Assembly (NCBI RefSeq): GCF_004358445.1
Contig: NZ_CP037951.1
Span: 1,785,501-1,849,500 of the forward strand
From: Parashewanella tropica
GTDB taxonomy: Bacteria; Pseudomonadota; Gammaproteobacteria; Enterobacterales; Shewanellaceae
DNA length: 64,000 bases
Direction of reading: 5' to 3'
Shown in pieces: positions 1-64,000 of the stretch. Under the pieces are notes generated by a model that saw nothing but the letters and a program-made list of their open reading frames with translations, had not been told where the DNA came from and did no database searches. Positions within the stretch are counted from its first letter, which is position 1. Each line of letters opens with the position of its first letter. The position numbers and the translations under genes are program-made.

Positions 1-193
1 TCTGCATGCTTATCGCTTCCTTATTGATAGTCGTGATACAGCAACGGAAGAGCGTCTTGCAGAACTTGATGATGCTTACAGCGTATTCCGTTGTCACGGT
101 ATCATGAACTGTGTTGATGTTTGTCCTAAAGGATTGAACCCAACCAAAGCGATTGGTCATATTAAGTCAATGCTATTGAAGCGAGCTGTATAG
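1..193 (+). CDS. sdhB: Succinate dehydrogenase iron-sulfur subunit (3' end only)
   Basis: Partial gene: reading from base 2 gives 63 residues ending at a TAG at 191-193. The peptide has the C-terminal SdhB cysteine signature, with CHGIMNC followed by [10 protein letters not shown], which ligates the 3Fe-4S and 4Fe-4S centres. SdhB carries electrons from the flavoprotein SdhA to quinone in complex II at the inner membrane. The start and the 2Fe-2S domain lie outside the window. A terminator follows at once, so this gene ends the sdh transcript before sucA. Confidence 0.95.
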
Positions 194-233
194 ATGGACC
201 ATTGCCAGTTGTTTATAACGGTGTAAAAAATAG

Positions 234-265
234 AAAGCTGCCTCTATCTATAGAGGTGGCTTTTT
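234..265 (+). terminator. Rho-independent terminator between sdhB and sucA
   Basis: A 14-bp stem (234-247 pairing with 250-263, two G-U pairs, two-base loop) runs into a T tract at 261-265. It begins about 40 bases after the sdhB stop. It suggests that sdh and suc are transcribed at least partly separately here, whereas in E. coli they form one long operon with internal processing. Confidence 0.8.
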
Positions 266-373
266 CTATCTGTAAAAAGTACTTTTAGAAAAGCAAAACT
301 GTACATTAAGAAAACGCGCTTTCCCACCTACAGTATCTGCCACTAATTGATATAAAGTTTGAAAGGAATGGAA

Positions 374-3193
374 ATGCACCAAGGCACTATGAAAGCCTGG
401 CTCGAATCCTCTCACTTGTATGGCTCTAACGCCACTTACATTGAGGAGATGTACGAGGCCTATCAAGAAGATCCGCAGTCAGTTTCCGAAGATTGGAAAA
501 CTGTCTTTGATAACCTTCCTTCCGTAAATGGTGAAGCATTCGGTACCCCAGAAGTTGCACACTCTAAAGTTCGAGACTACTTCCGTAGTTTGGCACTTGA
601 AAGTCGTGGCGGCACTGCAGCAAGAGCCGCTGATCCTGAGCTTGATGCAAAACAAGTTAAAGTTCTCCAACTTATCAATGCTCACCGTTTCCGTGGACAC
701 CAAAATGCTAACTTAGATCCACTGGAATTATGGAAGCGTGAAGCAGTAGCTGAATTAAACCCTGCATTTCATGGGTTAACGGCTGAAGATATGAACAGTG
801 AGTTTAACACTGGTTCATTTGCCTTCGGTGGCGAAACCATGAAGCTTTCTGAATTAGTTAGCGCGCTTAAAACAACCTATTGTGGCTCTATCGGTGCTGA
901 GTACATGCACATCACCGATACTGACGAAAAGCGTTGGATCCAACAACGTATTGAGCCATCATTAGGGAACGGCAACTATGGAAAAGACGTTCAGACTCGT
1001 ATTCTTGAAGGTCTAAACGCAGCTGAAGGTATGGAAAAATACCTTGGTGCGAAATTCCCAGGTGCAAAACGTTTCTCACTAGAAGGTGGTGATTCGTTAG
1101 TTCCTATGCTGCGTGAAATTATTTATCGTGCGGGTGAATCTTCGACTAAAGAAGTGGTTATCGGCATGGCGCACCGTGGTCGTTTGAACGTTTTGGTTAA
1201 CGTTTTAGGTAAACGCCCAGGTGAACTATTTGATGAGTTTGCGGGTAAGCACGCTGCAAATGGTGGCTCTGGTGACGTTAAATATCACCAAGGTTTCTCT
1301 TCTGATTTTGAAACGCCAGCGGGCTTAGTTCACCTAGCACTTGCGTTTAACCCATCGCACCTTGAAATCGTAAACCCTGTAGTTATGGGCTCTGTACGTG
1401 CTCGTCAAGATCGTCGTGGATGTGCAGATGGTAGTCAAGTCCTACCAATCACTATCCATGGTGACTCTGCAATTGCAGGGCAGGGTGTTGTTCAAGAAAC
1501 CTTTAACATGTCTCAAACACATGGATTCAAGGTTGGTGGTAGTATTCGTGTTGTCGTAAATAACCAAGTTGGTTTCACGACTTCTAAACAAGAAGATACG
1601 CGTTCTACTGAGTACTGTACTGACATCGCTAAGATGGTACAGGCGCCAATCTTCCACGTTAATGCTGATGACCCTGAAGCGGTTGCATTTGTTGCACAGC
1701 TTGCTGTTGATTACCGTAATGAGTTTAAACGTGATGTTGTGATTGATTTGGTTTGTTACCGTCGTCATGGTCACAATGAAGCTGATGAGCCTAGTGCAAC
1801 TCAGCCGTTGATGTATGCGAAAATCAAAAAGCATCCAACGCCACGTAAGATCTACGCAGACAAGCTTATCGCTGATCAAGTGATTGCTTCAGATGAAGCG
1901 GTTGCCATGGTAAACAATTACCGTGATGGTCTAGATGCTGGTGAGTGTGTGGTTAAAGAATGGCGTCAAATGGAAAAGTATGCCGTTGATTGGAGCCCAT
2001 ACCTGAACCGTATGTGGGAAGAAGATTACGCTTCTACCATTGATGCTGACAAGTTAAAAGAACTTGCTGATCGTGTTGCGCTTATTCCAGAAGGTCACGT
2101 TGTTCAGTCTCGTGTTGCTAAGATCTATAAAGATCGTGTTGCAATGGCGAACGGTGAAAAGCTTCTTGATTGGGGTATGGCTGAAAACTTGGCGTATGCA
2201 ACCATTCTTGATGACAAAAAACGTGTTCGTATTACTGGTCAAGATTCAGGTCGTGGTACTTTCTTCCACCGTCACGCTGTTTTACACGAGCAAAAGACGG
2301 CAAGTACTTTCATGCCTCTTCGCAATTTAGAAGGTGAGCAAGGACCCATTGATATTACTGACTCAGTATTGTCTGAAGCATCAGTTCTAGCCTTTGAATA
2401 CGGCTACGCAACTGCTGAGCCTAGCGGCCTAACCATTTGGGAAGCCCAATTTGGTGACTTCGCAAACTGTGCTCAGGTTGTGATTGACCAATTCTTATCT
2501 TCAGGTGAGCAGAAGTGGGGACGTTTGTGTGGTCTAACTATGCTTCTTCCACATGGTTATGAAGGGCAAGGACCAGAGCACTCAAGTGCACGTCTAGAGC
2601 GTTTCCTACAGCTTTGTGCTAACCACAACATGCAAGTGTGTGTTCCATCAACACCTGCACAGGTTTACCACATGCTACGCCGTCAAGTTGTTCGTCCAAT
2701 GCGTCGTCCACTTGTGGTTATGTCTCCTAAGTCTCTGCTTCGTCATCCACTTGCAGTTTCATCAATGGATGAGCTAGCAAATGGTACTTTCCAAAATGTA
2801 ATTGGTGAGATCGACGAGTTAGACGTTAAGAAAGTAGACCGCGTTGTACTGTGTAGCGGTAAGGTTTACTACGACTTAGTCGATAAGCGTCGTAAAGAAA
2901 ACATTGAGAACGTGGCAATTGTTCGTATTGAGCAGCTATACCCATTCCCACATGAGGAAATGGCGAAAGCGCTTGCGGATTATCAGCACGTTACCGATTT
3001 TGTTTGGTGTCAGGAAGAGCCTCAAAACCAAGGTGCTTGGTACTGTAGCCAACATCATTTCAGAACTGCTATCCCAGCAGGTGCTGATTTGACTTATGCC
3101 GGTCGTGAAGCGTCCGCTGCTCCTGCATGCGGTTATGCTGACTTACATATGCGTCAACAAGAAGCATTAATCAAAGACGCGTTAAAACTTTAG
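374..3193 (+). CDS. sucA: 2-oxoglutarate dehydrogenase E1 component
   Basis: Thiamine-diphosphate-dependent E1 of the 2-oxoglutarate dehydrogenase complex; it decarboxylates 2-oxoglutarate and passes the succinyl group to the lipoyl arm of SucB. The 939-residue product is the usual length (E. coli 933). Recognisable features are the N-terminal KAWLESSHLYG segment, HRGRLNVLVNV, the cofactor region GDSAIAGQG through NNQVGFTTS, and the C-terminal EEPQNQGAW. The reading frame is open from a TTG at 359, but ATG 374 is preferred: AAAGGA at 362-367 lies six bases upstream and the N terminus then matches the family. It heads sucAB, with sucB 27 bases downstream. Confidence 0.97.
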   Translation: MHQGTMKAWLESSHLYGSNATYIEEMYEAYQEDPQSVSEDWKTVFDNLPSVNGEAFGTPEVAHSKVRDYFRSLALESRGGTAARAADPELDAKQVKVLQLINAHRFRGHQNANLDPLELWKREAVAELNPAFHGLTAEDMNSEFNTGSFAFGGETMKLSELVSALKTTYCGSIGAEYMHITDTDEKRWIQQRIEPSLGNGNYGKDVQTRILEGLNAAEGMEKYLGAKFPGAKRFSLEGGDSLVPMLREIIYRAGESSTKEVVIGMAHRGRLNVLVNVLGKRPGELFDEFAGKHAANGGSGDVKYHQGFSSDFETPAGLVHLALAFNPSHLEIVNPVVMGSVRARQDRRGCADGSQVLPITIHGDSAIAGQGVVQETFNMSQTHGFKVGGSIRVVVNNQVGFTTSKQEDTRSTEYCTDIAKMVQAPIFHVNADDPEAVAFVAQLAVDYRNEFKRDVVIDLVCYRRHGHNEADEPSATQPLMYAKIKKHPTPRKIYADKLIADQVIASDEAVAMVNNYRDGLDAGECVVKEWRQMEKYAVDWSPYLNRMWEEDYASTIDADKLKELADRVALIPEGHVVQSRVAKIYKDRVAMANGEKLLDWGMAENLAYATILDDKKRVRITGQDSGRGTFFHRHAVLHEQKTASTFMPLRNLEGEQGPIDITDSVLSEASVLAFEYGYATAEPSGLTIWEAQFGDFANCAQVVIDQFLSSGEQKWGRLCGLTMLLPHGYEGQGPEHSSARLERFLQLCANHNMQVCVPSTPAQVYHMLRRQVVRPMRRPLVVMSPKSLLRHPLAVSSMDELANGTFQNVIGEIDELDVKKVDRVVLCSGKVYYDLVDKRRKENIENVAIVRIEQLYPFPHEEMAKALADYQHVTDFVWCQEEPQNQGAWYCSQHHFRTAIPAGADLTYAGREASAAPACGYADLHMRQQEALIKDALKL

Positions 3194-3220
3194 TATCGTT
3201 TATAGAAAGGATAGTTTTTT

Positions 3221-4405
3221 ATGAGTATCGAAATTAAGGTACCCGTATTGCCAGAGTCTGTTGCTGATGCAACAATTGCGACTTGGCACGTTCAGCCTGG
3301 TGAGTCAGTAACTCGCGACCAAAACTTGGTTGATATTGAAACTGATAAAGTCGTTTTAGAAGTTGTTGCTGAAGCTGATGGTCAAATTAGTGAAATCCAA
3401 TTTGGCGAAGGAGAAACCGTTTTAGGCGAGCAAGTAATTGCTACTCTAATTCCTGGTGCTGTTGAAGCGAAAGCTGAAGCGCCAAAAGCAGATGCGGCAC
3501 CTGCTGCAGAAGCTGCGCCAGCGCAAGAAGAAAACAACGATGCGCTAAGCCCATCAGTTCGTCGCCTAATTGCAGAGCACAATGTTGATGCAAGCAAAGT
3601 GAAGGGTACTGGTGTTGGCGGTCGTATCACTAAAGAAGACGTTGAGAAGTTCGTTAAGTCTCAAGGTTCTTCTGCTGCAGCGGCTCCAGTTCAAGTAGCA
3701 GCAGAGCGCAGCGAGAAGCGTGTTCCTATGACTCGTCTTCGTAAGACCATTGCAAACCGTCTTCTAGAAGCTAAGAATTCTACGGCAATGTTGACGACCT
3801 TTAACGAAATCAACATGAAGCCAATCATGGATATCCGTAAGCAATACAAAGACATCTTTGAAGAGCGTCACGGTGTACGTTTAGGCTTTATGTCTTTCTA
3901 CATCAAAGCGGTAACTGAAGCACTGAAGCGCTTCCCTGAAGTTAACGCTTCAATTGATGGCGATGACATTGTTTATCACAACTACTTTGACGTAAGCATC
4001 GCGGTATCTACGCCACGTGGTCTGGTAACGCCAGTACTACGCGATACTGACAAGATGAGCCTTGCTGATATCGAAAAGAAAGTTCGTGAATTAGCGATCA
4101 AAGGTCGTGACGGTAAACTGACCGTTGAAGACATGACTGGCGGTAACTTCACTGTTACTAACGGTGGTGTATTCGGCTCGCTAATGTCTACTCCAATTCT
4201 TAACATGCCACAAAGTGCAATTTTAGGCATGCACGCCATTAAAGATCGTCCAATGGCAGTGAATGGACAGGTAGAAATTCTACCTATGATGTACTTAGCA
4301 CTATCTTATGACCACCGTATCATCGATGGTCGTGAATCAGTTGGCTTCCTAGTAGCTATTAAAGACTTCTTAGAAGATCCAACTCGTCTATTACTAGATC
4401 TGTAA
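3221..4405 (+). CDS. sucB: Dihydrolipoyl succinyltransferase, E2 of 2-oxoglutarate dehydrogenase
   Basis: E2 core of the 2-oxoglutarate dehydrogenase complex, transferring succinyl to CoA. The 394-residue protein has an N-terminal lipoyl domain with lipoyl lysine 43 in ETDKVVLEV, an Ala/Pro/Glu-rich linker at about 80-108, a peripheral-subunit-binding domain ([15 protein letters not shown]) and a C-terminal catalytic domain ending with the active-site histidine motif [15 protein letters not shown] lies about 10 bases before the ATG. It forms the sucAB unit with sucA; a hairpin separates it from sucC. Confidence 0.97.
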
Positions 4406-4437
4406 TCTACAGTCGAGAATAAGACAATACCCTAGCG

Positions 4438-4470
4438 ACCGCCCTTGAAGTTAAAAGGGCGGTTATTTAA
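4438..4470 (+). terminator. Hairpin between sucB and sucC, possible attenuating terminator
   Basis: A perfect 9-bp GC-rich stem (ACCGCCCTT at 4438-4446, AAGGGCGGT at 4455-4463) is followed by the weak tract TATTTAATT. It sits in the only sizeable gap of the suc cluster. The poor T run suggests partial termination or a processing/stability hairpin that could set the sucAB to sucCD ratio. Confidence 0.5.
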
Positions 4471-4500
4471 TTCAATTTTGTAGTAAACGGATAGATCATC

Positions 4501-5667
4501 ATGAATTTGCATGAGTATCAGGCAAAAGAACTTTTTGCTGAATATGGTTTACCAGTATCTGAAGGTTATGCTTGTGATACAGCTCAAGAAGCTGTTGAAG
4601 CTGCTGGACGTATTGGTGGTGACATGTGGGTCGTTAAGTGTCAAGTACATGCTGGCGGCCGCGGTAAAGCTGGTGGCGTTAAAGTAACTGGCGACAAAGA
4701 AGAAATCAGAGCATTTGCTGAGCAATGGCTAGGCAAAAACTTGGTTACTTACCAAACTGACGAGAATGGTCAACCCGTTGCTAAAATCCTTGTAGAAAGC
4801 TGCACAGATATCGCTAACGAGTTGTACCTAGGTGCTGTAGTTGACCGTGCAACTCGTAAAGTTGTATTTATGGCTTCTACTGAAGGCGGTGTTGAAATCG
4901 AAACTGTTGCTGAAGAAACTCCAGAGTTGATTCACAAAGCAATCATCGATCCACTAGTTGGTCCTCAAGCGTACCAAGCACGTGATCTTGGCTTCAAATT
5001 GGGTCTAAACCCAACTCAAATGAAGCAGTTCACTAAAGTATTCATGGGTCTAGCGACTATGTTTACTGATCATGATTTCGCGCTTCTAGAAATCAACCCG
5101 CTTGTTATTACTGAAGAAGGTAACATCCACTGCCTAGACGGTAAGATTGGTGTTGATGGCAACGCATTGTTCCGTCAGCCTAAGATCCGTGAAATGCACG
5201 ATCCTTCACAAGAAGATGCTCGTGAAGCGCACGCGGCTAAGTTCGAGCTTAACTATGTTGCTCTAGACGGTAACGTAGGTTGTATGGTTAACGGTGCAGG
5301 CCTAGCAATGGGTACTATGGACATCGTAAACCTACACGGTGGCAAGCCAGCCAACTTCCTAGACGTAGGTGGCGGCGCTACTAAAGAGCGTGTAGCAGAA
5401 GCATTCAAGATCATTCTTTCTGATGACAATGTTAAAGCGGTTCTTGTTAACATCTTCGGTGGTATCGTACGTTGTGACATGATCGCAGAAGGTATCATCG
5501 GTGCAGTTAAAGAAGTGGGCGTAGAAGTACCTGTAGTTGTTCGTCTAGAAGGTACTAACGCTGAAAAAGGCCGTGAAGTTCTAGCTAACTCTGGTCTTGA
5601 CATTATCGCTGCTGAGTCACTAACTGATGCTGCAGTTAAAGTAGTTGCTGCTTCGGAGGGCAAATAA
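4501..5667 (+). CDS. sucC: Succinyl-CoA synthetase beta subunit, ADP-forming
   Basis: ATP-grasp subunit of succinyl-CoA synthetase, which couples succinyl-CoA cleavage to nucleotide triphosphate formation. The 388-residue product matches E. coli SucC in length. It starts [18 protein letters not shown], has the [12 protein letters not shown] nucleotide loop, [11 protein letters not shown] metal-binding region and the C-terminal [13 protein letters not shown] CoA-ligase-like segment. Its TAA at 5665-5667 shares one base with the sucD ATG, so translation is coupled. Confidence 0.97.
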
Positions 5668-6539
5668 TGTCTGTTTTAATTAATAAAGATACTAAAGTTA
5701 TCTGCCAAGGTTTTACTGGTGGTCAAGGTACTTTCCACTCTGAGCAAGCTATCGCTTACGGTACTCAGATGGTTGGTGGTGTATCTCCAGGTAAAGGTGG
5801 TCAAGTACACCTAGGTCTACCAGTTTTTAACACTGTTAAAGACGCTGTAGCTGAAACTGGCGCAACTGCGACTGTTATCTATGTTCCTGCACCTTTCTGT
5901 AAAGATGCAATCCTAGAAGCTATCGACGCAGGTATCGAGCTTATCGTATGTATTACTGAAGGTATTCCAACTTTGGATATGCTTGAAGTTAAAGTTAAGC
6001 TTGAAGAAACTGGCGTTCGTATGATCGGTCCTAACTGCCCAGGTGTTATCACTCCAGGTGAATGTAAGATTGGTATCATGCCAGGTCACATCCACAAACC
6101 TGGTAAAGTAGGCATCGTTTCACGTTCTGGTACTTTGACTTACGAAGCGGTTAAGCAAACTACTGACGAAGGTTTCGGTCAATCTACTTGTGTTGGTATC
6201 GGTGGTGACCCAATCCCTGGTACTAACTTCATCGACGTTTTAGAAATGTTCCAAAACGATGAAGGTACTGAAGCGATTGTTATGATCGGTGAGATTGGTG
6301 GTACGGCAGAAGAAGAAGCTGCTGAATACATCAAAAACCACGTAACTAAGCCTGTTGTTTCTTACATTGCTGGTGTTACTGCTCCAGCTGGTAAACGTAT
6401 GGGTCACGCTGGTGCAATCATCGCTGGTGGTAAAGGTACAGCTGACGAGAAGTTTGCTGCACTAGAAGCGGCTGGTGTAACTACTGTTCGCTCTTTAGCA
6501 GACATTGGTAAAGCACTTCGTGAGAAAACTGGCTGGTAA
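5667..6539 (+). CDS. sucD: Succinyl-CoA synthetase alpha subunit
   Basis: CoA-binding and phosphohistidine-bearing subunit partner of SucC. The 290-residue protein starts [24 protein letters not shown] (CoA-binding Rossmann region). It carries the active-site histidine in [16 protein letters not shown] near residue 247. GGAGGG at 5656-5660 is inside the end of sucC and the genes overlap by one base. A strong terminator follows, closing the suc cluster. Confidence 0.97.
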
Positions 6540-6558
6540 TATAGTCGTTTTCAAAAAC

Positions 6559-6591
6559 AAAAGGCTCAAAGTTTTACTTTGAGCCTTTTTT
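6559..6591 (+). terminator. Terminator after sucD
   Basis: AAGGCTCAAAG pairs with CTTTGAGCCTT around a short loop and runs into six T residues. It lies 20 bases beyond the sucD stop and marks the 3' end of the suc transcript. Confidence 0.85.
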
Positions 6592-6788
6592 GTATCTGCT
6601 TGCTCATAAATCTTCTACAATAATAAACGGGCTGGGCTTATACCGGATATTATGCAAGCAAATTGGTTTCAATTTGACCTTAATATTTGCTTAACCCTTT
6701 ATCTTCTTCTTTTATCAGGTAAACTAGCGCAAAATTACACCCAAGCCATCTCATGGAAATGAAATGGATTAAGTACAGGGGGACTTTT

Positions 6789-7736
6789 ATGATCACTGCA
6801 TATCTCTATGAAAATCGTCGCTTAACTATCCAAGAATTGAGTACTAAGGACGATATTCCAGAAGGCACCCTTTGGCTTGATCTTTATAAACCTGAAGATG
6901 ATGAACGTGATTGGTTAAGTAAGTTTTCGGTAGAAGAAGTACCTGAAGAAGAAGACATCAATGAAATTGAGGCTTCGGCACGTTTTTACCAAAACAAAGA
7001 CGGCTTACACATCAACTCGCTATTCCCACAGCGTGTTGGTCAGGATGTTCGTGGTGTCAACATTTCCTTTAATCTGCGTAAACACTTCTTACTAACCATC
7101 AGAGAAGAAGATGTAGGCTTAGTCCGTCTATTACGTAACTATTTACGTTTAGGTCGTCTGAAAGTTGCTACTCCTCAAGAATTATTTCTTGAGTTTTTCA
7201 CGCTGAAAGTAGACTACTTATCCGATTTAATTGAAGACGTTTACACCGTATTGGAAAATATGGCTGAGGAAGTGTTCGAAAGTGAAGAGCTTGATGATGT
7301 CTTTAAGTTAATCACTTTACAAGAAGATTCAAATGGAAAAATCCGCTTGAGTTTGCTCGATACCCAGCGTTCTTTACGCTACATGCAGCGCTATTATCGT
7401 GGAAAAATGTCTGATGAAGAGATGAAAGATATTCGTGAAATGTTAGCGGATATTGAATCTCTGATGCCTCACAGTCAGTTTATTTTCGACAAATTAAACT
7501 TCTTGATGGATGCAGCAATGGGTTTTACGGGGTTACAACAAAACCGTATTATTAAAATATTCTCGGTTGCAGCAGTTGTATTCCTTCCACCGACGTTAAT
7601 TGCAAGCAGTTACGGAATGAACTTCCATGATATGCCTGAACTTTCTTGGAAGTTTGGTTACCCAATGGCGATAGCCATGATGCTTGCCAGTGCTGTAGGT
7701 ACTTATTTCTTCTTTAAAAGAAAGCGTTGGCTATAA
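6789..7736 (+). CDS. corA: CorA-family magnesium transporter
   Basis: Pentameric inner-membrane channel for Mg2+ (Co2+ and Ni2+ can also pass). The 315-residue product is the CorA length (E. coli 316). It has an acidic, helix-rich cytoplasmic domain and two C-terminal membrane helices joined by the YGMN selectivity motif followed by MPELSWKFGYP, ending in a basic KRKRWL tail. The frame is open from an ATG at 6753, but ATG 6789 has AGGGGG seven bases upstream and restores family length. The stop codon is directly followed by repeat element A1. Confidence 0.93.
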   Translation: MITAYLYENRRLTIQELSTKDDIPEGTLWLDLYKPEDDERDWLSKFSVEEVPEEEDINEIEASARFYQNKDGLHINSLFPQRVGQDVRGVNISFNLRKHFLLTIREEDVGLVRLLRNYLRLGRLKVATPQELFLEFFTLKVDYLSDLIEDVYTVLENMAEEVFESEELDDVFKLITLQEDSNGKIRLSLLDTQRSLRYMQRYYRGKMSDEEMKDIREMLADIESLMPHSQFIFDKLNFLMDAAMGFTGLQQNRIIKIFSVAAVVFLPPTLIASSYGMNFHDMPELSWKFGYPMAIAMMLASAVGTYFFFKRKRWL

Positions 7737-7968
7737 CCTAAAAATATCAGTTGAACGCTACAAAATGATCAACTTTATAAGATTTAAAATGTTTAGCTCA
7801 CCTCACCTGTTACCCAACGTGTGAAAGCTCTATTGTCCACAAGCTTGCTAAAATACCAGTTAGCTGTGTTGTAACTTTTGCAAATAGGCTCACTACTTGC
7901 TGCAAGCTACGCCTTGCTAACCGTCATTTTTTCTACGCTAGAGAACATAGCCAACCGATGTTTTTAGG
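7737..7968 (+). repeat. Family A inverted-repeat element, copy 1 (232 bp, MITE-like)
   Basis: The 328-base gap between corA and the next gene is mostly this element. Its left end CCTAAAAATATCAGTTG matches the reverse complement of its right end (CCTAAAAACATCGGTTG). The interior from about 7837 to 7950 aligns closely with the copy at 57933-58164, which has exactly the same length and orientation. There is no coding capacity. It begins at the first base after the corA stop codon. The MITE-like class is inferred from terminal inverted repeats plus dispersal; no transposase is seen. Confidence 0.8.
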
Positions 7969-8064
7969 TTTTATCAAAAATCTTTATGTTTCTAAAATGT
8001 TAGATTTGTTTTGGCTCAGGCAGTATAGTGGGGCAAATGCCGTATTGCTGTTTGAGTTAAACAA

Positions 8065-8760
8065 ATGGACTTTATAGAAGTATATCCTAACGCCTTATCT
8101 GACGAATTTTGTGATCGCTTAATTAAAACCTTTTCTGAGCATTCTGGTGTTAGAGCTGGAGAAACAGGAAATGGTATCGATAAAGACAAAAAGCTTAGTC
8201 AAGATCTTACCTTAGATAATTTCCCTGATTTAACTGTCATAAAAAATGAGCTGTTAGGCTATACCCTAAAAGGCGCAACGGATTATTTTACCAAGTATTC
8301 AATGGCGTTAATGGGCGCGGTTTCTGTTTCAGTTATGGATGAAAACAATCAGTCTACTTTCCTTAACCCTGAAAATTTCGATAGCCTAGGCAAGCCAAGA
8401 GCTGAACCTCTAGTAAAATACCTGTATCGAAGTGGCACGATTAATGTGCAACGCTACCTGCAAAATCAAGGTGGTTATCACCATTGGCATTCTGAGCAAT
8501 TCCCGCAGCTAAATCATAATGAGGCACTACACAGAGTGGTTTTGTATATGTTTTACCTGAATGATGTAGAAGAAGGCGGGGAAACCGAGTTTTACTATCA
8601 GCAGCGTAAGATTAAACCCCAAAAGGGCACTATGGTTATCGCCCCTGCTGGATTTACTCATACACATAAAGGACATATCCCTGTGAGTGGTGATAAATAT
8701 ATCGCTACTTCTTGGATAATGTTCCAGAGAGCCGAACAGCTTTATGCGCCGATTGCCTGA
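8065..8760 (+). CDS. 2OG-Fe(II) oxygenase, prolyl-4-hydroxylase-like
   Basis: A 231-residue cytoplasmic protein with the C-terminal fold of the prolyl 4-hydroxylase/PhyH-like 2-oxoglutarate oxygenases. The likely first iron ligand is in GYHHWHSEQ (H-x-E instead of the commoner H-x-D). Then come LNDVEEGGETEF, typical of the core strand, and the distal histidine in FTHTHKGHIPVSGDKYIATSW, with a lysine or arginine position for 2-oxoglutarate. The substrate cannot be told from sequence. It is a single gene, convergent with the downstream sensor kinase with a 10-base gap. Family assignment is good; function is open. Confidence 0.8.
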   Translation: MDFIEVYPNALSDEFCDRLIKTFSEHSGVRAGETGNGIDKDKKLSQDLTLDNFPDLTVIKNELLGYTLKGATDYFTKYSMALMGAVSVSVMDENNQSTFLNPENFDSLGKPRAEPLVKYLYRSGTINVQRYLQNQGGYHHWHSEQFPQLNHNEALHRVVLYMFYLNDVEEGGETEFYYQQRKIKPQKGTMVIAPAGFTHTHKGHIPVSGDKYIATSWIMFQRAEQLYAPIA

Positions 8761-8770
8761 TGATTCTAAA

Positions 8771-10111
8771 TTAAGTCACAGGAATTTTGATTTCAATTTT
8801 GGCGCCATCAAACTTGGAGGTAGTAATATTCAGTTCTCCGCCATAGGTATCGACAATTTCTTTGCAAATTGCTAATCCAAGTCCTGTTCCTGCGTGTTGG
8901 GTGTCAGCCCTGAACCCACGTTGTAATATTTTAGTTTTGAGTTCATCTGGAATGCCCGGGCCATCGTCTTCAACACTGAAATAGAATGATTTTTTATTTC
9001 GTTTGGCTTCGAAATGGACTTTGCTAATACAGAGTCGAAACGCATTTTCCAATAGGTTTCCACATAGCTCAGTTAAATCGTCTTTATTGCAAGGAAAGGT
9101 TACTTTTTTATCAATATATGAAGTGAAGCTAATATCTCTTTCTTGGTAAAGCTTATGTAAAATAGGAACGAGCTGGTCGATAACTTCTGAAATTTTAGTG
9201 GACTCGTCAATTAGCGATTTACGCCCAAGCAAAGCACGCTTTAAGTGATATTTAACCATGTCGTCCATTTGATACACTTGCTCTAATATATTGTTTTGTT
9301 TATTTTCATTGTCGGTATCTTCAATTAAGGCACGAATTGATGACAACCTTGTTTTTAAGCTATGGGCAAGATCATTAATAGTATTTTTATAGCGCTCTTG
9401 CTGAGCAGCAGATTGAAGAAGGAGTTGGTTTAAGGCGTTCACTGTTCCTTTAAACTCTCTAGGATAGTGTTGATTTAAATGTGTGGTATTGCCTTTTTTT
9501 ATCTGGTTTAATTCATTGATCATTCGCCGAAACGGTCTAATCCCCCAATAAGCCATTGCCGCTAAAAATAAACTGGTGAGTAACAAAATCACACCTAACT
9601 GAATATAAGTTTGTTGACTGAATTGTTGATATTCAAGACTAAAGCCGCCTGCATCCTTTAGCACTAAAAGGGTTACATGTTGTTTTTGTGTCTCTAATTC
9701 CAGTGGGTAAATTAGGTAGGTTTTCCCATCGGTTAGCTTTACGTAGTAGGGTGGTTGTTTGTGTTTGACTTTACGGTATTCATTACAGGTATTAACTAAA
9801 TTTCTGCGATTAGCTAAATGAGATGACCAAATTTGCTTATGGTTTTTATCACAGCTTACCATCAAGAAATCTATGGGGTTTTCAGGCGTATCTAAAACAC
9901 CTTGGCTTGGATTATCAATGTGTTTTTTAACAGCTTCTATGGCCGTCGGAATGTCAGCCATTAGTGCTTCAGTTTGTTGATTAAAACTTTGCTGGACGTG
10001 TAATTGGTTTATGAGCCAAGCCAAAGAGATGCTAAGCAAAGAAATAATAATGAAAGCCCCAACCAATAATTGGGTTAATAAGCTAGGGCTATTTCGGGTT
10101 TTTAATTGCAT
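8771..10111 (-). CDS. phoQ: Sensor histidine kinase, PhoQ-like
   Basis: Membrane sensor kinase of 446 residues. It has a first membrane helix at about 15-36, a periplasmic domain to about 170, a second helix at about 172-191, HAMP-like linker, then an H box NDLAHSLKTRL with phospho-acceptor His250, N box GNLLENAF near 351, and glycine-rich ATP boxes DDGPGIP and GTGLGL. The H box closely resembles PhoQ (LTHSLKTPL) and the partner resembles PhoP. I do not see a clear acidic cluster like the E. coli PhoQ sensor patch, so the signal may differ. It overlaps the regulator gene by 10 bases and is downstream of it. Confidence 0.82.
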   Translation of the reverse strand: MQLKTRNSPSLLTQLLVGAFIIISLLSISLAWLINQLHVQQSFNQQTEALMADIPTAIEAVKKHIDNPSQGVLDTPENPIDFLMVSCDKNHKQIWSSHLANRRNLVNTCNEYRKVKHKQPPYYVKLTDGKTYLIYPLELETQKQHVTLLVLKDAGGFSLEYQQFSQQTYIQLGVILLLTSLFLAAMAYWGIRPFRRMINELNQIKKGNTTHLNQHYPREFKGTVNALNQLLLQSAAQQERYKNTINDLAHSLKTRLSSIRALIEDTDNENKQNNILEQVYQMDDMVKYHLKRALLGRKSLIDESTKISEVIDQLVPILHKLYQERDISFTSYIDKKVTFPCNKDDLTELCGNLLENAFRLCISKVHFEAKRNKKSFYFSVEDDGPGIPDELKTKILQRGFRADTQHAGTGLGLAICKEIVDTYGGELNITTSKFDGAKIEIKIPVT

Positions 10112-10776
10112 GGTTGGTTAAACTTATAACCTTGACCTCTAATGGTACTGATGGGGTTTTCTAATCCATGTAAAGCCAGTTTTTTTCTTAATCGGCTGAC
10201 CATCACTTCAATGGTATTTGGGTCACCTTCACGATCGGCATAAATAACATCTAACAGTCGGCGTTTGGTTACCACTTCATGATTATGACGCATTAAGTAC
10301 TCTAAAATAAGGTATTCAAAAGCGGTTACGTCAATGGTTGATCCACTCAAACTTACTTGTTTTGCAGCGAGATCTATTTCCAAATCTCCACTGGTGATCA
10401 AAGGCTTAACAAAACCAGCACTTCTTCGAACCAAAGCATCTAATCTTGCCACCAATTCTTCTTTTTGAAATGGTTTGACGAGATAGTCATCAGCACCTGC
10501 ATTGAGACCTTCGACTTTATCTTTCCAATGCATCCGAGCTGTTAAGATGAGAATCGGGGCTTTTAAATCATCATCTCTGAGCTTTTTAATGAGATTAATA
10601 CCATCGAAATCGGGTAAACCTATATCAATAATTGCGATATCTATCGGGTAATTTATCGCTTGGTAGTGGCCTTCTTTTGCATTTAAGGCAACTTGAACCT
10701 GATTTCCTAGCTCTGAGAGCTGAACTTTAAGATGATGTGATAAAAGTGGATCATCTTCTACAACCAATATCCGCAT
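10102..10776 (-). CDS. phoP: OmpR-family response regulator, PhoP-like
   Basis: A 224-residue DNA-binding response regulator. The receiver domain has acidic residues E7-D8-D9, phospho-acceptor D51 in IIDIGLPDFDG and the conserved lysine in LVKPF. The C-terminal winged-helix domain ends STIRGQGYKF. The start MRILVVEDDPLLSHHLKVQL closely resembles E. coli PhoP; the open frame extends eight codons further upstream but ATG at 10776 gives the family N terminus. It is the first gene of the pair, with a perfect palindrome just upstream that could be an operator. Confidence 0.88.
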   Translation of the reverse strand: MRILVVEDDPLLSHHLKVQLSELGNQVQVALNAKEGHYQAINYPIDIAIIDIGLPDFDGINLIKKLRDDDLKAPILILTARMHWKDKVEGLNAGADDYLVKPFQKEELVARLDALVRRSAGFVKPLITSGDLEIDLAAKQVSLSGSTIDVTAFEYLILEYLMRHNHEVVTKRRLLDVIYADREGDPNTIEVMVSRLRKKLALHGLENPISTIRGQGYKFNQPCN

Positions 10777-10798
10777 TGTTATCTTCCAATAGTAAATC

Positions 10799-10821
10799 AA
10801 ATATCAATTCAATTGATATTT
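10799..10821. promoter_or_regulatory. Perfect 23-bp palindrome upstream of phoP
   Basis: AAATATCAATT and AATTGATATTT flank a single central C, 22 bases before the phoP start codon and in the divergent space with nadE. It is not the PhoP direct-repeat box of enterobacteria. The TTGAT half-sites point outward, so it is not an FNR-type site either. It is probably an operator for a dimeric regulator, or a leader hairpin; which one is unknown. Confidence 0.5.
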
Positions 10822-10974
10822 ACCTAAGCAAAAGAAAAGTGATGTATTTTTGTACGTCAGAATGTTTTATATACAAAATAGGGTTCGGTTGGAAGTAAAA
10901 ATTGACTACTTTTAATCTTAAATAAATGTTAGATTTCAGGTCTCTTTTTTAGTTTCGTAATTTTTGGAGCAAGT

Positions 10975-11823
10975 GTGAAGGCACAGATCATTGAGGAAAT
11001 GAAGGTTCAACCTCAAATCGATTCAGAACAAGAAGTTCAGCGTAGAGTAGGGTTTATTAAGACAATGTTGCTTAATTCTGGCTGTAAAAGTGTCGTTCTT
11101 GGGATCAGTGGCGGTGTCGATTCATCTCTAGCAGGACGTCTTTGTCAGTTAGCTGTTGAGCAACTGAATGATGAACAAAAATTTAATCAATATCAGTTTT
11201 TCGCAGTCCGTTTACCTTACAAAATTCAAAAAGATGAGGATGAAGCTCAATTGGCCTGCCAATTTATTCAACCTTCTCAGCAAGTGACTGTGAATATTGC
11301 TTATGGTGCAGATGGCATTCATTCAGAAGTACTAGCAAGCTTAGAAAATGCCAATGTAAATGTTGATGACGGAATCAATATTGATTTTGTAAAAGGTAAC
11401 GTGAAAGCTCGCCAACGTATGATCGCGCAATATGAAATTGCGGGTCTGGTAAACGGTTTAGTTGTTGGTACGGATCACAGTGCCGAAAACATCACAGGTT
11501 TTTATACCAAGTGGGGGGATGGTGCTTGTGATTTAGCGCCTTTATTTGGGTTAAGTAAACGCCAAGTTCGTCAACTAGCAAGCTATTTAGGCGCTCCAGA
11601 TCTCTTGGTAAATAAAGCTCCTACTGCTGATTTAGAGGAAGACAAGCCTCAATTAGCTGATGAAGTTGCATTAGGTTTAACCTACGATCAAATCGATGAC
11701 TTTTTAGAAGGTAAACACGTTAGTTCTGATGTAGAAGAAACCTTGATTGGAATTTATAAAAGAACCCAACATAAGCGAAAAGCCATTCCTACCATATACG
11801 ATAACTATACTCATGATACCTGA
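10975..11823 (+). CDS. nadE: NH3-dependent NAD synthetase
   Basis: Amidates deamido-NAD to NAD using ammonia and ATP, the last step of NAD synthesis. The 282-residue protein has the PP-loop [13 protein letters not shown] near residue 43, [19 protein letters not shown] and the HKRK C-terminal region of the bacterial homodimeric form. It lacks the glutaminase domain of longer enzymes. The start is GTG with TTGGAG six bases upstream. The last residues THDT and the stop codon are read from the left end of repeat element C, so the natural C terminus has probably been altered by the insertion. Confidence 0.93.
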
Positions 11824-12118
11824 AGATGCAGGATTTCAGCGAGAATACTTTTTATTAAGAGTATTGCCATTTAGGCAAGTTAGTTATCCGCGGTAAACGC
11901 AGTAACGACAGTTTTGTATGTCGGTCATAGTTAGTCTATTTCAAGGGTAAGTATCGCAGAATAAATGGCAATTAAACTCGCACGGAGTGGGCTTTTCAGC
12001 GTTGATTCTTCTTTGTTGTGAAAGCTTAAATTAGCCCGCTATTTCTGCGCTTTCACGCCTCGAATAATGCAACGCTGAATAAGCCCTGAAAGTTGCACCT
12101 TCAAGTATCATGGGTATA
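11806..12118. repeat. Family C inverted-repeat element (313 bp) with nested hairpin
   Basis: The ends form roughly 34-bp inverted repeats with few mismatches: the left end begins TATACTCATGATACCTGAAG, the right end read on the other strand begins TATACCCATGATACTTGAAG. Inside lies a second inverted repeat (GGGCTTTTCAGCGTTG at 11989-12004 against 12070-12086) and within that a GTGAAAGC/GCTTTCAC pair (12018-12025, 12049-12056). The element covers the nadE stop codon and ends four bases before the DUF2919 start. There is no coding capacity. It fills the whole nadE-DUF2919 gap. Confidence 0.8.
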
Positions 12119-12122
12119 TAAC

Positions 12123-12596
12123 GTGCTAGATTTTTCTCATATTCGTTGGCTTGATGATAAAGGGCGGGTAAAACCGCCTTTAACTTTGTATATCGTTTTG
12201 GCTTTTTTGGCTAGATCATGGTGTGTTTTTGCCATGTCATTGACTCAATCTGGTCAACGTGATGTTTTAGTAAAACTCTTTTATCCTGAAAAAACTGACT
12301 TCATTTCGGGCTTGGTTGCAGGCTCTATTGCGGTTGTGATTTTTTTTCTGATTACTTTTGAACGAAGAGGCAAGCCAACGTTTCTTATTCCACTATTTAA
12401 ACGGATTAAATGGGGACTATTTGTTACCTTAGTCGCAGAAGTTTATCTCATATATGTCAAACTATCCCATTTACAGTTTCAGTTTAGTTGGCAAAGCGGT
12501 TTGGAAGTTTTAGGGCTCTTTTGGTGTTGGCTGTTCATCATTAAATCACAACATTTAGAGTATTATGTCAAAAACTGGACACTCGACAGAGAATAG
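12123..12596 (+). CDS. DUF2919 family membrane protein (YfeZ-like)
   Basis: A 157-residue integral membrane protein with about four hydrophobic helices and the family hallmark near the N terminus, KPPLTLYIVLAFLARSW. Function is unknown. The open frame extends upstream into repeat element C to a TTG at 12093. GTG 12123 gives the normal N terminus MLDFSHIRWLDDKG, with only a weak GGGT as ribosome-binding region, and that lies inside the repeat's end. A 9-bp hairpin (12587-12595 with 12600-12608) overlaps its stop codon. Confidence 0.72.
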   Translation: MLDFSHIRWLDDKGRVKPPLTLYIVLAFLARSWCVFAMSLTQSGQRDVLVKLFYPEKTDFISGLVAGSIAVVIFFLITFERRGKPTFLIPLFKRIKWGLFVTLVAEVYLIYVKLSHLQFQFSWQSGLEVLGLFWCWLFIIKSQHLEYYVKNWTLDRE

Positions 12597-12658
12597 CGGT
12601 ATTCTCTGCAACTGTTTATACAGAATAACGTATTCAATTTTTGTATACCTCATAATGG

Positions 12659-13879
12659 ATGTGGTTTTTTGGCATGCCGAATTTAGTAAAAATTCCCGTT
12701 TCTGACGTTCAATTAGGGATGAAGGTAAAGATCCCTACATCATGGAAAGACCATCCTTTTTTTAGAAGCAGTATTTGGATAAAAACCAATAAAGAACTCC
12801 AAGTTATTAAAGGCTTAGGCTTACCTTATGTGTATTTGCTTGAAGGACACTATCAAGTCACAGAACAAGTTCAAAAACCTGAGGAACTCAGTGTTCAGGG
12901 TAAAGAGTCATATTCTGAGCAAAGCATTTTTGACCACAGTAAAGAAATTAAACAAGCCATTCATAAAAGCCAGAAAAGATTTTCGTTTAATATAAATGAA
13001 AACCAAGTCATTCATAGTAAGTTACTTACTGATCCCGATGGCGCTTATCGTCTTTCAGCTGGGGTTGCAGACCAACTTTATCAACACCTGACAGAGACAG
13101 AGGATACACACCTTTGTACGGTTAAAAAGCCTGAGTCTCATAGAGATGTGAGTCAGCATTGTGTATCTGTTGCTGTGATTTCTATGCTGTTGGCTAAAGT
13201 CATAGGCTTGAGTGAAGAACAAATAAGAGATGTTGCTCAAGGGGCGTTAGTACATGATTATGGAAAAAGTAAGGTCCCAGATAGTATTGTTAGGAAAACA
13301 GGTGAACTTACGAACAGTGAAAAGAACTTTCTCAACTTACACCCAACCTACGGCGTTAATATCTTAAAGCCACAGGGTGTTTGGTCTGAAGCGGTATTGA
13401 GTATTGTTGGATCACATCACGAATTTATTGATGGCAGTGGTTTTCCCAAGCAGTTAAAAGGAAAACAAATCCCAATAACAACTCAGGTTGTCAGTCTTGC
13501 AAATGAGTTTGAAAACTTATTAAACGACTCGAGATTCAGCTCATCAAAACTGGCGCTGGGTTATCTTTACAAGAACGGTTCGAAACGACACGATCCTGAA
13601 TTATTGGCAGCGTTAATTAAAACAATTGGAGTCTTCCCACCAGGCACAATAGTCAAGTTGCAAGACGGGTGTTTTGCAAAGGTTTTAGTTAATAAAAACC
13701 ATAGCAATTTCCCTGATGTTTTAAGCTGCACTGAATCAGGCTCAAAAGCAAAAATGCGATGTTTAGAAGATGAGCAAGTGGCTATTGATAGCGTGGTAAA
13801 TAAAGGAGAGTTACCAGAAAATGTTCTTCAAGCACTGGGTGGCGATCAGGCTGTAAGTTTTTATTTTTGTTCAGAGTAA
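12659..13879 (+). CDS. HD-GYP-type phosphodiesterase-like protein with N-terminal DUF3391
   Basis: A 406-residue cytoplasmic protein. The N terminus (PNLVKIPVSDVQLGMKV to about residue 120) fits DUF3391, usual in front of HD-GYP domains. The HD-GYP region from about 160 to 300 has the metal-binding ALVHDYGKSKVPDSIV and HHEFIDGSGFP. The family signature is HHExxDGxGYP, so the GYP tyrosine is phenylalanine here. Such proteins hydrolyse cyclic di-GMP. Start ATG 12659 has little ribosome-binding sequence; ATG 12674 is an alternative. It leads a close-packed run with the next two genes. Confidence 0.85.
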   Translation: MWFFGMPNLVKIPVSDVQLGMKVKIPTSWKDHPFFRSSIWIKTNKELQVIKGLGLPYVYLLEGHYQVTEQVQKPEELSVQGKESYSEQSIFDHSKEIKQAIHKSQKRFSFNINENQVIHSKLLTDPDGAYRLSAGVADQLYQHLTETEDTHLCTVKKPESHRDVSQHCVSVAVISMLLAKVIGLSEEQIRDVAQGALVHDYGKSKVPDSIVRKTGELTNSEKNFLNLHPTYGVNILKPQGVWSEAVLSIVGSHHEFIDGSGFPKQLKGKQIPITTQVVSLANEFENLLNDSRFSSSKLALGYLYKNGSKRHDPELLAALIKTIGVFPPGTIVKLQDGCFAKVLVNKNHSNFPDVLSCTESGSKAKMRCLEDEQVAIDSVVNKGELPENVLQALGGDQAVSFYFCSE

Positions 13880-13892
13880 TAAGAGAATCTTC

Positions 13893-14711
13893 ATGAATCA
13901 AAAAGTTACTATCATTGGCTGTGGTTGGTTTGGTTTTCCTTTAGCTAAGCATTTACTGGAATTAGGCTTTCAAGTTTCTGCAAGTAAACGCGAAGCTTCA
14001 TCACTAGAATCACTTAAAGATGAAGGTATCAAAGCTTTTACTTTGGATTTAGAGCAAGAACTGACTGGTACTGTTGAAACTATTGCTCCTTTTTTACAAT
14101 CGGAATACCTTATTGTTACCGTGCCTCCAAGGTTGAGAAGGCAAACATCATCGACTTTTTTATCTCAGTTAAAAAAGCTAATGCAGATTATTGACGTTGA
14201 ACAGTACAACAAAATCGTCTTTACTAGCTCAACATCTGTTTATCCTGATATTGATAAAATAATGGTCGAAGAAGACGCTACATCGCATTCTGAATCAAGC
14301 GAAACCATGTTGGCAGCTGAAGATTTATTTTTAAAGCATAATAATGGCTATGTTTTGCGATTCTCCGGTTTAATGGGGCCTCAACGGCCACCGGGTCGTT
14401 TTTTTGCAGGCAAAACTCAAATTCCCGCTGGTGATAAGGTGGTGAACTTAGTTCATCAAACTGATTGTATTCAGGCGATGGTTTCTTTGTTAACAGCTGA
14501 TTCAGCTAGTAAAGTTTATAATGTATGTTCACCTCATCATCCATCTCGTAGCGAATTTTATACACAAGCTACTCGTGAGTTGGGGGTTGAGTTACCTGAA
14601 TTCCTAAATGATGGTGTTCATGGAAAAGAGGTGAGTGGATCTAAAATTAGTTGTGAATTGGGATTTTCATATCAGTTTGATGATCTATTTGTCGCACTTA
14701 AAGCTTGTTGA
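13893..14711 (+). CDS. NAD(P)-binding epimerase/dehydratase-like protein (YeeZ type)
   Basis: A 272-residue Rossmann-fold protein starting KVTIIGCGWFGFPLAKHLLELG, the dinucleotide-binding glycine motif of the atypical extended SDR/YeeZ-like group. It continues with KIVFTSSTSVYP and the sugar-epimerase-like FSGLMGPQRPPGRFF and NLVHQTDCI. There is no clear YxxxK, so catalysis is uncertain. It lies 13 bases after the HD-GYP gene and is followed at once by the DsbA-like gene, whose ribosome-binding site begins just past its stop. Confidence 0.75.
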   Translation: MNQKVTIIGCGWFGFPLAKHLLELGFQVSASKREASSLESLKDEGIKAFTLDLEQELTGTVETIAPFLQSEYLIVTVPPRLRRQTSSTFLSQLKKLMQIIDVEQYNKIVFTSSTSVYPDIDKIMVEEDATSHSESSETMLAAEDLFLKHNNGYVLRFSGLMGPQRPPGRFFAGKTQIPAGDKVVNLVHQTDCIQAMVSLLTADSASKVYNVCSPHHPSRSEFYTQATRELGVELPEFLNDGVHGKEVSGSKISCELGFSYQFDDLFVALKAC

Positions 14712-14725
14712 TTAAGGGGAATATT

Positions 14726-15346
14726 GTGATAAAAAAGCTCTATGCATCTATTTTTATTTGTGCATTTTCTTTTTTGTGTAATCAAGCGTTAGCTGCTAAT
14801 TACGTAGAAGGTAAAGACTATACTAAAGTTGAGGGTTTCCCAGAAACCCATAAGCCTGTGGTAAGAGAGTTTTTCTCATACAACTGTCCTCACTGTTATC
14901 ATGCTGAGCCTAGCGTTGAAAAAATGGCTACGATGTTGAAGGGTAAGGTGGCGTTTGTTCGTACTCCGGTAGGAGCAGGGCGTCCGAGTTGGATATTAGG
15001 GCAAGAAGCGTATTATGTGGCGCAAAAGCTTAGAATTACTAATCAAGTGCATAGCCAAATTTTTCATTACATTCATGAAGAAGCAGGGCCATTTACTTCA
15101 GCCTCTCAACTTAGAGCATTTTTTATAACTCAAGGGGTTAAAGGTGCTGAGTTTGATAAGGTATACAACTCTCCTGAAAAGAAATCAGCGTTTAGCGAAT
15201 ACGGCATTCAGGTGCAGCTCTCAGGTATTAGTGGTGTACCTACATTTTTAATTAATGGCATTTATGAAGTCAATCCGAGTGGAAAGTCAGCTTCTGAGCT
15301 AGTGGCCATTGTCAATTATTTAGTGAAGTTAAAGCCTAAAAAATGA
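14726..15346 (+). CDS. dsbA: DsbA-like periplasmic thiol:disulfide oxidoreductase
   Basis: A 206-residue exported protein. A signal peptide (IKKLYASIFICAFSFLCNQALA) is followed by a thioredoxin-fold domain with the CPHC active site in FFSYNCPHCYHAEP and the cis-proline loop SGVPTF. DsbA introduces disulfides into secreted proteins and is reoxidised by DsbB. GTG 14726 is chosen because AAGGGGA lies five bases upstream; the open frame starts earlier, overlapping the previous gene. The MIKKLYAS start gives a normal basic n-region. It is likely co-transcribed with the two genes before it. Confidence 0.9.
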   Translation: MIKKLYASIFICAFSFLCNQALAANYVEGKDYTKVEGFPETHKPVVREFFSYNCPHCYHAEPSVEKMATMLKGKVAFVRTPVGAGRPSWILGQEAYYVAQKLRITNQVHSQIFHYIHEEAGPFTSASQLRAFFITQGVKGAEFDKVYNSPEKKSAFSEYGIQVQLSGISGVPTFLINGIYEVNPSGKSASELVAIVNYLVKLKPKK

Positions 15347-15350
15347 GTGT

Positions 15351-15381
15351 GATGCCTAATCGAAAAAATCGACTAGGCATC
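15351..15381. terminator. Hairpin between convergent dsbA and ankyrin gene
   Basis: GATGCCTAATCGA pairs with TCGACTAGGCATC (one mismatch) around an A-rich loop, five bases after the dsbA stop. There is no strong T tract on the plus strand. On the minus strand a short T run follows after a gap. It is probably a bidirectional terminator. Confidence 0.5.
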
Positions 15382-15394
15382 AAAAATTTCAAGT

Positions 15395-17473
15395 TTAACT
15401 GTCTTCTTCCTCATTACTTGTTTGCATATCCACCAAAGATATACCTTCCTCAGTTGATAGTGGAAGTTTCCCTGTTTCTGCCAGTGTAAGTTTTTCTTGT
15501 TCTTCATCAGGAAGTTCTTTGGGAACACTTGCCCATGCTTCAGACTCTTCTTCATCAAATTTATTCCAATCTTTGCTTTTTTCAACGGCTTTTACCTGCG
15601 CAGAAACTGTTCTTCGGTATGCTGCCATAAACTGCCTTGCAACTAATGGAGAGAGCTTTGAATTTAAAACTTGGAAGGTCGTCTTTTTCCCAAGTTGTGC
15701 TTCAAAAGCATCGGTATCATGCTCTCTAAAACAAGAAGCAAATAAAAGTATGCATATTCTTTCGGCTCTATCGGCTTGTGAGCTAAGCTCTGTAGCAGTT
15801 AAAACAATGGCACTTTTACCGTCTTTTATATTGGTTAGCTCGGCAGGAATACTAAGTAAACAAGTTATGATTTTTAAATGCTCATTAATCGAATGCGGGC
15901 CTTTTGTTATTGCCCTAGCTATTATGTAGCCTGGCACTCTCATTCCGGCATCTTTCATTGCAGCTATGCATCTACTTATGGTGCTATATTCATGATTTAT
16001 TGTGGCGACATTTAGAACCTCACAGACTTTTTCTTTGAATGCATCTTCAGGTAAATATTTAAAGAGTTGATGCATGGCTTCGATATTGTCTGCAGCTTGA
16101 GCCTCTTTATACAATTCATTGATTACCGCCTTTCGCTCTTCTTCATCGTCAAATTTGATATTTGCTTCCAAAAAGCTTTTTAGTAATTTCACGTGGCTTT
16201 TCTTTCTTGCTGCTAGGATAGCCGGGCTTAGACCTGTTTTGTTTTTTATAAATGGATCAGCGCCATTTAATATTAATGTTTGATTTATTGCATTGCTGGG
16301 TGATGTTTCAACACTTAAAAATAAAGGTGTGCAACCATTGTTATCACGTTTATTTACGTCAGCATGGTGCTTCAACAACGAGGAAGCGCACTGAGTGTTC
16401 GGAAAAAGCGCAACCAAATGTAATGCAGTACGACCGTTTGAATCGAGGGTGTCAACTTCTACTCCGCTTTGCAGTAAATACTCCACAATTTGATGATGCC
16501 TAAGTGTGCAGGCTTGTTGCAGAGGCATAAAGCCATCTGCTGACTTGAGTTCTTTATTTGCGCCTGCCTCACATAACTCTTTAACTCGTTCAAGTTTATT
16601 TAAACTTATCATTAGGTGGAGTGCTGTATTACCTTGTGCATTTTTTATGTCTAGATCTTGAGGGCGACATGACCTCAACAGTGTAGGTAATTGTGCGTGA
16701 AATTCTAGAGTACAAGCTAAATGCAGAGCAGTATTACCATCAACATCTTTCAATACTGGTCTTGCTCCAGCATCTGTGAGTAATTTAGTGATTGGTAGAT
16801 GGTTTACCATTACTGTTATATGTAAAGGTGTATACCTTTTAGTATTAAAATCCTTGAATAAGTACTTTAGATTGTGTCCCCAAAAAGGTTTTTTTACATC
16901 ATTATGACAATCGCCCAGTTTATGTTCTGGGCGATTTTCGCAAGGGGACGTTCGATAAAAGGCCATTTCGAAGCCTTTTTCTTGGTCAGCGTCGCTTTCT
17001 TTGACAGGGAAATTACCTTTGTATACAAAGCAGGTGAGATTTATTCCAACTTCTAAATATGAGTGAACCTTATCAGTATCTTTGCGTAATATAGCCTGTA
17101 GAAACTTGTTTCCGAGAACTTCCATATTCAACTCTTGATCTAGATATTTTGCTGCTTTGTCCTCAAGAGATTTAAACATAATTGAGTCGCTGTCTAAGTG
17201 TGTAACTCTCCAGCATTTACCAAAATTCTGTTGGTGCTCAATATAAACAGGAATCGTAGACGTCTGTGGTCTAAGGCTTTTAGGCTGATGTTGATGGAAC
17301 TGGATAATGACAGTATGATTCCTTAGACATACTGTTGTTAGGTGTGATAGAGCAATAGAAACGCCATATTCATGATCGTTACCTTCTAATACAAATGCAT
17401 CTTGCCCTTTGTCGTAGCTTATAACCAGCGCTGTTCCTAGCTGATATGCTTGATTATGTGTCAATGCTGCCAT
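15395..17473 (-). CDS. Ankyrin-repeat protein
   Basis: A 692-residue protein with no signal peptide or membrane helix. An unrecognised N-terminal region (1-210) is followed by about seven ankyrin repeats (roughly 210-440), for example YTPLHITVMVNHLPITKLL, GNTALHLACTL, GNTALHLMISL and GRTALHLVALF. A helical region to about 640 and an acidic, Glu-rich tail complete it. Ankyrin repeats bind proteins; large examples in gammaproteobacteria associated with hosts are often secreted effectors, but nothing here shows a secretion signal or system. It is divergent from the LRAT-like gene. Function unknown. Confidence 0.85.
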   Translation of the reverse strand: MAALTHNQAYQLGTALVISYDKGQDAFVLEGNDHEYGVSIALSHLTTVCLRNHTVIIQFHQHQPKSLRPQTSTIPVYIEHQQNFGKCWRVTHLDSDSIMFKSLEDKAAKYLDQELNMEVLGNKFLQAILRKDTDKVHSYLEVGINLTCFVYKGNFPVKESDADQEKGFEMAFYRTSPCENRPEHKLGDCHNDVKKPFWGHNLKYLFKDFNTKRYTPLHITVMVNHLPITKLLTDAGARPVLKDVDGNTALHLACTLEFHAQLPTLLRSCRPQDLDIKNAQGNTALHLMISLNKLERVKELCEAGANKELKSADGFMPLQQACTLRHHQIVEYLLQSGVEVDTLDSNGRTALHLVALFPNTQCASSLLKHHADVNKRDNNGCTPLFLSVETSPSNAINQTLILNGADPFIKNKTGLSPAILAARKKSHVKLLKSFLEANIKFDDEEERKAVINELYKEAQAADNIEAMHQLFKYLPEDAFKEKVCEVLNVATINHEYSTISRCIAAMKDAGMRVPGYIIARAITKGPHSINEHLKIITCLLSIPAELTNIKDGKSAIVLTATELSSQADRAERICILLFASCFREHDTDAFEAQLGKKTTFQVLNSKLSPLVARQFMAAYRRTVSAQVKAVEKSKDWNKFDEEESEAWASVPKELPDEEQEKLTLAETGKLPLSTEEGISLVDMQTSNEEEDS

Positions 17474-17657
17474 AAGACTAAATCTCTATGAATAAACGAT
17501 TATGAATTGACAAAATTAAGGGCAAATAATTGCATTAATTTTCTTTTATCAGTTGAGGTAATTAATTAAAAATACAAAAAAGGTTACATTTTAAGGCTTT
17601 AACCATTGCTGAATGGGAACTAGATTATTCCTATGGATTAAATTGCACGGAATCACT

Positions 17658-18224
17658 ATGCCGTTACCTTTATTTTTACTGGGCGGTGCTGTTAGCGCGA
17701 TAGTTTTGGCTGAATACAAACAGCAGAGAAAAGAAGCGTTAATCAATCGGTATTATCCTAGAGCTAACTCGAAGAAAGCTGAACTAAAATACTCCCCAAG
17801 CCTTATTCATTCTTCAAATACAAAAGTAAAGCCAATTGCAGGTGCTATGGTTTGTTGTCATGTTTACGGGCTAGTTTGTCATGTTGGGATTTGGTGTGAT
17901 GATGCAATAATCGAACTACATGGTTCAGGTTTGGTTCGTGTTGTATCACCTGAGCGTTTCTTAAAGCAGAGAAGCGGAGAAACTATTTATATCGCTTGTA
18001 ACTCTCAAGCGGAACCTTTGGCAAGTAAAATTGCGGCTAATAATGCTAAGGAGCTGATATTTAGCTTTAGAAAATATGATTTGATAGCAAATAATTGCTA
18101 CCGATTTACTTGGTTTTGTTTGAGTGGAGAAGAAGTAAAAATATCTAGCTTTACTGAACTTAACCAGCAATTAGCTAACTATTTTAAACAAGATATATAT
18201 TGGGATGAGCTAATTTATATATAG
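17658..18224 (+). CDS. LRAT/NlpC-P60-like protein with N-terminal membrane helix
   Basis: A 188-residue protein. A hydrophobic segment (PLPLFLLGGAVSAIVLAEY) anchors it, followed by a domain with the papain-like circularly permuted arrangement of LRAT-family proteins. A histidine strand YGLVCHVGIWCDDAIIELHG comes first and a cysteine later in IANNCYRFTW. These would be the catalytic His and Cys of an acyltransferase or peptidase. The frame is open from ATG 17613, but 17658 has GGA upstream and places the helix at the N terminus. The assignment rests on motif appearance only. It lies 139 bases from the divergent ankyrin gene. Confidence 0.6.
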   Translation: MPLPLFLLGGAVSAIVLAEYKQQRKEALINRYYPRANSKKAELKYSPSLIHSSNTKVKPIAGAMVCCHVYGLVCHVGIWCDDAIIELHGSGLVRVVSPERFLKQRSGETIYIACNSQAEPLASKIAANNAKELIFSFRKYDLIANNCYRFTWFCLSGEEVKISSFTELNQQLANYFKQDIYWDELIYI

Positions 18225-18227
18225 AAA

Positions 18228-18515
18228 TTACATCCCATCTTCTTCTGTCATTTCTTTAGGTTTTTTGTCTTTTAAGTCAAAGCCATCAAGTAGCAAAAGA
18301 ACATCTGCAATAGCTGCTTTTAATGTGGCGTGTTCTTTTGAGCTTTTACCTGTGCGGCGATGATGATTTGATTCGCTTAGAGTGATTTTATCAAGAATTG
18401 ATTCAAGTTCGACAGGGTCATTATTGTCTTGCAAGTCGATAGGGCGCTTGGCTTTTTTATTGTAGGCTTGTATTTCTTGCTCAAGGGTTTGTTGCGATTC
18501 TTTTAATCGTTTCAT
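18228..18515 (-). CDS. Small hydrophilic protein, unknown function
   Basis: A 95-residue charged protein, rich in Lys, Glu and Asp, mostly helical in appearance (KESQQTLEQEIQAYNKKAKR), with a basic patch HHRRTGKSSKEHATLK in the middle. No family is recognised. AGGGA lies about seven bases upstream of the ATG, supporting translation. It converges with the LRAT-like gene with a three-base gap. Real but uncharacterised. Confidence 0.6.
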   Translation of the reverse strand: MKRLKESQQTLEQEIQAYNKKAKRPIDLQDNNDPVELESILDKITLSESNHHRRTGKSSKEHATLKAAIADVLLLLDGFDLKDKKPKEMTEEDGM

Positions 18516-18671
18516 AGCTTATCCCTAATCTATTTTGAGTTGTTGTTTACCTCTACTTCTTTTATCCCAATTCACATTCAAGAAAAACCGTATTAAAACG
18601 CAAATTGGTATTACTGCATATCTTAAAAACTTTAGTTCAGAAATAATGTCTTATCAAGTATCACAAGTATT

Positions 18672-18698
18672 AAAAAGCCCTGATATTCAGGGCTTTTT
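18672..18698 (-). terminator. Terminator after the fabH-like gene
   Basis: A 12-bp stem, AAAAAGCCCTGA against TCAGGGCTTTTT with a three-base loop, has T runs on both sides. It lies 14 bases past the stop of the minus-strand fabH-like gene, so it most probably ends that transcript. Confidence 0.8.
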
Positions 18699-18711
18699 TA
18701 GAGTAGAATTT

Positions 18712-19788
18712 TTAGTCTTTATTCTTCTTACAAAAATGGTCTACAGCTTTTTTTGCCAGCTCTAACCCTGATTGATCACAAGGTGGTAACTCAGCATCGC
18801 TTTCATCGATTGGAGTCACTCTGTCACCCCATTTTAGAAGCATTGCAGCCGAAGTTAGGCCTGCACCAAAGGCGCAAGATAATATGGTTTGGTTAGGCTT
18901 CAATCGACCTTGTTCAATTGCATCGCAGATAGCAATTGGTACGGTTGCAGCAGAAGTGTTCCCGTAGTTAGCAATGTTAACAAATGCTTTTTCTTTAGGG
19001 ATGCGCATTTTAGCGACAAGTGTATCAATGATTCTTTCATTAGCTTGATGAGGGATCACAATATCAACGTCGTCTTTTTCAACACCGCAGCGCTCCAAAA
19101 CCTGTGCACTTAAGTTTTTCATACCGTTGATTGCGCGTTTAAAGATCTCTTGTCCATCAAACTGGATATAAAAGTCCAAAGATTTAGGATCAAAGCGATC
19201 CATTCCGGTACCAAATGAAGCTTTAAGGATTTCTCTACCTTCAGGGTCATTATTTAGTGCATAAGCTTTTACACCGCAATCTTCTTCTGTTGCTTCAAAG
19301 ACCGCAGCCCCAGCACCGTCGCCGAATAATACAGCAGTTTCACGACGAGACCAGTCAATCATGAAGGTCAAACGCTCTGCACCAATCACCAACACTTTTT
19401 TACATTGGCCACTTTCAATTTGTGCAGTGGCTAAACCTGAACCGTATAAAAAGCCGCTGCATGCTGCATTAATATCAAACGCCGCACAACTCGCGCCAAC
19501 ATTCGCTTGTACGGTAGCAGCGATATTAGGCACTAACGTATCAGGCGTGGCAGTGGCAAGGATGATCATATCAAGCTCGCTTCCGTCAATACCCGCGGCA
19601 GCTAGTGCTCTTTTCGCGGCAACTGTCGCTAACTCAGAAGTGTTAACGTGACTGATATGACGCTGTTTAATTCCGGTTCGGGTTTTTATCCATTCATCTG
19701 AAGTTTCGATGAATGTGGCTAAATCATCATTGGTCAGAACTGCAGGAGGAACACATTTTCCCCATCCAGTGATCATAGCGTTTGGCAT
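18712..19788 (-). CDS. fabH: 3-oxoacyl-ACP synthase III-type ketoacyl synthase
   Basis: Thiolase-fold condensing enzyme of the FabH family, 358 residues. The catalytic triad is visible: Cys110 in DINAACSGFLYGSG, His in VIPHQANERI and Asn in ANYGNTSAATVP. FabH starts fatty-acid synthesis by condensing acetyl-CoA with malonyl-ACP. This protein is about 40 residues longer than typical FabH because of a charged C-terminal tail (from about 325). It is next to a GntR regulator instead of the fab cluster. It may be a second FabH or a specialised ketoacyl synthase. Confidence 0.82.
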   Translation of the reverse strand: MPNAMITGWGKCVPPAVLTNDDLATFIETSDEWIKTRTGIKQRHISHVNTSELATVAAKRALAAAGIDGSELDMIILATATPDTLVPNIAATVQANVGASCAAFDINAACSGFLYGSGLATAQIESGQCKKVLVIGAERLTFMIDWSRRETAVLFGDGAGAAVFEATEEDCGVKAYALNNDPEGREILKASFGTGMDRFDPKSLDFYIQFDGQEIFKRAINGMKNLSAQVLERCGVEKDDVDIVIPHQANERIIDTLVAKMRIPKEKAFVNIANYGNTSAATVPIAICDAIEQGRLKPNQTILSCAFGAGLTSAAMLLKWGDRVTPIDESDAELPPCDQSGLELAKKAVDHFCKKNKD

Positions 19789-19828
19789 ATTAGGTTCTCT
19801 TTACTACTGTCTTAGTAATTATTATCTA

Positions 19829-20500
19829 TTAGTTAACTTGTTGTGCAACCATACTTTTTATGGTTTCTGCGGCATTCAATATATGCGATTTTAGCAAGTT
19901 ACAAGCTTTATCTGTTTCGCCGTTTTTACAATGTTCAAGCAAATCTCTATGTTCTTGCTCAGCTTTAGGAATACCACCACCTAGCAATAATTGTAATCGA
20001 ATATAACGGTCACAATTGGTGTTGAGAGATTGAATGACTTCTAATGTATGTGGACGATTTGCCGCTTGATATAAACAAGTATGGAACTGAGTGTTAAGCT
20101 CACTCCAACTTGCTACAGCATTCTCTTGCTTGAAAGCTGATTCCAATAATTCAAGCACTTGTTCTGCTTCTGAAAAATCAGTGCGTTGCATATTAGGAAT
20201 AGCTTTAGCGAGCAAATCAGTTTCAACCATAGCTCGAAGTTCGAATAATTCAGTTACTTGATCAACTGATAAAACGGTAGCCGTCGCACCTTTGTGGGCT
20301 TCAAATTTTACTAATCCCTCAGCTTCTAATTGTAGTAGAGCTTCTCTTATGGGTATACGACTTACACTGAGTTCGTCAGCCAGAGCACTTTGTCTTAGTG
20401 GCTCTCCTGCCGCTATATCACCGGATAGAATTTTTTCTCTTAGTACTTCAACGACAACTTGGGTTCTAGTTTTATGAACGATGGGTGTTTTTCGACTCAT
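19829..20500 (-). CDS. GntR-family (FCD) transcriptional regulator
   Basis: A 223-residue regulator. The N-terminal winged helix-turn-helix (VLREKILSGDIAAGEPLRQSALADELSVSRIPIREALLQLEAEGL) is followed by an all-helical FCD ligand-binding domain with likely metal-binding histidines (NTQFHTCLYQ, EHRDLLEHC). Position beside the hydroxyproline genes suggests that it represses them and responds to a pathway intermediate (inference). The perfect palindrome at 24147-24160 is a candidate operator. The fabH-like gene lies 40 bases downstream on the same strand. Confidence 0.88.
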   Translation of the reverse strand: MSRKTPIVHKTRTQVVVEVLREKILSGDIAAGEPLRQSALADELSVSRIPIREALLQLEAEGLVKFEAHKGATATVLSVDQVTELFELRAMVETDLLAKAIPNMQRTDFSEAEQVLELLESAFKQENAVASWSELNTQFHTCLYQAANRPHTLEVIQSLNTNCDRYIRLQLLLGGGIPKAEQEHRDLLEHCKNGETDKACNLLKSHILNAAETIKSMVAQQVN

Positions 20501-20569
20501 GAGCTAAGTAATAAATTTATATATATTTTATATTCTTCGTTCCAAGATACCCCTTAAGAAAAGATAAAT

Positions 20570-20594
20570 AAAGGGAAACGCCAGTTTTCCCTTT
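20570..20594 (-). terminator. Terminator after the aldehyde dehydrogenase gene
   Basis: AAAGGGAAA (20570-20578) pairs with TTTCCCTTT (20586-20594). On the minus strand the stem is followed by a T-rich stretch. It lies 12 bases beyond the dehydrogenase stop and separates the catabolic operon from the GntR gene. Confidence 0.65.
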
Positions 20595-20606
20595 AATTTT
20601 GTTAGA

Positions 20607-22154
20607 TCAGCGATTATTTGTGCGTAATTCATTAGGCAACATAGAGGTTGGAGCGTTTTGAAAACAAATCGGCCTTAAAAATCGATTGATGGCTTTTACG
20701 CCTACAGATGTTGTTTTTACATCAGTACTGGCAGGGAAAGGGCCACCGTGGTTCATGGAGTAACATACCTCAACACCTGTTGGCATTTGGTTGAATATTA
20801 TTCTGCCAACTTTGTAACTGAGCTCGTGGATGATGCTCTGATATTGTTCAATATCCTTGTCGTTACCATGAATACTTGCGGTTAACTGACCGTCCAATTG
20901 AGCGATAATTTGTAGTAACTCTTGATTATCATTACATTCAACAATGATTGCACAAGGGCCGAAAACTTCTTGTTGAAATAATTTGTCTTGCAACAGTGCT
21001 GCAGCTGTCACGCAAAAACATTTAGGCTGAGTGTGATGTTCCATCTCTGGAGGAATTCCCTTAGCAATAAGCTGAGTTTTATGGTTTTCGGCAAGTCGGG
21101 TCGTTTGCTGTTGATATTGCGAGGCTATGCCTGCTGATAGCATTGGTGCTGAGCTCTGTTGGCCCATTACCTTTGATATTGTTTCTTTATATCGCTCTAA
21201 ACTATTGCCCTTTAGTGCAATGATCAAACCAGGACTTGTACAAAACTGCCCATGTCCCATCATCATAGATTGTACTTGAGTCTCAGCTAATGTTTGCGCT
21301 TCAGTTTCAAGTTGGTTGGGTAGTATGACTTGAGGGTTGACTGAACCAAGTTCGCCGAAAAATGGAATTGGCTCATCACGCTGGGCACATAAGTCAGCTA
21401 AGATTCGTCCAACTTTTAATGATCCAGTAAAACCGACAGCTTTAATTAAACGATGTTTAACCAGAGCCGTTGCTATTTCCGGTTTGTTACTTTGTATTAA
21501 GTTAAATACCCCAGATGGCATTTGCGTTTTGATGATGGCTTTCTCAATAGCTTTGGTTACCAATTCTGAAGTGGCAGCGTGAAGAGGGTGCCCTTTAACA
21601 ATAACAGGGCAGCCAGCCGCTAATGCCGATGTCGTGTCTCCACCTGCAGTAGAGAATGCGAGAGGAAAATTCGATGCGCCGAATACTGCCACTGGACCTA
21701 TAGGTAGCTGACTTAAACGAGTATCGGGTTTAGGAAGGGGACTGCGATTAGGATCGGCGATATCGATTTCTACACTAGTATTAGGTTGGCGCAAGTAATT
21801 GGCAAACATCAAAAGTTGATTACATGTACGACCTGTTTCACCTTGCAATCGCGCTTCGGGTAACCCCGTTTCTCGCATAGCGACTTTAATTATGTCAGCT
21901 TTAGACGTTTCGATTTCTTGGGCAATTGCTTCAAGAAGACTAGCTCTTTGTTCTGGCGTCGTTTGTCTATAGTTGACGAAAGCGTTATTGGCGGCTTGTG
22001 CCGCTTGGTCGACTAATGATGCGGTTGCTTGATTAAAGGTCCAAGGACTTTTTTCATTAGCGACAGGATCATAACTTGGAAAATTTGTATGTGTTGCGAT
22101 CCATTGTTGACTAATAAAGTGTTGACCTAAAATGTCTTGAGATAAAATTGTCAT
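20607..22154 (-). CDS. Aldehyde dehydrogenase, probable 2-oxoglutarate semialdehyde dehydrogenase
   Basis: A 515-residue NAD(P)-dependent aldehyde dehydrogenase of the subgroup used in hydroxyproline, glucarate or arabinose breakdown. The glutamate motif is FFGELGSVNPQV and the catalytic cysteine lies in MMGHGQFCTSPGL; the cofactor motif is KAVGFTGSLKVGR. Context fixes the likely substrate: downstream of the deaminase and epimerase it would oxidise 2-oxoglutarate semialdehyde to 2-oxoglutarate. It is last in its operon, 15 bases after the epimerase gene, and is followed by a terminator. Confidence 0.88.
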   Translation of the reverse strand: MTILSQDILGQHFISQQWIATHTNFPSYDPVANEKSPWTFNQATASLVDQAAQAANNAFVNYRQTTPEQRASLLEAIAQEIETSKADIIKVAMRETGLPEARLQGETGRTCNQLLMFANYLRQPNTSVEIDIADPNRSPLPKPDTRLSQLPIGPVAVFGASNFPLAFSTAGGDTTSALAAGCPVIVKGHPLHAATSELVTKAIEKAIIKTQMPSGVFNLIQSNKPEIATALVKHRLIKAVGFTGSLKVGRILADLCAQRDEPIPFFGELGSVNPQVILPNQLETEAQTLAETQVQSMMMGHGQFCTSPGLIIALKGNSLERYKETISKVMGQQSSAPMLSAGIASQYQQQTTRLAENHKTQLIAKGIPPEMEHHTQPKCFCVTAAALLQDKLFQQEVFGPCAIIVECNDNQELLQIIAQLDGQLTASIHGNDKDIEQYQSIIHELSYKVGRIIFNQMPTGVEVCYSMNHGGPFPASTDVKTTSVGVKAINRFLRPICFQNAPTSMLPNELRTNNR

Positions 22155-22169
22155 TGTTTAGTGTTCCTG

Positions 22170-23168
22170 TTAAACGACTTGGAAGCCGTGGGCATATGGA
22201 TCGTCATCGTCAATAATAATGTTGTTATGACCTGTAATTCTTGCCCAACCTTGAATGCTTGGCTGGATAGCTGGGTATTCCCCGACTTGAGTTTTAGATT
22301 CAATTTTTCCAATAAATTGACTGCCAATAATACTTTCGTGAGTGTAAGTATCACCAACTGAGAGCTGTTCTTTTGCATGTAATTGCGCTAATCGTGCGCT
22401 GGTGCCTGTACCACAAGGAGAACGGTCGATGGCTTTGTCGCCGTAAAAAACCGCATTTGCACCATCTGAATTTTCATTAAGTGTTTCACCTGTCCATAAG
22501 ACGTGAGTGACACCATTAACAGTAGGATCATCAGGATGGATGCACTTTAGTGAACAAGCCGCTTCTCTTACCAGTGGACTCCAATGTAAGATGTCACTCG
22601 CTGTCCATTCTCTTAAACCAGGAAAGTTAGCTTGAGGTTCGACGATACAATAATAATTTCCACCGTATGCTACATCTACCGTCAACTTGCCTAAACCAGG
22701 GACATCGATTTCGGCGTCTTGATGGGCGAGGTAACAAGCGACATTGTATATTTTTACCCAATCGACTGTATTACCAGTTTGTTGATATTCAACTTGAATT
22801 TGACCCGCTGGAACATCAAGAGTGAGCTTACCCGGTATTTTCGAGGCTAATAATCCAGTTTCGATTGCTGCAGTAACGGTACCAATAGTTCCATGTCCAC
22901 ACATAGGTAGGCAGCCACTGGTTTCAATAAATAAGATAGAAGCATCTGCGTTAGCGCTGCAAGGTGGATAAAGAAATGCGCCGGACATCATGTCATGACC
23001 ACGAGGTTCAAACATAAGCGCAGTACGGATCCAGTCATAATGGCGTAAAAAATCTTGTCGTTTTTCACTCATGTTTTCACCCTTTAAGTTAGGGTGTCCA
23101 GTGGTGACAAGCCTTACGGGGTTTCCACAGGTATGAGCATCAATACAAAAAAACGTCCCTTGGATCAT
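22170..23168 (-). CDS. 4-hydroxyproline 2-epimerase (proline racemase family)
   Basis: Converts trans-4-hydroxy-L-proline to cis-4-hydroxy-D-proline. The 332-residue protein has both catalytic cysteines of true epimerases: Cys90 in GCLPMCGHGTIG and Cys252 in DRSPCGTGTSARLA. This separates it from the dehydratase paralogue at 24316, which has threonine at the second site. It lies between the deaminase and dehydrogenase genes in one minus-strand operon. Confidence 0.92.
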   Translation of the reverse strand: MIQGTFFCIDAHTCGNPVRLVTTGHPNLKGENMSEKRQDFLRHYDWIRTALMFEPRGHDMMSGAFLYPPCSANADASILFIETSGCLPMCGHGTIGTVTAAIETGLLASKIPGKLTLDVPAGQIQVEYQQTGNTVDWVKIYNVACYLAHQDAEIDVPGLGKLTVDVAYGGNYYCIVEPQANFPGLREWTASDILHWSPLVREAACSLKCIHPDDPTVNGVTHVLWTGETLNENSDGANAVFYGDKAIDRSPCGTGTSARLAQLHAKEQLSVGDTYTHESIIGSQFIGKIESKTQVGEYPAIQPSIQGWARITGHNNIIIDDDDPYAHGFQVV

Positions 23169-23195
23169 TGCTAACTCCTAACCATACGCCTTAAG

Positions 23196-24107
23196 TTATT
23201 GAAACTTGCTTAAATCTAACCGATTTTCTAGAGCTTCTGAAACGACTTTGTCAACATAGGTTCGCTCTTTACCAATCAGTTTTAAGCGGGGTAAACGAAC
23301 ATTTTCATTACCACGACCTACGAGTTGCTCTGCATACTTAATGCATTGAACCAAAGTTGGAATTGTATCTAGTCTTAATAACGGCATAAACCAGCGGTAA
23401 ATTTCTCTGGCTTCTTCAATTCGTCCTTGATGAGCAAGTTTAAATAAAGCGACTGATTCACGAGGAAATACATTGGTGAGTCCTGAAATCCAACCTGTTG
23501 CGCCAAGTAGGATGCTTTCTAAAGCGATATCGTCTACACCACAGAATAAAATAAACCGATCACCAAATCGACTTTGAAGCTCCGTTAAACGGCGCGTGTC
23601 TGTAGTCGATTCTTTAATTGCAACAATATTAGGCTCATTGGCTAAGGTTTCAGTCATATCAAGATTGATATCAACACCATAACCAACAGGGTTGTTGTAG
23701 ATCATGATAGGCAGTTCTGGTACTGCTCTGGCTACGGTTTGATAATGGGTTACTACTTCTCGGTCAGTTCCGTGGTAAACCATTGCAGGTAGTAGCATTA
23801 AACCATCAACACCAAGTTTTTGAACGTCTTTGGCATACTGAACTGCTAGCTCTGCTGTATATTCAGTACAGCCGGATATTACAGGAATTCTTCCATTTAC
23901 TGTTTTTACTGTATGCTCAATGAATTGTCGTTTTTCATCTGCAGATAAAGAAGCGTTTTCGCCAATAGTGCCGAGAGCAATGATGCCATCTACGCCATCT
24001 GCAATGAGGGCTTCAAGCATGGACGCATTAGATGCAAAGTTGATACTGCCATCATCATTAAACTGGGTCGAAATTGCAGGATAAACCCCTTGCCAATTAA
24101 CTGTCAT
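23196..24107 (-). CDS. DapA-family lyase, probable pyrroline-4-hydroxy-2-carboxylate deaminase
   Basis: A 303-residue class I aldolase-fold enzyme of the dihydrodipicolinate synthase/N-acetylneuraminate lyase family. It has GTIGENASLSADEK (substrate carboxylate loop), the tyrosine of YNNPVGYG and the Schiff-base lysine in VAIKESTTDTRR. In hydroxyproline operons this family deaminates 1-pyrroline-4-hydroxy-2-carboxylate to 2-oxoglutarate semialdehyde. Function is assigned from context. It is first in the minus-strand operon, transcribed away from a palindromic operator candidate. Confidence 0.86.
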   Translation of the reverse strand: MTVNWQGVYPAISTQFNDDGSINFASNASMLEALIADGVDGIIALGTIGENASLSADEKRQFIEHTVKTVNGRIPVISGCTEYTAELAVQYAKDVQKLGVDGLMLLPAMVYHGTDREVVTHYQTVARAVPELPIMIYNNPVGYGVDINLDMTETLANEPNIVAIKESTTDTRRLTELQSRFGDRFILFCGVDDIALESILLGATGWISGLTNVFPRESVALFKLAHQGRIEEAREIYRWFMPLLRLDTIPTLVQCIKYAEQLVGRGNENVRLPRLKLIGKERTYVDKVVSEALENRLDLSKFQ

Positions 24108-24146
24108 TTTAATCCTCGTAGGTAAATATTTGTTTTATTGTTTGGA

Positions 24147-24160
24147 TATTGTATACAATA
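24147..24160. promoter_or_regulatory. Palindromic operator candidate for the GntR regulator
   Basis: TATTGTATACAATA is a perfect 14-bp palindrome in the 208-base divergent space between the two hydroxyproline transcripts. It lies 40 bases upstream of the deaminase start. TTGTATACAA is a common type of site for FCD-class GntR regulators. Binding by the nearby regulator is inferred. Confidence 0.6.
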
Positions 24161-24315
24161 ATGCATTAATTTTAATCACAACACAATTATGAAATGGATA
24201 TTTATAGTGCTTTTAAACCTAAGATATTAGGTTAGATACTCAGATAGTTGGTGATAGTGAGAGTTTTTCCCGTTAGTCTATTTATTTTATTAAAAGCATA
24301 GAGTTAGGACGAACT

Positions 24316-25356
24316 ATGGTTTCATTTTCAATTTCAGAATCTCAACAAACAAGCTTACAGAGCATTAAAACATTAGACGTGCATACCGAAGGTGAACCGT
24401 TAAGGATCATTACGGGTGGTTTTCCAACAATAGAAGGAAAAACGATTTTAGAAAAGCGGCGTTACGCCAATAAGCACTTAGATCACCTTAGACAAGCTTT
24501 GATGTTTGAGCCGAGGGGGCATGCTGATATGTATGGTGCGCTTATTACTGAACCTGAACGTTCAGATTCAGATTATGGAGTACTGTTTATTCATAATGAA
24601 GGCTTCAGTAGCATGTGTGGTCATGCCATTTTGGGGTTGACCACAGTCGCAAGCCAAGCTGAAGAAAATGGATGGATTGATGGTAAAAAGCACTACAAAA
24701 TCGATACCCCAGCTGGGCAAATTTCAGCAGAAGCACAAAGAAATACTCAAGGTAAGGTTTCGGCAAGCTTTAAAAATGTAGCTTCTTGGGCAGAGGCGTT
24801 AGATTGTGAACTTGAGGTTGAAGGCTTAGGCAAAATAGAATTTGATATTGGATTTGGTGGTGCTTATTACGCCTTTATTGATGCTGATAAATACGGTATT
24901 AAATGCACTCCTGAAAATGTGGCACAACTGATTGAACTCGGACGAGCAATTAAACAAGCGGCACTTCGAGAGTATGTGATTACACATCCAACAGAGTCAG
25001 ATTTGAGCTTTCTGTATGGCACCATTTTTACTTCTAAGTTAGTAGAGCATGAGTGTTCCCATTCAAAGCATGTATGTATATTTGCCGATGGCGAAGTCGA
25101 TCGTTCTCCTACTGGAACAGGAGTGTCAGCTCGTGTTGCGCTATTAAAAGCTCGTGGTGACATCAGCCTAGATCAAACCATTACCATAGAGAGTATTGTT
25201 GGGGGAGCGATGACGGTTACTGCTGTTTCAGAAAATGATTTCTATGGAAAACAATCAGTGACTCCTGAAGTCTCTGGCACTGCTTTTATTACAGGTCGTC
25301 ACGAGTTTATTATCGATGACAATGATCCTTTTAAATATGGTTTTTTACTGCGTTAA
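24316..25356 (+). CDS. Trans-3-hydroxy-L-proline dehydratase (proline racemase family)
   Basis: A 346-residue proline-racemase-fold protein. The first catalytic cysteine is present (Cys101 in [10 protein letters not shown]), but the second is threonine (Thr266 in [12 protein letters not shown]). That Cys-to-Thr change is the known mark of trans-3-hydroxy-L-proline dehydratases, which form 1-pyrroline-2-carboxylate. It opens the plus-strand half of the cluster, and its TAA overlaps the ATG of the next gene. No pyrroline-2-carboxylate reductase is seen nearby. Confidence 0.9.
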
Positions 25357-26624
25357 TGGAAACTAAGCTAATGGAAAATCAAGTCGTGGTTGTGGGGGCT
25401 GGTGTCGTCGGGTTAGCAACAGCTCTACAGCTTCAAAAGTTGGGTTATCAAGTAACCGTGGTTGATAAAGAAGGTGTGGCAGCTGGAGCTTCTTATGGAA
25501 ATGCAGGAAACTTTGCTACTGAGCAGGTATTCCCTTTGGCCAGTCCTGAATTGTTGCTAAAAGTGCCACAAATGTTACTCGATCCGCTTGGTCCATTTAG
25601 AATAAAACCCAACTATTTCATTAAAGCACTTCCTTGGTTTAAGCGATTTATAGGGGAGTTGTGTCCAGACAAAATAATTAAAAACTCAAGTGGCATCGCT
25701 CTTCTGAATAGCCAAGCCATTAAAGAAATGAAAAGTCTACTTGAGTATTGTGAACGCCCTGAGCTACTAAAACAAAAAGGCAGCCTTCTCGTATTTGAAT
25801 CAACACCTTTTAAAGAGGTTCGAACTCAATATGAAGCCTATAAAAACCAAGGTATTCCGGTGCAGTTATTGTCAGCTGAAGAGCTAAGAGAACTTGAGCC
25901 AAGCTTATCTCCTAATATTCATCATGCATTGTATTTTACTGATACAGCACATACGCCTGATCCTCAGCAAATTTGTGAAGTATTTGCCGATAAAATTAGA
26001 AGTGAAGGAGGGCGAATTACCCAATTAGAAGTCACATCAATAGACGTTGGTGAGCAAATATTCGTACGGGGAAATGAATCGCAAAACAATGACATGGTAA
26101 CAATATCAGCAGAAAGGACCATTATCGCAACTGGCGCATGGAGTAAACCTTTGGTCGAACAGTTGGGACATAAGGTGCCACTTGAAACCGAAAGAGGTTA
26201 TCACTTGATGCTAGAACACCAAAGCCAGCTTAAGCGACCAGTAACCTCTTATGAGCGAAAATTCATTATTACGCCAATGGCAAAGGGGACACGACTTGCA
26301 GGAATGGTCGAATTTGGTGGCTTATCTCAGAAAGCTACCAGTGGTATTTCAGAACGATTTCTCATTCATGGGCAGGCAATTTTACCTGAATTAGCAGCAA
26401 TTTTGAGTTGTAAAGAAGGAGAAGAGTGGTTGGGATTCCGACCTTCTTTACCAGATAGTTTACCTGTATTGGGTGCGACTAAACACAAGAATGTTTTTGT
26501 TAATTTTGGGCATCAACACCTAGGATTAACCTGGTCTGCAATCACAGCTAAACTAGTAGCGCAACAAGTTAGTGGGCAAAAAGCCGATTTTGATCTTAAG
26601 CCATATCGAATCGATAGGTTTTAA
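25356..26624 (+). CDS. FAD-dependent D-amino-acid dehydrogenase, probable D-hydroxyproline dehydrogenase
   Basis: A 422-residue DadA-like flavoprotein starting with the FAD-binding VVVVGAGVVGLATALQLQKLG and ending GHQHLGLTWSAITAKLVA. In this cluster it should oxidise cis-4-hydroxy-D-proline made by the epimerase to the pyrroline acted on by the deaminase, passing electrons to the respiratory chain. The ATG at 25356 shares a base with the upstream stop; ATG 25371, with GGAAAC upstream, is an equally plausible start. Substrate is inferred from neighbours. Confidence 0.87.
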   Translation: METKLMENQVVVVGAGVVGLATALQLQKLGYQVTVVDKEGVAAGASYGNAGNFATEQVFPLASPELLLKVPQMLLDPLGPFRIKPNYFIKALPWFKRFIGELCPDKIIKNSSGIALLNSQAIKEMKSLLEYCERPELLKQKGSLLVFESTPFKEVRTQYEAYKNQGIPVQLLSAEELRELEPSLSPNIHHALYFTDTAHTPDPQQICEVFADKIRSEGGRITQLEVTSIDVGEQIFVRGNESQNNDMVTISAERTIIATGAWSKPLVEQLGHKVPLETERGYHLMLEHQSQLKRPVTSYERKFIITPMAKGTRLAGMVEFGGLSQKATSGISERFLIHGQAILPELAAILSCKEGEEWLGFRPSLPDSLPVLGATKHKNVFVNFGHQHLGLTWSAITAKLVAQQVSGQKADFDLKPYRIDRF

Positions 26625-26697
26625 TACCAATCTAAATTCAGCTGCACTTAAGCACAAGGTTGGTAGTCTCTATAAAAATGAATCTTGAGTGTGGCGT

Positions 26698-27189
26698 ATG
26701 CTTTCTCGAAGAGAAATTCTTACATTATTAATAGGTTGTTTTGGAGCAAGTGTTGCGCCTTTTGATGTACTCGCACAAGCTAGTAATAAACTAATTAGTC
26801 AATCAGCTCACTTTTTAGAATTGTCATATTACCTAACAGGCTTTAGTAAAGTAGAAGCACAACTGACTGATTACTACCAAGCAGAAATAGAAGCTACTTT
26901 TGGTAAACAGCAGTATCAACTAGCGCAAAATGAATTTCAACGTGCCATTTCTGAGCATAACAACATAAAACAATTACAAGAAGTTCTTTTAAAACACAAT
27001 GATGTGTATAGCCAAATAATTAATCTTTGGTATTTAGGTCACTTTAAAGTAACCAACCCCAGCATTGACATTCGGGATCTAGCTTATCGAAAAGGGTTAG
27101 TTTGGCAGTTGATCATGACAACACCGCCAGCTGTTCCAAGTGTTCAAGATTGGTCTGAACCACCGAAATCAGATTTATTTCTATCATGA
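26698..27189 (+). CDS. Small subunit of a membrane sugar/alcohol dehydrogenase (gluconate dehydrogenase subunit 3-like)
   Basis: A 163-residue exported protein beginning MLSRREILTLLIGCFGASVAPFDVLA, a twin-arginine-type signal (SRREIL), followed by a helical domain with WYLGHF and the conserved end region KGLVWQLIMTTPPAVPS. It resembles the small chaperone-like subunits (sorbitol/fructose/gluconate dehydrogenase) that pair with GMC flavoproteins and carry them through Tat. GTG 26689 is upstream, but TTGAG spacing favours ATG 26698. It overlaps the GMC gene by four bases (ATGA). Confidence 0.72.
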   Translation: MLSRREILTLLIGCFGASVAPFDVLAQASNKLISQSAHFLELSYYLTGFSKVEAQLTDYYQAEIEATFGKQQYQLAQNEFQRAISEHNNIKQLQEVLLKHNDVYSQIINLWYLGHFKVTNPSIDIRDLAYRKGLVWQLIMTTPPAVPSVQDWSEPPKSDLFLS

Positions 27190-28802
27190 GAGGTTACGAT
27201 GCTGAAGTTATCATTGTTGGCTCTGGTGTCGCGGGAGCAATCACTGCTTGGAAGTTAGCCCAGCAGGGGATAAAAGTTATCGTGCTAGAAGCTGGGCCAT
27301 ACTTACCTGATAGAGATGAAATGGTTAAAGCATTGAGAGCAGCAGGGCCAGCGCAAACCATAAATACGCCATATCCTAACTCCCCCCAAGCTCCTAGGCC
27401 TAATGCAATGGATAATTCTAACTATTACATTCAAACTGGCCCAGAAAAATTTTATTCAACATTTGAACGTGTTGTAGGCGGGACAACTTGGCACTGGTTA
27501 GGCTTATGTCCAAGGTTATTGCCTGATGACTTTGCAATGCACAGTCATTACCAAGTAGCGACAGATTGGCCATTAACATATTCTGAAATTGAACCTTATT
27601 ACGTAAAAGCGGAACATGTATTATCTGTTTCTGGTGATTCAGGTATTAACTATGGTTCTCCGCGTAGTGCCGAATTTTCCAATCCTCCAATTAAACAAAC
27701 TTACACGGATAAAGTTATAGCAAGCCATATAGATGGCACTAGCTTTAAAGGCAAAAGGCTATTCGTACAAAATATCCCTCAGGCTCGCCAGCCATGGTGT
27801 CAGGGAAGTGGTTCATGTATTCCGCTATGTCCAACTGGTGCTAAGTATGAAGCCAATACTCATGTTGAGTTAGCGAAAAAGCTAGGGGCAGTTGTTATAA
27901 GCAAGGCTGTTGTAAATAGAGTTATTGAGAAGAATGGCAAAGTTCACTCTATTAAATATTTAGATTGGAAAGGGAACGAGCATGGTCTAAAAGCTAAGTA
28001 TTATGTCCTTGCTGCCAATGCTATAGAAACACCAAAAATTCTCTTAATGTCTTCTTCTAAGAGCTGCCCTAATGGGTTAGCAAATGCTAGTGGAATGGTT
28101 GGTCGAAATCTGATGGATCATATTTGGGTTGTCGGTAATGCACTCTCAAAGGAACCTGTATATGGATTTCGGGGGCCCCAAGTTACCTGTAGTATAGATA
28201 CAATGCGAAACGGCAACTTTAGATGTTTTAGTTCTGCTTATAGGATCAATATTTTAAATTGTGGCTGGTGGGTACCTAATCAGTCACCTTATTCGGATCT
28301 TAAGCAAGTATCGAAGAATGTGGTGGAATTCAATAACCAGAGACAGACGCTTAAAAGGAAATTGGAACGACAAATGTGCTTAGGCGCGGATGTGGAAATG
28401 CTTCCTCATGTAAAAAACCAAGTTTCACTGAGTAACAGTCATGTAGATGCTCTAGGTATACCAAGGCCAGAACTGTTTTATCATTTTACAGACTATGAAA
28501 GAAAAGGGATTAATGGGGCTAAAAGGTGCCTTAATTTTATTTTCCAAACCATGAAAGCAACAGAAATTACTCAGCTTCAACAGCCTTCGGGCTCAGGCCA
28601 TATAATGGGAACATGTAAAATGGGAAATGACCCTAGCACATCGGTAGTGGATAGGAATTGCCGAACCCATGAATGTTCAAATCTTTTCATTTTAGGTTCA
28701 AGTGTATTCCCTACAGCAGGAACGGCAAACCCTACATTGACCATAGTGGCATTGGTATTAAGGGCTGCCGATTTGTTAGTGAATGAATTAAGATCTAAAT
28801 AA
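27186..28802 (+). CDS. GMC-family flavoprotein dehydrogenase (large subunit)
   Basis: A 538-residue oxidoreductase. It has the N-terminal FAD motif VIIVGSGVAGAITAWKLAQQG, a GGTTWHWLG segment, a cysteine cluster WCQGSGSCIPLCPTGAKY at about 200-215 resembling that of iron-sulfur-containing FAD glucose and sorbitol dehydrogenases, and the C-terminal FPTAGTANPTLTIVALVLRAAD with GSGHIMGTCKMG. The substrate is a polyol or sugar acid by family, unknown here. There is no cytochrome c subunit gene next to it. It has no signal peptide and probably travels with the small subunit. It converges with ggt with a five-base gap. Confidence 0.82.
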   Translation: MRGYDAEVIIVGSGVAGAITAWKLAQQGIKVIVLEAGPYLPDRDEMVKALRAAGPAQTINTPYPNSPQAPRPNAMDNSNYYIQTGPEKFYSTFERVVGGTTWHWLGLCPRLLPDDFAMHSHYQVATDWPLTYSEIEPYYVKAEHVLSVSGDSGINYGSPRSAEFSNPPIKQTYTDKVIASHIDGTSFKGKRLFVQNIPQARQPWCQGSGSCIPLCPTGAKYEANTHVELAKKLGAVVISKAVVNRVIEKNGKVHSIKYLDWKGNEHGLKAKYYVLAANAIETPKILLMSSSKSCPNGLANASGMVGRNLMDHIWVVGNALSKEPVYGFRGPQVTCSIDTMRNGNFRCFSSAYRINILNCGWWVPNQSPYSDLKQVSKNVVEFNNQRQTLKRKLERQMCLGADVEMLPHVKNQVSLSNSHVDALGIPRPELFYHFTDYERKGINGAKRCLNFIFQTMKATEITQLQQPSGSGHIMGTCKMGNDPSTSVVDRNCRTHECSNLFILGSSVFPTAGTANPTLTIVALVLRAADLLVNELRSK

Positions 28803-28807
28803 AATGT

Positions 28808-30541
28808 TTAATAGCCTACAGCCTCGCCACCACGTCTTGGATCGCTAGCACCAAACAAACCTTGTTCTGTCACTTCGATGGATTGTGTACTTCCCATTGA
28901 GGGTTTAACAGATACCTTATGTCCCATAGATTCTAACAATCGAATAGTATCGTGATTCAAACTGCGTTCTACACGGATTTCATCTGGCAACCACTGATGG
29001 TGTATACGAGGTGCATTGGTAGCTTCTTGTATATTCATATCATGATCGATCACATTCATTATCAACTGTAAAACAGTCGTAATGATGCGAGAACCACCTG
29101 GACTACCTGTTACTAAGAAAGGCTTGTCATCTTTAAATACAATGGTTGGCGTCATTGAGCTAAGAGGCCGCTTGCCAGGCTTGATTGAATTAGCTTCACC
29201 ACCTATCAAGCCATAACCATTTGGCACACCTGGTTTAGCAGAAAAGTCGTCCATCTCATTATTCAACAAAATACCCGTTCCTTGAGCAACTAAACCAGAG
29301 CCATAGCTGAAGTTAAGTGTATAGGTATTAGAAACAGCATTGCCCCATTTATCAACAACGGAATAGTGAGTAGTTTGATCGCTCTCGTACGGTGCTAACT
29401 TACCCGGCTTAATTTCAGAAGAAGGTGTAGCTTTATTCATCGAAATTTGTTTAGCGATATATTTTGCATACGCTTTACTGGTTAGTTGCTTAACGGGAAC
29501 CTTGTAAAACGCTGGATCACCTAAATACTCGCTGCGATCAGCATAAGCATGTTTCATGGTTTCCGCCATTATATGAATGGTTTGTGCAGTATTAGCACCG
29601 TATTTATCTATTGGAAAATTCTCGAATACATTGAGCATTTCAATAATATGAACTCCACCAGAAGAAGGCGGTGGCATAGAAGCCACTTTATAACCGCGGT
29701 AAGTTCCAAAAATAGGCTTACGCTCAACAACCTTATAATTAGCAAAGTCTTGCATGGTTAAATTACCACCGGCATCTTTTACAGCTTCGATAATTTTTCT
29801 TGCAGTTTCACCTTTATAAAAGCCGTTGACACCTCTATCTGCAATCAATTGTAAAGAGTGGGCTAAGTCTTTTTGAACTAGGTTATCTCCAACTTTGAAG
29901 TTGCTACCGTCGGATTTGTAAAAAATTTCGGCAGAACTTGGCCATTGAGAAATACGACGTTTTAGTGCCGCTAATGAAGTAGCTAAATCAGCAGTTACAG
30001 ATATGCCGTTTTTCGCTAAATCAATAGCAGGTTGGATCACTTCTTTTAATGACATGGTTCCGTATTTTTCAAGAGCTTGACTCAACCCCATTACGGTTCC
30101 CGGTACACCCACCGCAAGACCGTGCTCACGGCTCAATTTTTTAATGACATTGCCTTGCTCATCAAGATACATGTCTTTATGTGCTTTCATTGGCGCAATC
30201 TCACGGTAGTCGATTGCGATGGTTTTGTTTTTATCTGCAAGGTGTACCATCATAAAGCCACCACCACCAATGTTACCAGCACGTGGCAAGGTAACAGATA
30301 GCGCAAAACCAACAGCAACAGCAGCATCAACCGCATTGCCGCCTTTTTTAAGGATCTCGACACCAATTTTACTGGCTAATGCCTCTTGGCTAGATACCAT
30401 CCCATGTTTTGCCCAAACTGGTTGCGCTACAGCCATATTGCTGTAAATGGCTGATTGATTGGCATGCACTGTCTGAGAAAGCGGGGCAAATGAACAAGCT
30501 AAAGTAAATGAAAGTACTTTTAACAGCTTAGTTGTACGCAT
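28808..30541 (-). CDS. ggt: Gamma-glutamyltranspeptidase
   Basis: Periplasmic enzyme cleaving glutathione and other gamma-glutamyl compounds. The 577-residue precursor has a signal peptide ending near QTVHA. Autoprocessing should occur before the nucleophilic threonine of YESDQTTHYSVVD near residue 390, giving large and small subunits. Conserved GGGGFMMVH, and PLSSMTPTIVF with GSPGGSRIITTV near the C terminus, fit the family. It is monocistronic as far as visible. Confidence 0.93.
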   Translation of the reverse strand: MRTTKLLKVLSFTLACSFAPLSQTVHANQSAIYSNMAVAQPVWAKHGMVSSQEALASKIGVEILKKGGNAVDAAVAVGFALSVTLPRAGNIGGGGFMMVHLADKNKTIAIDYREIAPMKAHKDMYLDEQGNVIKKLSREHGLAVGVPGTVMGLSQALEKYGTMSLKEVIQPAIDLAKNGISVTADLATSLAALKRRISQWPSSAEIFYKSDGSNFKVGDNLVQKDLAHSLQLIADRGVNGFYKGETARKIIEAVKDAGGNLTMQDFANYKVVERKPIFGTYRGYKVASMPPPSSGGVHIIEMLNVFENFPIDKYGANTAQTIHIMAETMKHAYADRSEYLGDPAFYKVPVKQLTSKAYAKYIAKQISMNKATPSSEIKPGKLAPYESDQTTHYSVVDKWGNAVSNTYTLNFSYGSGLVAQGTGILLNNEMDDFSAKPGVPNGYGLIGGEANSIKPGKRPLSSMTPTIVFKDDKPFLVTGSPGGSRIITTVLQLIMNVIDHDMNIQEATNAPRIHHQWLPDEIRVERSLNHDTIRLLESMGHKVSVKPSMGSTQSIEVTEQGLFGASDPRRGGEAVGY

Positions 30542-30645
30542 TATCAGTCCTTATATTGTTGTTTTGCAGAAGAATGTGCCATAAGTGCGAGGGTTTGTCA
30601 CTTGAAGAATAGCGGGGAGTGTAAAACTTTTTCTAAGTTTGGAAA

Positions 30646-30668
30646 GTTGTGGGTGTTAAGCCCACAAC
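30646..30668 (-). terminator. Hairpin after nnrS
   Basis: GTTGTGGG (30646-30653) pairs with CCCACAAC (30661-30668). On the minus strand a short TTT follows. It is about 30 bases beyond the nnrS stop. Probably a terminator, though the T tract is weak. Confidence 0.5.
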
Positions 30669-30697
30669 ACTTAGATTTTATAGTAATTTATAGAAAC

Positions 30698-31870
30698 CTA
30701 CCCAGGTCTTCCATCTGCTCTTGGCTGCATTAACATTGGTGCATAAAACAGAATAAATAGCCCAAATGCAATACACCAGAAGACAACTGCGGCTGCAATC
30801 AGAGGTAGATACAGGCTAGGTACTATACCAGCAACAATTCTAGCAATCGTCGCTAAAATCATTAACGCAAACCCAAAAATGACAGGCTTTGGTGGTACTA
30901 ATTGACGACCAGTGTGACCCAAACTGACTCTTGCCATCATGGCTAAAATCATTCCGCCCATACCGCCAACGGTTAATGAGTGAAGACCAACACTAATCGG
31001 TAGCCCTGCCGCAATTAAAAATAGTCCAATTGGTATGAAGATAAAGCTGAAGTGCAATGACCAGAGTAATGGTACTTTAAAGGTATGCTTCCAGCCCCAG
31101 CGATTCCAACGGATTAAAATAACTAACCCAGCTAGTGCTGATGTGATCTGAAGTACTAATTCATGACCAGAAAAGAAGGCGAGCAACGTCATACCAAGAG
31201 TAACGATTGTCGCGATTTCTAAGGCCGGAATGCTTGGAGTACGTTGCCAATCACTTGCTCTGTCTGTAAAAAATGGAATAACACGTCCACCCAGCAAAGC
31301 TACGATGAAAGTAATGATAATGACTGCGCCATACAAAGCTGTATTCATCAGAGCTATATCAGCGGTAAAAGAACCAAGATAGGAAAGTAAATTCATCAGT
31401 GTTAATAGCAATAGCACAGGCACAAAAATCAAATTGCGCCACTGTTTCACTTTATAGACTGAATTGAAGAGCACTAAGCTCGCCATAGGTAAAAACAGTA
31501 GGTCGATAGTTGCTGCAACAGAGAGTGGTAGCAATGAAGAGCTGAGCAAGACAAGTCTTCCTAGTAACCACAGAGTAAATAAACCAATCAGCGGCCAGCC
31601 TTTTAATCCTGGTTGTCCGGTCCAGTTTTGAACTGCTGTCAATAAAAAGCCCACAACAATGGCTGAAACAAAACCAAAGATCATTTCATGTCCATGCCAC
31701 CAAATTGGATTGCCATGAGGCTGAAAGTTTATTTTGCCTGATAGAGTCATTGCCCATAAGCCTAAGGCGAAGACACTAAAAATACTGCCAAATAGAAAGA
31801 ATGGGCGAAAGCCAAGTCTGAAGATAGCAGGGCGAAATTGCTTATGTGCGGGTTCATCAATATTGATCAT
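30698..31870 (-). CDS. nnrS: NnrS family membrane protein
   Basis: A 390-residue polytopic inner-membrane protein with about 12 hydrophobic helices. It has the family start FRPAIFRLGFRPFFLFGSIF and the histidine-containing GNPIWWHGHEMIFGF and HSLTVGGMGGMILAMMARVSLGHTGR. NnrS proteins bind heme and copper and protect against NO stress in denitrifying and other bacteria. Its place on the far side of suhB from nirK and dnr fits a role in nitrite/NO metabolism. Confidence 0.92.
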   Translation of the reverse strand: MINIDEPAHKQFRPAIFRLGFRPFFLFGSIFSVFALGLWAMTLSGKINFQPHGNPIWWHGHEMIFGFVSAIVVGFLLTAVQNWTGQPGLKGWPLIGLFTLWLLGRLVLLSSSLLPLSVAATIDLLFLPMASLVLFNSVYKVKQWRNLIFVPVLLLLTLMNLLSYLGSFTADIALMNTALYGAVIIITFIVALLGGRVIPFFTDRASDWQRTPSIPALEIATIVTLGMTLLAFFSGHELVLQITSALAGLVILIRWNRWGWKHTFKVPLLWSLHFSFIFIPIGLFLIAAGLPISVGLHSLTVGGMGGMILAMMARVSLGHTGRQLVPPKPVIFGFALMILATIARIVAGIVPSLYLPLIAAAVVFWCIAFGLFILFYAPMLMQPRADGRPG

Positions 31871-31940
31871 AACAACTAGTACCTGAGTATTTTACTCGGT
31901 TATTTTACTCTAGTTGCTAAAAAAAACTTTAATGAAGATC

Positions 31941-31965
31941 AAAAAAGCGGGCATAAAGCCCGCTT
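31941..31965 (-). terminator. Terminator after suhB
   Basis: AAAGCGGGC (31944-31952) pairs with GCCCGCTT (31958-31965). Read on the minus strand it ends in six T residues, 23 bases after the suhB stop. Confidence 0.85.
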
Positions 31966-31987
31966 AAGTAATAATTTTACTTGCTTA

Positions 31988-32791
31988 TTAACGCTTTAAA
32001 CCTTCATTTAGAAGAGGGCGCATTAATTTCACTAGACCAGTCGTTACTTTAGGTGCACCTGCAACAATGTTACCAGACACAAGGTAGTTGTGACCGCCAG
32101 TAAAGTCGGTAACAGTACCGCCAGCTTCGCGACAAATTAGGTCGCCTGCTGCGATATCCCAAGGCTTAAGACCGATTTCGAAGTAACCATCAACACGACC
32201 AGCTGCAACATAAGCTAAATCAAGAGCTGCAGAACCAGCACGACGGATGTCATTACACTCATTGAATACTTCAGTGATAATGTTCATATAAGTTTCAGTG
32301 TGCTGACGAGCTTTGAATGGGAATGCAGTTGCTAAAATAGTGCCACTTAGACCTTTTGCGTCAGTTACGCGAAGTCTGTAATCGTTCAGCTTAGCGCCTT
32401 GACCTTTAACAGCAGAGAATAGCTCGTTACGCACAGGATCAAATACTACAGCAATTTCAGTCTTGCCTTTAATTTGAAGTGCAATAGATACAGCAAAATG
32501 AGGGATACCACGGACAAAGTTATTCGTTCCATCTAGAGGATCAACAATCCACATGTAATCTTTATCTTTACCGCGATCTTCACCACCTTCTTCACCAACG
32601 ATAGTATGGTCAGGGTAAGACTTACGGATTTGGTATGTAATAGCCGCTTCAGCTTCTTTGTCTACGTTAGTCACAAAGTCATTGAGACCTTTAGCTGTAA
32701 CTTCAACTTGGTCTAATTCGGCGTAAGCGCGCATGATAGTTTGACCGGCAGCGCGAGCAGCGCGAACGGCAATAGTCAGCATTGGATGCAT
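31988..32791 (-). CDS. suhB: Inositol-1-monophosphatase family protein
   Basis: A 267-residue Mg-dependent phosphatase of the IMPase family; in E. coli SuhB also joins the Nus complex on rRNA transcripts. Metal-binding motifs are VGEEGG, WIVDPLDGTNNFVRGIPHF and KPWDIAAGDLICREAGG. In E. coli and Shewanella suhB lies next to, and divergent from, trmJ. Here about 4.5 kb of nitrite-reductase genes separates them. Confidence 0.94.
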   Translation of the reverse strand: MHPMLTIAVRAARAAGQTIMRAYAELDQVEVTAKGLNDFVTNVDKEAEAAITYQIRKSYPDHTIVGEEGGEDRGKDKDYMWIVDPLDGTNNFVRGIPHFAVSIALQIKGKTEIAVVFDPVRNELFSAVKGQGAKLNDYRLRVTDAKGLSGTILATAFPFKARQHTETYMNIITEVFNECNDIRRAGSAALDLAYVAAGRVDGYFEIGLKPWDIAAGDLICREAGGTVTDFTGGHNYLVSGNIVAGAPKVTTGLVKLMRPLLNEGLKR

Positions 32792-32896
32792 TGCAATCCC
32801 CTGGATGTTAAAGAACGAAAAATAGCGAGCGGATTATACGTAAGCTGCCTAAATACAGCAACCAAAATTATCGCAAAACCTGATTGTTTTCATAAT

Positions 32897-33649
32897 TTAC
32901 ATATTGATGATGGGAATGCTTTGTTTGTCATTCGAATCAGCTGAAACCAAAGGATCAAAAGGTACGTTCACACTCGCGTATAATTTACGAACATCTTTAA
33001 TGATAATGTCGTGACCAGATTCTTCAATGAGGTCATTGTTGGTCATTTTTTTGATCAAACGAGAAAAGGTTTCTGGTTGAATGGATAGCCTAGAAGCTAG
33101 AACACGCTTAGGGATATCGAGATACACTTGCCCTTGGTTCTCAGCCGTTGGCTTCATATGATGCATTAAAAACAACAGTAATCGAGATTGTGCGTTTTGC
33201 AATGAAAGGACTTCTACTTCATTAATGTTTTTGCGAAGGCGCATACTCATATTTGCCATAACAGCCATGCAGGCTTCGGTATTATGTTTGAGCATGTGGA
33301 GGTATTTTTCGCAATCAAAACTGATGAGCTGACATTCCGATACGGTTTGAGCCGACACAGGGTACATGGATTGCTTATTAAACATTAATGCTTCAGCGAA
33401 TGTGTGACCTTCACGCACTACATCAATGACTTTATCTTGTCCTTGTGGGTTAGTGCGATAAAGTTGCAAGTTTCCATGCAATAACAAATAAAAACGTTTA
33501 GCAGGTTCACCTTGAAAGAACAAATTTTCGTGAGCTTTTAAATTGATCAATGCGGCATTACTCATCAGCATTGAAAGCTCGCTTTCCGCTAGATTCGAAA
33601 ATAAGTGGTGCTGGTGGACGACGCGATGAATGTATGGTTCGGTGATCAT
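32897..33649 (-). CDS. dnr: Crp/Fnr-family regulator, Dnr/Nnr type
   Basis: A 250-residue regulator with an N-terminal cyclic-nucleotide-type sensor domain (FFQGEPAKRFYLLLHGNLQLYR, then HTFAEALMFNKQSMYPVSAQ) and a C-terminal helix-turn-helix whose recognition helix LSIQPETFSRLIKKM matches Dnr. There is no N-terminal cysteine cluster, so it is not an oxygen-sensing Fnr; Dnr proteins sense NO through heme. It should bind TTGAT-like sites such as the one upstream of nirK. A hairpin ends two bases before its ATG and no ribosome-binding sequence is evident. Confidence 0.87.
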   Translation of the reverse strand: MITEPYIHRVVHQHHLFSNLAESELSMLMSNAALINLKAHENLFFQGEPAKRFYLLLHGNLQLYRTNPQGQDKVIDVVREGHTFAEALMFNKQSMYPVSAQTVSECQLISFDCEKYLHMLKHNTEACMAVMANMSMRLRKNINEVEVLSLQNAQSRLLLFLMHHMKPTAENQGQVYLDIPKRVLASRLSIQPETFSRLIKKMTNNDLIEESGHDIIIKDVRKLYASVNVPFDPLVSADSNDKQSIPIINM

Positions 33650-33651
33650 AA

Positions 33652-33681
33652 GAGGCTAATATCGTTATAATTATTAGCCTC
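33652..33681 (-). promoter_or_regulatory. Hairpin abutting the dnr start codon
   Basis: GAGGCTAATA (33652-33661) pairs perfectly with TATTAGCCTC (33672-33681). In the dnr mRNA the stem would end two bases before the ATG and occupy the ribosome-binding region. It has no T tract, so it is unlikely to terminate PCuAC-gene transcripts well. A role in translational control is inferred. Confidence 0.5.
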
Positions 33682-33738
33682 ATAACATAAACCAATTAAT
33701 ATGAAAAAACACCCCGTCAGATCAAAGTTATGAAATAA

Positions 33739-34200
33739 TTAATGATGATGGTGGTGATGCATGTCTTCATCATTATTCATTTTCACCGCAGCCATTACTT
33801 TCAATTTTTCCCCATTATTAAAGGTAAGTGTTAATGGAACAGAATCGCCTTTAGTTGGAACTCCTTGAGTAAAGTTCATCATCATACCGTGGTAACCACC
33901 TGGCGCCATTAGCGTTTTTCCCTTTGAATCAACCATGATTTTCTGCACTGGCGTCATGCGCATTACACCATCTTTCATGACGGTTTGGTGAAGCTCGATT
34001 CTGCCATTGGGACTATTTATCGCCAGTAACTTGATTGGTTGGTCACCATTATTTTTCATCGTCAAATAAATTGGTACGACTCTGGAAGTAGGGGGCATAG
34101 CTCTGATCCATGCGTTTTCTACCATAACGTCTTGAGCCATAGTCCAATGGCTAACAATGGAAGTTAAAATGGCTAAGAAAATCAAAAGGGATTTTTTCAT
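33739..34200 (-). CDS. PCuAC copper chaperone
   Basis: A 153-residue periplasmic copper(I) chaperone. A signal peptide ([22 protein letters not shown]) precedes a cupredoxin-like domain with the Met/His copper motif, ELHQTVMKDGVMRM and the GGYHGMMMNF loop. The protein ends in a natural six-histidine tail after an acidic NNDEDM stretch, an additional metal-binding site. PCuAC and SCO proteins cooperate in delivering copper to cuproenzymes. Here the nearby client is NirK. It lies 12 bases after the SCO gene. Confidence 0.9.
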   Translation of the reverse strand: MKKSLLIFLAILTSIVSHWTMAQDVMVENAWIRAMPPTSRVVPIYLTMKNNGDQPIKLLAINSPNGRIELHQTVMKDGVMRMTPVQKIMVDSKGKTLMAPGGYHGMMMNFTQGVPTKGDSVPLTLTFNNGEKLKVMAAVKMNNDEDMHHHHHH

Positions 34201-34212
34201 TGTTATTCTCCT

Positions 34213-34854
34213 TTATTTAGTAGCAAGTAATTGTGCGACATCATCACGCATTTCTTTGAGTGGAGTGCCTGTATAGAAATAACCACGCATACGACCTTTA
34301 CCGTCTATCACGAAAATCTTGGCGGTGTGTGAAAATAAATAGCCTTTTTTCTTCGGTGCATTTTTGTCTTCCAAGCTGAGTTTTTTAAACTCAGTGGTTA
34401 CTCTTTCATCCGCTAGCTTTGAGTATTCTGCACTGTAGAGTTTGGCAACATGATCAATTTTTTCTTTGTCATCTACTAAGCCGATAAAACTTGGATCGAA
34501 ATAGCTGAGATATTTATTAAGATGCTTAGGGGTATCGTATTCACTGTCGATACTGACAAACAGAACTTGCACTTTAGCTTGTTGCTCGGGTGGGAGTTTT
34601 TTTACCATTTGTGCAACATGAGCCATGGTAGTAGGGCAAATATCGGCACAGTTGGTATAGCCGAAAAACATGAGAACGACTTTGCCTCGAAAATCTGAAA
34701 GGCTAACTTGTTCTCCTTTACTGCTATTGAGAGTGAAATCTCCACCAATGCCTTTTAGGATTGGCATCTTCGCCTGAGCGGGTAAAATTGAGGTGATTAA
34801 TGCAATCGCTGCAATAAGTGAAGATTGCTTAAATAATTTAATGAATTTGTTCAT
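34213..34854 (-). CDS. SCO1/SenC family copper chaperone
   Basis: A 213-residue exported thioredoxin-fold protein. After a signal segment ending QAKM it has the CxxxC copper motif (Cys69 and Cys73 in FFGYTNCADICPTTM) and the third ligand in LFSHTAKIFVID. SCO proteins load copper into cytochrome oxidase and some other cuproenzymes. Position between PCuAC and the nirK end suggests service to the copper nitrite reductase. It belongs to the same minus-strand series as its neighbours. Confidence 0.92.
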   Translation of the reverse strand: MNKFIKLFKQSSLIAAIALITSILPAQAKMPILKGIGGDFTLNSSKGEQVSLSDFRGKVVLMFFGYTNCADICPTTMAHVAQMVKKLPPEQQAKVQVLFVSIDSEYDTPKHLNKYLSYFDPSFIGLVDDKEKIDHVAKLYSAEYSKLADERVTTEFKKLSLEDKNAPKKKGYLFSHTAKIFVIDGKGRMRGYFYTGTPLKEMRDDVAQLLATK

Positions 34855-34867
34855 TTAAAGTTCCTTA

Positions 34868-35743
34868 TTAACAACGAATTTCAGCGCCAAGATCAGTAAC
34901 TGGTGGTAAATATTTAGCTTTATATTCGTGCACAATTACCACGCCATTTTCGATGCTAACGACAAGATTAACCCCTAATTGTGCAAGCTCATCTTCATCG
35001 TATTGGTTTAGAAGACTCCATTGATATTCAAAATCAATTTGAAATTGATCAGTTCCACTGATGGGTTTTATATTCAGATTTCGAATCGCACGTCTGCTGG
35101 TTTTAGCTTTTGTGTTTGCTAAAAGGTTAAAGTAATCCGCAAGAGAAGATGTTGAAGCCTCTTCTGCGTTAAATTTAGTATTAGCTGTAAAATGCTTATT
35201 CCAAGAAATATGGCTGTTAGGCTGATTGACGCTTAAGTTGTCTAGGTGCTGTGTCCATTGATAAATAAATGCTTTGATTAAGTTTGGTGCACTAGCACTT
35301 CGAAACTTAGAGGTAAAATCGTCTTTTTCATTAGTAAGGGTTTTACTGCTTAATATTTTTCCCGATTGCTTATCAAGCTTTAGTGTTTGAATTAAATAGT
35401 AACCATAGACCTCATTGGTATCGGTTATTTTTGGGAGAAACTCTAGCTCTACCTCCACTTCAGCAATTTTATTATCTTGTTTTATAGGGACAATAGATAA
35501 AAGGTGATGGGCGCCTTGGATTACCTTTGCATCTTTTAATTCTTGAAAGTCTACATTGGGATATTGAGCTTGTTTTTCCTTGGTGAGGTTTCGGGAGTCA
35601 AGGAAACCATACCATTGATAAACGGCACTGTTTAATGGGTAATCAATTCGCTTTTCGGCTGCATTTAAGGTTGGGGTGAGGGTGAGCAATAGACATACAG
35701 TGAGAAGAGTGAATCGCCGCCATTGCTTAAGAACATTTATCAT
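34868..35743 (-). CDS. Exported protein of unknown function in the nirK operon
   Basis: A 291-residue protein with a signal peptide (FTLLTVCLLLTLTPTLNA). No family is recognised. Two halves start alike, AVYQWYGFLDSRNLTKE near residue 39 and AFIYQWTQHLDNLSVN near 157. Each is followed by a mixed alpha/beta stretch, as in tandem NTF2-like or Tim44-like domains (inference). It contains one cysteine, the last residue. Position between nirK and SCO, with 13 bases to the latter, suggests a periplasmic role in nitrite reductase maturation or NO handling. Confidence 0.65.
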   Translation of the reverse strand: MINVLKQWRRFTLLTVCLLLTLTPTLNAAEKRIDYPLNSAVYQWYGFLDSRNLTKEKQAQYPNVDFQELKDAKVIQGAHHLLSIVPIKQDNKIAEVEVELEFLPKITDTNEVYGYYLIQTLKLDKQSGKILSSKTLTNEKDDFTSKFRSASAPNLIKAFIYQWTQHLDNLSVNQPNSHISWNKHFTANTKFNAEEASTSSLADYFNLLANTKAKTSRRAIRNLNIKPISGTDQFQIDFEYQWSLLNQYDEDELAQLGVNLVVSIENGVVIVHEYKAKYLPPVTDLGAEIRC

Positions 35744-35772
35744 GGTTGGCTCCCTTTTCTAGAATGAAAGTA

Positions 35773-35790
35773 GAGGGCGTTTCCGCCCTC
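35773..35790 (-). terminator. Hairpin between nirK and the next gene
   Basis: GAGGGCG and CGCCCTC pair around a TTTC loop, 20 bases after the nirK stop. Only a weak T stretch follows on the minus strand. It may be a partial terminator or a stabiliser that keeps nirK mRNA above that of the downstream genes. Confidence 0.45.
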
Positions 35791-35810
35791 ATTAGCTTGG
35801 CGTTATGGTG

Positions 35811-36971
35811 TTATGCCATTTTGGTTGGTTTTTTAAGTTGAACCATTAGGTCGTCATCCCACTCGCCGTCTACTTTAATGTGACCCGCAGCGCCTTTCAT
35901 GATGGCTTCAATCAAGTTATGGTTCACATAAGCGTATAGACCTGGTTGTAAGAAGGTGTAAATTGCTGCGCCAGCACAGCCACCTGGGATACCCCAAGTT
36001 TCAAGGTCTGTTTGAGGTGCATCATTAAACTGACCTGTTGCCCATACGTAATCGCCATGACCACCAATAATGTGTGGGCGTGTATCACGGTTTGGCTGAG
36101 AGTGAATGAACATGACGGTTTCACCAACCTTCGCAGTCATGGCATTTTTACCTGTTAATGCGCCTACAGCCCCGTTAAATACGATGTGTGATGGGGTAAG
36201 TGTCTTCATTACCTCTAAGGTATCGTTCATGCTGCCAGTAACGGTTGAGTATTCTTTGTACTTACCGTTTTTATCTGTTGGTACATAGAAGTCCTGCTCG
36301 CCAACATAGTAGGCTTTGTCATAACGGATTGGGTTGCCATGACCATCTTTTAAGCCATCACGTGGAAGAACCATAATTGCACCCGCCATACCCATTGCAA
36401 CGTGCCACGGGATCATGATGCCGCCTGGTGCACAGTGGTAAACGAAGGTGCCTACTTTAGTTGCTTTAAAGCGGAATGTGACTTCTTCACCTGGAGAAAC
36501 AAGAGTGAGTTCACCACCACCTAATGCACCCGTTGACGCATGTAAATCGATGTTATGTGCTAATGCATTGGTTTTAGGGTTTTTAAGCGTTAATTCAACA
36601 TAATCGTGTTGGTGACATACAATGAGTGGCCCAGGAACACTACCATTGAATGCAGAAACCCAAGCTTTAACACCATTTTCAAGCTCAACTTGCTTTTCTT
36701 CAACAGTCAGAGTGACTTGGACTACTTTTGGCTTTCCTTTTGCCACTTGGTCATGTTTAGGCACGAATGGTGGAGGAACGAGTTCTTGAGTGACACGCTC
36801 TAGTTGGTCTGCCGTATACCTCGCCATACGGTCACTTTTTTTATGATGACTTGCAGAAGCTGAGGTTGATACTAACCCTGCTGCTAAACCTGCACCTACT
36901 AAACCTACACCTACCGAACCGCCTAAGAAGTTACGACGTTGGGTGTTGATATCGTTTGTTTTCTTTTCCAT
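35811..36971 (-). CDS. nirK: Copper-containing nitrite reductase
   Basis: Periplasmic two-cupredoxin-domain enzyme reducing nitrite to NO. The 386-residue precursor has a twin-arginine signal ([13 protein letters not shown]) and cleaves near SASA. The type 1 and type 2 copper ligands are in [16 protein letters not shown] and [22 protein letters not shown], with later ligands near [13 protein letters not shown] and LYAYVNHNL. It is first in a cluster with copper chaperones and Dnr. A Dnr/Fnr-like palindrome lies about 108 bases upstream. Confidence 0.96.
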
Positions 36972-37072
36972 GACCTGCTCCGAATATTGTTTGTAACGTG
37001 ACGCAAACTAAAAATAAATTGATGCTCGTTTGCGCTGTTGTGTAAAGAATATTCGCAGCAAGTAAAATTGAA

Positions 37073-37086
37073 TTGACTTTAGTCAA
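37073..37086. promoter_or_regulatory. Dnr/Fnr-type operator upstream of nirK
   Basis: TTGACTTTAGTCAA is a perfect palindrome with the half-sites and spacing of Fnr/Dnr boxes (TTGAT-N4-ATCAA), with C/G in place of T/A at the fifth position. It is centred about 108 bases upstream of the nirK start codon in the 296-base nirK-trmJ gap. Activation by the Dnr-like protein encoded at 32897 is inferred. The rest of the gap shows no gene beyond a possible 11-codon reading frame at 37220-37255. Confidence 0.7.
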
Positions 37087-37267
37087 TTTTGATAACGAAA
37101 TTTAAATAATTAAGTTACTTTTAGCACATTTTGAAGGGGGAGAGCGCATGTAAACTGAATACTGTCATAACCCTTATAAAACAAACAATATCTTAGATAT
37201 ACACACTTAACGGAGCATTATGTTACTATCCCGCTTTATATTCTTTAAGAAGTAAAGTCGAATCCAC

Positions 37268-37987
37268 ATGCTTGATAATATTCGTATCGTTCTTGTCGGA
37301 ACATCTCATCCGGGAAATATTGGTTCAGTAGCCAGAGCAATGAAAACCATGGGGCTAACTAAGTTATATCTAGCCGAACCGAGAGTCGAGCCTGATGGGC
37401 AGTCTATAGCGTTAGCGGCTGGAGCTGCGGATATCTTAAAAGATGCCGTAACGGTTGATTCGTTCGATAAAGCGATTGAGGATTGCAGTTTAGTCGTCGC
37501 TACAAGTGCAAGAAGTCGAACGCTCGATTGGCCTGTACTAGAGCCAAGAGAAGCGGGTGAAAAGCTGGTGGAAGAAGGGCAAAGCCATGATGTTGCTATC
37601 GTATTTGGGCGTGAAAATCATGGCTTAACTAATGAAGAGCTACAGAAGTGCCACTATCATGTAGTGATCCCTGCTAATCCTGATTACAGCTCTTTAAATC
37701 TTGCTCAAGCTGTTCAAATCGTTTGTTATGAAACTCGTATGGCGATGTTAAATGCCACTCGTGAGCCACAAGATATCCCTGAATATCCTCTGCAAAAAGA
37801 TCAAGAGCGATTTTTTGAACACCTTGAAAATACACTTTCAAATACTGGGTTTATTATCAAGAATCACCCTGGGCAGATCATGACAAAGCTTCGTCGTTTG
37901 TTCACCCGAGCTAGGATTGAATCTCAAGAAATGAATATTTTGAGAGGTATTTTGACCTCCATCGACAAAGCCACTAAGAAGGATTAG
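37268..37987 (+). CDS. trmJ: tRNA (cytidine/uridine-2'-O-)-methyltransferase TrmJ
   Basis: SPOUT-family enzyme methylating the 2'-OH of position 32 in tRNAs. The 239-residue product has [48 protein letters not shown] and [19 protein letters not shown], the knotted AdoMet site. No good ribosome-binding sequence is seen. The stop codon is immediately followed by repeat element B1. Confidence 0.94.
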
Positions 37988-38149
37988 TAAGTACCCATGC
38001 TAATGAAAACATATTTTTTGATGCCCCTTTTAAGCACTGCGCCGCGTTCCTATTGCTTGAAAGACTGCCGGTATTCCTTCGCAGTAGCGCCTTGCTCAGC
38101 ACTTAAAATGAACACCAAAATTCTTCGATTAAATTTGCATGGATACTTA
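37988..38149 (+). repeat. Family B inverted-repeat element, copy 1 (162 bp, MITE-like)
   Basis: The left end TAAGTACCCATGCTAAT matches the reverse complement of the right end (TAAGTATCCATGCAAAT). The interior (TTTTTTGATGCCC, AAGCACT, GTATTCCT, GCCTTG, CAAAATT) aligns with the reverse complement of 41757-41919. It starts on the base after the trmJ stop and ends five bases before the cysE ATG, filling the gap. TA at both ends could be a target duplication of the IS630/Tc1 type (inference). Confidence 0.82.
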
Positions 38150-38154
38150 TCATC

Positions 38155-38976
38155 ATGGGTATGATTTCTAGAATCAAAGAAGATATTGCTTCTATTTACC
38201 ATAGAGACCCAGCAGCAAGAAGTACTTGGGAAATTTTATTAAATTACCCTGGAATGCATGCGATTTGGTTACATCGTGCAAGCCATAAGCTATGGAAAAA
38301 CGAGTGGTTTCTATTAGCGCGAGTGATTTCAACATTTTCACGTTGGTTAACAGGGGTTGAAATACATCCCGGTGCCACAATCGGTAGACGTTTCTTCATC
38401 GACCACGGTATGGGGGTCGTAATTGGTGAAACTGCCGAGATTGGTGATGACTGTACTTTGTACCATGGTGTGACTTTAGGTGGTACAAGCTGGAATAGCG
38501 GTAAGCGTCACCCGACTTTAGGTAACAATGTCGTTATCGGTGCTGGTGCAAAAGTTCTTGGTCCTATTCTGATAGAAGACGGCGCTAGGGTTGGCTCAAA
38601 CTCAGTAGTGGTGAAAACCGTTAATAAAGAAAGAACGGTTGTGGGTATTCCGGGTAGGGAAGTTGCTACGCAAACCGAACAAGCCGAAGAAACGACACGC
38701 CGTAGAAGTGAAATGGCGAAAAAATACGGCTTTGACGCTTATGCTGTTTCTCCAGATAACCCAGACCCAGTTGCCAATGCTATTGGTCAGTTGATGGATC
38801 ATATGCATTTAATGGACTCTAAGCTCCAAGATGTTTGTCATGAAGTTCAACAAATGGGTGGTGAAGTCTGCACTGATAAGTTGCCTGAATTGAATATCGA
38901 GGAATTTTCAGAAGACGAACTTGCTGCTGCTGAAAAACGTAAGAAGCAGATGGATGAGTTTGATCCTATGATCTAG
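38155..38976 (+). CDS. cysE: Serine O-acetyltransferase
   Basis: Acetylates serine to O-acetylserine, the first committed step of cysteine synthesis; cysteine then feeds IscS encoded downstream. The 273-residue enzyme has the N-terminal helical domain ([21 protein letters not shown]) and left-handed beta-helix hexapeptides from [23 protein letters not shown] to [17 protein letters not shown]. The C-terminal tail is longer than in short SAT forms. The leader directly before ATG 38155 is the end of repeat element B1. Confidence 0.95.
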
Positions 38977-38982
38977 CAATTA

Positions 38983-39013
38983 TTGAGGTTTTTAAGCTAG
39001 TTAAAAGCCTCAA
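38983..39013 (+). terminator. Hairpin after cysE
   Basis: A 13-bp stem with one G-U pair (38983-38995 with 39001-39013) and a five-base loop lies seven bases after the cysE stop. No T tract follows, so termination efficiency is uncertain. Confidence 0.5.
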
Positions 39014-39163
39014 CCTCCCTTGTTTGTAACCTTAATTTAACATCTAACTGTTAAATCAAAATAAAATCCATTTTTTCATTGAATTTAGCGTACGAACAAG
39101 GTTAAATACGCGGCTGAAACCTCACATATCTCCTGTAAATCTCTTCCTAGATCACATTTTAGA

Positions 39164-39188
39164 ATACTTGACTAAATTAGTCAGGTAT
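39164..39188 (+). promoter_or_regulatory. IscR type 1 site over the isc promoter
   Basis: The 25-base sequence starting ATACTTGACTA and ending TTAGTCAGGTAT fits the type 1 IscR consensus. It overlaps a good promoter: TTGACT at 39168-39173, 17-base spacer, TTAAAT at 39191-39196. Repression of the operon by Fe-S-loaded IscR is expected from the E. coli model. Confidence 0.88.
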
Positions 39189-39230
39189 GTTTAAATTCAC
39201 ACTATAAGATTAGTAGGAACAGGTTTAGTA

Positions 39231-39692
39231 ATGAAACTTACCTCAAAAGGACGCTATGCCGTTACAGCAATGCTTGACGTTGCGATCCACTCTGCGAGCG
39301 GTCCTGTTCCACTGGCAGACATTTCAGAAAGGCAGGGAATATCTCTGTCCTACTTAGAACAGCTTTTTGCCAAGTTAAGAAAGAAAGGTTTAGTTGCCAG
39401 TGTACGTGGTCCAGGTGGTGGATATCGCCTTGGTCAAGATGCAGCTGAAATTTCTGTTGGCATGGTTGTGCACGCAGTAGATGAATCTGTGGAAGCGACA
39501 CGCTGTCATGGTCAAGGTAATTGCCAAGGTGGAAACCGCTGTCTTACTCACTCTTTATGGGGTGATTTAAGTAAACAGATTTCAGACTTTTTAGACGGTA
39601 TCAGTCTTGAAGGTCTTATGAATAAAAGAGATGTCCAGTATATCTCTGTAAAACAAGATAAAATGCAGCAAGAACATAGGCTTTCTTTATAG
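39231..39692 (+). CDS. iscR: Fe-S cluster regulator IscR
   Basis: Rrf2-family [2Fe-2S] regulator of Fe-S biogenesis. The 153-residue protein has the winged helix ([39 protein letters not shown]) and the three cluster-ligating cysteines at 92, 98 and 104 exactly as in E. coli. It is first in iscRSUA-hscBA-fdx and preceded by its own binding site, so autoregulation is expected. Confidence 0.97.
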
Positions 39693-39779
39693 AGATCTAG
39701 CCTTAAGATTTTTGCGTAATAATAATTGATGTTTGTACCTTTTGTGTCGAAGTAACGACAAATGTGTACGGAGTGTGTA

Positions 39780-40994
39780 ATGAAGCTTCCTATCTATTTG
39801 GACTATGCAGCAACAACGCCGGTTGATCCTCGTGTTGCTGAAAAGATGATGCAGTACATGACCATGGACGGAGTCTTTGGTAACCCTGCTTCACGTTCTC
39901 ACCGCTATGGCTGGCAAGCTGAAGAAGCGGTAGATATCGCGCGTAATCAAATCGCTGATTTGATCAACGGTGACCCTCGTGAAATTATTTTTACCTCAGG
40001 TGCTACGGAGTCGGACAACCTTGCAATTAAAGGTGTTGCACACTTCTACCACAAAAAAGGTAAGCACATTATCACCAGCAAAACTGAACACAAAGCAGTA
40101 CTTGATACTTGCCGTCAGTTAGAGCGTGAAGGCTTTGAAGTTACATACCTTGAGCCAGATGCTAACGGTATTATTCCAATGGAACGCCTTGAAGGTGCAA
40201 TGAGAGAAGACACCATTCTTCTGAGCTTGATGCACGTGAACAACGAAATTGGCGTTATCCACGATATTAAAGCTATTGGCGAGCTTTGTCGTTCAAAGAA
40301 AATTATTTTCCACGTTGATGCTGCACAAAGTGCGGGTAAATTACCAATCGACGTTCAAGACATGAAAGTGGATTTGATTTCAATTTCAGGTCACAAAATG
40401 TATGGACCTAAAGGAATCGGTGCACTTTATGTACGTCGTAAGCCTCGTATTCGTCTAGAAGCTATGGTTCACGGTGGTGGGCATGAGCGTGGTATGCGTT
40501 CAGGTACGCTAGCGACTCACCAAATTGTTGGTTTAGGTGAAGCTGCGGCAATTGCTAAAGCCGATATGGACAAAGATAACGACCGTATCCGTCATCTTCG
40601 TGACAAACTATGGTCTGGTATTAAAGACATCGAAGAAACTTACATTAATGGTGACTTCGACAGCCGTTATTGTGGTGCTTTAAACGTAAGCTTCAACTTT
40701 GTTGAAGGTGAATCGTTGATGATGGCACTTAAAGACTTAGCTGTTTCTTCTGGTTCAGCTTGTACATCAGCAAGCCTTGAGCCTAGCTATGTTCTACGTG
40801 CGTTAGGTTTGAACGATGAAATGGCTCACAGCTCGATTCGTTTCTCAATCGGACGATTCACCACAGATGAAGATATTGATTTCGCCATCGACATCATTAA
40901 CAAGTCTATCGGTAAATTACGTGATATGTCTCCGCTATGGGAAATGTATCAAGACGGTGTTGATTTAAATTCAGTTCAATGGACTCACCATTAA
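39780..40994 (+). CDS. iscS: Cysteine desulfurase IscS
   Basis: PLP enzyme taking sulfur from cysteine and passing it to IscU, TusA and others. The 404-residue length equals E. coli IscS. Lys206 of [12 protein letters not shown] binds PLP and the persulfide cysteine is in [24 protein letters not shown] 39780 with ACGGAG upstream gives [14 protein letters not shown]; the frame is open six codons further up, but that part is not conserved. Second gene of the isc operon. Confidence 0.97.
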
Positions 40995-41006
40995 GGAGTA
41001 CTAATT

Positions 41007-41402
41007 ATGGCGTACAGTGAAGAAGTAATTGACCACTACGAAAACCCTCGTAATGTTGGTTCCATGGACAAGAACGATCCAAACGTTGCGACAGGTATGG
41101 TGGGTGCACCAGCGTGTGGTGACGTAATGAAGCTGCAACTTAAGATTAATGAAGAAGGCATTATTGAAGATGCTAAATTCAAAACTTATGGTTGTGGTAG
41201 TGCAATTGCCTCTAGTTCACTTGTTACAGAGTGGGTTAAAGGTAAGACGATGGAAGAAGCTGCCCAAATTAAAAATACCCAAATTGCGCAAGAGCTGGCT
41301 TTACCACCTGTAAAAATTCACTGCTCAATTTTGGCTGAAGATGCAATTCAAGCAGCTTTGGAAGATTTTAAGTCTAAGCAACAAGCGCTAGCTGAAGGTT
41401 AG
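41007..41402 (+). CDS. iscU: Fe-S scaffold protein IscU
   Basis: Scaffold on which IscS sulfur and iron are assembled. The 131-residue protein has cluster cysteines 37 (GAPACGDV), 63 (YGCGSA) and 106 (KIHCSIL) and the HscA-binding motif LPPVKIHC. It lies 12 bases after iscS with GGAG in front of the ATG. Confidence 0.97.
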   Translation: MAYSEEVIDHYENPRNVGSMDKNDPNVATGMVGAPACGDVMKLQLKINEEGIIEDAKFKTYGCGSAIASSSLVTEWVKGKTMEEAAQIKNTQIAQELALPPVKIHCSILAEDAIQAALEDFKSKQQALAEG

Positions 41403-41417
41403 TCATTGGAGTATTAA

Positions 41418-41741
41418 ATGGCTATTACCATGACAGCTGCGGCTTCAGATCGTGTAAAGGCATTTTTAAAAAATCGCGGTAAAGGTATTGGACTGCGTTT
41501 AGGTCTTAAGACATCGGGTTGCTCAGGGATGTCTTATGTTCTTGAGTTCGTTGATGAGCTTAATGACGATGATGAAATCTATGAAATTGAAGGCGTAAAC
41601 ATCATTATTGATGCGAAAAGCTTTATTTACCTGCAAGGTATTGAATTAGATTTTGTTAAAGAAGGCTTAAACGAAGGCTTCCAATTTAATAACCCAAATG
41701 CGAAGGGAGAGTGTGGTTGCGGTGAAAGTTTTACCGTTTAA
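41418..41741 (+). CDS. iscA: A-type Fe-S carrier IscA
   Basis: A 107-residue A-type carrier that moves Fe-S clusters or iron to target proteins. The three conserved cysteines are in [10 protein letters not shown] and the C-terminal GECGCGESF. It is the last gene before the operon is interrupted by repeat element B2. Confidence 0.96.
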
Positions 41742-41756
41742 TTACACCAAAATTCA

Positions 41757-41919
41757 TAAGTACCTGAGCATGAGTTTTTTAATAATTTTGATGTTCAGGT
41801 TAAGTACTATACAAGGCATTCTTGTGCAGGAATACGAGTAGTCATTCAAACAAGAATAACGCAGTAGAGTGCTTGAAATGGGCATCAAAAAATAGAATAA
41901 ACTTGTGGTTAGGTACTTA
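41757..41919 (-). repeat. Family B inverted-repeat element, copy 2 (163 bp), inside the isc operon
   Basis: It runs in the opposite orientation to the copy at 37988-38149. Its ends, TAAGTACCTGAGCATGA on the left and TAAGTACCTAACCACAA on the other strand at the right, are inverted repeats; the interior aligns with copy 1 after reverse complementing. It starts 15 bases after the iscA stop and ends one base before the hscB ATG, so the hscB ribosome-binding region lies within the element (AGG at 41911-41913). Confidence 0.82.
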
Positions 41920-41920
41920 G

Positions 41921-42448
41921 ATGAACTATTTTGAGCTTTTTGGCTTCCCAACAAACTTCTCAATCGATAGCGCTCAACTCTCTGAGCGTTATCGAGAGCT
42001 TCAAAGAACCGTCCATCCTGATAAATTTGCCAATAGTAGCGAACAAGAAAAGTTACTGGCAGTGCAAAAAACAGCACAGATTAACGATGGTTTCCAAACT
42101 CTAAAAAATCCTATTCGTCGTGCAGAGCATATCTTACAACTTCGTGGTATCGATTTAAGCCATGAAACCACAACGGTTAAAGATACCAGCTTTTTAATGC
42201 AACAAATGGAATGGCGTGAAGCGTTGGAAGATATTTCTGGAGCTACCGACCCTCATCAAGGTATTGATGAACTTCAAACGTCATTTAAGCAGCACGAAGC
42301 GGAATATTCCTCTGTATTGGTTTCTAAATTAGAAATTAATAGTGACGATGCCAATTTAGAGGCGGCTGATCAGATACGTAAGCTGAAATTTATGGCAAAA
42401 TTGCAGGATGAACTAACACGTATCGAAGATGACTTATTTGATCTTTGA
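41921..42448 (+). CDS. hscB: Fe-S co-chaperone HscB
   Basis: J-domain co-chaperone that brings IscU to HscA. The 175-residue protein has the J domain NYFELFGFP with the HPD motif in [16 protein letters not shown] and the C-terminal three-helix IscU-binding domain. Its gene starts one base after repeat element B2 and is separated from hscA by 202 bases with a compound hairpin, which is unusual for this operon. Confidence 0.96.
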
Positions 42449-42495
42449 TGTGACTAGTGATCTTTTAGGCTGAACTATATCAGTGAATATTTGAT

Positions 42496-42590
42496 GGAGT
42501 GATAGTGTGATAAGACAACCGTCCGTGACAGGACGTCACGGTCGTTAGCACATGGATGTGCGTTTCAGTTGTCGTTCACACTATCGCTCC
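42496..42590. repeat. 95-bp compound inverted repeat between hscB and hscA
   Basis: Outer arms GGAGTGATAGTGTGA and TTCACACTATCGCTCC, extending to GACAAC/GTTGTC, enclose two inner hairpins: CCGTGAC-AGGAC-GTCACGG and GCACAT-GG-ATGTGC. In the isc mRNA it would fold into a branched structure within the 202-base gap. It differs from families A to C. It may be a small mobile element or a processing and stability signal. Confidence 0.75.
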
Positions 42591-42650
42591 TTAAACATAA
42601 TTAAACTTATTCATCTATTGAGTAACCTTTAAATCATTTAAAGAGAATTT

Positions 42651-44513
42651 ATGGCACTTTTGCAAATTGCCGAGCCGGGACAGAGCGCGGCACCTCATCA
42701 GCATCGATTAGCTGTAGGTATTGATTTAGGAACGACTAACTCGCTAGTGGCTGCGGTTCGTAGTGGCGAAGCACAAACTTTGGCTAACACGCAAGGTCAA
42801 CATTCTTTACCTTCAGTTGTTCATTATTCACAAGATACGATTCTTGTTGGTAAAGAAGCGGCACAAGCATCGGCAGCTGATCCTAAAAATACCATTGTTT
42901 CCGTAAAACGTTTTATGGGGCGTAGCCTTGAAGATGTTCAAAGCAAATACCCAAATTTAGCTTATGACTTGTCGGCAAGTGAACAAGGTTTACCTGTATT
43001 TAATACCGCCCAAGGTCAGGTTAACGCCATTCAAGTATCCGCAGAAATTTTAAAGCCTTTAATTAAAACCGCTGAACAAACCCTTGATGGTGATTTAGAA
43101 GGTGTCGTAATTACTGTTCCTGCCTATTTTGATGATGCTCAACGCCAAGGCACCAAAGATGCGGCTTCATTATTAGGTGTTAACGTTTTACGTCTATTGA
43201 ATGAGCCAACAGCGGCAGCTATTGCTTACGGTTTAGATACCAAGCAAGAAGGTGTAATTGCTGTTTATGACTTAGGCGGCGGCACCTTTGATGTTTCGAT
43301 TTTACGCTTGAATAAAGGCGTGTTTGAAGTACTTGCTACAGGTGGTGACTCTGCGCTTGGTGGTGATGATTTTGATCACTTATTACAAGACCACCTTGTT
43401 AAACATTGGCAGCTTTCCGAGTTAAGCACGACTGAATCTCGTCGTTTACAAATCGAATCTCGTCGTATTAAAGAAGCCTTAACCGATAGTGATTCAGTAA
43501 CTGCATCACTAACATTAGATAATGAGCAACAGCTTGAAGCTGAAATCAGTAAAACTGATTTTGACGCACTGATCCTTCCATTGGTCAAAAAGACCATTGC
43601 TAGCTGTCGTCGTGCTTTGCGTGATGCTGATGTTAGCGTTGATGAAGTGCTAGAAACGGTTATGGTTGGTGGTTCTACACGAGTTCCGTTTGTGCGTGAA
43701 CAAGTTGAAAAGTTTTTTGGCAAAGTGCCATTAACTTCAATCGATCCTGATCGCGTAGTTGCCATTGGCGCAGCCATTCAAGCTGATATTTTAGTGGGTA
43801 ACAAGCCTGAATCAGATTTATTGTTGCTTGATGTCATTCCATTGTCTTTGGGTATTGAAACCATGGGAGGATTAGTGGAAAAAGTGGTACCAAGAAACAC
43901 TACCATTCCAGTCGCTCGTGCTCAGGAGTTTACCACCTTTAAAGATGGTCAAACTGCGATGATGGTCCATGTAGTGCAAGGTGAACGTGAGCTCGTTGAT
44001 GATTGTCGCTCTCTGGCTAAATTCGCACTCACAGACATCCCACCATTAGCCGCAGGTGCTGCTCACATTCGCGTGACTTATCAAGTCGATGCTGATGGTT
44101 TGCTCAGTGTGACTGCCATGGAAAAGTCTACCGAAGTAAAAGCCAGCATCGAAGTGAAGCCATCGTTCGGCTTATCTGACAATGAAATCGCTACCATGCT
44201 TAAAGATTCGATGGCTCACGCCAAAGAAGACATTGAGCGCCGTATGCTGACCGAGCAAAAGGTTGAGGCACAACGTGTGTTAGAAAGTCTGAATTCAGCA
44301 TTAGAAAAAGACGGGCATTTACTTACTGAAACAGAGCGTCAGCAAGTAGAATCCGGAATGACAAGTTTGGCACAGTGCGCAGCTGCCGACGATGTAGATG
44401 CCATTGAAAAAGCGATTGAAGCTATAGATGTACAAACGCAAGCTTTTGCCGCTAAACGTATGGACAACTCAATTAAGGCCGCTTTGACTGGCCACTCAGT
44501 AGATGAACTTTAG
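42651..44513 (+). CDS. hscA: Hsp70-class Fe-S chaperone HscA
   Basis: Specialised Hsp70 that releases clusters from IscU. The 620-residue protein has the ATPase domain ([43 protein letters not shown]) and a substrate-binding domain that recognises the LPPVK motif of IscU. AGAGAA before the ATG is the ribosome-binding region. It lies 12 bases from fdx. Confidence 0.96.
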
Positions 44514-44525
44514 GACGTAAACGCT

Positions 44526-44864
44526 ATGCCACAAATTGTATTTCTTCCACACGAAGAGCTTTGTCCTGACGGAGCCGTTGTAGAAGCTGAAGTTGGTGAA
44601 ACAGTGCTTGATGTAGCCCTTAAAAATGGTATTCACATTGAGCATGCTTGTGAAAAATCGTGTGCGTGCACCACTTGTCACGTAGTTATCCGTGAAGGTT
44701 TTGACGAACTTGAAGAAAGTGACGATCTTGAAGATGACATGCTTGATAAAGCGTGGGGCTTAGAGCCAGAAAGCCGCTTATCATGCCAAGCAAAGGTTGT
44801 TGATAGTGATATGGTGGTGGATATTCCTCAGTACACGATCAACATTGTGAGTGAAGGGCATTAG
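44526..44864 (+). CDS. fdx: ISC-type [2Fe-2S] ferredoxin
   Basis: Electron donor for Fe-S assembly by IscS/IscU. The 112-residue adrenodoxin-type ferredoxin has ligands in HACEKSCACTTCHV and a fourth in SRLSCQAKV. It is the last gene of the isc operon, followed by a strong terminator; iscX is not found after it. Confidence 0.96.
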   Translation: MPQIVFLPHEELCPDGAVVEAEVGETVLDVALKNGIHIEHACEKSCACTTCHVVIREGFDELEESDDLEDDMLDKAWGLEPESRLSCQAKVVDSDMVVDIPQYTINIVSEGH

Positions 44865-44878
44865 TCCATTATCTTCAT

Positions 44879-44913
44879 AAAAATACCAGCTACAAGTTAG
44901 CTGGTATTTTTTT
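44879..44913 (+). terminator. Terminator of the isc operon
   Basis: AAATACCAGCTA pairs with TAGCTGGTATTT around a short loop and runs into a T tract. It lies 15 bases after the fdx stop. Confidence 0.88.
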
Positions 44914-44960
44914 GTAAATTGAAAACTGTGATAAAAGTAGGATTCTTTGAAAAAATCTCG

Positions 44961-44966
44961 TATAAT
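44961..44966 (+). promoter_or_regulatory. Candidate -10 box of ndk
   Basis: A perfect TATAAT lies 41 bases before the ndk ATG, downstream of the isc terminator. No convincing -35 box is seen at standard spacing, so only the -10 element is claimed. Confidence 0.45.
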
Positions 44967-45007
44967 CCGCGCGAATTTCAAATATTGCTAATTACAGGAA
45001 GCTTAAG

Positions 45008-45439
45008 ATGGCAATCGAACGTACTTTTTCTATCGTAAAACCAGATGCTGTTTCTAAAAACAAAATCGGTGCAATCTACAGCCGTTTCGAAGAAGCTGGT
45101 CTAAAAGTTATCGCTGCAAAAATGCTGCACCTAACTAAAGAACAAGCTGAAGGTTTCTACGCTGAGCACAGCGAGCGTCCTTTCTTCGGTGCTCTAGTTG
45201 AGTTCATGACTTCTGGTCCTATCATGGTTCAAGTACTTGAAGGCGAAAACGCTGTACTAGCTCACCGTGATATCCTAGGTGCTACTAACCCAGCTGAAGC
45301 TGCTGAAGGTACTATCCGTGCAGATTTCGCTAACAGCATCGATGAAAACGCAGCACACGGTTCTGATTCTCTAGAATCTGCAGCACGTGAAATTGCTTAC
45401 TTCTTCAGCCCAGAAGAACTCTGCCCACGTACTCGCTAA
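45008..45439 (+). CDS. ndk: Nucleoside diphosphate kinase
   Basis: Balances NTP and dNTP pools by phosphate transfer through a phosphohistidine. The 143-residue protein has [11 protein letters not shown] and the active-site histidine in [20 protein letters not shown]. It lies after fdx as in other Shewanellaceae, between two terminators, so it is probably monocistronic. AGGAAGC before the ATG is the ribosome-binding site. Confidence 0.97.
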
Positions 45440-45463
45440 TTTTAACGATTATACGAATTTTAA

Positions 45464-45487
45464 AACCCGCCACGTGCGGGTTTTTTT
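45464..45487 (+). terminator. Terminator after ndk
   Basis: AACCCGC-cacgt-GCGGGTT stem followed by seven T residues, 24 bases after the ndk stop. Confidence 0.88.
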
Positions 45488-45623
45488 ATGCAAATCTACG
45501 TGAATTATATTAATTTTGTTTAATTCAAATTAACTAGGTTTCTAATACCAAATTTTCTAAGCTGCTCCTGATTCTACCTATTGATTCTAGATGGGTACCG
45601 CTACTTATCGGAGTTAAGTTGTC

Positions 45624-47303
45624 ATGTCTAGAAAGTACCTAAGTGTCCTCGTTTCATTAATTGCACTTTTTTCTGTAAATACTCAGGCTTCTGTTACACA
45701 GCAACACAGTGAACAAGTTTCTGCTGCAAAGTCGACAGTTATTGCTGTTTTTGAGGAAAATACCGTTAACCCAAAGATTTTTTATAAAGTTGGAAATATT
45801 GCTAAGAAACAAATTAGCTGGCATCAAGTCATTGAGATTGGACATGGGAAAAGTCCTGATGTTGTTATCACTCCTGATTCAAATACAGTATTTCTTACCT
45901 ATGTAAAACCGAGTTCAAATAATTTGAGTCAAGTTATTGTTAAACGCGGAGATATTAATAACGGGAGGGTGAGATGGCAAAGCGAACGAAATTTATTGCC
46001 CAAGGATGTTTATGGTGTATCCCCCAAAATTCTAGTTGACGAAAAGCAGGTTACTTTATCTTGGCAAGATATTCGTTCAAAAAAGAAGCAGGATACTATA
46101 CATACGCTTTTGGGGAATTTAACATCGCATGACATAATTAACTGGAATAGTAAAAGCCAGCTTGTTAAGTCAGCGGCAATGCTAAAACCTTCCTCGTTAT
46201 TGTTAACAAATAATTCTACCTCAGTACCAGATGATATATGCAAAAATGGGGTGTTAACCATATTTCCCGAGTTGGTATTGCGATCTCAAGATGACGTTAA
46301 CTACTTTGGACAAAAATATAAAAATTGCCATTATATCAATTCAAAAGACGTACAAATTGCATACTCTGATATCTCAGATCTTTCACCACTATCTGGCATA
46401 AACGAAATCTGGGGAGATTTAGACATAATACAGAACGATTCCCTTGAGAGCTTATCAGGGCTGGATAGCTTAACGACTGTTTCAGGTGATATTTCAATTT
46501 CGAAGAATGCTAAATTAGCAAATATCGGTGCTTTAACAAACATCACTCATGTCTTTGGTGATCTTGATTTGATTAGTAATCCATTATTGACGGATATTAC
46601 TGGTGTAAATAATGTGACTGCTATAGAAGGAAATATGGTAATTCATGGAAATGGAATAGCTGCAATTGATAACTTAAATAGTTTAACCCGCATTGGGCAG
46701 GATCTAACTATAGGAGGCGTGGTAGATGGTGGAACAGCTGATAGTGAGTTTTTAAAGTCTATTGAAGGGTTTCAAGCTTTGAGCTACTTGGGTGGTGATT
46801 TGGAAGTATCATTCAATGATAACTTAACTAGCATAAAAGGATTCTCAAATTTAAATACTGTCAATGGATCCTTTTCAATAGAATACTCAGACAAGCTTCA
46901 AGATTTACAAGGTTTTAGTTCTTTGGCAGAGGTCAACAAAGATTTTGAGGTTAGTGATACATCGGTAACTAATTTAGATAATTTCTCTAAATTACAAAAA
47001 GTCGGAGGTGGAGTCACGGTTACTAATGACTCTAAATTGACTCAAATCGAAAGTTTGAAGAACTTACTTTTAGCTAAAGGCAGCTTATATGTATCAAGAA
47101 ATAAAAGCTTGAAGTCGTTAGAAGGTTTAAATAATTTAGGTTTGATAAGAGTTTCCGACGACAATACTCGATTAATGCTACAGGATAATACTTCTCTTTC
47201 TGATTGCAGTGCAATCTGTGGTATCTACAATGACCTTACCGTTAATAAAATTATCGGTGGGAATGGTGATGGGTGTACCACCAGCCTGAAAAATTGCCGT
47301 TAG
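45624..47303 (+). CDS. Secreted receptor-L-domain/leucine-rich-like repeat protein
   Basis: A 559-residue exported protein with signal peptide KYLSVLVSLIALFSVNTQA. An N-terminal region (25-190) has repeated beta-strand units of the exo-sialidase/propeller kind (SPDVVITPDSNTVFLTYV, SPKILVDEKQVTLSWQD). From about 205 come repeats of about 24 residues such as ISDLSPLSGINEIWGDLDIIQN and LESLSGLDSLTTVSGDISISKN, resembling the receptor L-domain of eukaryotic receptors. Cysteines pair likely in CxxxCG near the C terminus. A role in adhesion or surface recognition is only inferred. Confidence 0.75.
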   Translation: MSRKYLSVLVSLIALFSVNTQASVTQQHSEQVSAAKSTVIAVFEENTVNPKIFYKVGNIAKKQISWHQVIEIGHGKSPDVVITPDSNTVFLTYVKPSSNNLSQVIVKRGDINNGRVRWQSERNLLPKDVYGVSPKILVDEKQVTLSWQDIRSKKKQDTIHTLLGNLTSHDIINWNSKSQLVKSAAMLKPSSLLLTNNSTSVPDDICKNGVLTIFPELVLRSQDDVNYFGQKYKNCHYINSKDVQIAYSDISDLSPLSGINEIWGDLDIIQNDSLESLSGLDSLTTVSGDISISKNAKLANIGALTNITHVFGDLDLISNPLLTDITGVNNVTAIEGNMVIHGNGIAAIDNLNSLTRIGQDLTIGGVVDGGTADSEFLKSIEGFQALSYLGGDLEVSFNDNLTSIKGFSNLNTVNGSFSIEYSDKLQDLQGFSSLAEVNKDFEVSDTSVTNLDNFSKLQKVGGGVTVTNDSKLTQIESLKNLLLAKGSLYVSRNKSLKSLEGLNNLGLIRVSDDNTRLMLQDNTSLSDCSAICGIYNDLTVNKIIGGNGDGCTTSLKNCR

Positions 47304-47576
47304 TTACTCATTGTAACCTCTGGGTTTAATTCCCTGAATCTTGAACAGTTGCCCTCAGTCTTTTTAGATTGACAGTTTCGGTTATGCACGGAAAGTTCAC
47401 CTCACAAGTGAGATCTTATATTAAGGTAAATTTATCGCTCCAAAATATGCGTAATGGTTAACAGTGTCTACAAAAGCTAACAAAATATTCACTTTTAGTA
47501 TTGCGCTTTTATGTGTTGCTGATATCTTGTCGACTTCAAAATACTCTAAATAATCAAAAATAGAGAAGGTCGAAAA
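47304..47576. other. Intergenic stretch without recognisable gene
   Basis: These 273 bases between the L-domain protein and the nucleotidase hold no open frame of useful length, no clear terminator and no member of the repeat families found elsewhere in the window. The promoter of the nucleotidase gene presumably lies here, but no box is convincing. Confidence 0.5.
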
Positions 47577-49337
47577 ATGAGTACCACGTTAGTTAAAGGA
47601 TTTGTAGCTGCATCCTTTTGTTTCTCTGTGATATTTCTAGGGTTTAAACACTATCAGGCAAACGATAAGCCAAGGTGTGAAGACTTCGGGGATAAATGTG
47701 TAAAATTCACAATCTTGCACACAAACGATAATCATGGTCGTTTTTGGCACAATAAGCACAATGAGTTCGGCATGCCTGCCAGAGCATCATTGATAAAATC
47801 GATCCGCGAAGAAGTGAGCAAACAAGGTAACGATGTACTGCTGCTTTCTGGTGGTGATATTAATACTGGCGTTCCTGAATCAGACTTGCAAGATGCGGTA
47901 CCTGATTTCATCGGTATGAACCTGATGAAATATGATGCTATGGCTGTTGGTAATCATGAATTTGATAATGAACTGAGTGTGCTTGAAATGCAGAGAAAGC
48001 TTGCTGAGTTTCCTATGCTTTCTGCCAATATCTATAAAACCGACCCAAACACGAACGAGCTTGTTCGTTATTTTGAGCCTTATAAGATTTTTAACGTTGG
48101 CCCTTTAAAGGTGGCTGTTGTAGGACTTACAACAAAAGATACGGCTAAACTTGGTAACCCACAGTTTATTGCAGGTCTAACCTTTACAGATCCCCTAACT
48201 GAGATGAAGCAAGTCATCCAAGAAATTAAACAAGGTAATAAAGCTGACCTAATCATGGCAGTAACTCATATGGGTCACTTTATTATTGGGAATCACGGTA
48301 GTAATGCACCTGGTGATGTTTCTTTAGCGCGTGGGTTAAACAAGGGTGATCTTCAAGCCATTATTGGTGGCCATTCTCAAAATCCAGTTTGTATGGAGCC
48401 GTTTTCAAACCGCTATTCAAATTTTAAAGCGGGTAAGGAATGTACGCCTGATATCCAAAACGGTACTTTCATTATGCAAGCCTACGAGTGGGGAAAATAC
48501 GTAGGCAGAGCAGATTTTGAATATTTCGATAACAAGCTTCATCTCGCAAATTATGAATTAGTTCCAGTGAATATCACTGAAAAAGATTCTTATAGTAAGC
48601 GTAAGTTTATTGAAGATTATATTGAGCCAGACCCTGAAGTGAAGGCAAAGCTGCAACCTTACCAAGATAAAGGTCAAGAAAAGCTGGATGTAAAAATCGC
48701 CAAAATTAGCAAACGACTAGATGGTGACCGCAAAAAGGTTCGTTTCCAACAAACTAACTTGGGTCAGTTAATTGCGACGGCTCATAAAGAAGCTCATAAC
48801 GCTGATTTCGGTATTATGAACTCTGGTGGTGTACGTGATTCGATTGAAAAAGGCGATGTTTCCTATAGGGACGTATTAACGGTTCAGCCTTTCGGTAATG
48901 AAGTTTATAAAATTACTATGAAGGGTGAAGATGTTGCCGACTACCTTGGGAAAGTGGCTTCGAATCAGATAGAATCTGGTGCTTACGCCCAGCTGATTGG
49001 TTTAAAAATGAATGTTAACTGTAAGCGTAAGACAGTAAATATAGCTGAAATTAACGGCAAAACGTTTAGTAAGAATGATACTTATACCTTTACTGTTCCG
49101 GGCTTTAATGCTGCGGGTGGTGACGGTTTCCCGATTTTAGTTGGATCTTCGAAACAATATCCTGATGCTGAGGTGATTGATAACTCAGGCTTAATCGATG
49201 AAAAAGTCATGTATCAATTCCTTACTGAAAAGTCGGAAAACAACACAAAAACCATCAATATTGATGAGTTTGAACCATCAACAACTGACGTTATTTATTC
49301 AAACAGTAAAGACGTTCGAGGCTGTAAGCTCAATTAA
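47577..49337 (+). CDS. UshA-type 5'-nucleotidase/metallophosphoesterase
   Basis: A 586-residue periplasmic nucleotidase, anchored or exported through the N-terminal helix (LVKGFVAASFCFSVIFLGF). The calcineurin-like metal site is visible in ILHTNDNHGRF, LLLSGGDINTG, AVGNHEFDNE and IIGGHSQNPVC. The C-terminal substrate domain has IMNSGGVRDSIEKGD and FNAAGGDGFPI. It probably hydrolyses external nucleotides for salvage. It is monocistronic and closed by a terminator. Confidence 0.88.
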   Translation: MSTTLVKGFVAASFCFSVIFLGFKHYQANDKPRCEDFGDKCVKFTILHTNDNHGRFWHNKHNEFGMPARASLIKSIREEVSKQGNDVLLLSGGDINTGVPESDLQDAVPDFIGMNLMKYDAMAVGNHEFDNELSVLEMQRKLAEFPMLSANIYKTDPNTNELVRYFEPYKIFNVGPLKVAVVGLTTKDTAKLGNPQFIAGLTFTDPLTEMKQVIQEIKQGNKADLIMAVTHMGHFIIGNHGSNAPGDVSLARGLNKGDLQAIIGGHSQNPVCMEPFSNRYSNFKAGKECTPDIQNGTFIMQAYEWGKYVGRADFEYFDNKLHLANYELVPVNITEKDSYSKRKFIEDYIEPDPEVKAKLQPYQDKGQEKLDVKIAKISKRLDGDRKKVRFQQTNLGQLIATAHKEAHNADFGIMNSGGVRDSIEKGDVSYRDVLTVQPFGNEVYKITMKGEDVADYLGKVASNQIESGAYAQLIGLKMNVNCKRKTVNIAEINGKTFSKNDTYTFTVPGFNAAGGDGFPILVGSSKQYPDAEVIDNSGLIDEKVMYQFLTEKSENNTKTINIDEFEPSTTDVIYSNSKDVRGCKLN

Positions 49338-49358
49338 GGCTTACCATATGGTTTAAAT

Positions 49359-49390
49359 AAAACGGCGATATTTGAAATATCGCCGTTTTT
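49359..49390 (+). terminator. Terminator after the nucleotidase gene
   Basis: AAACGGCGATATTT pairs with AAATATCGCCGTTT around a single-base loop region and is followed by T residues. It is symmetrical and may also serve tesA from the other side. Confidence 0.85.
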
Positions 49391-49472
49391 GTATCTTATT
49401 TCTGATCAGTTAAGAGCGGTGTTTCAAGGTTGAAAGCTCTTAACACTCAACCTACTCCGAAGTGTCAGCTGT

Positions 49473-50129
49473 TTACTTTTTTAAGGCTTTTTCTATCCAT
49501 GGTTTTATAAATTCAACAATTCTAGATTGCGCCTTTTGATTCGGATGAATTCCATCTCGTTGCATTAGCTGTGGATTAGGAGCAATTTCTGTCATAAAAA
49601 ATGGCATCAGCATAATATTTTCATCGTCAGCAATGTCATGGTAAACCGCATTAAAGCTTTTGCTATATCTAGGTCCATAGTTTGGTGGCACCATCACTTC
49701 ACTCATTAGGACTTTCGCGCCCGAACGCTCAGATAATGAGATCAATTTTGTAAGATTTGATTTCAGTTTTTTAGTGGAAAAGCCACGGAGTCCGTCATTA
49801 CCACCCAACTCAATCAGTACCAAATCTGGTCGACTCGATTTTAAAACAGAAGGTAGACGACGTAGTCCACCTGCAGTGGTTTCGCCACTTACAGAGGCGT
49901 TGATAATTGTATGTTGCGGCAATTCAGTTTTAAGTTTTTCTACCCAGCCTTCGTTTTTATCCATTCCATAGCTAGCACTCAAGCTATCACCCAAAATTAA
50001 AACAGTTGCAGCGTGAGCCGGAAGGGTTGCAAATATCGTAGTAAATATTGCTAATATAGCGACAGAGATTTTAAGACGAGAGAATAAGGATTGAGCCTTG
50101 AGTGAAAGTGTAGAGAACAAACCAGCCAT
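49473..50129 (-). CDS. tesA: TesA-type multifunctional SGNH esterase (thioesterase I/protease I/lysophospholipase)
   Basis: Periplasmic SGNH hydrolase of 218 residues. A signal peptide (LKISVAILAIFTTIFATLPAHA) precedes ILGDSLSASYGM with the nucleophilic serine, then GGNDGLRG, and the Asp/His pair of RDGIHPNQKAQ. The frame is open much further upstream (to 50291), but that part is antisense to ybbA. ATG 50129 gives a proper signal peptide and has GAGG upstream. It overlaps the start of the divergent ybbA by 32 bases, as in the conserved tesA-ybbA-ybbP locus. Confidence 0.9.
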   Translation of the reverse strand: MAGLFSTLSLKAQSLFSRLKISVAILAIFTTIFATLPAHAATVLILGDSLSASYGMDKNEGWVEKLKTELPQHTIINASVSGETTAGGLRRLPSVLKSSRPDLVLIELGGNDGLRGFSTKKLKSNLTKLISLSERSGAKVLMSEVMVPPNYGPRYSKSFNAVYHDIADDENIMLMPFFMTEIAPNPQLMQRDGIHPNQKAQSRIVEFIKPWIEKALKK

Positions 50130-50796
50130 AAAAGTTGTTAACCTCGAAAAATCAGTAAAAACACAAGAAGGAATGCTGACTATCCTCAAGGGCATTGACC
50201 TCGAAGTCAAGCATGGTGAAAGTATAGCTATTGTCGGCCCATCTGGAGCAGGTAAATCCAGTTTGCTCGGTTTACTTGCGGCACTCGACAATCCAACGTC
50301 AGGAGAGGTCTATTTAGATGGTGTGGGTTTGTCTAAGTTAGATGAAGAGCAAAAAGCGGCACTGAGAAAAGAAAAAGTAAGTTTCATTTTTCAATCTTTC
50401 ATGTTGGTTGATACGCTTACGGCTCTAGAAAACGTCATGTTGCCTGCGGAGCTTTCTGGCGTTCCAAACGCCAAAGAAAAGTCATTAGCCATGCTTGAAA
50501 AAGTAGGGTTATCCCATCGTCTTAATCATCTTCCGAAACAACTTTCTGGTGGAGAGCAGCAAAGAGTTGCGATTGCTCGGGCATTTATTTGTGAACCTAA
50601 AGTTTTGTTCGCCGACGAGCCTACCGGTAATTTAGATGAAGCTAATGGCAGTAAAGTCGAACAAATGTTGTTTGAGCTGAACCAAGAAAGTGATACTACC
50701 TTGGTTATTGTTACTCATGACATGGATCTTGCTCGAAAATGTCAGCGTCAACTGACCATGCATGATGGTTCACTTGTTGAAGAGCAGGTGGCTTAA
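50098..50796 (+). CDS. ybbA: ABC transporter ATP-binding protein YbbA
   Basis: A 232-residue ATPase of the LolD/MacB group. It has Walker A GPSGAGKSS, Q-loop IFQSFMLVDTL, signature LSGGEQQRVAIARA and Walker B VLFADEPTGNLD. The start is a TTG with AAGGA seven bases upstream. It pairs with YbbP, whose ATG shares one base with this stop. The substrate is not established; the family exports or extracts lipophilic compounds. Confidence 0.93.
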   Translation: MSESVENKPAIKVVNLEKSVKTQEGMLTILKGIDLEVKHGESIAIVGPSGAGKSSLLGLLAALDNPTSGEVYLDGVGLSKLDEEQKAALRKEKVSFIFQSFMLVDTLTALENVMLPAELSGVPNAKEKSLAMLEKVGLSHRLNHLPKQLSGGEQQRVAIARAFICEPKVLFADEPTGNLDEANGSKVEQMLFELNQESDTTLVIVTHDMDLARKCQRQLTMHDGSLVEEQVA

Positions 50797-53258
50797 TGGA
50801 ATTAAATTTAGCATGGCGCTTGTTTAAGCGTGAACTTTTACAAGGGCAATTGGTTCTCATTTTATTAGCCATCACTTTGGCAGTATTGTCAGTAAGTGGT
50901 TTGTCTCGAGTGAGTGAACGACTGCAAACGGCAATTTCTGGTGAAGCGAGTAAATTTATAGCAGCAGATAGAATCATTGATTCTCCTGAGAAACTTAAAC
51001 CTGCAATTTTACAAAAATCTACAGAACTGGGTTTAAAGCATGCGACTAATCTAGAGTTTAATTCTATGGTTTACTCTGGTGATGACCTGCAATTAGTAGA
51101 AGTTAAAGCGGTTTCAGACACTTACCCCTTAAAAGGCAATATTGAGCTTACTACAGGTGAAACACATCAGTTGCCCCCGCTTGGCTCGGTTTGGTACGAA
51201 ACGCGTTTAGCAGGGCTTTTAGGGAATCCCAAGCAAATTGAAATTGGTGTCGCCACTTTCAAAATGGATAAAGCCATTTCGCGCTTGCCAGACGCTGGCT
51301 TTAATCCGTTTGCATCATCGCCGGTAGTGTTAATGCGGATGGAAGATGTCGCGAAAACTCAAATCGTTCAACCAGGAAGTCGACTTGATTATCGATATCA
51401 GTTTACTGGTACGCCTGATCAACTTAAAGAATTTGAGGATTATGTTACTCCTCAACTTCTGACAACGCAGCGTTGGCGAGATGTCGAAAGCGGAGACTCA
51501 CCACTAGCTGGGGCAATTAAACGGGCAGAGCGTTTCTTGTTACTTGCGAGTTTACTCGGTATTGCTTTGGCTTGTACTGCTATTGGAATCGCAGCTCAGC
51601 GTTATTGTCAGCGGCATTATGATGTTGTAGCGATGCTAAAAACGTTTGGCTCTAGTGCCAAACAAATCCGCTTTATATTTACCTTTCATTTACTGTTTGT
51701 ATCTTTTTTGGGGGTAATTTTAGGTTTATTAGGTGGCTGGCTATTAGATATTGGATTGACGCAATTCTTACCCGAGAATATTGCCGCTTACGATCCCTCT
51801 ATTTGGCGACCGGTTATTTTAGGTGTTGTGACAGGCTTACTGAGTGCATTCATGTTCTCTGTATATCCATTAATGCGCCTTTTGAAAATTCCACCACTAC
51901 GAGTGCTTCAACGACAACTAGAGAGCCATACCGTTGGGCAGTGGTTTAATATCGTTTTGAGTTTGTTAGCACTGGGCTTATTAGGCTATTTGTATTCAAA
52001 AAGTCTGACATTGACTTTGATTGTAATGGCGAGTGTGGTGATGCTTGCTGTGCTTTTGCTAGTTGTTGGATTTGTTATGATCCGTTTAGGGCATAGTTCA
52101 GGCTTGAAAATCAGCAATCCCGTACAGTTAGCGTTTGCAGGATTAAGAAGAAGAGCCAAACAAAATGCCGTGCAATTAGTCGGTTTTAGTAGTGCATTGG
52201 TTCTGTTACTTATCATCTTTGCATTACGCCAAGACTTGTTGAATGAATGGCAGCAACAATTACCCAAAGAAGCGCCTAACTACTTCTTAGTGAATATTGC
52301 GCCTGAAGACTCAAAGCCTTTAGAAGACTTTTTTAATGATAAAGGAGTAAAATCGACGGATATTTACCCTGTGATTCGTGGGCGTATGAGTGCGATTGAT
52401 GGGGAAAAAGTCGTGACTCGAAAACAACAAGAAGCAGGTGAAGAAGGGCGTTTAGGCATTACCCGAGAATTGAATCTAACTTGGCGTAATACTCTTCCAC
52501 CAAACAATGAAATTGTAGCTGGTAAGTTTAATAGCGAAGCCAATGACGTTTCAGTTGAGTCTGAAGTGGCTGAACGTCTTAATCTAAAACTGGGTGATAC
52601 TGTTACTTTTATGATTGAAAATCAGCCTGTAACAGCAAAAGTCACCAGTTTACGAAAGGTCCACTGGGAGACCTTACAGCCAAACTTTTACTTTATTTTT
52701 TCAAAGCAAGCCTTAGGTTCGTTTGATTATACTTCGATTGCCAGTTTTTATTTGGATCAAAACAAAACCAGTAATAATGAGCTAATCATTCAATTGATCA
52801 AACAATTTCCAACTATTTCTATTATTGATGTTGGTGCCATGGTCGGACAATTGAGAGAGATTATTGAACAAGTTTCTCTTTCCTTAACGTTAGTTTTAGT
52901 ATTGGTGTTGCTGGCTAGCGCGTTAGTGTTATTAGCTCAAACAGAAGCGGGGATGGCAAGTCGTCGACGAGAACTCGCAGTACTTCGCACATTTGGTGGT
53001 TCAGGTTGGCTTTTACGGTTATCGACATTTTTTGAATTTGCGTTATTAGGAGCGATTTCTGGGTTATTGGCAGTATGGGTAACAGAGTTTGCTCTATATC
53101 TATTAAAAACCCAAGTTTTTGAATTAACGACTTACATGCATTGGAATTGGTGGTGGCTAGCGCCGTTGTCAGGTGCAGCAGTGGTTGCCAGCCTAGGTTT
53201 ATGGTGTTGCTGGCATCTACTTACTCAAAGTTGCTCAAATCTATTGAAAGAGGGCTAA
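50796..53258 (+). CDS. ybbP: FtsX-like ABC permease YbbP
   Basis: An 820-residue inner-membrane permease with two FtsX-like modules. It has an N-terminal helix, a large periplasmic domain, three helices at about 245-380, further helices near 390-480, a second periplasmic domain and three C-terminal helices (from LSLTLVLVLVLLASALVLLAQTE). The module edge ASRRRELAVLRTFGGSGWLL is typical of MacB/LolCE-type coupling helices. It forms a complex with YbbA. Confidence 0.92.
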   Translation: MELNLAWRLFKRELLQGQLVLILLAITLAVLSVSGLSRVSERLQTAISGEASKFIAADRIIDSPEKLKPAILQKSTELGLKHATNLEFNSMVYSGDDLQLVEVKAVSDTYPLKGNIELTTGETHQLPPLGSVWYETRLAGLLGNPKQIEIGVATFKMDKAISRLPDAGFNPFASSPVVLMRMEDVAKTQIVQPGSRLDYRYQFTGTPDQLKEFEDYVTPQLLTTQRWRDVESGDSPLAGAIKRAERFLLLASLLGIALACTAIGIAAQRYCQRHYDVVAMLKTFGSSAKQIRFIFTFHLLFVSFLGVILGLLGGWLLDIGLTQFLPENIAAYDPSIWRPVILGVVTGLLSAFMFSVYPLMRLLKIPPLRVLQRQLESHTVGQWFNIVLSLLALGLLGYLYSKSLTLTLIVMASVVMLAVLLLVVGFVMIRLGHSSGLKISNPVQLAFAGLRRRAKQNAVQLVGFSSALVLLLIIFALRQDLLNEWQQQLPKEAPNYFLVNIAPEDSKPLEDFFNDKGVKSTDIYPVIRGRMSAIDGEKVVTRKQQEAGEEGRLGITRELNLTWRNTLPPNNEIVAGKFNSEANDVSVESEVAERLNLKLGDTVTFMIENQPVTAKVTSLRKVHWETLQPNFYFIFSKQALGSFDYTSIASFYLDQNKTSNNELIIQLIKQFPTISIIDVGAMVGQLREIIEQVSLSLTLVLVLVLLASALVLLAQTEAGMASRRRELAVLRTFGGSGWLLRLSTFFEFALLGAISGLLAVWVTEFALYLLKTQVFELTTYMHWNWWWLAPLSGAAVVASLGLWCCWHLLTQSCSNLLKEG

Positions 53259-53267
53259 TAAGCCCTC
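53250..53267. terminator. Hairpin over the convergent ybbP and yfcH-like 3' ends
   Basis: GAGGGCT-aata-AGCCCTC spans both stop codons. T-containing sequence follows on each side (GTTTTGG on plus, TTTC on minus). It may be a bidirectional terminator; the tracts are weak. Confidence 0.5.
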
Positions 53268-54168
53268 ACTGTTTTGGGAATATTTGCGTCATGGCTGAAT
53301 CAATCGTTGGATAACTAAACTTAAAGCCTTCATCCAATAATCGTTGAGGGACGACATACTGTCCCTCGGTAAGGATGTCAGACATTTCCCCAAACATTTT
53401 TTCAGCTACAAAACGGGGTAACGGAAAAAGAGCGGGTCGATGGAGCGACTTTGCCAATGTTTTCGAAAACAGTTTATTGCTCACTGGGTTTGGTGACGTT
53501 GTGTTATAAACACCTTGGCATGATGGTGTGTTCATTAAATACTGGATGACTCGAATAACGTCACGCCGATGGATCCAACTCATTCCTTGTTGTCCAGAAG
53601 CTATTTTTCCGCCAAGCCCTAATTTAAATGGTGTTAACATTCGTTGGAGCGCACCGCCACTACTATCTAAAACGACACCAATTCGCATAGTGCATACACG
53701 AGTGAGCTCTGTTTGTGCGAGTAATGCTAATCTCTCCCACTCTTGGCATAAGTGATGAGTAAATTCATTATGAGGTGCTGAATCTTCGTCTATTGGGGTG
53801 ACTTTTTGTCGACCGTAATAACCAACTGCTGAGGCGCTGATCAAACAATGAGGAGGGTTTTCACTGTTTTGGAATAGGTCCACTAATCTTGCAGTCACAT
53901 CCCAACGACTGTGGCAAAGCTTGGCTTTTTGTTCTCGAGTCCAAGGCTTATCGGCAATGGGTTCACCAGCTAAATTAATTACCACATCAAAATTATCAAG
54001 GTTTTTGAATTGGTCTAAATTCAAAATGAAACGAGGGATATCCCCTAATTTTGCTTTTGCATTATTAAGGTTACGAGTTAAAACAGTGACTTTATGTTCG
54101 GTGCATAACAAAGGCACCAAGGCCTGACCAATAAAGCCAGTTCCGCCAGTAATTAAAATTTTCATCAT
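53266..54168 (-). CDS. yfcH: TIGR01777-family epimerase-like protein (YfcH)
   Basis: A 300-residue NAD(P)-binding protein starting MKILITGGTGFIGQALVPLL, with VVINLAGEPIADKPWT, SASAVGYYG and a C-terminal DUF1731-type segment (GQYVVPQRLLDEGFKFSYPTI). The biochemical role in bacteria is not known; relatives are cell-division-inhibitor-like SDR proteins. Minus strand, convergent with ybbP. Confidence 0.9.
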   Translation of the reverse strand: MMKILITGGTGFIGQALVPLLCTEHKVTVLTRNLNNAKAKLGDIPRFILNLDQFKNLDNFDVVINLAGEPIADKPWTREQKAKLCHSRWDVTARLVDLFQNSENPPHCLISASAVGYYGRQKVTPIDEDSAPHNEFTHHLCQEWERLALLAQTELTRVCTMRIGVVLDSSGGALQRMLTPFKLGLGGKIASGQQGMSWIHRRDVIRVIQYLMNTPSCQGVYNTTSPNPVSNKLFSKTLAKSLHRPALFPLPRFVAEKMFGEMSDILTEGQYVVPQRLLDEGFKFSYPTIDSAMTQIFPKQ

Positions 54169-54348
54169 GCCTCAATACGACTAAATTCAAGACAATATAC
54201 GCCGTTCCGTTGGCGTTCGTTCATTATTCCGAACTTAAATTGTAGTGCATATACTCAGTTATGCAGATAATAGAAAAATAAAATGATGATTAATTTTTGA
54301 AATTCAGTTTACAATTACCATCCACAAATTTGATATGAGATAAAAGGG

Positions 54349-55386
54349 ATGCCTCGATTTGGTGAAAATACTACAGCCTTAAAAACGTTTGTTTTATTGG
54401 CGAGTTTAGTAGTGGTATTAGCAGGTGTAAAAACAGCCAGTACTATTGTTGTTCCATTTGTTTTATCTATATTTATTGCTGTAATTTGTAATCCTGCCAT
54501 TGTATGGATGTCAAAATGGCGTATTCCGAAGTGGCTTTCGGTGATTTTATTAATTCTGTCGATTGTATTGGCAGGAATGTGGTTGGCGAGCGTGGTAAGT
54601 AGCTCAATAAATGAGTTTTCAAAACAACTACCTCAATACCGTGGACAACTGATAGATCAGTTCAGTTGGGTAATAGAATTGCTACAAAAATATAATGTGC
54701 AAATCTCTAAAGACCAAATAGTCAATTATTTTGATCCTGGTGTGGCTTTGTCTGTTACTACCAATATGTTATCTGGGCTTGGTAACGTAATGGCAAATGC
54801 ATTTTTGATCATGCTAACGGTTGTATTTATGTTGTTTGAAGCTGGCTCAATTTCAAAACGTCTTCATTTCGCGCTTGATGATCCTGAAATGCGCTTACAG
54901 CAAATTGATAAGTTTTTAAACTCAGTAAATCAATACATGGTGATTAAAACCTTAGTAAGTTTAGCCACTGGTACAATTGTAGGTGTGGGGCTGTATTTAA
55001 TTGGTGTTGATTACGCCATGCTGTGGGCTGTTGTTGCCTTTTTATTCAACTATATTCCAAATATAGGCTCAATAATTGCGGCCATTCCAGCTATTTCTTT
55101 AGCATTAATTCAATTAGGTCCTACAGCTGCAGGTGGGGTTACTGTGTTGTATGTCGCGGTCAATATGGTCATGGGTAATATCGTTGAGCCTAGATTTCTA
55201 GGTAAAGGCTTAGGACTATCAACCTTAGTTGTATTCTTATCTTTGATCTTTTGGGGCTGGCTATTGGGCTCGGTTGGGATGCTGTTATCAGTGCCTTTAA
55301 CTATGATTGTAAAAATTGGCCTAGAATCAAGTGACAGTGGTAATTGGTTAGCCGTATTGTTGTCCGATGATGTTGAGGAAGTTTGA
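54349..55386 (+). CDS. AI-2E family transporter (PerM/TqsA type)
   Basis: A 345-residue membrane protein with about eight helices. Family features are an N-terminal double helix (LASLVVVLAGVKTASTIVVPFVLSIFIAVI), the central amphipathic region, FNYIPNIGSIIAAIPAI and a C-terminal PRFLGKGLGLSTLVVFLSLIFWGWLLG. Members export small molecules such as AI-2 or act as sodium/proton antiporters. The substrate is not predictable. It lies 60 bases upstream of the TatD-type gene. Confidence 0.9.
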   Translation: MPRFGENTTALKTFVLLASLVVVLAGVKTASTIVVPFVLSIFIAVICNPAIVWMSKWRIPKWLSVILLILSIVLAGMWLASVVSSSINEFSKQLPQYRGQLIDQFSWVIELLQKYNVQISKDQIVNYFDPGVALSVTTNMLSGLGNVMANAFLIMLTVVFMLFEAGSISKRLHFALDDPEMRLQQIDKFLNSVNQYMVIKTLVSLATGTIVGVGLYLIGVDYAMLWAVVAFLFNYIPNIGSIIAAIPAISLALIQLGPTAAGGVTVLYVAVNMVMGNIVEPRFLGKGLGLSTLVVFLSLIFWGWLLGSVGMLLSVPLTMIVKIGLESSDSGNWLAVLLSDDVEEV

Positions 55387-55446
55387 CCTTGAATTTCGAC
55401 AACTGTATCCTTGCGCCGTTTTATTAATTTGTAGGAAATGCATAAC

Positions 55447-56229
55447 GTGTTAATTGATTCACATTGCCATTTAGATCGACTAAAAGCAGCACCAGATGAT
55501 GTCTGTTTGCAACAAATCATGGATGCTGCCAAAGCGCGTGATGTAGAGTACATGCTTTGTGTTAATGTTCGTCAAAACGAATTTACGGCGATGAAACAAA
55601 AGGTGCAGGCCTTTCCTAATGTCTTTTTATCCGCAGGTGTTCACCCGTTGGATGTCGATTCAGGTTTAGATTCAAAACAACTATTGTTATCAGCACAAGA
55701 TGAAAGGGTAGTCGCAGTCGGTGAAACCGGTCTAGATTACTTCTATTCTCCTGAAACAAAACCCCAACAACAATCTTGTTTTGAGCAACAAATAGATCTG
55801 GCTTTGAAAGTAAACAAACCGCTTATTATCCATACTCGAGATGCCAGAGAAGACACACTTAACATGTTAAAAGCTGGTCATGCCGATAAAGTAGGTGGCG
55901 TATTACATTGCTTTACTGAGAGTTGGGAAATGGCAAAAGCTGCGATTGATATGGGGTTCTACATTTCTGTTTCAGGCATTGTTACTTTTAAAAATGCAGG
56001 TGAATTAAGAAGTGTTATTCGTAAAGTGCCAAAAGACAGGTTGATGGTTGAAACGGATTCTCCGTATTTAGCTCCAGTGCCACATCGAGGTAAAGAAAAT
56101 CAGCCAGCTTTTGTTCGTGATGTCGCTGAGTTTGTCGCTGAACTACGTGGGGAAAAATATCAGGATTTAGTCGAATATACCGGTGAGAACTTTTTTAATT
56201 TATTTAAAGACGCTAAGGAATTAATTTAG
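55447..56229 (+). CDS. TatD-family metal-dependent hydrolase (YcfH type)
   Basis: A 260-residue TIM-barrel deoxyribonuclease of the TatD family. The metal ligands are in LIDSHCHLD, GETGLDYFY, IIHTRDA and LHCFTE, ending with VETDSPYLAPVPHRGKENQPAFV. It probably acts on DNA 3' ends or D-aminoacyl substrates. GTG 55447 is chosen because AGGA is 10 bases upstream; ATG 55438, three codons earlier, is only one base from the same AGGA but cannot be excluded. Confidence 0.9.
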   Translation: MLIDSHCHLDRLKAAPDDVCLQQIMDAAKARDVEYMLCVNVRQNEFTAMKQKVQAFPNVFLSAGVHPLDVDSGLDSKQLLLSAQDERVVAVGETGLDYFYSPETKPQQQSCFEQQIDLALKVNKPLIIHTRDAREDTLNMLKAGHADKVGGVLHCFTESWEMAKAAIDMGFYISVSGIVTFKNAGELRSVIRKVPKDRLMVETDSPYLAPVPHRGKENQPAFVRDVAEFVAELRGEKYQDLVEYTGENFFNLFKDAKELI

Positions 56230-56280
56230 CCTTTTCGAACAATCCATTTTGTTTAGATAATTTCTAAACTCATATAAATA

Positions 56281-56310
56281 AAAAAAAGCCCAATCCATAT
56301 AGAATTGGGC
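56281..56310 (-). terminator. Rho-independent terminator of rsmF or the candidate small RNA
   Basis: GCCCAAT (56288-56294 on plus) and ATTGGGC (56304-56310) form the stem. The A run at 56281-56287 is the T tract on the minus strand. Confidence 0.85.
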
Positions 56311-56385
56311 GTTGGGAAATGGCTCTTTCGAGCCGTGCGCTACGCGGTTTTCGATGGCAGAATTTCTACCATCGAGAATTCCGAT
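56281..56385 (-). ncRNA. Candidate small RNA with three tandem hairpins and a terminator
   Basis: Read on the minus strand: a 9-bp stem CGATGGTAG-aaatt-CTGCCATCG, a GGCTC-GAAA-GAGCC hairpin with a GNRA tetraloop, then a 7-bp terminator stem GCCCAAT/ATTGGGC followed by at least seven T residues. It lies 85 bases after the rsmF stop, between convergent tatD and rsmF. A weak promoter (TTGTGC, 18 bases, TAGGAT) sits just upstream. It may instead be an rsmF 3'-UTR product. No known RNA family is recognised. Confidence 0.5.
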
Positions 56386-56470
56386 ATAGTAATCCTAGAA
56401 CAAATATAATTATTTGCACAATAAATAAACATTAACAAAATGTTATAGTTTATTTATTAATACCAAGACA

Positions 56471-57886
56471 CTAGAGTTTTACTGCATTGTCTCGGACTAA
56501 ATCTCTTGGTAAATTATTTTTTAATTTTGTTCCTAGGTGCTTAATTAATCCCAACGCCACTTTATTTGTACAAACTATCTTTTCACCTTGTGGTTTCGAA
56601 TTGTTGTCTAATTGAATATCACGCCCTTTGAAATATTCAGCAGCTTGCTCCTCATTTAGGTCAATTGTACCAGTTTGATATCGGTACAAAACTGAAATAG
56701 CTTCGTGAGTTATTTTTAAATGCTTCCCTTTTTGTTCAGCTATTTTTAATCCAATACGCTGAAAGCGAATTTTTCCAATAAAAGGTTTTATGCCTTTAGG
56801 AAAGAGCCAATATTGGTTATCTCTAATAACCAAAAACAATGATGAAGGAATAGAAATAGAATAATTATCGACTAGCCAATGCCTAATGTCTTTTTCTTGT
56901 TTAGGAGAAAGTTCTTTAAAGGGGAAGTTTTTGCTAATTCGGGGCTCAGGTTTACTTCTTATTACTGCTTTGGATTTTTTAATTTTCGCGACAAAGAAAC
57001 CCTCGCTATCATAAATCTGTGGCCAGATATGTAAGAACCCTTCACTTGTTGTGGCTTTCTCTGCACCCTCGAATAGATTTATTAATGAAACAAATTCAAC
57101 CGCATCATCAAATGTTTCTTTTAAGAAGAGACAAACTTCTTGGTTTTCTTCACGGCTTAAAGTACAGGTTGAATATATTAATGTGCCGCCTACTTTAAGT
57201 GCCTCGAATGCTGATAGAATTAATTGCTTTTGCTTTTCTGCGATTGAATGTACATCTTCTAAGTGCCAATCTTTCAAAGCATTTGGGTCTTTACGAACAG
57301 TGCCTTCACCACCACATGGTGCATCTAATAAAATGGCATCGAATGATTCAAATAAGTATTGTCCGAAGACTTCAGCATCGAAATGCGTAATTGCTGTATT
57401 GTATACTCCCATTCTGACTAAATTAGCGTGAAGCATCTTTACACGACTTGAAGAATACTCATTGGCAACTAATAAGCCATTATTCTCCATCAATGAAGCA
57501 ATCTGAGTGGTTTTGGAGCCTGGAGCCGCTGCCATATCTAGCACACAATCAAATTCCTTTTTTGTATCGAACAAGGCTGTCGGCGGAAGCATTGAACTTG
57601 CTTCTTGAATGTAAAATAGACCTTGTAAATGCTCAATACTATTACCAATATCTTGCTGGGATGGCGTGGTTACCCAAAAGCCTTCATCGCACCAAGGGAT
57701 AGGAGAGAGCTCCCAACCTTTATTTGACATTAACTCTTTGAAATCTTTAATTGAAATTTTTAAGGTGTTAACCCGGACCGAAAACCTAAGAGGCTTATCA
57801 TTAATAGTAAGGAAATCATCAAGTGATAAATGACTGGGAAGTTGCTGACGAATGTGATTTATAAAATGTTCGCTGATTTTATTCAT
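56471..57886 (-). CDS. rsmF: 16S rRNA (cytosine(1407)-C(5))-methyltransferase RsmF
   Basis: A 471-residue RNA m5C methyltransferase. The AdoMet site is CVLDMAAAPGSKTTQIASLM, motif IV is ILLDAPCGGEGTVRKD with one catalytic cysteine, and motif VI is IYSTCTLSREENQEVCLF with the second. The C-terminal PUA-like half from about 300 fits RsmF (E. coli YebU, 479 residues). Its upstream region contains repeat element A2 from 47 bases before the start, which could affect its promoter. Confidence 0.94.
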   Translation of the reverse strand: MNKISEHFINHIRQQLPSHLSLDDFLTINDKPLRFSVRVNTLKISIKDFKELMSNKGWELSPIPWCDEGFWVTTPSQQDIGNSIEHLQGLFYIQEASSMLPPTALFDTKKEFDCVLDMAAAPGSKTTQIASLMENNGLLVANEYSSSRVKMLHANLVRMGVYNTAITHFDAEVFGQYLFESFDAILLDAPCGGEGTVRKDPNALKDWHLEDVHSIAEKQKQLILSAFEALKVGGTLIYSTCTLSREENQEVCLFLKETFDDAVEFVSLINLFEGAEKATTSEGFLHIWPQIYDSEGFFVAKIKKSKAVIRSKPEPRISKNFPFKELSPKQEKDIRHWLVDNYSISIPSSLFLVIRDNQYWLFPKGIKPFIGKIRFQRIGLKIAEQKGKHLKITHEAISVLYRYQTGTIDLNEEQAAEYFKGRDIQLDNNSKPQGEKIVCTNKVALGLIKHLGTKLKNNLPRDLVRDNAVKL

Positions 57887-57932
57887 TGCTCAAAGTCGTG
57901 CAAAAGGTAAATTGTACCACGAAGCGATTAGT

Positions 57933-58164
57933 CCTAAAAACATCAGTTGAACGCTAGAGTTTCCGATAACCACATAAAAATCAATGGTTTTATTGTTTCG
58001 GTTATTCATCTGTTAGGCGAATCGCTTCACGCTCACAAGCTGGCTAAAACATCTGCTAGCTGCGTTGAAACTTTTGCAAGTAGATTAACTACTTCCTGCA
58101 AGCTTCGCCTTGCTATCAAGCGTTTTATCTGCGCTTGAGAGCGTGCTCAAATGATGTTTTTAGG
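57933..58164 (+). repeat. Family A inverted-repeat element, copy 2 (232 bp, MITE-like)
   Basis: It has the same length and orientation as the copy at 7737-7968. The left end CCTAAAAACATCAGTTG and the reverse complement of the right end (CCTAAAAACATCATTTG) are inverted repeats. The best conserved core (ACAAGCTGGCTAAAAC to CGCCTTGCTA) matches copy 1 closely. It fills most of the 377-base gap between rsmF and the small lipoprotein gene. There is no coding capacity; the remainder of the gap holds the terminator at 58226. Confidence 0.8.
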
Positions 58165-58225
58165 CTAATGGATAGCGATTATTCTATTTTCTAAGGAAGT
58201 AATTGATTTTGAACGTAGAAAGCAT

Positions 58226-58244
58226 AAAAGCCTCCGAAAAGGCT
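58226..58244 (-). terminator. Short hairpin after the lipoprotein gene
   Basis: AGCCT and AGGCT form a five-base-pair stem, followed by TTTT on the minus strand, 20 bases after the stop of the small lipoprotein gene. Weak but correctly placed. Confidence 0.45.
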
Positions 58245-58263
58245 CAATTGCATATTATAAAGA

Positions 58264-58563
58264 CTATAAACAAGTTACGATGCTATCAATCTTTGGATAT
58301 TTAATATTGTAATATCCTACATCAAAAGTGTTTTCTTTCGAATCTAGACTAATATTTGGACTGTTGCAGACTTCTGTTGCCTTCACTTTTGTTATTTCTA
58401 TTAGTTCTTTTTTACTGTATGCAATATCTCCAACAAGGCTTAGGTGCCAAGTACCATCTTTTTGTTTGTCCACATTGTGAAATGCATACGAGCCACCGCT
58501 AGTGGCGTTGGTACATCCAATAGCTAAAACCGATAACATTGATATGAGTAAAGTCTTTCTCAT
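58264..58563 (-). CDS. Small putative lipoprotein, unknown function
   Basis: A 99-residue protein with a lipoprotein signal: basic start, LLISMLSVLAIGC lipobox with Cys at about 17, then a short mature domain (HLSLVGDIAYSKKELIEITKVKATEVC) with two further cysteines near 67 and 98 that could form a disulfide. No family is recognised. An A-plus-G-rich stretch is present before the ATG on the minus strand. It stands alone between repeat element A2 and dgkA. Confidence 0.65.
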   Translation of the reverse strand: MRKTLLISMLSVLAIGCTNATSGGSYAFHNVDKQKDGTWHLSLVGDIAYSKKELIEITKVKATEVCNSPNISLDSKENTFDVGYYNIKYPKIDSIVTCL

Positions 58564-58777
58564 TTTACGTCCTTAATATAATGACTTTTACATTGGATTA
58601 AAGGGAAATGGTAGTTAAGCATTAACAAATGATATCAATCTTGTTGTTAAATCCCTGTTAAATTAAAACTATCTACTTTGACAAAATAGATCAAGCGCTT
58701 TGTTGTGACTTGAACTATTATGTTTTTGTGTTTTTTATGGTCAAAAAAACTATTTCCATGCAGGCAAAGGATGAGTT

Positions 58778-59143
58778 ATGGATTACTCGAATAAACCTAA
58801 AGGACTAAAACGAATCGTACTTGCTTTCTCAAATTCAATACGTGCTTTAGTTTGGTTAGCGCGAAATGAAGCTGCCTTCAGACAAGAATTAGTTCTAAGT
58901 TTAGTGTTAGTGATGATCACTTTTGCACTTGATATTACTTGGGGGGAACGTTTTATCTTATGGTCAACGTTGTTATTCGTACTGTTTTCAGAAATCGTAA
59001 ATACAGCTATAGAATCAGTCGTTGATAGGATAGGTTATGAACATCACGATTTATCAGGGCTTGCAAAAGACTTAGGCTCTTTAGCTGTGATGATCAGTTT
59101 TGCTATCGCTGGATTAATATGGGCTTACGTGCTTTTTAATTAA
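58778..59143 (+). CDS. dgkA: Diacylglycerol kinase
   Basis: Small trimeric membrane kinase recycling diacylglycerol to phosphatidate. The 121-residue protein has three membrane helices, NEAAFRQELVLSL with the conserved glutamate, and the signature SEIVNTAIESVVDRIG, which carries the catalytic residues. AAAGGATG precedes the ATG. It is monocistronic and convergent with letB through a shared terminator. Confidence 0.95.
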   Translation: MDYSNKPKGLKRIVLAFSNSIRALVWLARNEAAFRQELVLSLVLVMITFALDITWGERFILWSTLLFVLFSEIVNTAIESVVDRIGYEHHDLSGLAKDLGSLAVMISFAIAGLIWAYVLFN

Positions 59144-59161
59144 AGCAGAGGGAAAGGCTTT

Positions 59162-59193
59162 AAATGGCTCGCTATCGTTTGCGAGCCATTTTT
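59162..59193. terminator. Bidirectional terminator between dgkA and letB
   Basis: AAATGGCTCGC pairs with GCGAGCCATTT around an eight-base loop. A T run follows on the plus strand, with A/T-rich sequence on the other side. It lies between two convergent genes. Confidence 0.85.
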
Positions 59194-59204
59194 ATATTGA
59201 AGCT

Positions 59205-61820
59205 TTAGTTAAATTTCCATTCCAACCAGTCTGGGTTTGATTCTGGATACAGTTCAAAGGACTCTGTTTCAGCTAATTCATTGCTTGTATTGGTTAGTTG
59301 CTCTGTAGCAACGGAAATGCCACCAGCCAGAATGTTCTCAAATGAACCCGTACTCAAGTGAACGCCTGAAAAAATTCCGGCGTCAATTTTAATACCTGAT
59401 TGTTCCCAAAAACGGCTAGATTTATTGATAAAGCGGCGGTAATCACTATTAATGTGTGCTTTGATCCGAACCTGATTACCGTTCACTGCAAGTCGGTAGC
59501 CATCAACTTGACCAATTTTAATTCCTCTAAAATAAATACCGGTTCCTACTTGGATAGAACCTAGCTCGTCTTTTACCAAAGTAATCTCTGTCGCACCTTG
59601 TGGAATAAGAGCAAGCGCCTCTTCCGAAAGCTCTCCTTTAAATTCACTTGTTATTTGATGTGCTTGTCCTGGAATTGCGCTTATATACGCACCTGAAATT
59701 AATGTTTCTGGCGACTTAATACCTGCAAGAGAAATTTGAGCGTCAACAATGTAATACTGTGTGTCTCTTCGTTTGAAGTGATTTGCAAACTTAGAATACA
59801 GGAAAGCGGTTGCGGTAACTGTTTTCAAATCTTTATTGAGCCGAACCGTTGCTACCATTCCTATAGGGTGACTTTGAAACTTAATTGCGGCGCCTTTGGT
59901 AAGCCGAGTACCTGTATTAAAAGTGATTTCAATTGGAGTTGCTTGCGCCATTGCTAGCGTTTTTGTGGCATAAAGCGGCTTGCGCTTTATTTTGGATGAG
60001 TGTTCCGCAAGCCCAAGACTGATACTCCCTTTAATTGCTCCTTTTAATGGGGCTACATTAACCTTAATCCCTGATAATTTGGCATCTACCGATACTGCGC
60101 TATTTTTCCAAAACACGGTCTTAGAATTAATGAGACTATTAAAATCTTTATGAATACCAACTACGATATCGAACTCATCATTTTGTTTTGTCCAGCGAAT
60201 ATTTCGTACAGATCCAATCTGCATTTTTTTATAGTAAATAGGAGAGCCATTCTGCAAATCAGCAGCATCTGGACTGGTTAGTGAAATAAAAAGATATTGG
60301 TTTTTAGTCGCTTCTTTTTTTGCCTCTTCTTTCGATGCATAAAGATTGAAATGACTAGAGTAGTTATTTGAACTCTTTAAGTCTGTTTCTAGATTTAAAG
60401 CACCTGAAAGTGCAGAGGATAAATCAGCCGTTTTTACAGAAACATTATCCAGAGACGCGTTAACTTCAAGAGCAGATTGAGGTACAAAATAATAACCCGA
60501 TTTTAATAACGCCTTAAATTCAGGAAAAATTTCAGCAGAAATGTGTACTTTCTGAAAGTTCTTACTCAGTTTTACAGCATTTACTTTACCGATAGTTATG
60601 TTTCGATATTTGATAACGGTGTCTTTTTTGAGCCCAAAGTTTTGTTCACTTGAAATTTCAATCGGGACATTTTTTTGCTTTGCGACTTCAGGGATCGAAG
60701 TTAATAAAGTATATTCTTTCTTACTTGCTCCTTTCCCTGGGAAAAATTGAACAACAGGACCTGTGATTAGTCGTTCTGGGTGTTTGAATTCAGAAAGTGA
60801 TAACTTTGCTCCCGCAAGCCAAAACTTAGCACTTGCCGTTAACAGGTTTGCATATTGATAATGAATGCGAGCATCTAATTCAACGCCTTTATCTGTAACT
60901 CGCTTATTATTGATTTGACCTATAGATACACCACGATAAACAATCATGCTTCCTTTGTTTAAGCCATGTGAGTTATCACTGGTCAAAATAAATGATTGAC
61001 CACCAAGTGCTTCTTCTTTTGAATCAAAAAGATTATAAATTTGTCCTGATTCAGCTAACAGGCTGTCTTTAGGTGAGCTAAAAGTAATGCCGCCCTCTAT
61101 CAATGAAGCGAGGCTTTCTGCTTCCAGTTTTACACCAGCAAGAGAAGCATCAACTTTTACCCCAGAAATATTCCAAAATTTTGAATCTTGTTTGATTAAA
61201 TTCGTAAAACGCTTTTGAATAAATACGCTAATAGCAACTCTATCCGCATTATCTAGACGGTAGCTCACTACTTTGCCGACAGGGATTTGGCGATAAAAAA
61301 TGTGGGCACCGATATCAATTGAACCTAAATCGTCAGCGTATAAGGTTAACAACATGCCTTCACTGGCTGGCATTTGAGGTGGTGCTTCAGGCACTGCTTC
61401 AAAATCGGTTCTTTTCTCACCTTCACCTGGCTTTAAGGCAATATAGTTTCCTGAAAATAACGTATCTAATCCTTCGATTTTTGTGATACTCGCTTTAGGG
61501 CTAACTAACCAGAATTGGGTTTTATCTTTTAAGAATGGTTGTCCACGATAATTCATATTGACCGTAACGATGACACCTTTCTGTTTATCATCGATGGCAA
61601 TATCAGTAACGTTACCTACATTAACCCCTTGGTATTTAACCAGTGTTTTTCCTATTTGGATCCCTGTAGCATTTGGAAAATGAATGGTGATTTCTTCACC
61701 CGCATCTTTTATCCCCTTAGCAAGGAGCCAAATACCCAGTAATAAGGCGACAACGGGTAGAAGCCATACAGGTGAAAATAATTTCTTTTTAACTATTTTA
61801 GGTGATTCAGTCTGAGTCAT
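59205..61820 (-). CDS. letB: Lipid transport MCE protein LetB (YebT)
   Basis: An 871-residue inner-membrane-anchored protein (helix at about 15-35) with seven tandem MCE domains, matching E. coli LetB (877 residues). Domains start with segments such as ITIHFPNATGIQIGKTLVKYQGVNVG, LTLYADDLGSIDIGAHIFYRQIPVG and ITLVKDELGSIQVGTGIYFRGIKIG. Seven stacked rings form a tunnel for lipids across the periplasm. It overlaps the upstream letA half by 14 bases. Confidence 0.93.
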   Translation of the reverse strand: MTQTESPKIVKKKLFSPVWLLPVVALLLGIWLLAKGIKDAGEEITIHFPNATGIQIGKTLVKYQGVNVGNVTDIAIDDKQKGVIVTVNMNYRGQPFLKDKTQFWLVSPKASITKIEGLDTLFSGNYIALKPGEGEKRTDFEAVPEAPPQMPASEGMLLTLYADDLGSIDIGAHIFYRQIPVGKVVSYRLDNADRVAISVFIQKRFTNLIKQDSKFWNISGVKVDASLAGVKLEAESLASLIEGGITFSSPKDSLLAESGQIYNLFDSKEEALGGQSFILTSDNSHGLNKGSMIVYRGVSIGQINNKRVTDKGVELDARIHYQYANLLTASAKFWLAGAKLSLSEFKHPERLITGPVVQFFPGKGASKKEYTLLTSIPEVAKQKNVPIEISSEQNFGLKKDTVIKYRNITIGKVNAVKLSKNFQKVHISAEIFPEFKALLKSGYYFVPQSALEVNASLDNVSVKTADLSSALSGALNLETDLKSSNNYSSHFNLYASKEEAKKEATKNQYLFISLTSPDAADLQNGSPIYYKKMQIGSVRNIRWTKQNDEFDIVVGIHKDFNSLINSKTVFWKNSAVSVDAKLSGIKVNVAPLKGAIKGSISLGLAEHSSKIKRKPLYATKTLAMAQATPIEITFNTGTRLTKGAAIKFQSHPIGMVATVRLNKDLKTVTATAFLYSKFANHFKRRDTQYYIVDAQISLAGIKSPETLISGAYISAIPGQAHQITSEFKGELSEEALALIPQGATEITLVKDELGSIQVGTGIYFRGIKIGQVDGYRLAVNGNQVRIKAHINSDYRRFINKSSRFWEQSGIKIDAGIFSGVHLSTGSFENILAGGISVATEQLTNTSNELAETESFELYPESNPDWLEWKFN

Positions 61821-62451
61821 GATTGCTTTCCAATCGATCCCAAAGGAGTCGTGTGTCTAATACTTTTGCAGCTAATTGAGTGAATAAAATCACTAATGCA
61901 AAAGGAGTTGCTGCTATTCCAGGTTTTGCGTCTAATAACTGCCCCATATTGACGAGTGCAACTGTGAGTGAAATCACGCACAAATCAAGCATAGACCAGC
62001 GGCCAATCCATTCTATGATATGGAAACCCTTCATTAGAAATCGTTTCGATAATGGTAAGTTAAAGCTTATGGCGGACAAGTAAGTCGCTAAGCCAATAAT
62101 TTTTAACCAAGGAACGAGAATACTTGCGATAAATAATATGATTGCAATAGGGATCATACCTAAATGTATGGTATGTAAAATCCCAGAAAAAATCGTATCG
62201 TGAGTTTCTTTACCTTGTTTGGTAATAATACTAATGGGGTAAATATTTGCAGGTATGAGTAGAATCGCTGCTGTGATCAAAAGAGCCCAAGCTTTTTGTA
62301 AACTGGACTTGTCACGAACAGCAAGCTCATTTTCACAACGAGGACATTTTTCAAGTTCATTAGAGCAAACCATTTGACATTTAGGGCAGCTTAATAGGTT
62401 TAAATGGCTGCCTTGAGTCATTGATTCGTATGTTGACTTATTGGAATTCAT
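61807..62451 (-). CDS. letA: PqiA/LetA-type membrane protein, second half (letA-like)
   Basis: A 214-residue protein corresponding to the second module of E. coli LetA (YebS). It has an N-terminal zinc-ribbon (CPKCQMVCSNELEKCPRCENEL) and four membrane helices with IPANIYPISII. ATG 62451 has GGGAG 12 bases upstream; the frame is open to 62475 but that is inside the previous gene. It overlaps the first-half gene by 14 bases and letB by 14 bases, so translation is probably coupled. Confidence 0.85.
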   Translation of the reverse strand: MNSNKSTYESMTQGSHLNLLSCPKCQMVCSNELEKCPRCENELAVRDKSSLQKAWALLITAAILLIPANIYPISIITKQGKETHDTIFSGILHTIHLGMIPIAIILFIASILVPWLKIIGLATYLSAISFNLPLSKRFLMKGFHIIEWIGRWSMLDLCVISLTVALVNMGQLLDAKPGIAATPFALVILFTQLAAKVLDTRLLWDRLESNHDSD

Positions 62452-63100
62452 GTAACTGCTCCCACATATAGTCAATATTGTATTCTCGCTGTAAAAAAAG
62501 CATCAATATAAAAAGCATCACATAACAAAATGTGCCAATACCCAGATAAATATCAGCAAAGTCGCCCAAGTTAAAGGCGGTTACAAACATACTGATAACG
62601 TAAATTTCAGGCATGGAAAATTGTTTAATTAAAGTATGTTTTTTCAGAATAGATCGAAAATATTTACGCATTCTCGGCTTATGAAGACCGTACTTAACAA
62701 TTAAAACTTGAAGCAAAATTGAAAGTAACAATGCTCCTGGCGCAATAATCGCTCCAAGAGCCACAGCCACTCCAACGATGTAAAAACCTTGTTCAATTAC
62801 GGCGTATGCCCCTTCCCAAACTGTCGATGTTCGGATACTTCCGAAGAAATGTAACTCAAGAACAGGATACAAATTAGCTGGGACGAATAAAATAAGTGCG
62901 GTGATACAAAGGGCTAAAACACCATTAATTGTACAAAAAGGTTCGGAATATAACGCACTATGGCACCGAGGGCAGAGGGCTCTTACATTTGAAGGTAAGG
63001 CGCGACGAGTTACTGCAAGATCGCAAGATTTACACAAAATAACTGATTGCGGCTTAGGAGTAGCAGAATTGCTCACCAATCGTTGTCCAATAAAATCCAA
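62438..63100 (-). CDS. letA: PqiA/LetA-type membrane protein, first half (letA-like)
   Basis: A 220-residue protein corresponding to the first module of LetA. It has a zinc-ribbon with CKSCDLAV and CPRCHSAL, then four helices including LFVPANLYPVLELHFFG. Its start is a TTG with GGAA a few bases upstream, which is uncertain; a GTG eight codons downstream is an alternative. Together with the next gene it replaces the single 427-residue LetA of E. coli. Both halves are complete, so this is a split gene and not a frameshift. Confidence 0.83.
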   Translation of the reverse strand: MDFIGQRLVSNSATPKPQSVILCKSCDLAVTRRALPSNVRALCPRCHSALYSEPFCTINGVLALCITALILFVPANLYPVLELHFFGSIRTSTVWEGAYAVIEQGFYIVGVAVALGAIIAPGALLLSILLQVLIVKYGLHKPRMRKYFRSILKKHTLIKQFSMPEIYVISMFVTAFNLGDFADIYLGIGTFCYVMLFILMLFLQREYNIDYMWEQLHEFQ

Positions 63101-63195
63101 AGTTCCAATGGCTTAATAATAACAAAGTTTTATCATAATGATCTAACAACTTCTCTTTCAAAGGTTGCAATAATCTTAAGCTTTTGCGACTCTAT

Positions 63196-63215
63196 TACTG
63201 TTCATAAATACAGTG
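63196..63215 (+). promoter_or_regulatory. LexA (SOS) box upstream of yebG
   Basis: TACTGTTCATAAATACAGTG matches the LexA consensus with CTGT-N8-ACAG, ending 10 bases before the yebG ATG. Binding there would block transcription or initiation directly, giving DNA-damage control of yebG as in E. coli. Confidence 0.88.
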
Positions 63216-63225
63216 TGAGGAAATC

Positions 63226-63501
63226 ATGGCGGTAATAACTCAATTTGTAGTGGTTAGAGAAGGTGTAGAAAAGATGACGTTTACAACAAAAAAAGAAGCT
63301 GATGCATACGACAAAATGTTGGATATCGCAGATAGTCTAGTCCCTTTTCTTGAAAAGTCTGAAGTTGAGATCGAAGAAAAACAGCTTGAAGATATGGCTT
63401 ACTATTTAGCTTCTAATAAAGATGATTTACTATCCCTACTTAAAGGTGGTGTTACAAATAAATCACCTGCGAAAAAAGCCGAAAAGAAACAAGCGGCATA
63501 A
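63226..63501 (+). CDS. yebG: YebG family SOS-regulated protein
   Basis: A 91-residue DNA-damage-inducible protein of unknown biochemical function. It has the family sequence VITQFVVVREGVEKMTFTTKKEADAYDKMLDIAD and a Lys-rich C-terminal tail. LexA control fits the family. It lies 26 bases before msrC on the same strand and the two may share a transcript. Confidence 0.92.
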   Translation: MAVITQFVVVREGVEKMTFTTKKEADAYDKMLDIADSLVPFLEKSEVEIEEKQLEDMAYYLASNKDDLLSLLKGGVTNKSPAKKAEKKQAA

Positions 63502-63527
63502 TTAAATCAATTTCAATAGAGAGCGCT

Positions 63528-63986
63528 ATGAAGTCAGAGTTCTACGATATCCTGAACCGCCAAGTTTTGGCTTTGTTTGAAGGTGAGACTAATCAGATTG
63601 CCGCTATGGCAAATTTTTCCGCACTACTTAACGAACATCTTGAAACCATTAATTGGGTAGGATTTTACCTCAAAGAAAATCAACAGCTAGTACTGGGGCC
63701 ATTTCAAGGGAAAGTGGCTTGTGTCAGAATTCCTATGGGACGAGGTGTTTGTGGGACGGCTGCTGAACAAAATACCACTCAACGTATCGATGACGTTCAT
63801 CAATTTGAAGGTCATATCGCCTGTGATTCAGCCAGTAATTCAGAGATTGTTATCCCGTTTCGTCATGGAAAAGAGGTTATTGGAGTTTTAGATATTGATA
63901 GTCCAGTCTTTTCGCGGTTTGATGAAGATGACCAGAAAGGCCTAGAATTGCTGCTTTCAAGTTTAGAAACTTGCCTATTTGGATAA
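63528..63986 (+). CDS. msrC: Free methionine-(R)-sulfoxide reductase (GAF domain)
   Basis: A 152-residue GAF-fold enzyme reducing free Met-R-sulfoxide. The conserved cysteines are in KVACVRIPMGRGVCGTAA and HIACDSASNSEIVIPF. It is E. coli YebR, next to letAB there also. The gene is complete, with TAA at 63984-63986, 14 bases from the end of the window. Confidence 0.94.
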   Translation: MKSEFYDILNRQVLALFEGETNQIAAMANFSALLNEHLETINWVGFYLKENQQLVLGPFQGKVACVRIPMGRGVCGTAAEQNTTQRIDDVHQFEGHIACDSASNSEIVIPFRHGKEVIGVLDIDSPVFSRFDEDDQKGLELLLSSLETCLFG

Positions 63987-64000
63987 AAAGTGGGCGCAAT

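Follow-up and report, generated by a model that had tools for sequence, protein, structure and literature searches.

Known intergenic repeats and their relation to families A to D

In the pneumococcus, BOX, RUP and SPRITE are interspersed, probably parasitic intergenic repeats which insert into each other and are over-represented between convergent genes (PMC3049150). The same report counts 58 CDSs that overlap a BOX, and in 36 of them the stop codon at the 3' end is encoded by BOX. The three repeat families analysed here, termed A, B and C, are like these repeats intergenic and nested, and C also supplies stops. However, their sequences and their host are different, and only 2 of the 34 host gaps in the genome of our window are convergent.

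The Correia/NEMIS, ERIC and RUP MITEs share with A, B and C a small size, TIRs, a terminal TA and a hairpin RNA that would be stable if transcribed (PMC2229807). Unlike them, family A has 5-bp WTNAW duplications, and C is found as a 264-nt element as well as in forms of 42-44 and 54 nt. Moreover, Coxiella QMITE2 can lie in frame at the 3' end of a gene and lengthen the protein, as in EnhC, and the C copy of our window does likewise to nadE; QMITE2 differs from C in its variable 7-11 nt duplications and in carrying a REP that is the target of IS1111 (PMC5896051). Finally, a fourth palindromic family, D, resembles the CGTC-tagged REPs (PMC3733652) in that it has CGTC next to a palindrome and is mostly found 3' of genes, but it is 97 nt long and has an additional outer stem. 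For some Shewanella, GTAG repeats are mentioned (PMC3733652).

A, B and C are new families; intergenic repeats that supply stops, extend proteins and nest in each other are already known as such. The titles and abstracts listed in our literature search do not name the Parashewanella repeats, although this does not prove that nobody has described them.

Three unrelated MITE-type families in Parashewanella

The window, that is the whole stretch of 64,000 nucleotides that was analysed, belongs to a Parashewanella genome of 4.22 Mb in one contig (G000), which we compared with four sister genomes (G001-G004). A P. curva contig and G001 are identical over 7473 nt, and CysE of the window's genome shows 97% identity to P. 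curva CysE (L042). Gene boundaries are those of a simple gene caller of our own, used in place of an annotation, which misses some genes; the DUF2919 gene at 12123 was one of these and was entered by hand. Pfam hits on the named genes are CorA, NAD synthase, SpoU methylase, hexapeptide/SATase_N, HSCB_C and HSP70. The repeats of the window, together with the stop codon discussed below, are the following:

7737..7968, + strand: A1, MITE of family A, 232 nt, TIR CCTAAAAAYATCAGTTG; its first base comes right after the corA TAA
11808..12116, + strand: C1, MITE of family C, 309 nt including a nested insert, in the nadE/DUF2919 gap
11821..11823, + strand: present TGA stop of nadE, within the C1 terminal repeat; it ends 16 nt into C1
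11903..11925, + strand: core of palindrome E (~32 nt), nested in C1 and found at 12 places in the window's own genome
37988..38149, + strand: B1, MITE of family B, 162 nt, TIR TAAGTACC; it fills the trmJ-cysE gap
41757..41919, + strand: B2, family B, 163 nt; iscA lies 15 nt before it and the hscB ATG 1 nt after it
42496..42592, + strand: D, fourth, unrelated palindromic family, 97 nt, REP/BIME-like, away from gene edges
57933..58164, + strand: A2, second copy of family A, with 46 and 613 nt between its ends and called genes

A, B and C are three unrelated, palindromic and non-autonomous families of the MITE type. TIRs are present at both ends of 34 copies in G000 and of 39 C copies in G001. 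These TIRs are probably unlike those of Correia/NEMIS, ERIC and RUP. In G000, family A (about 232 nt) is found at 12 candidate places, 10 of them with both ends, B has 5 places and C has 23, of which 4 lack one end; rows with a missing end (4 of C, 2 of A) were dropped. The usual full length of C is about 264 nt, which nested inserts increase, and shorter copies measure 54 or 42-44 nt. Palindrome E is also nested in one B copy and in other palindromes. C has matches in all five genomes of the genus and, elsewhere in the family, at least a partial match in 60 of 141 genomes, with 5 candidates scored per genome. Family A occupies more than 40 places in G004, where it underwent a burst. Of the 43 A rows of G004 we used 23; the others have group-II-intron-like sequence at the end (7), are in tandem arrays (6), lie within another repeat (4) or are degenerate or nested (3). 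The corresponding figures are 17 of 19 rows for B and 32 of 33 places for D.

What looked like a fourth B place, at 2445769, falls within a gene and is not a copy. Control counts for the B pattern, 15 and 17 against 19 and 18, indicate that its weak matches are mostly due to chance. Rfam has no family for A, B, C or D when the whole window is searched at gathering thresholds, and at E <= 1 there is no match for the loci with a D copy (L347), an A copy (L302) or C1 (L014). Among the C TIR matches listed for G000, G001 and part of G002, inspection by eye found no pair 0.8-3 kb apart, as would be looked for in an IS with the same TIRs, and no transposase or autonomous partner of C came to notice.

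Element ends and gene edges in the window and genome-wide

The original prediction was that elements of unrelated families end at gene boundaries to within a few bases. The start of A1 at the base after the corA stop, the extent of B1 from the base after the trmJ TAG (0 nt) to 5 nt before the cysE ATG, and the end of B2 one base before hscB are all right on the sequence, and so is the position of C over the nadE stop, whose TGA ends 16 nt inside C1. The far end of C1 had been put at -4; we measure 6 nt to the GTG at 12123 with which DUF2919 begins, which agrees with -4 once the flanking TA is included. However, the list was selective. A2 had been omitted, and while 6 of the 10 ends of A, B and C in the window fall in a gene or come to within 6 nt of one, the other 4 lie at distances of 15 to 613 nt, including the far ends of A1 (96 nt) and B2 (15 nt). 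D, which falls within the range that had been considered, has its ends 47 and 58 nt from the neighbouring genes. In G000 as a whole (34 copies), 13 of 68 ends fall in a gene or no more than 6 nt from one; the figures are 6 of 78 for the C ends of G001 and 4 of 76 for the ends in G004.

Insertion targets and placement within host gaps

Target-site duplications are evident in all three families. A perfect 5-bp duplication flanks 31 of 36 A copies in G004, a set that includes tandem and nested copies which are not all independent, and all 31 conform to WTNAW, the T at position 2 and the A at position 4 being invariant. In family B, 17 of 20 copies begin and end with TA; for C a TA is found just outside the left end in 34 of 39 copies and the right end in 33 of 39. 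Both TA and WTNAW targets are able to lie within a TAA or TAG stop.

For each copy the gap was rebuilt without the element, and random insertion positions were compared with the observed one. Copies from G000, G001 and G004 were pooled, leaving aside 18 extra C copies of G001. The 93 sites were reduced to 87 by dropping those with overlap between the element and a called gene; 85 of these entered the target-only test, in which insertion is confined to TA for B and C and to WTNAW-type sites for A. With all positions allowed (87 copies) the result is borderline (KS p 0.16, Wilcoxon P 0.032), and G000 alone gives a Wilcoxon P of 0.026 under uniform positions. With target sites only, a minimum distance of <=5 nt is observed 8 times and expected 8.7 times, and in the window's own genome (n 30) 6 times against 6.3 expected. 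The original prediction implied that genome-wide distances of ends to start and stop codons depart from random placement; among the 85 copies they cannot be distinguished from random targets in the same gap (KS p 0.94), and on its own terms the distance claim is thereby refuted.

Taken singly, family B leans to gene edges: 5 of 20 copies lie at <=5 nt, against 2.6 expected under uniform placement (P 0.024) and 3.2 under the target-only null (P 0.082). In A, 3 of 31 lie at <=2 nt against 0.9 expected under uniform placement (P 0.052), and the strict target null, which allows about none, leaves 1 of 29.

Thus, on the whole, the abutting of elements and gene edges follows from the gap and the target. 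The pattern had been put down either to target choice or to the use of element ends as leaders: target choice is borne out by WTNAW and TA, while leader use finds no edge excess once the gap is given. A striking pattern of elements ending at genes can arise from short gaps and small targets, and like claims can be examined with the same simple conditional test, which shuffles insertions over the target sites of the same gap and makes use of empty sites in sister genomes.

Sister genomes contain the empty sites

Filled and empty orthologous sites were found for A1, B1, B2, C1 and L205, a 44-nt C hairpin whose site is empty in G001. The C1 site is empty in G001/P. curva, where the nadE TAA is followed by 8 nt and GTG; the nadE/DUF2919 gap is 96 nt in G002 and 95 nt in G003. 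B2 is absent from all four sisters, with iscA-hscB gaps of 12 nt in G001, 21 nt in G002 and G003 and 81 nt in G004. B1 is present in G001 and absent from G002-G004, where the trmJ-cysE gap measures 11, 18 and 22 nt, respectively. A1 is absent from G001-G004, and the orthologous gaps are 68, 102, 104 and 89 nt.

At three of these four sites (C1, B2 and B1) the native spacer is therefore small in the nearest sister that lacks the element. The argument that chance placement would have left native spacer does not hold for gaps that were short already, with 8 nt for C1 and 12 nt for B2 in the nearest sister and 11-22 nt for B1 in three sisters. Not all sister gaps are short, so for the gap at the time of insertion we rely on the nearest sister. 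Loss of native spacer once the element had inserted would fit the longer gaps at the C1 site in G002/G003 (95-96 nt) and at the B2 site in G004 (81 nt), but it is not needed at B1, B2 or C1, where the gap of the nearest empty sister is short to begin with.

Element-borne stops and signs of co-option

The terminal repeat of C closes two of the three frames, at +9 and +16, so that a gene which C enters shortly before the stop codon terminates within C. This agrees with 6 of 58 C copies that contain the end of a gene at a depth of 16 or 9 nt: L194 and C1 among 19 copies in G000, and L378, L384, L402 and L423 among 39 in G001. The present nadE stop is encoded by C1, and the nadE product ends in DNYTHDT-stop with C1 and in DL-stop in G001, which is without C1. 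This is a clean case of a MITE that took over the stop codon of a gene between two close species.

B1 is identical between G000 and G001 at 158 of 162 positions (97.5%), whereas the adjoining trmJ end and cysE are identical at 1037 of 1222 (about 85%; Fisher P 6e-7). Constraint or recombination could explain this identity. The conservation of B1 is not unique, since the element-free noncoding DNA right before hscA is also nearly identical between the species. With B2 came an AGGT that lies 6 nt upstream of the hscB ATG; no clear Shine-Dalgarno site is present in the iscA-hscB gap of the nearest sister, although that of G002 and G003 contains AAAGGA. It is plausible that single ends have been co-opted, as the nadE stop and perhaps at hscB and cysE. 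RNA folding compared with shuffles gives z values of -3.9 for B1, -10.0 for B2, -2.6 for A1 and -7.7 for D; such stable folds are expected since the elements are palindromes.

Small targets in short gaps as the probable main explanation

Most probably, the ends come to lie at gene edges mainly through insertion into small targets within very short gaps, without a system of portable leaders. The families, their targets, the empty sites, the random placement within gaps and the element-encoded nadE stop are the direct observations on which this builds. Elements insert at short AT-rich targets, A at WTNAW with a 5-bp duplication and B and C at TA, presumably mobilised in trans by an unseen transposase. 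Most genic insertions would be lost by selection, which would leave the intergenic copies. As many of these host gaps in the window's own genome are only 5-31 nt long, a target in them is unavoidably a few bases from a stop or start. The abutting look is sharpened in that TA or WTNAW can form part of a TAA or TAG, and in that the C repeat supplies stops. Later, a few ends have come to serve as a stop (nadE) or, probably, as a Shine-Dalgarno site (hscB).

How short the host gaps are depends on the genome. Gaps of <=31 nt make up 10 of the 34 in the window's own genome, with 1.03 expected if gaps are weighted by TA and 7.1 if all gaps have the same weight. In the sisters the numbers fit the TA-weighted expectations, on small backgrounds: 0.56 in G001, where 1 of 21 is observed (background 35 gaps), and 0.33 in G004, where none of 38 is (background 73 gaps); background gaps are those in stretches around element copies and, with our gene caller, the long ones are somewhat inflated. 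The shortness in the window's own genome goes beyond random insertion and loss of genic copies alone. Orientation was also recorded: the 2 convergent host gaps among 34 in this genome compare with 43 among all 299 gaps, and in G001 and G004, with 7 of 21 and 10 of 38, A, B and C may be over-represented between convergent genes.

Retention in tight gaps, an explanation to which we give a little less than an even chance, supposes that insertion is random, that copies in long gaps are deleted over time and that those in tight gaps persist. They would persist because imprecise deletion hurts a neighbouring gene, or because the end now serves as a stop or ribosome-binding site. This agrees with the excess of tight gaps in the smaller genome of the window, which the copies sampled in G001 and G004 do not show, and with the median C host gap, which is 114 nt in G000 (n 19) and 381 nt in G001 (n 39; P 0.0015). 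Moreover, the two insertions found to be common to G000 and G001 among the sister loci examined, B1 and L193, are both in gaps of <=31 nt, but two common sites are too few to decide. An age trend is not seen in G001, neither between TIR mismatches and host gap (rho -0.06, P 0.73) nor between short (n 11) and full-length (n 28) copies (P 0.26). Retention would add to insertion into small targets in short gaps and would not replace it. Parashewanella is a genus in which the retention of MITEs in tight gaps can be dated.

More speculatively, and with low confidence, tight operon gaps might act as a one-way trap, in which MITEs that carry stops and AGG or GAG motifs are kept because they first break and then replace translational coupling. 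Unrelated families would thereby converge on leaders, and B1, in front of cysE, would be a domesticated and conserved leader hairpin.

That the elements form portable untranslated regions, whose ends are selected as leaders or trailers and give stops upstream and Shine-Dalgarno motifs downstream, appears improbable. The nadE stop encoded by C and the identity of B1 (158/162, against 1037/1222 in the flanking genes) speak for it, and 3 of the 5 B copies in G000 have a start codon 1-5 nt beyond their end, but in G004 a start lies within 5 nt of the end in none of the 15. All five G000 ends that lie <=6 nt before a start have, as judged by eye, a GGGT, AGGT, GAG or GGA 6-11 nt upstream of it. This is not independent evidence, since the motif is a fixed part of each repeat. 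An excess at gene edges beyond that of target chance is absent, and both the pooled set and the window's own genome look like random target choice, so that the system of portable untranslated regions originally envisaged is not supported.

Direct targeting of gene ends, by transposases that read stop or start codons or terminators instead of bare TA or WTNAW, is hardly credible and largely refuted by the placement test: A1 and L217 do follow directly on a TAA (0 nt), and L218 is separated from a stop by 1 nt, but most A copies in G004 are tens to hundreds of nt away from genes, and C is found at <=2 nt only once, with 3.1 expected among target sites.

Element D and gene position

The position of one palindromic family of 97 nt, termed element D, is related to genes.

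42496-42592, element D

A further 36 matches to element D were found in the window's own genome among those listed. Gene positions were counted for 32 of the 33 places examined at loci of this genome. None of these 32 places lies between two gene starts, compared with 51 of 218 gaps longer than 60 nt, and at 28 of the 32 a stop codon is found 13-72 nt away. Near stop codons the element occurs in either orientation, 13 times in the same and 12 times in the opposite one. By eye, its outer stem contains what look like paired changes.

Short forms and nested hairpins

Forms of 42-44 and 54 nt of the palindromic family C, whose usual full length is 264 nt, account for 9 of 19 copies in the window's genome and for 11 of 39 in its sister genome G001. 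In both species they were found repeatedly at unrelated loci and, as judged by eye, they are apparently joined at the short repeats TGCA and CTGAA, which together suggests either that hairpin deletion recurs or that elements of 42 nt are mobile. Copies of C, one copy of the unrelated family B and other palindromic repeats are also the hosts of a nested near-palindrome of about 32 nt, element E, which seems to be a tiny hairpin that inserts into the loops of other repeats.

11903-11925, core of element E, which is also found at 11 other places in the same genome

Family A in a sister genome

In seven copies of family A in the sister genome G004, one terminal repeat is directly abutted by identical sequence.

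L302, L308, L304, L313, L291, L315 and L322, loci of these seven copies

At L302, the one of the seven that was scanned, matches to group II introns come next after the abutting sequence; of these, one lies just above and one just below the gathering score. It is as if the end of the A repeat were an intron homing site. At two other G004 loci, L323 and L324, A forms head-to-tail arrays, one of four copies, spaced about 238 nt apart, and one of two; each junction contains a single 5-bp target copy that is common to both neighbours.

Other features

The family B copy between trmJ and cysE (37988-38149) is conserved at 97.5% between species when compared with locus L260, more than the coding DNA on both sides. 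The window also contains a small RNA.

56280-56371, minus strand, SdsR/RyeB small RNA (Rfam, 46.8 bits)
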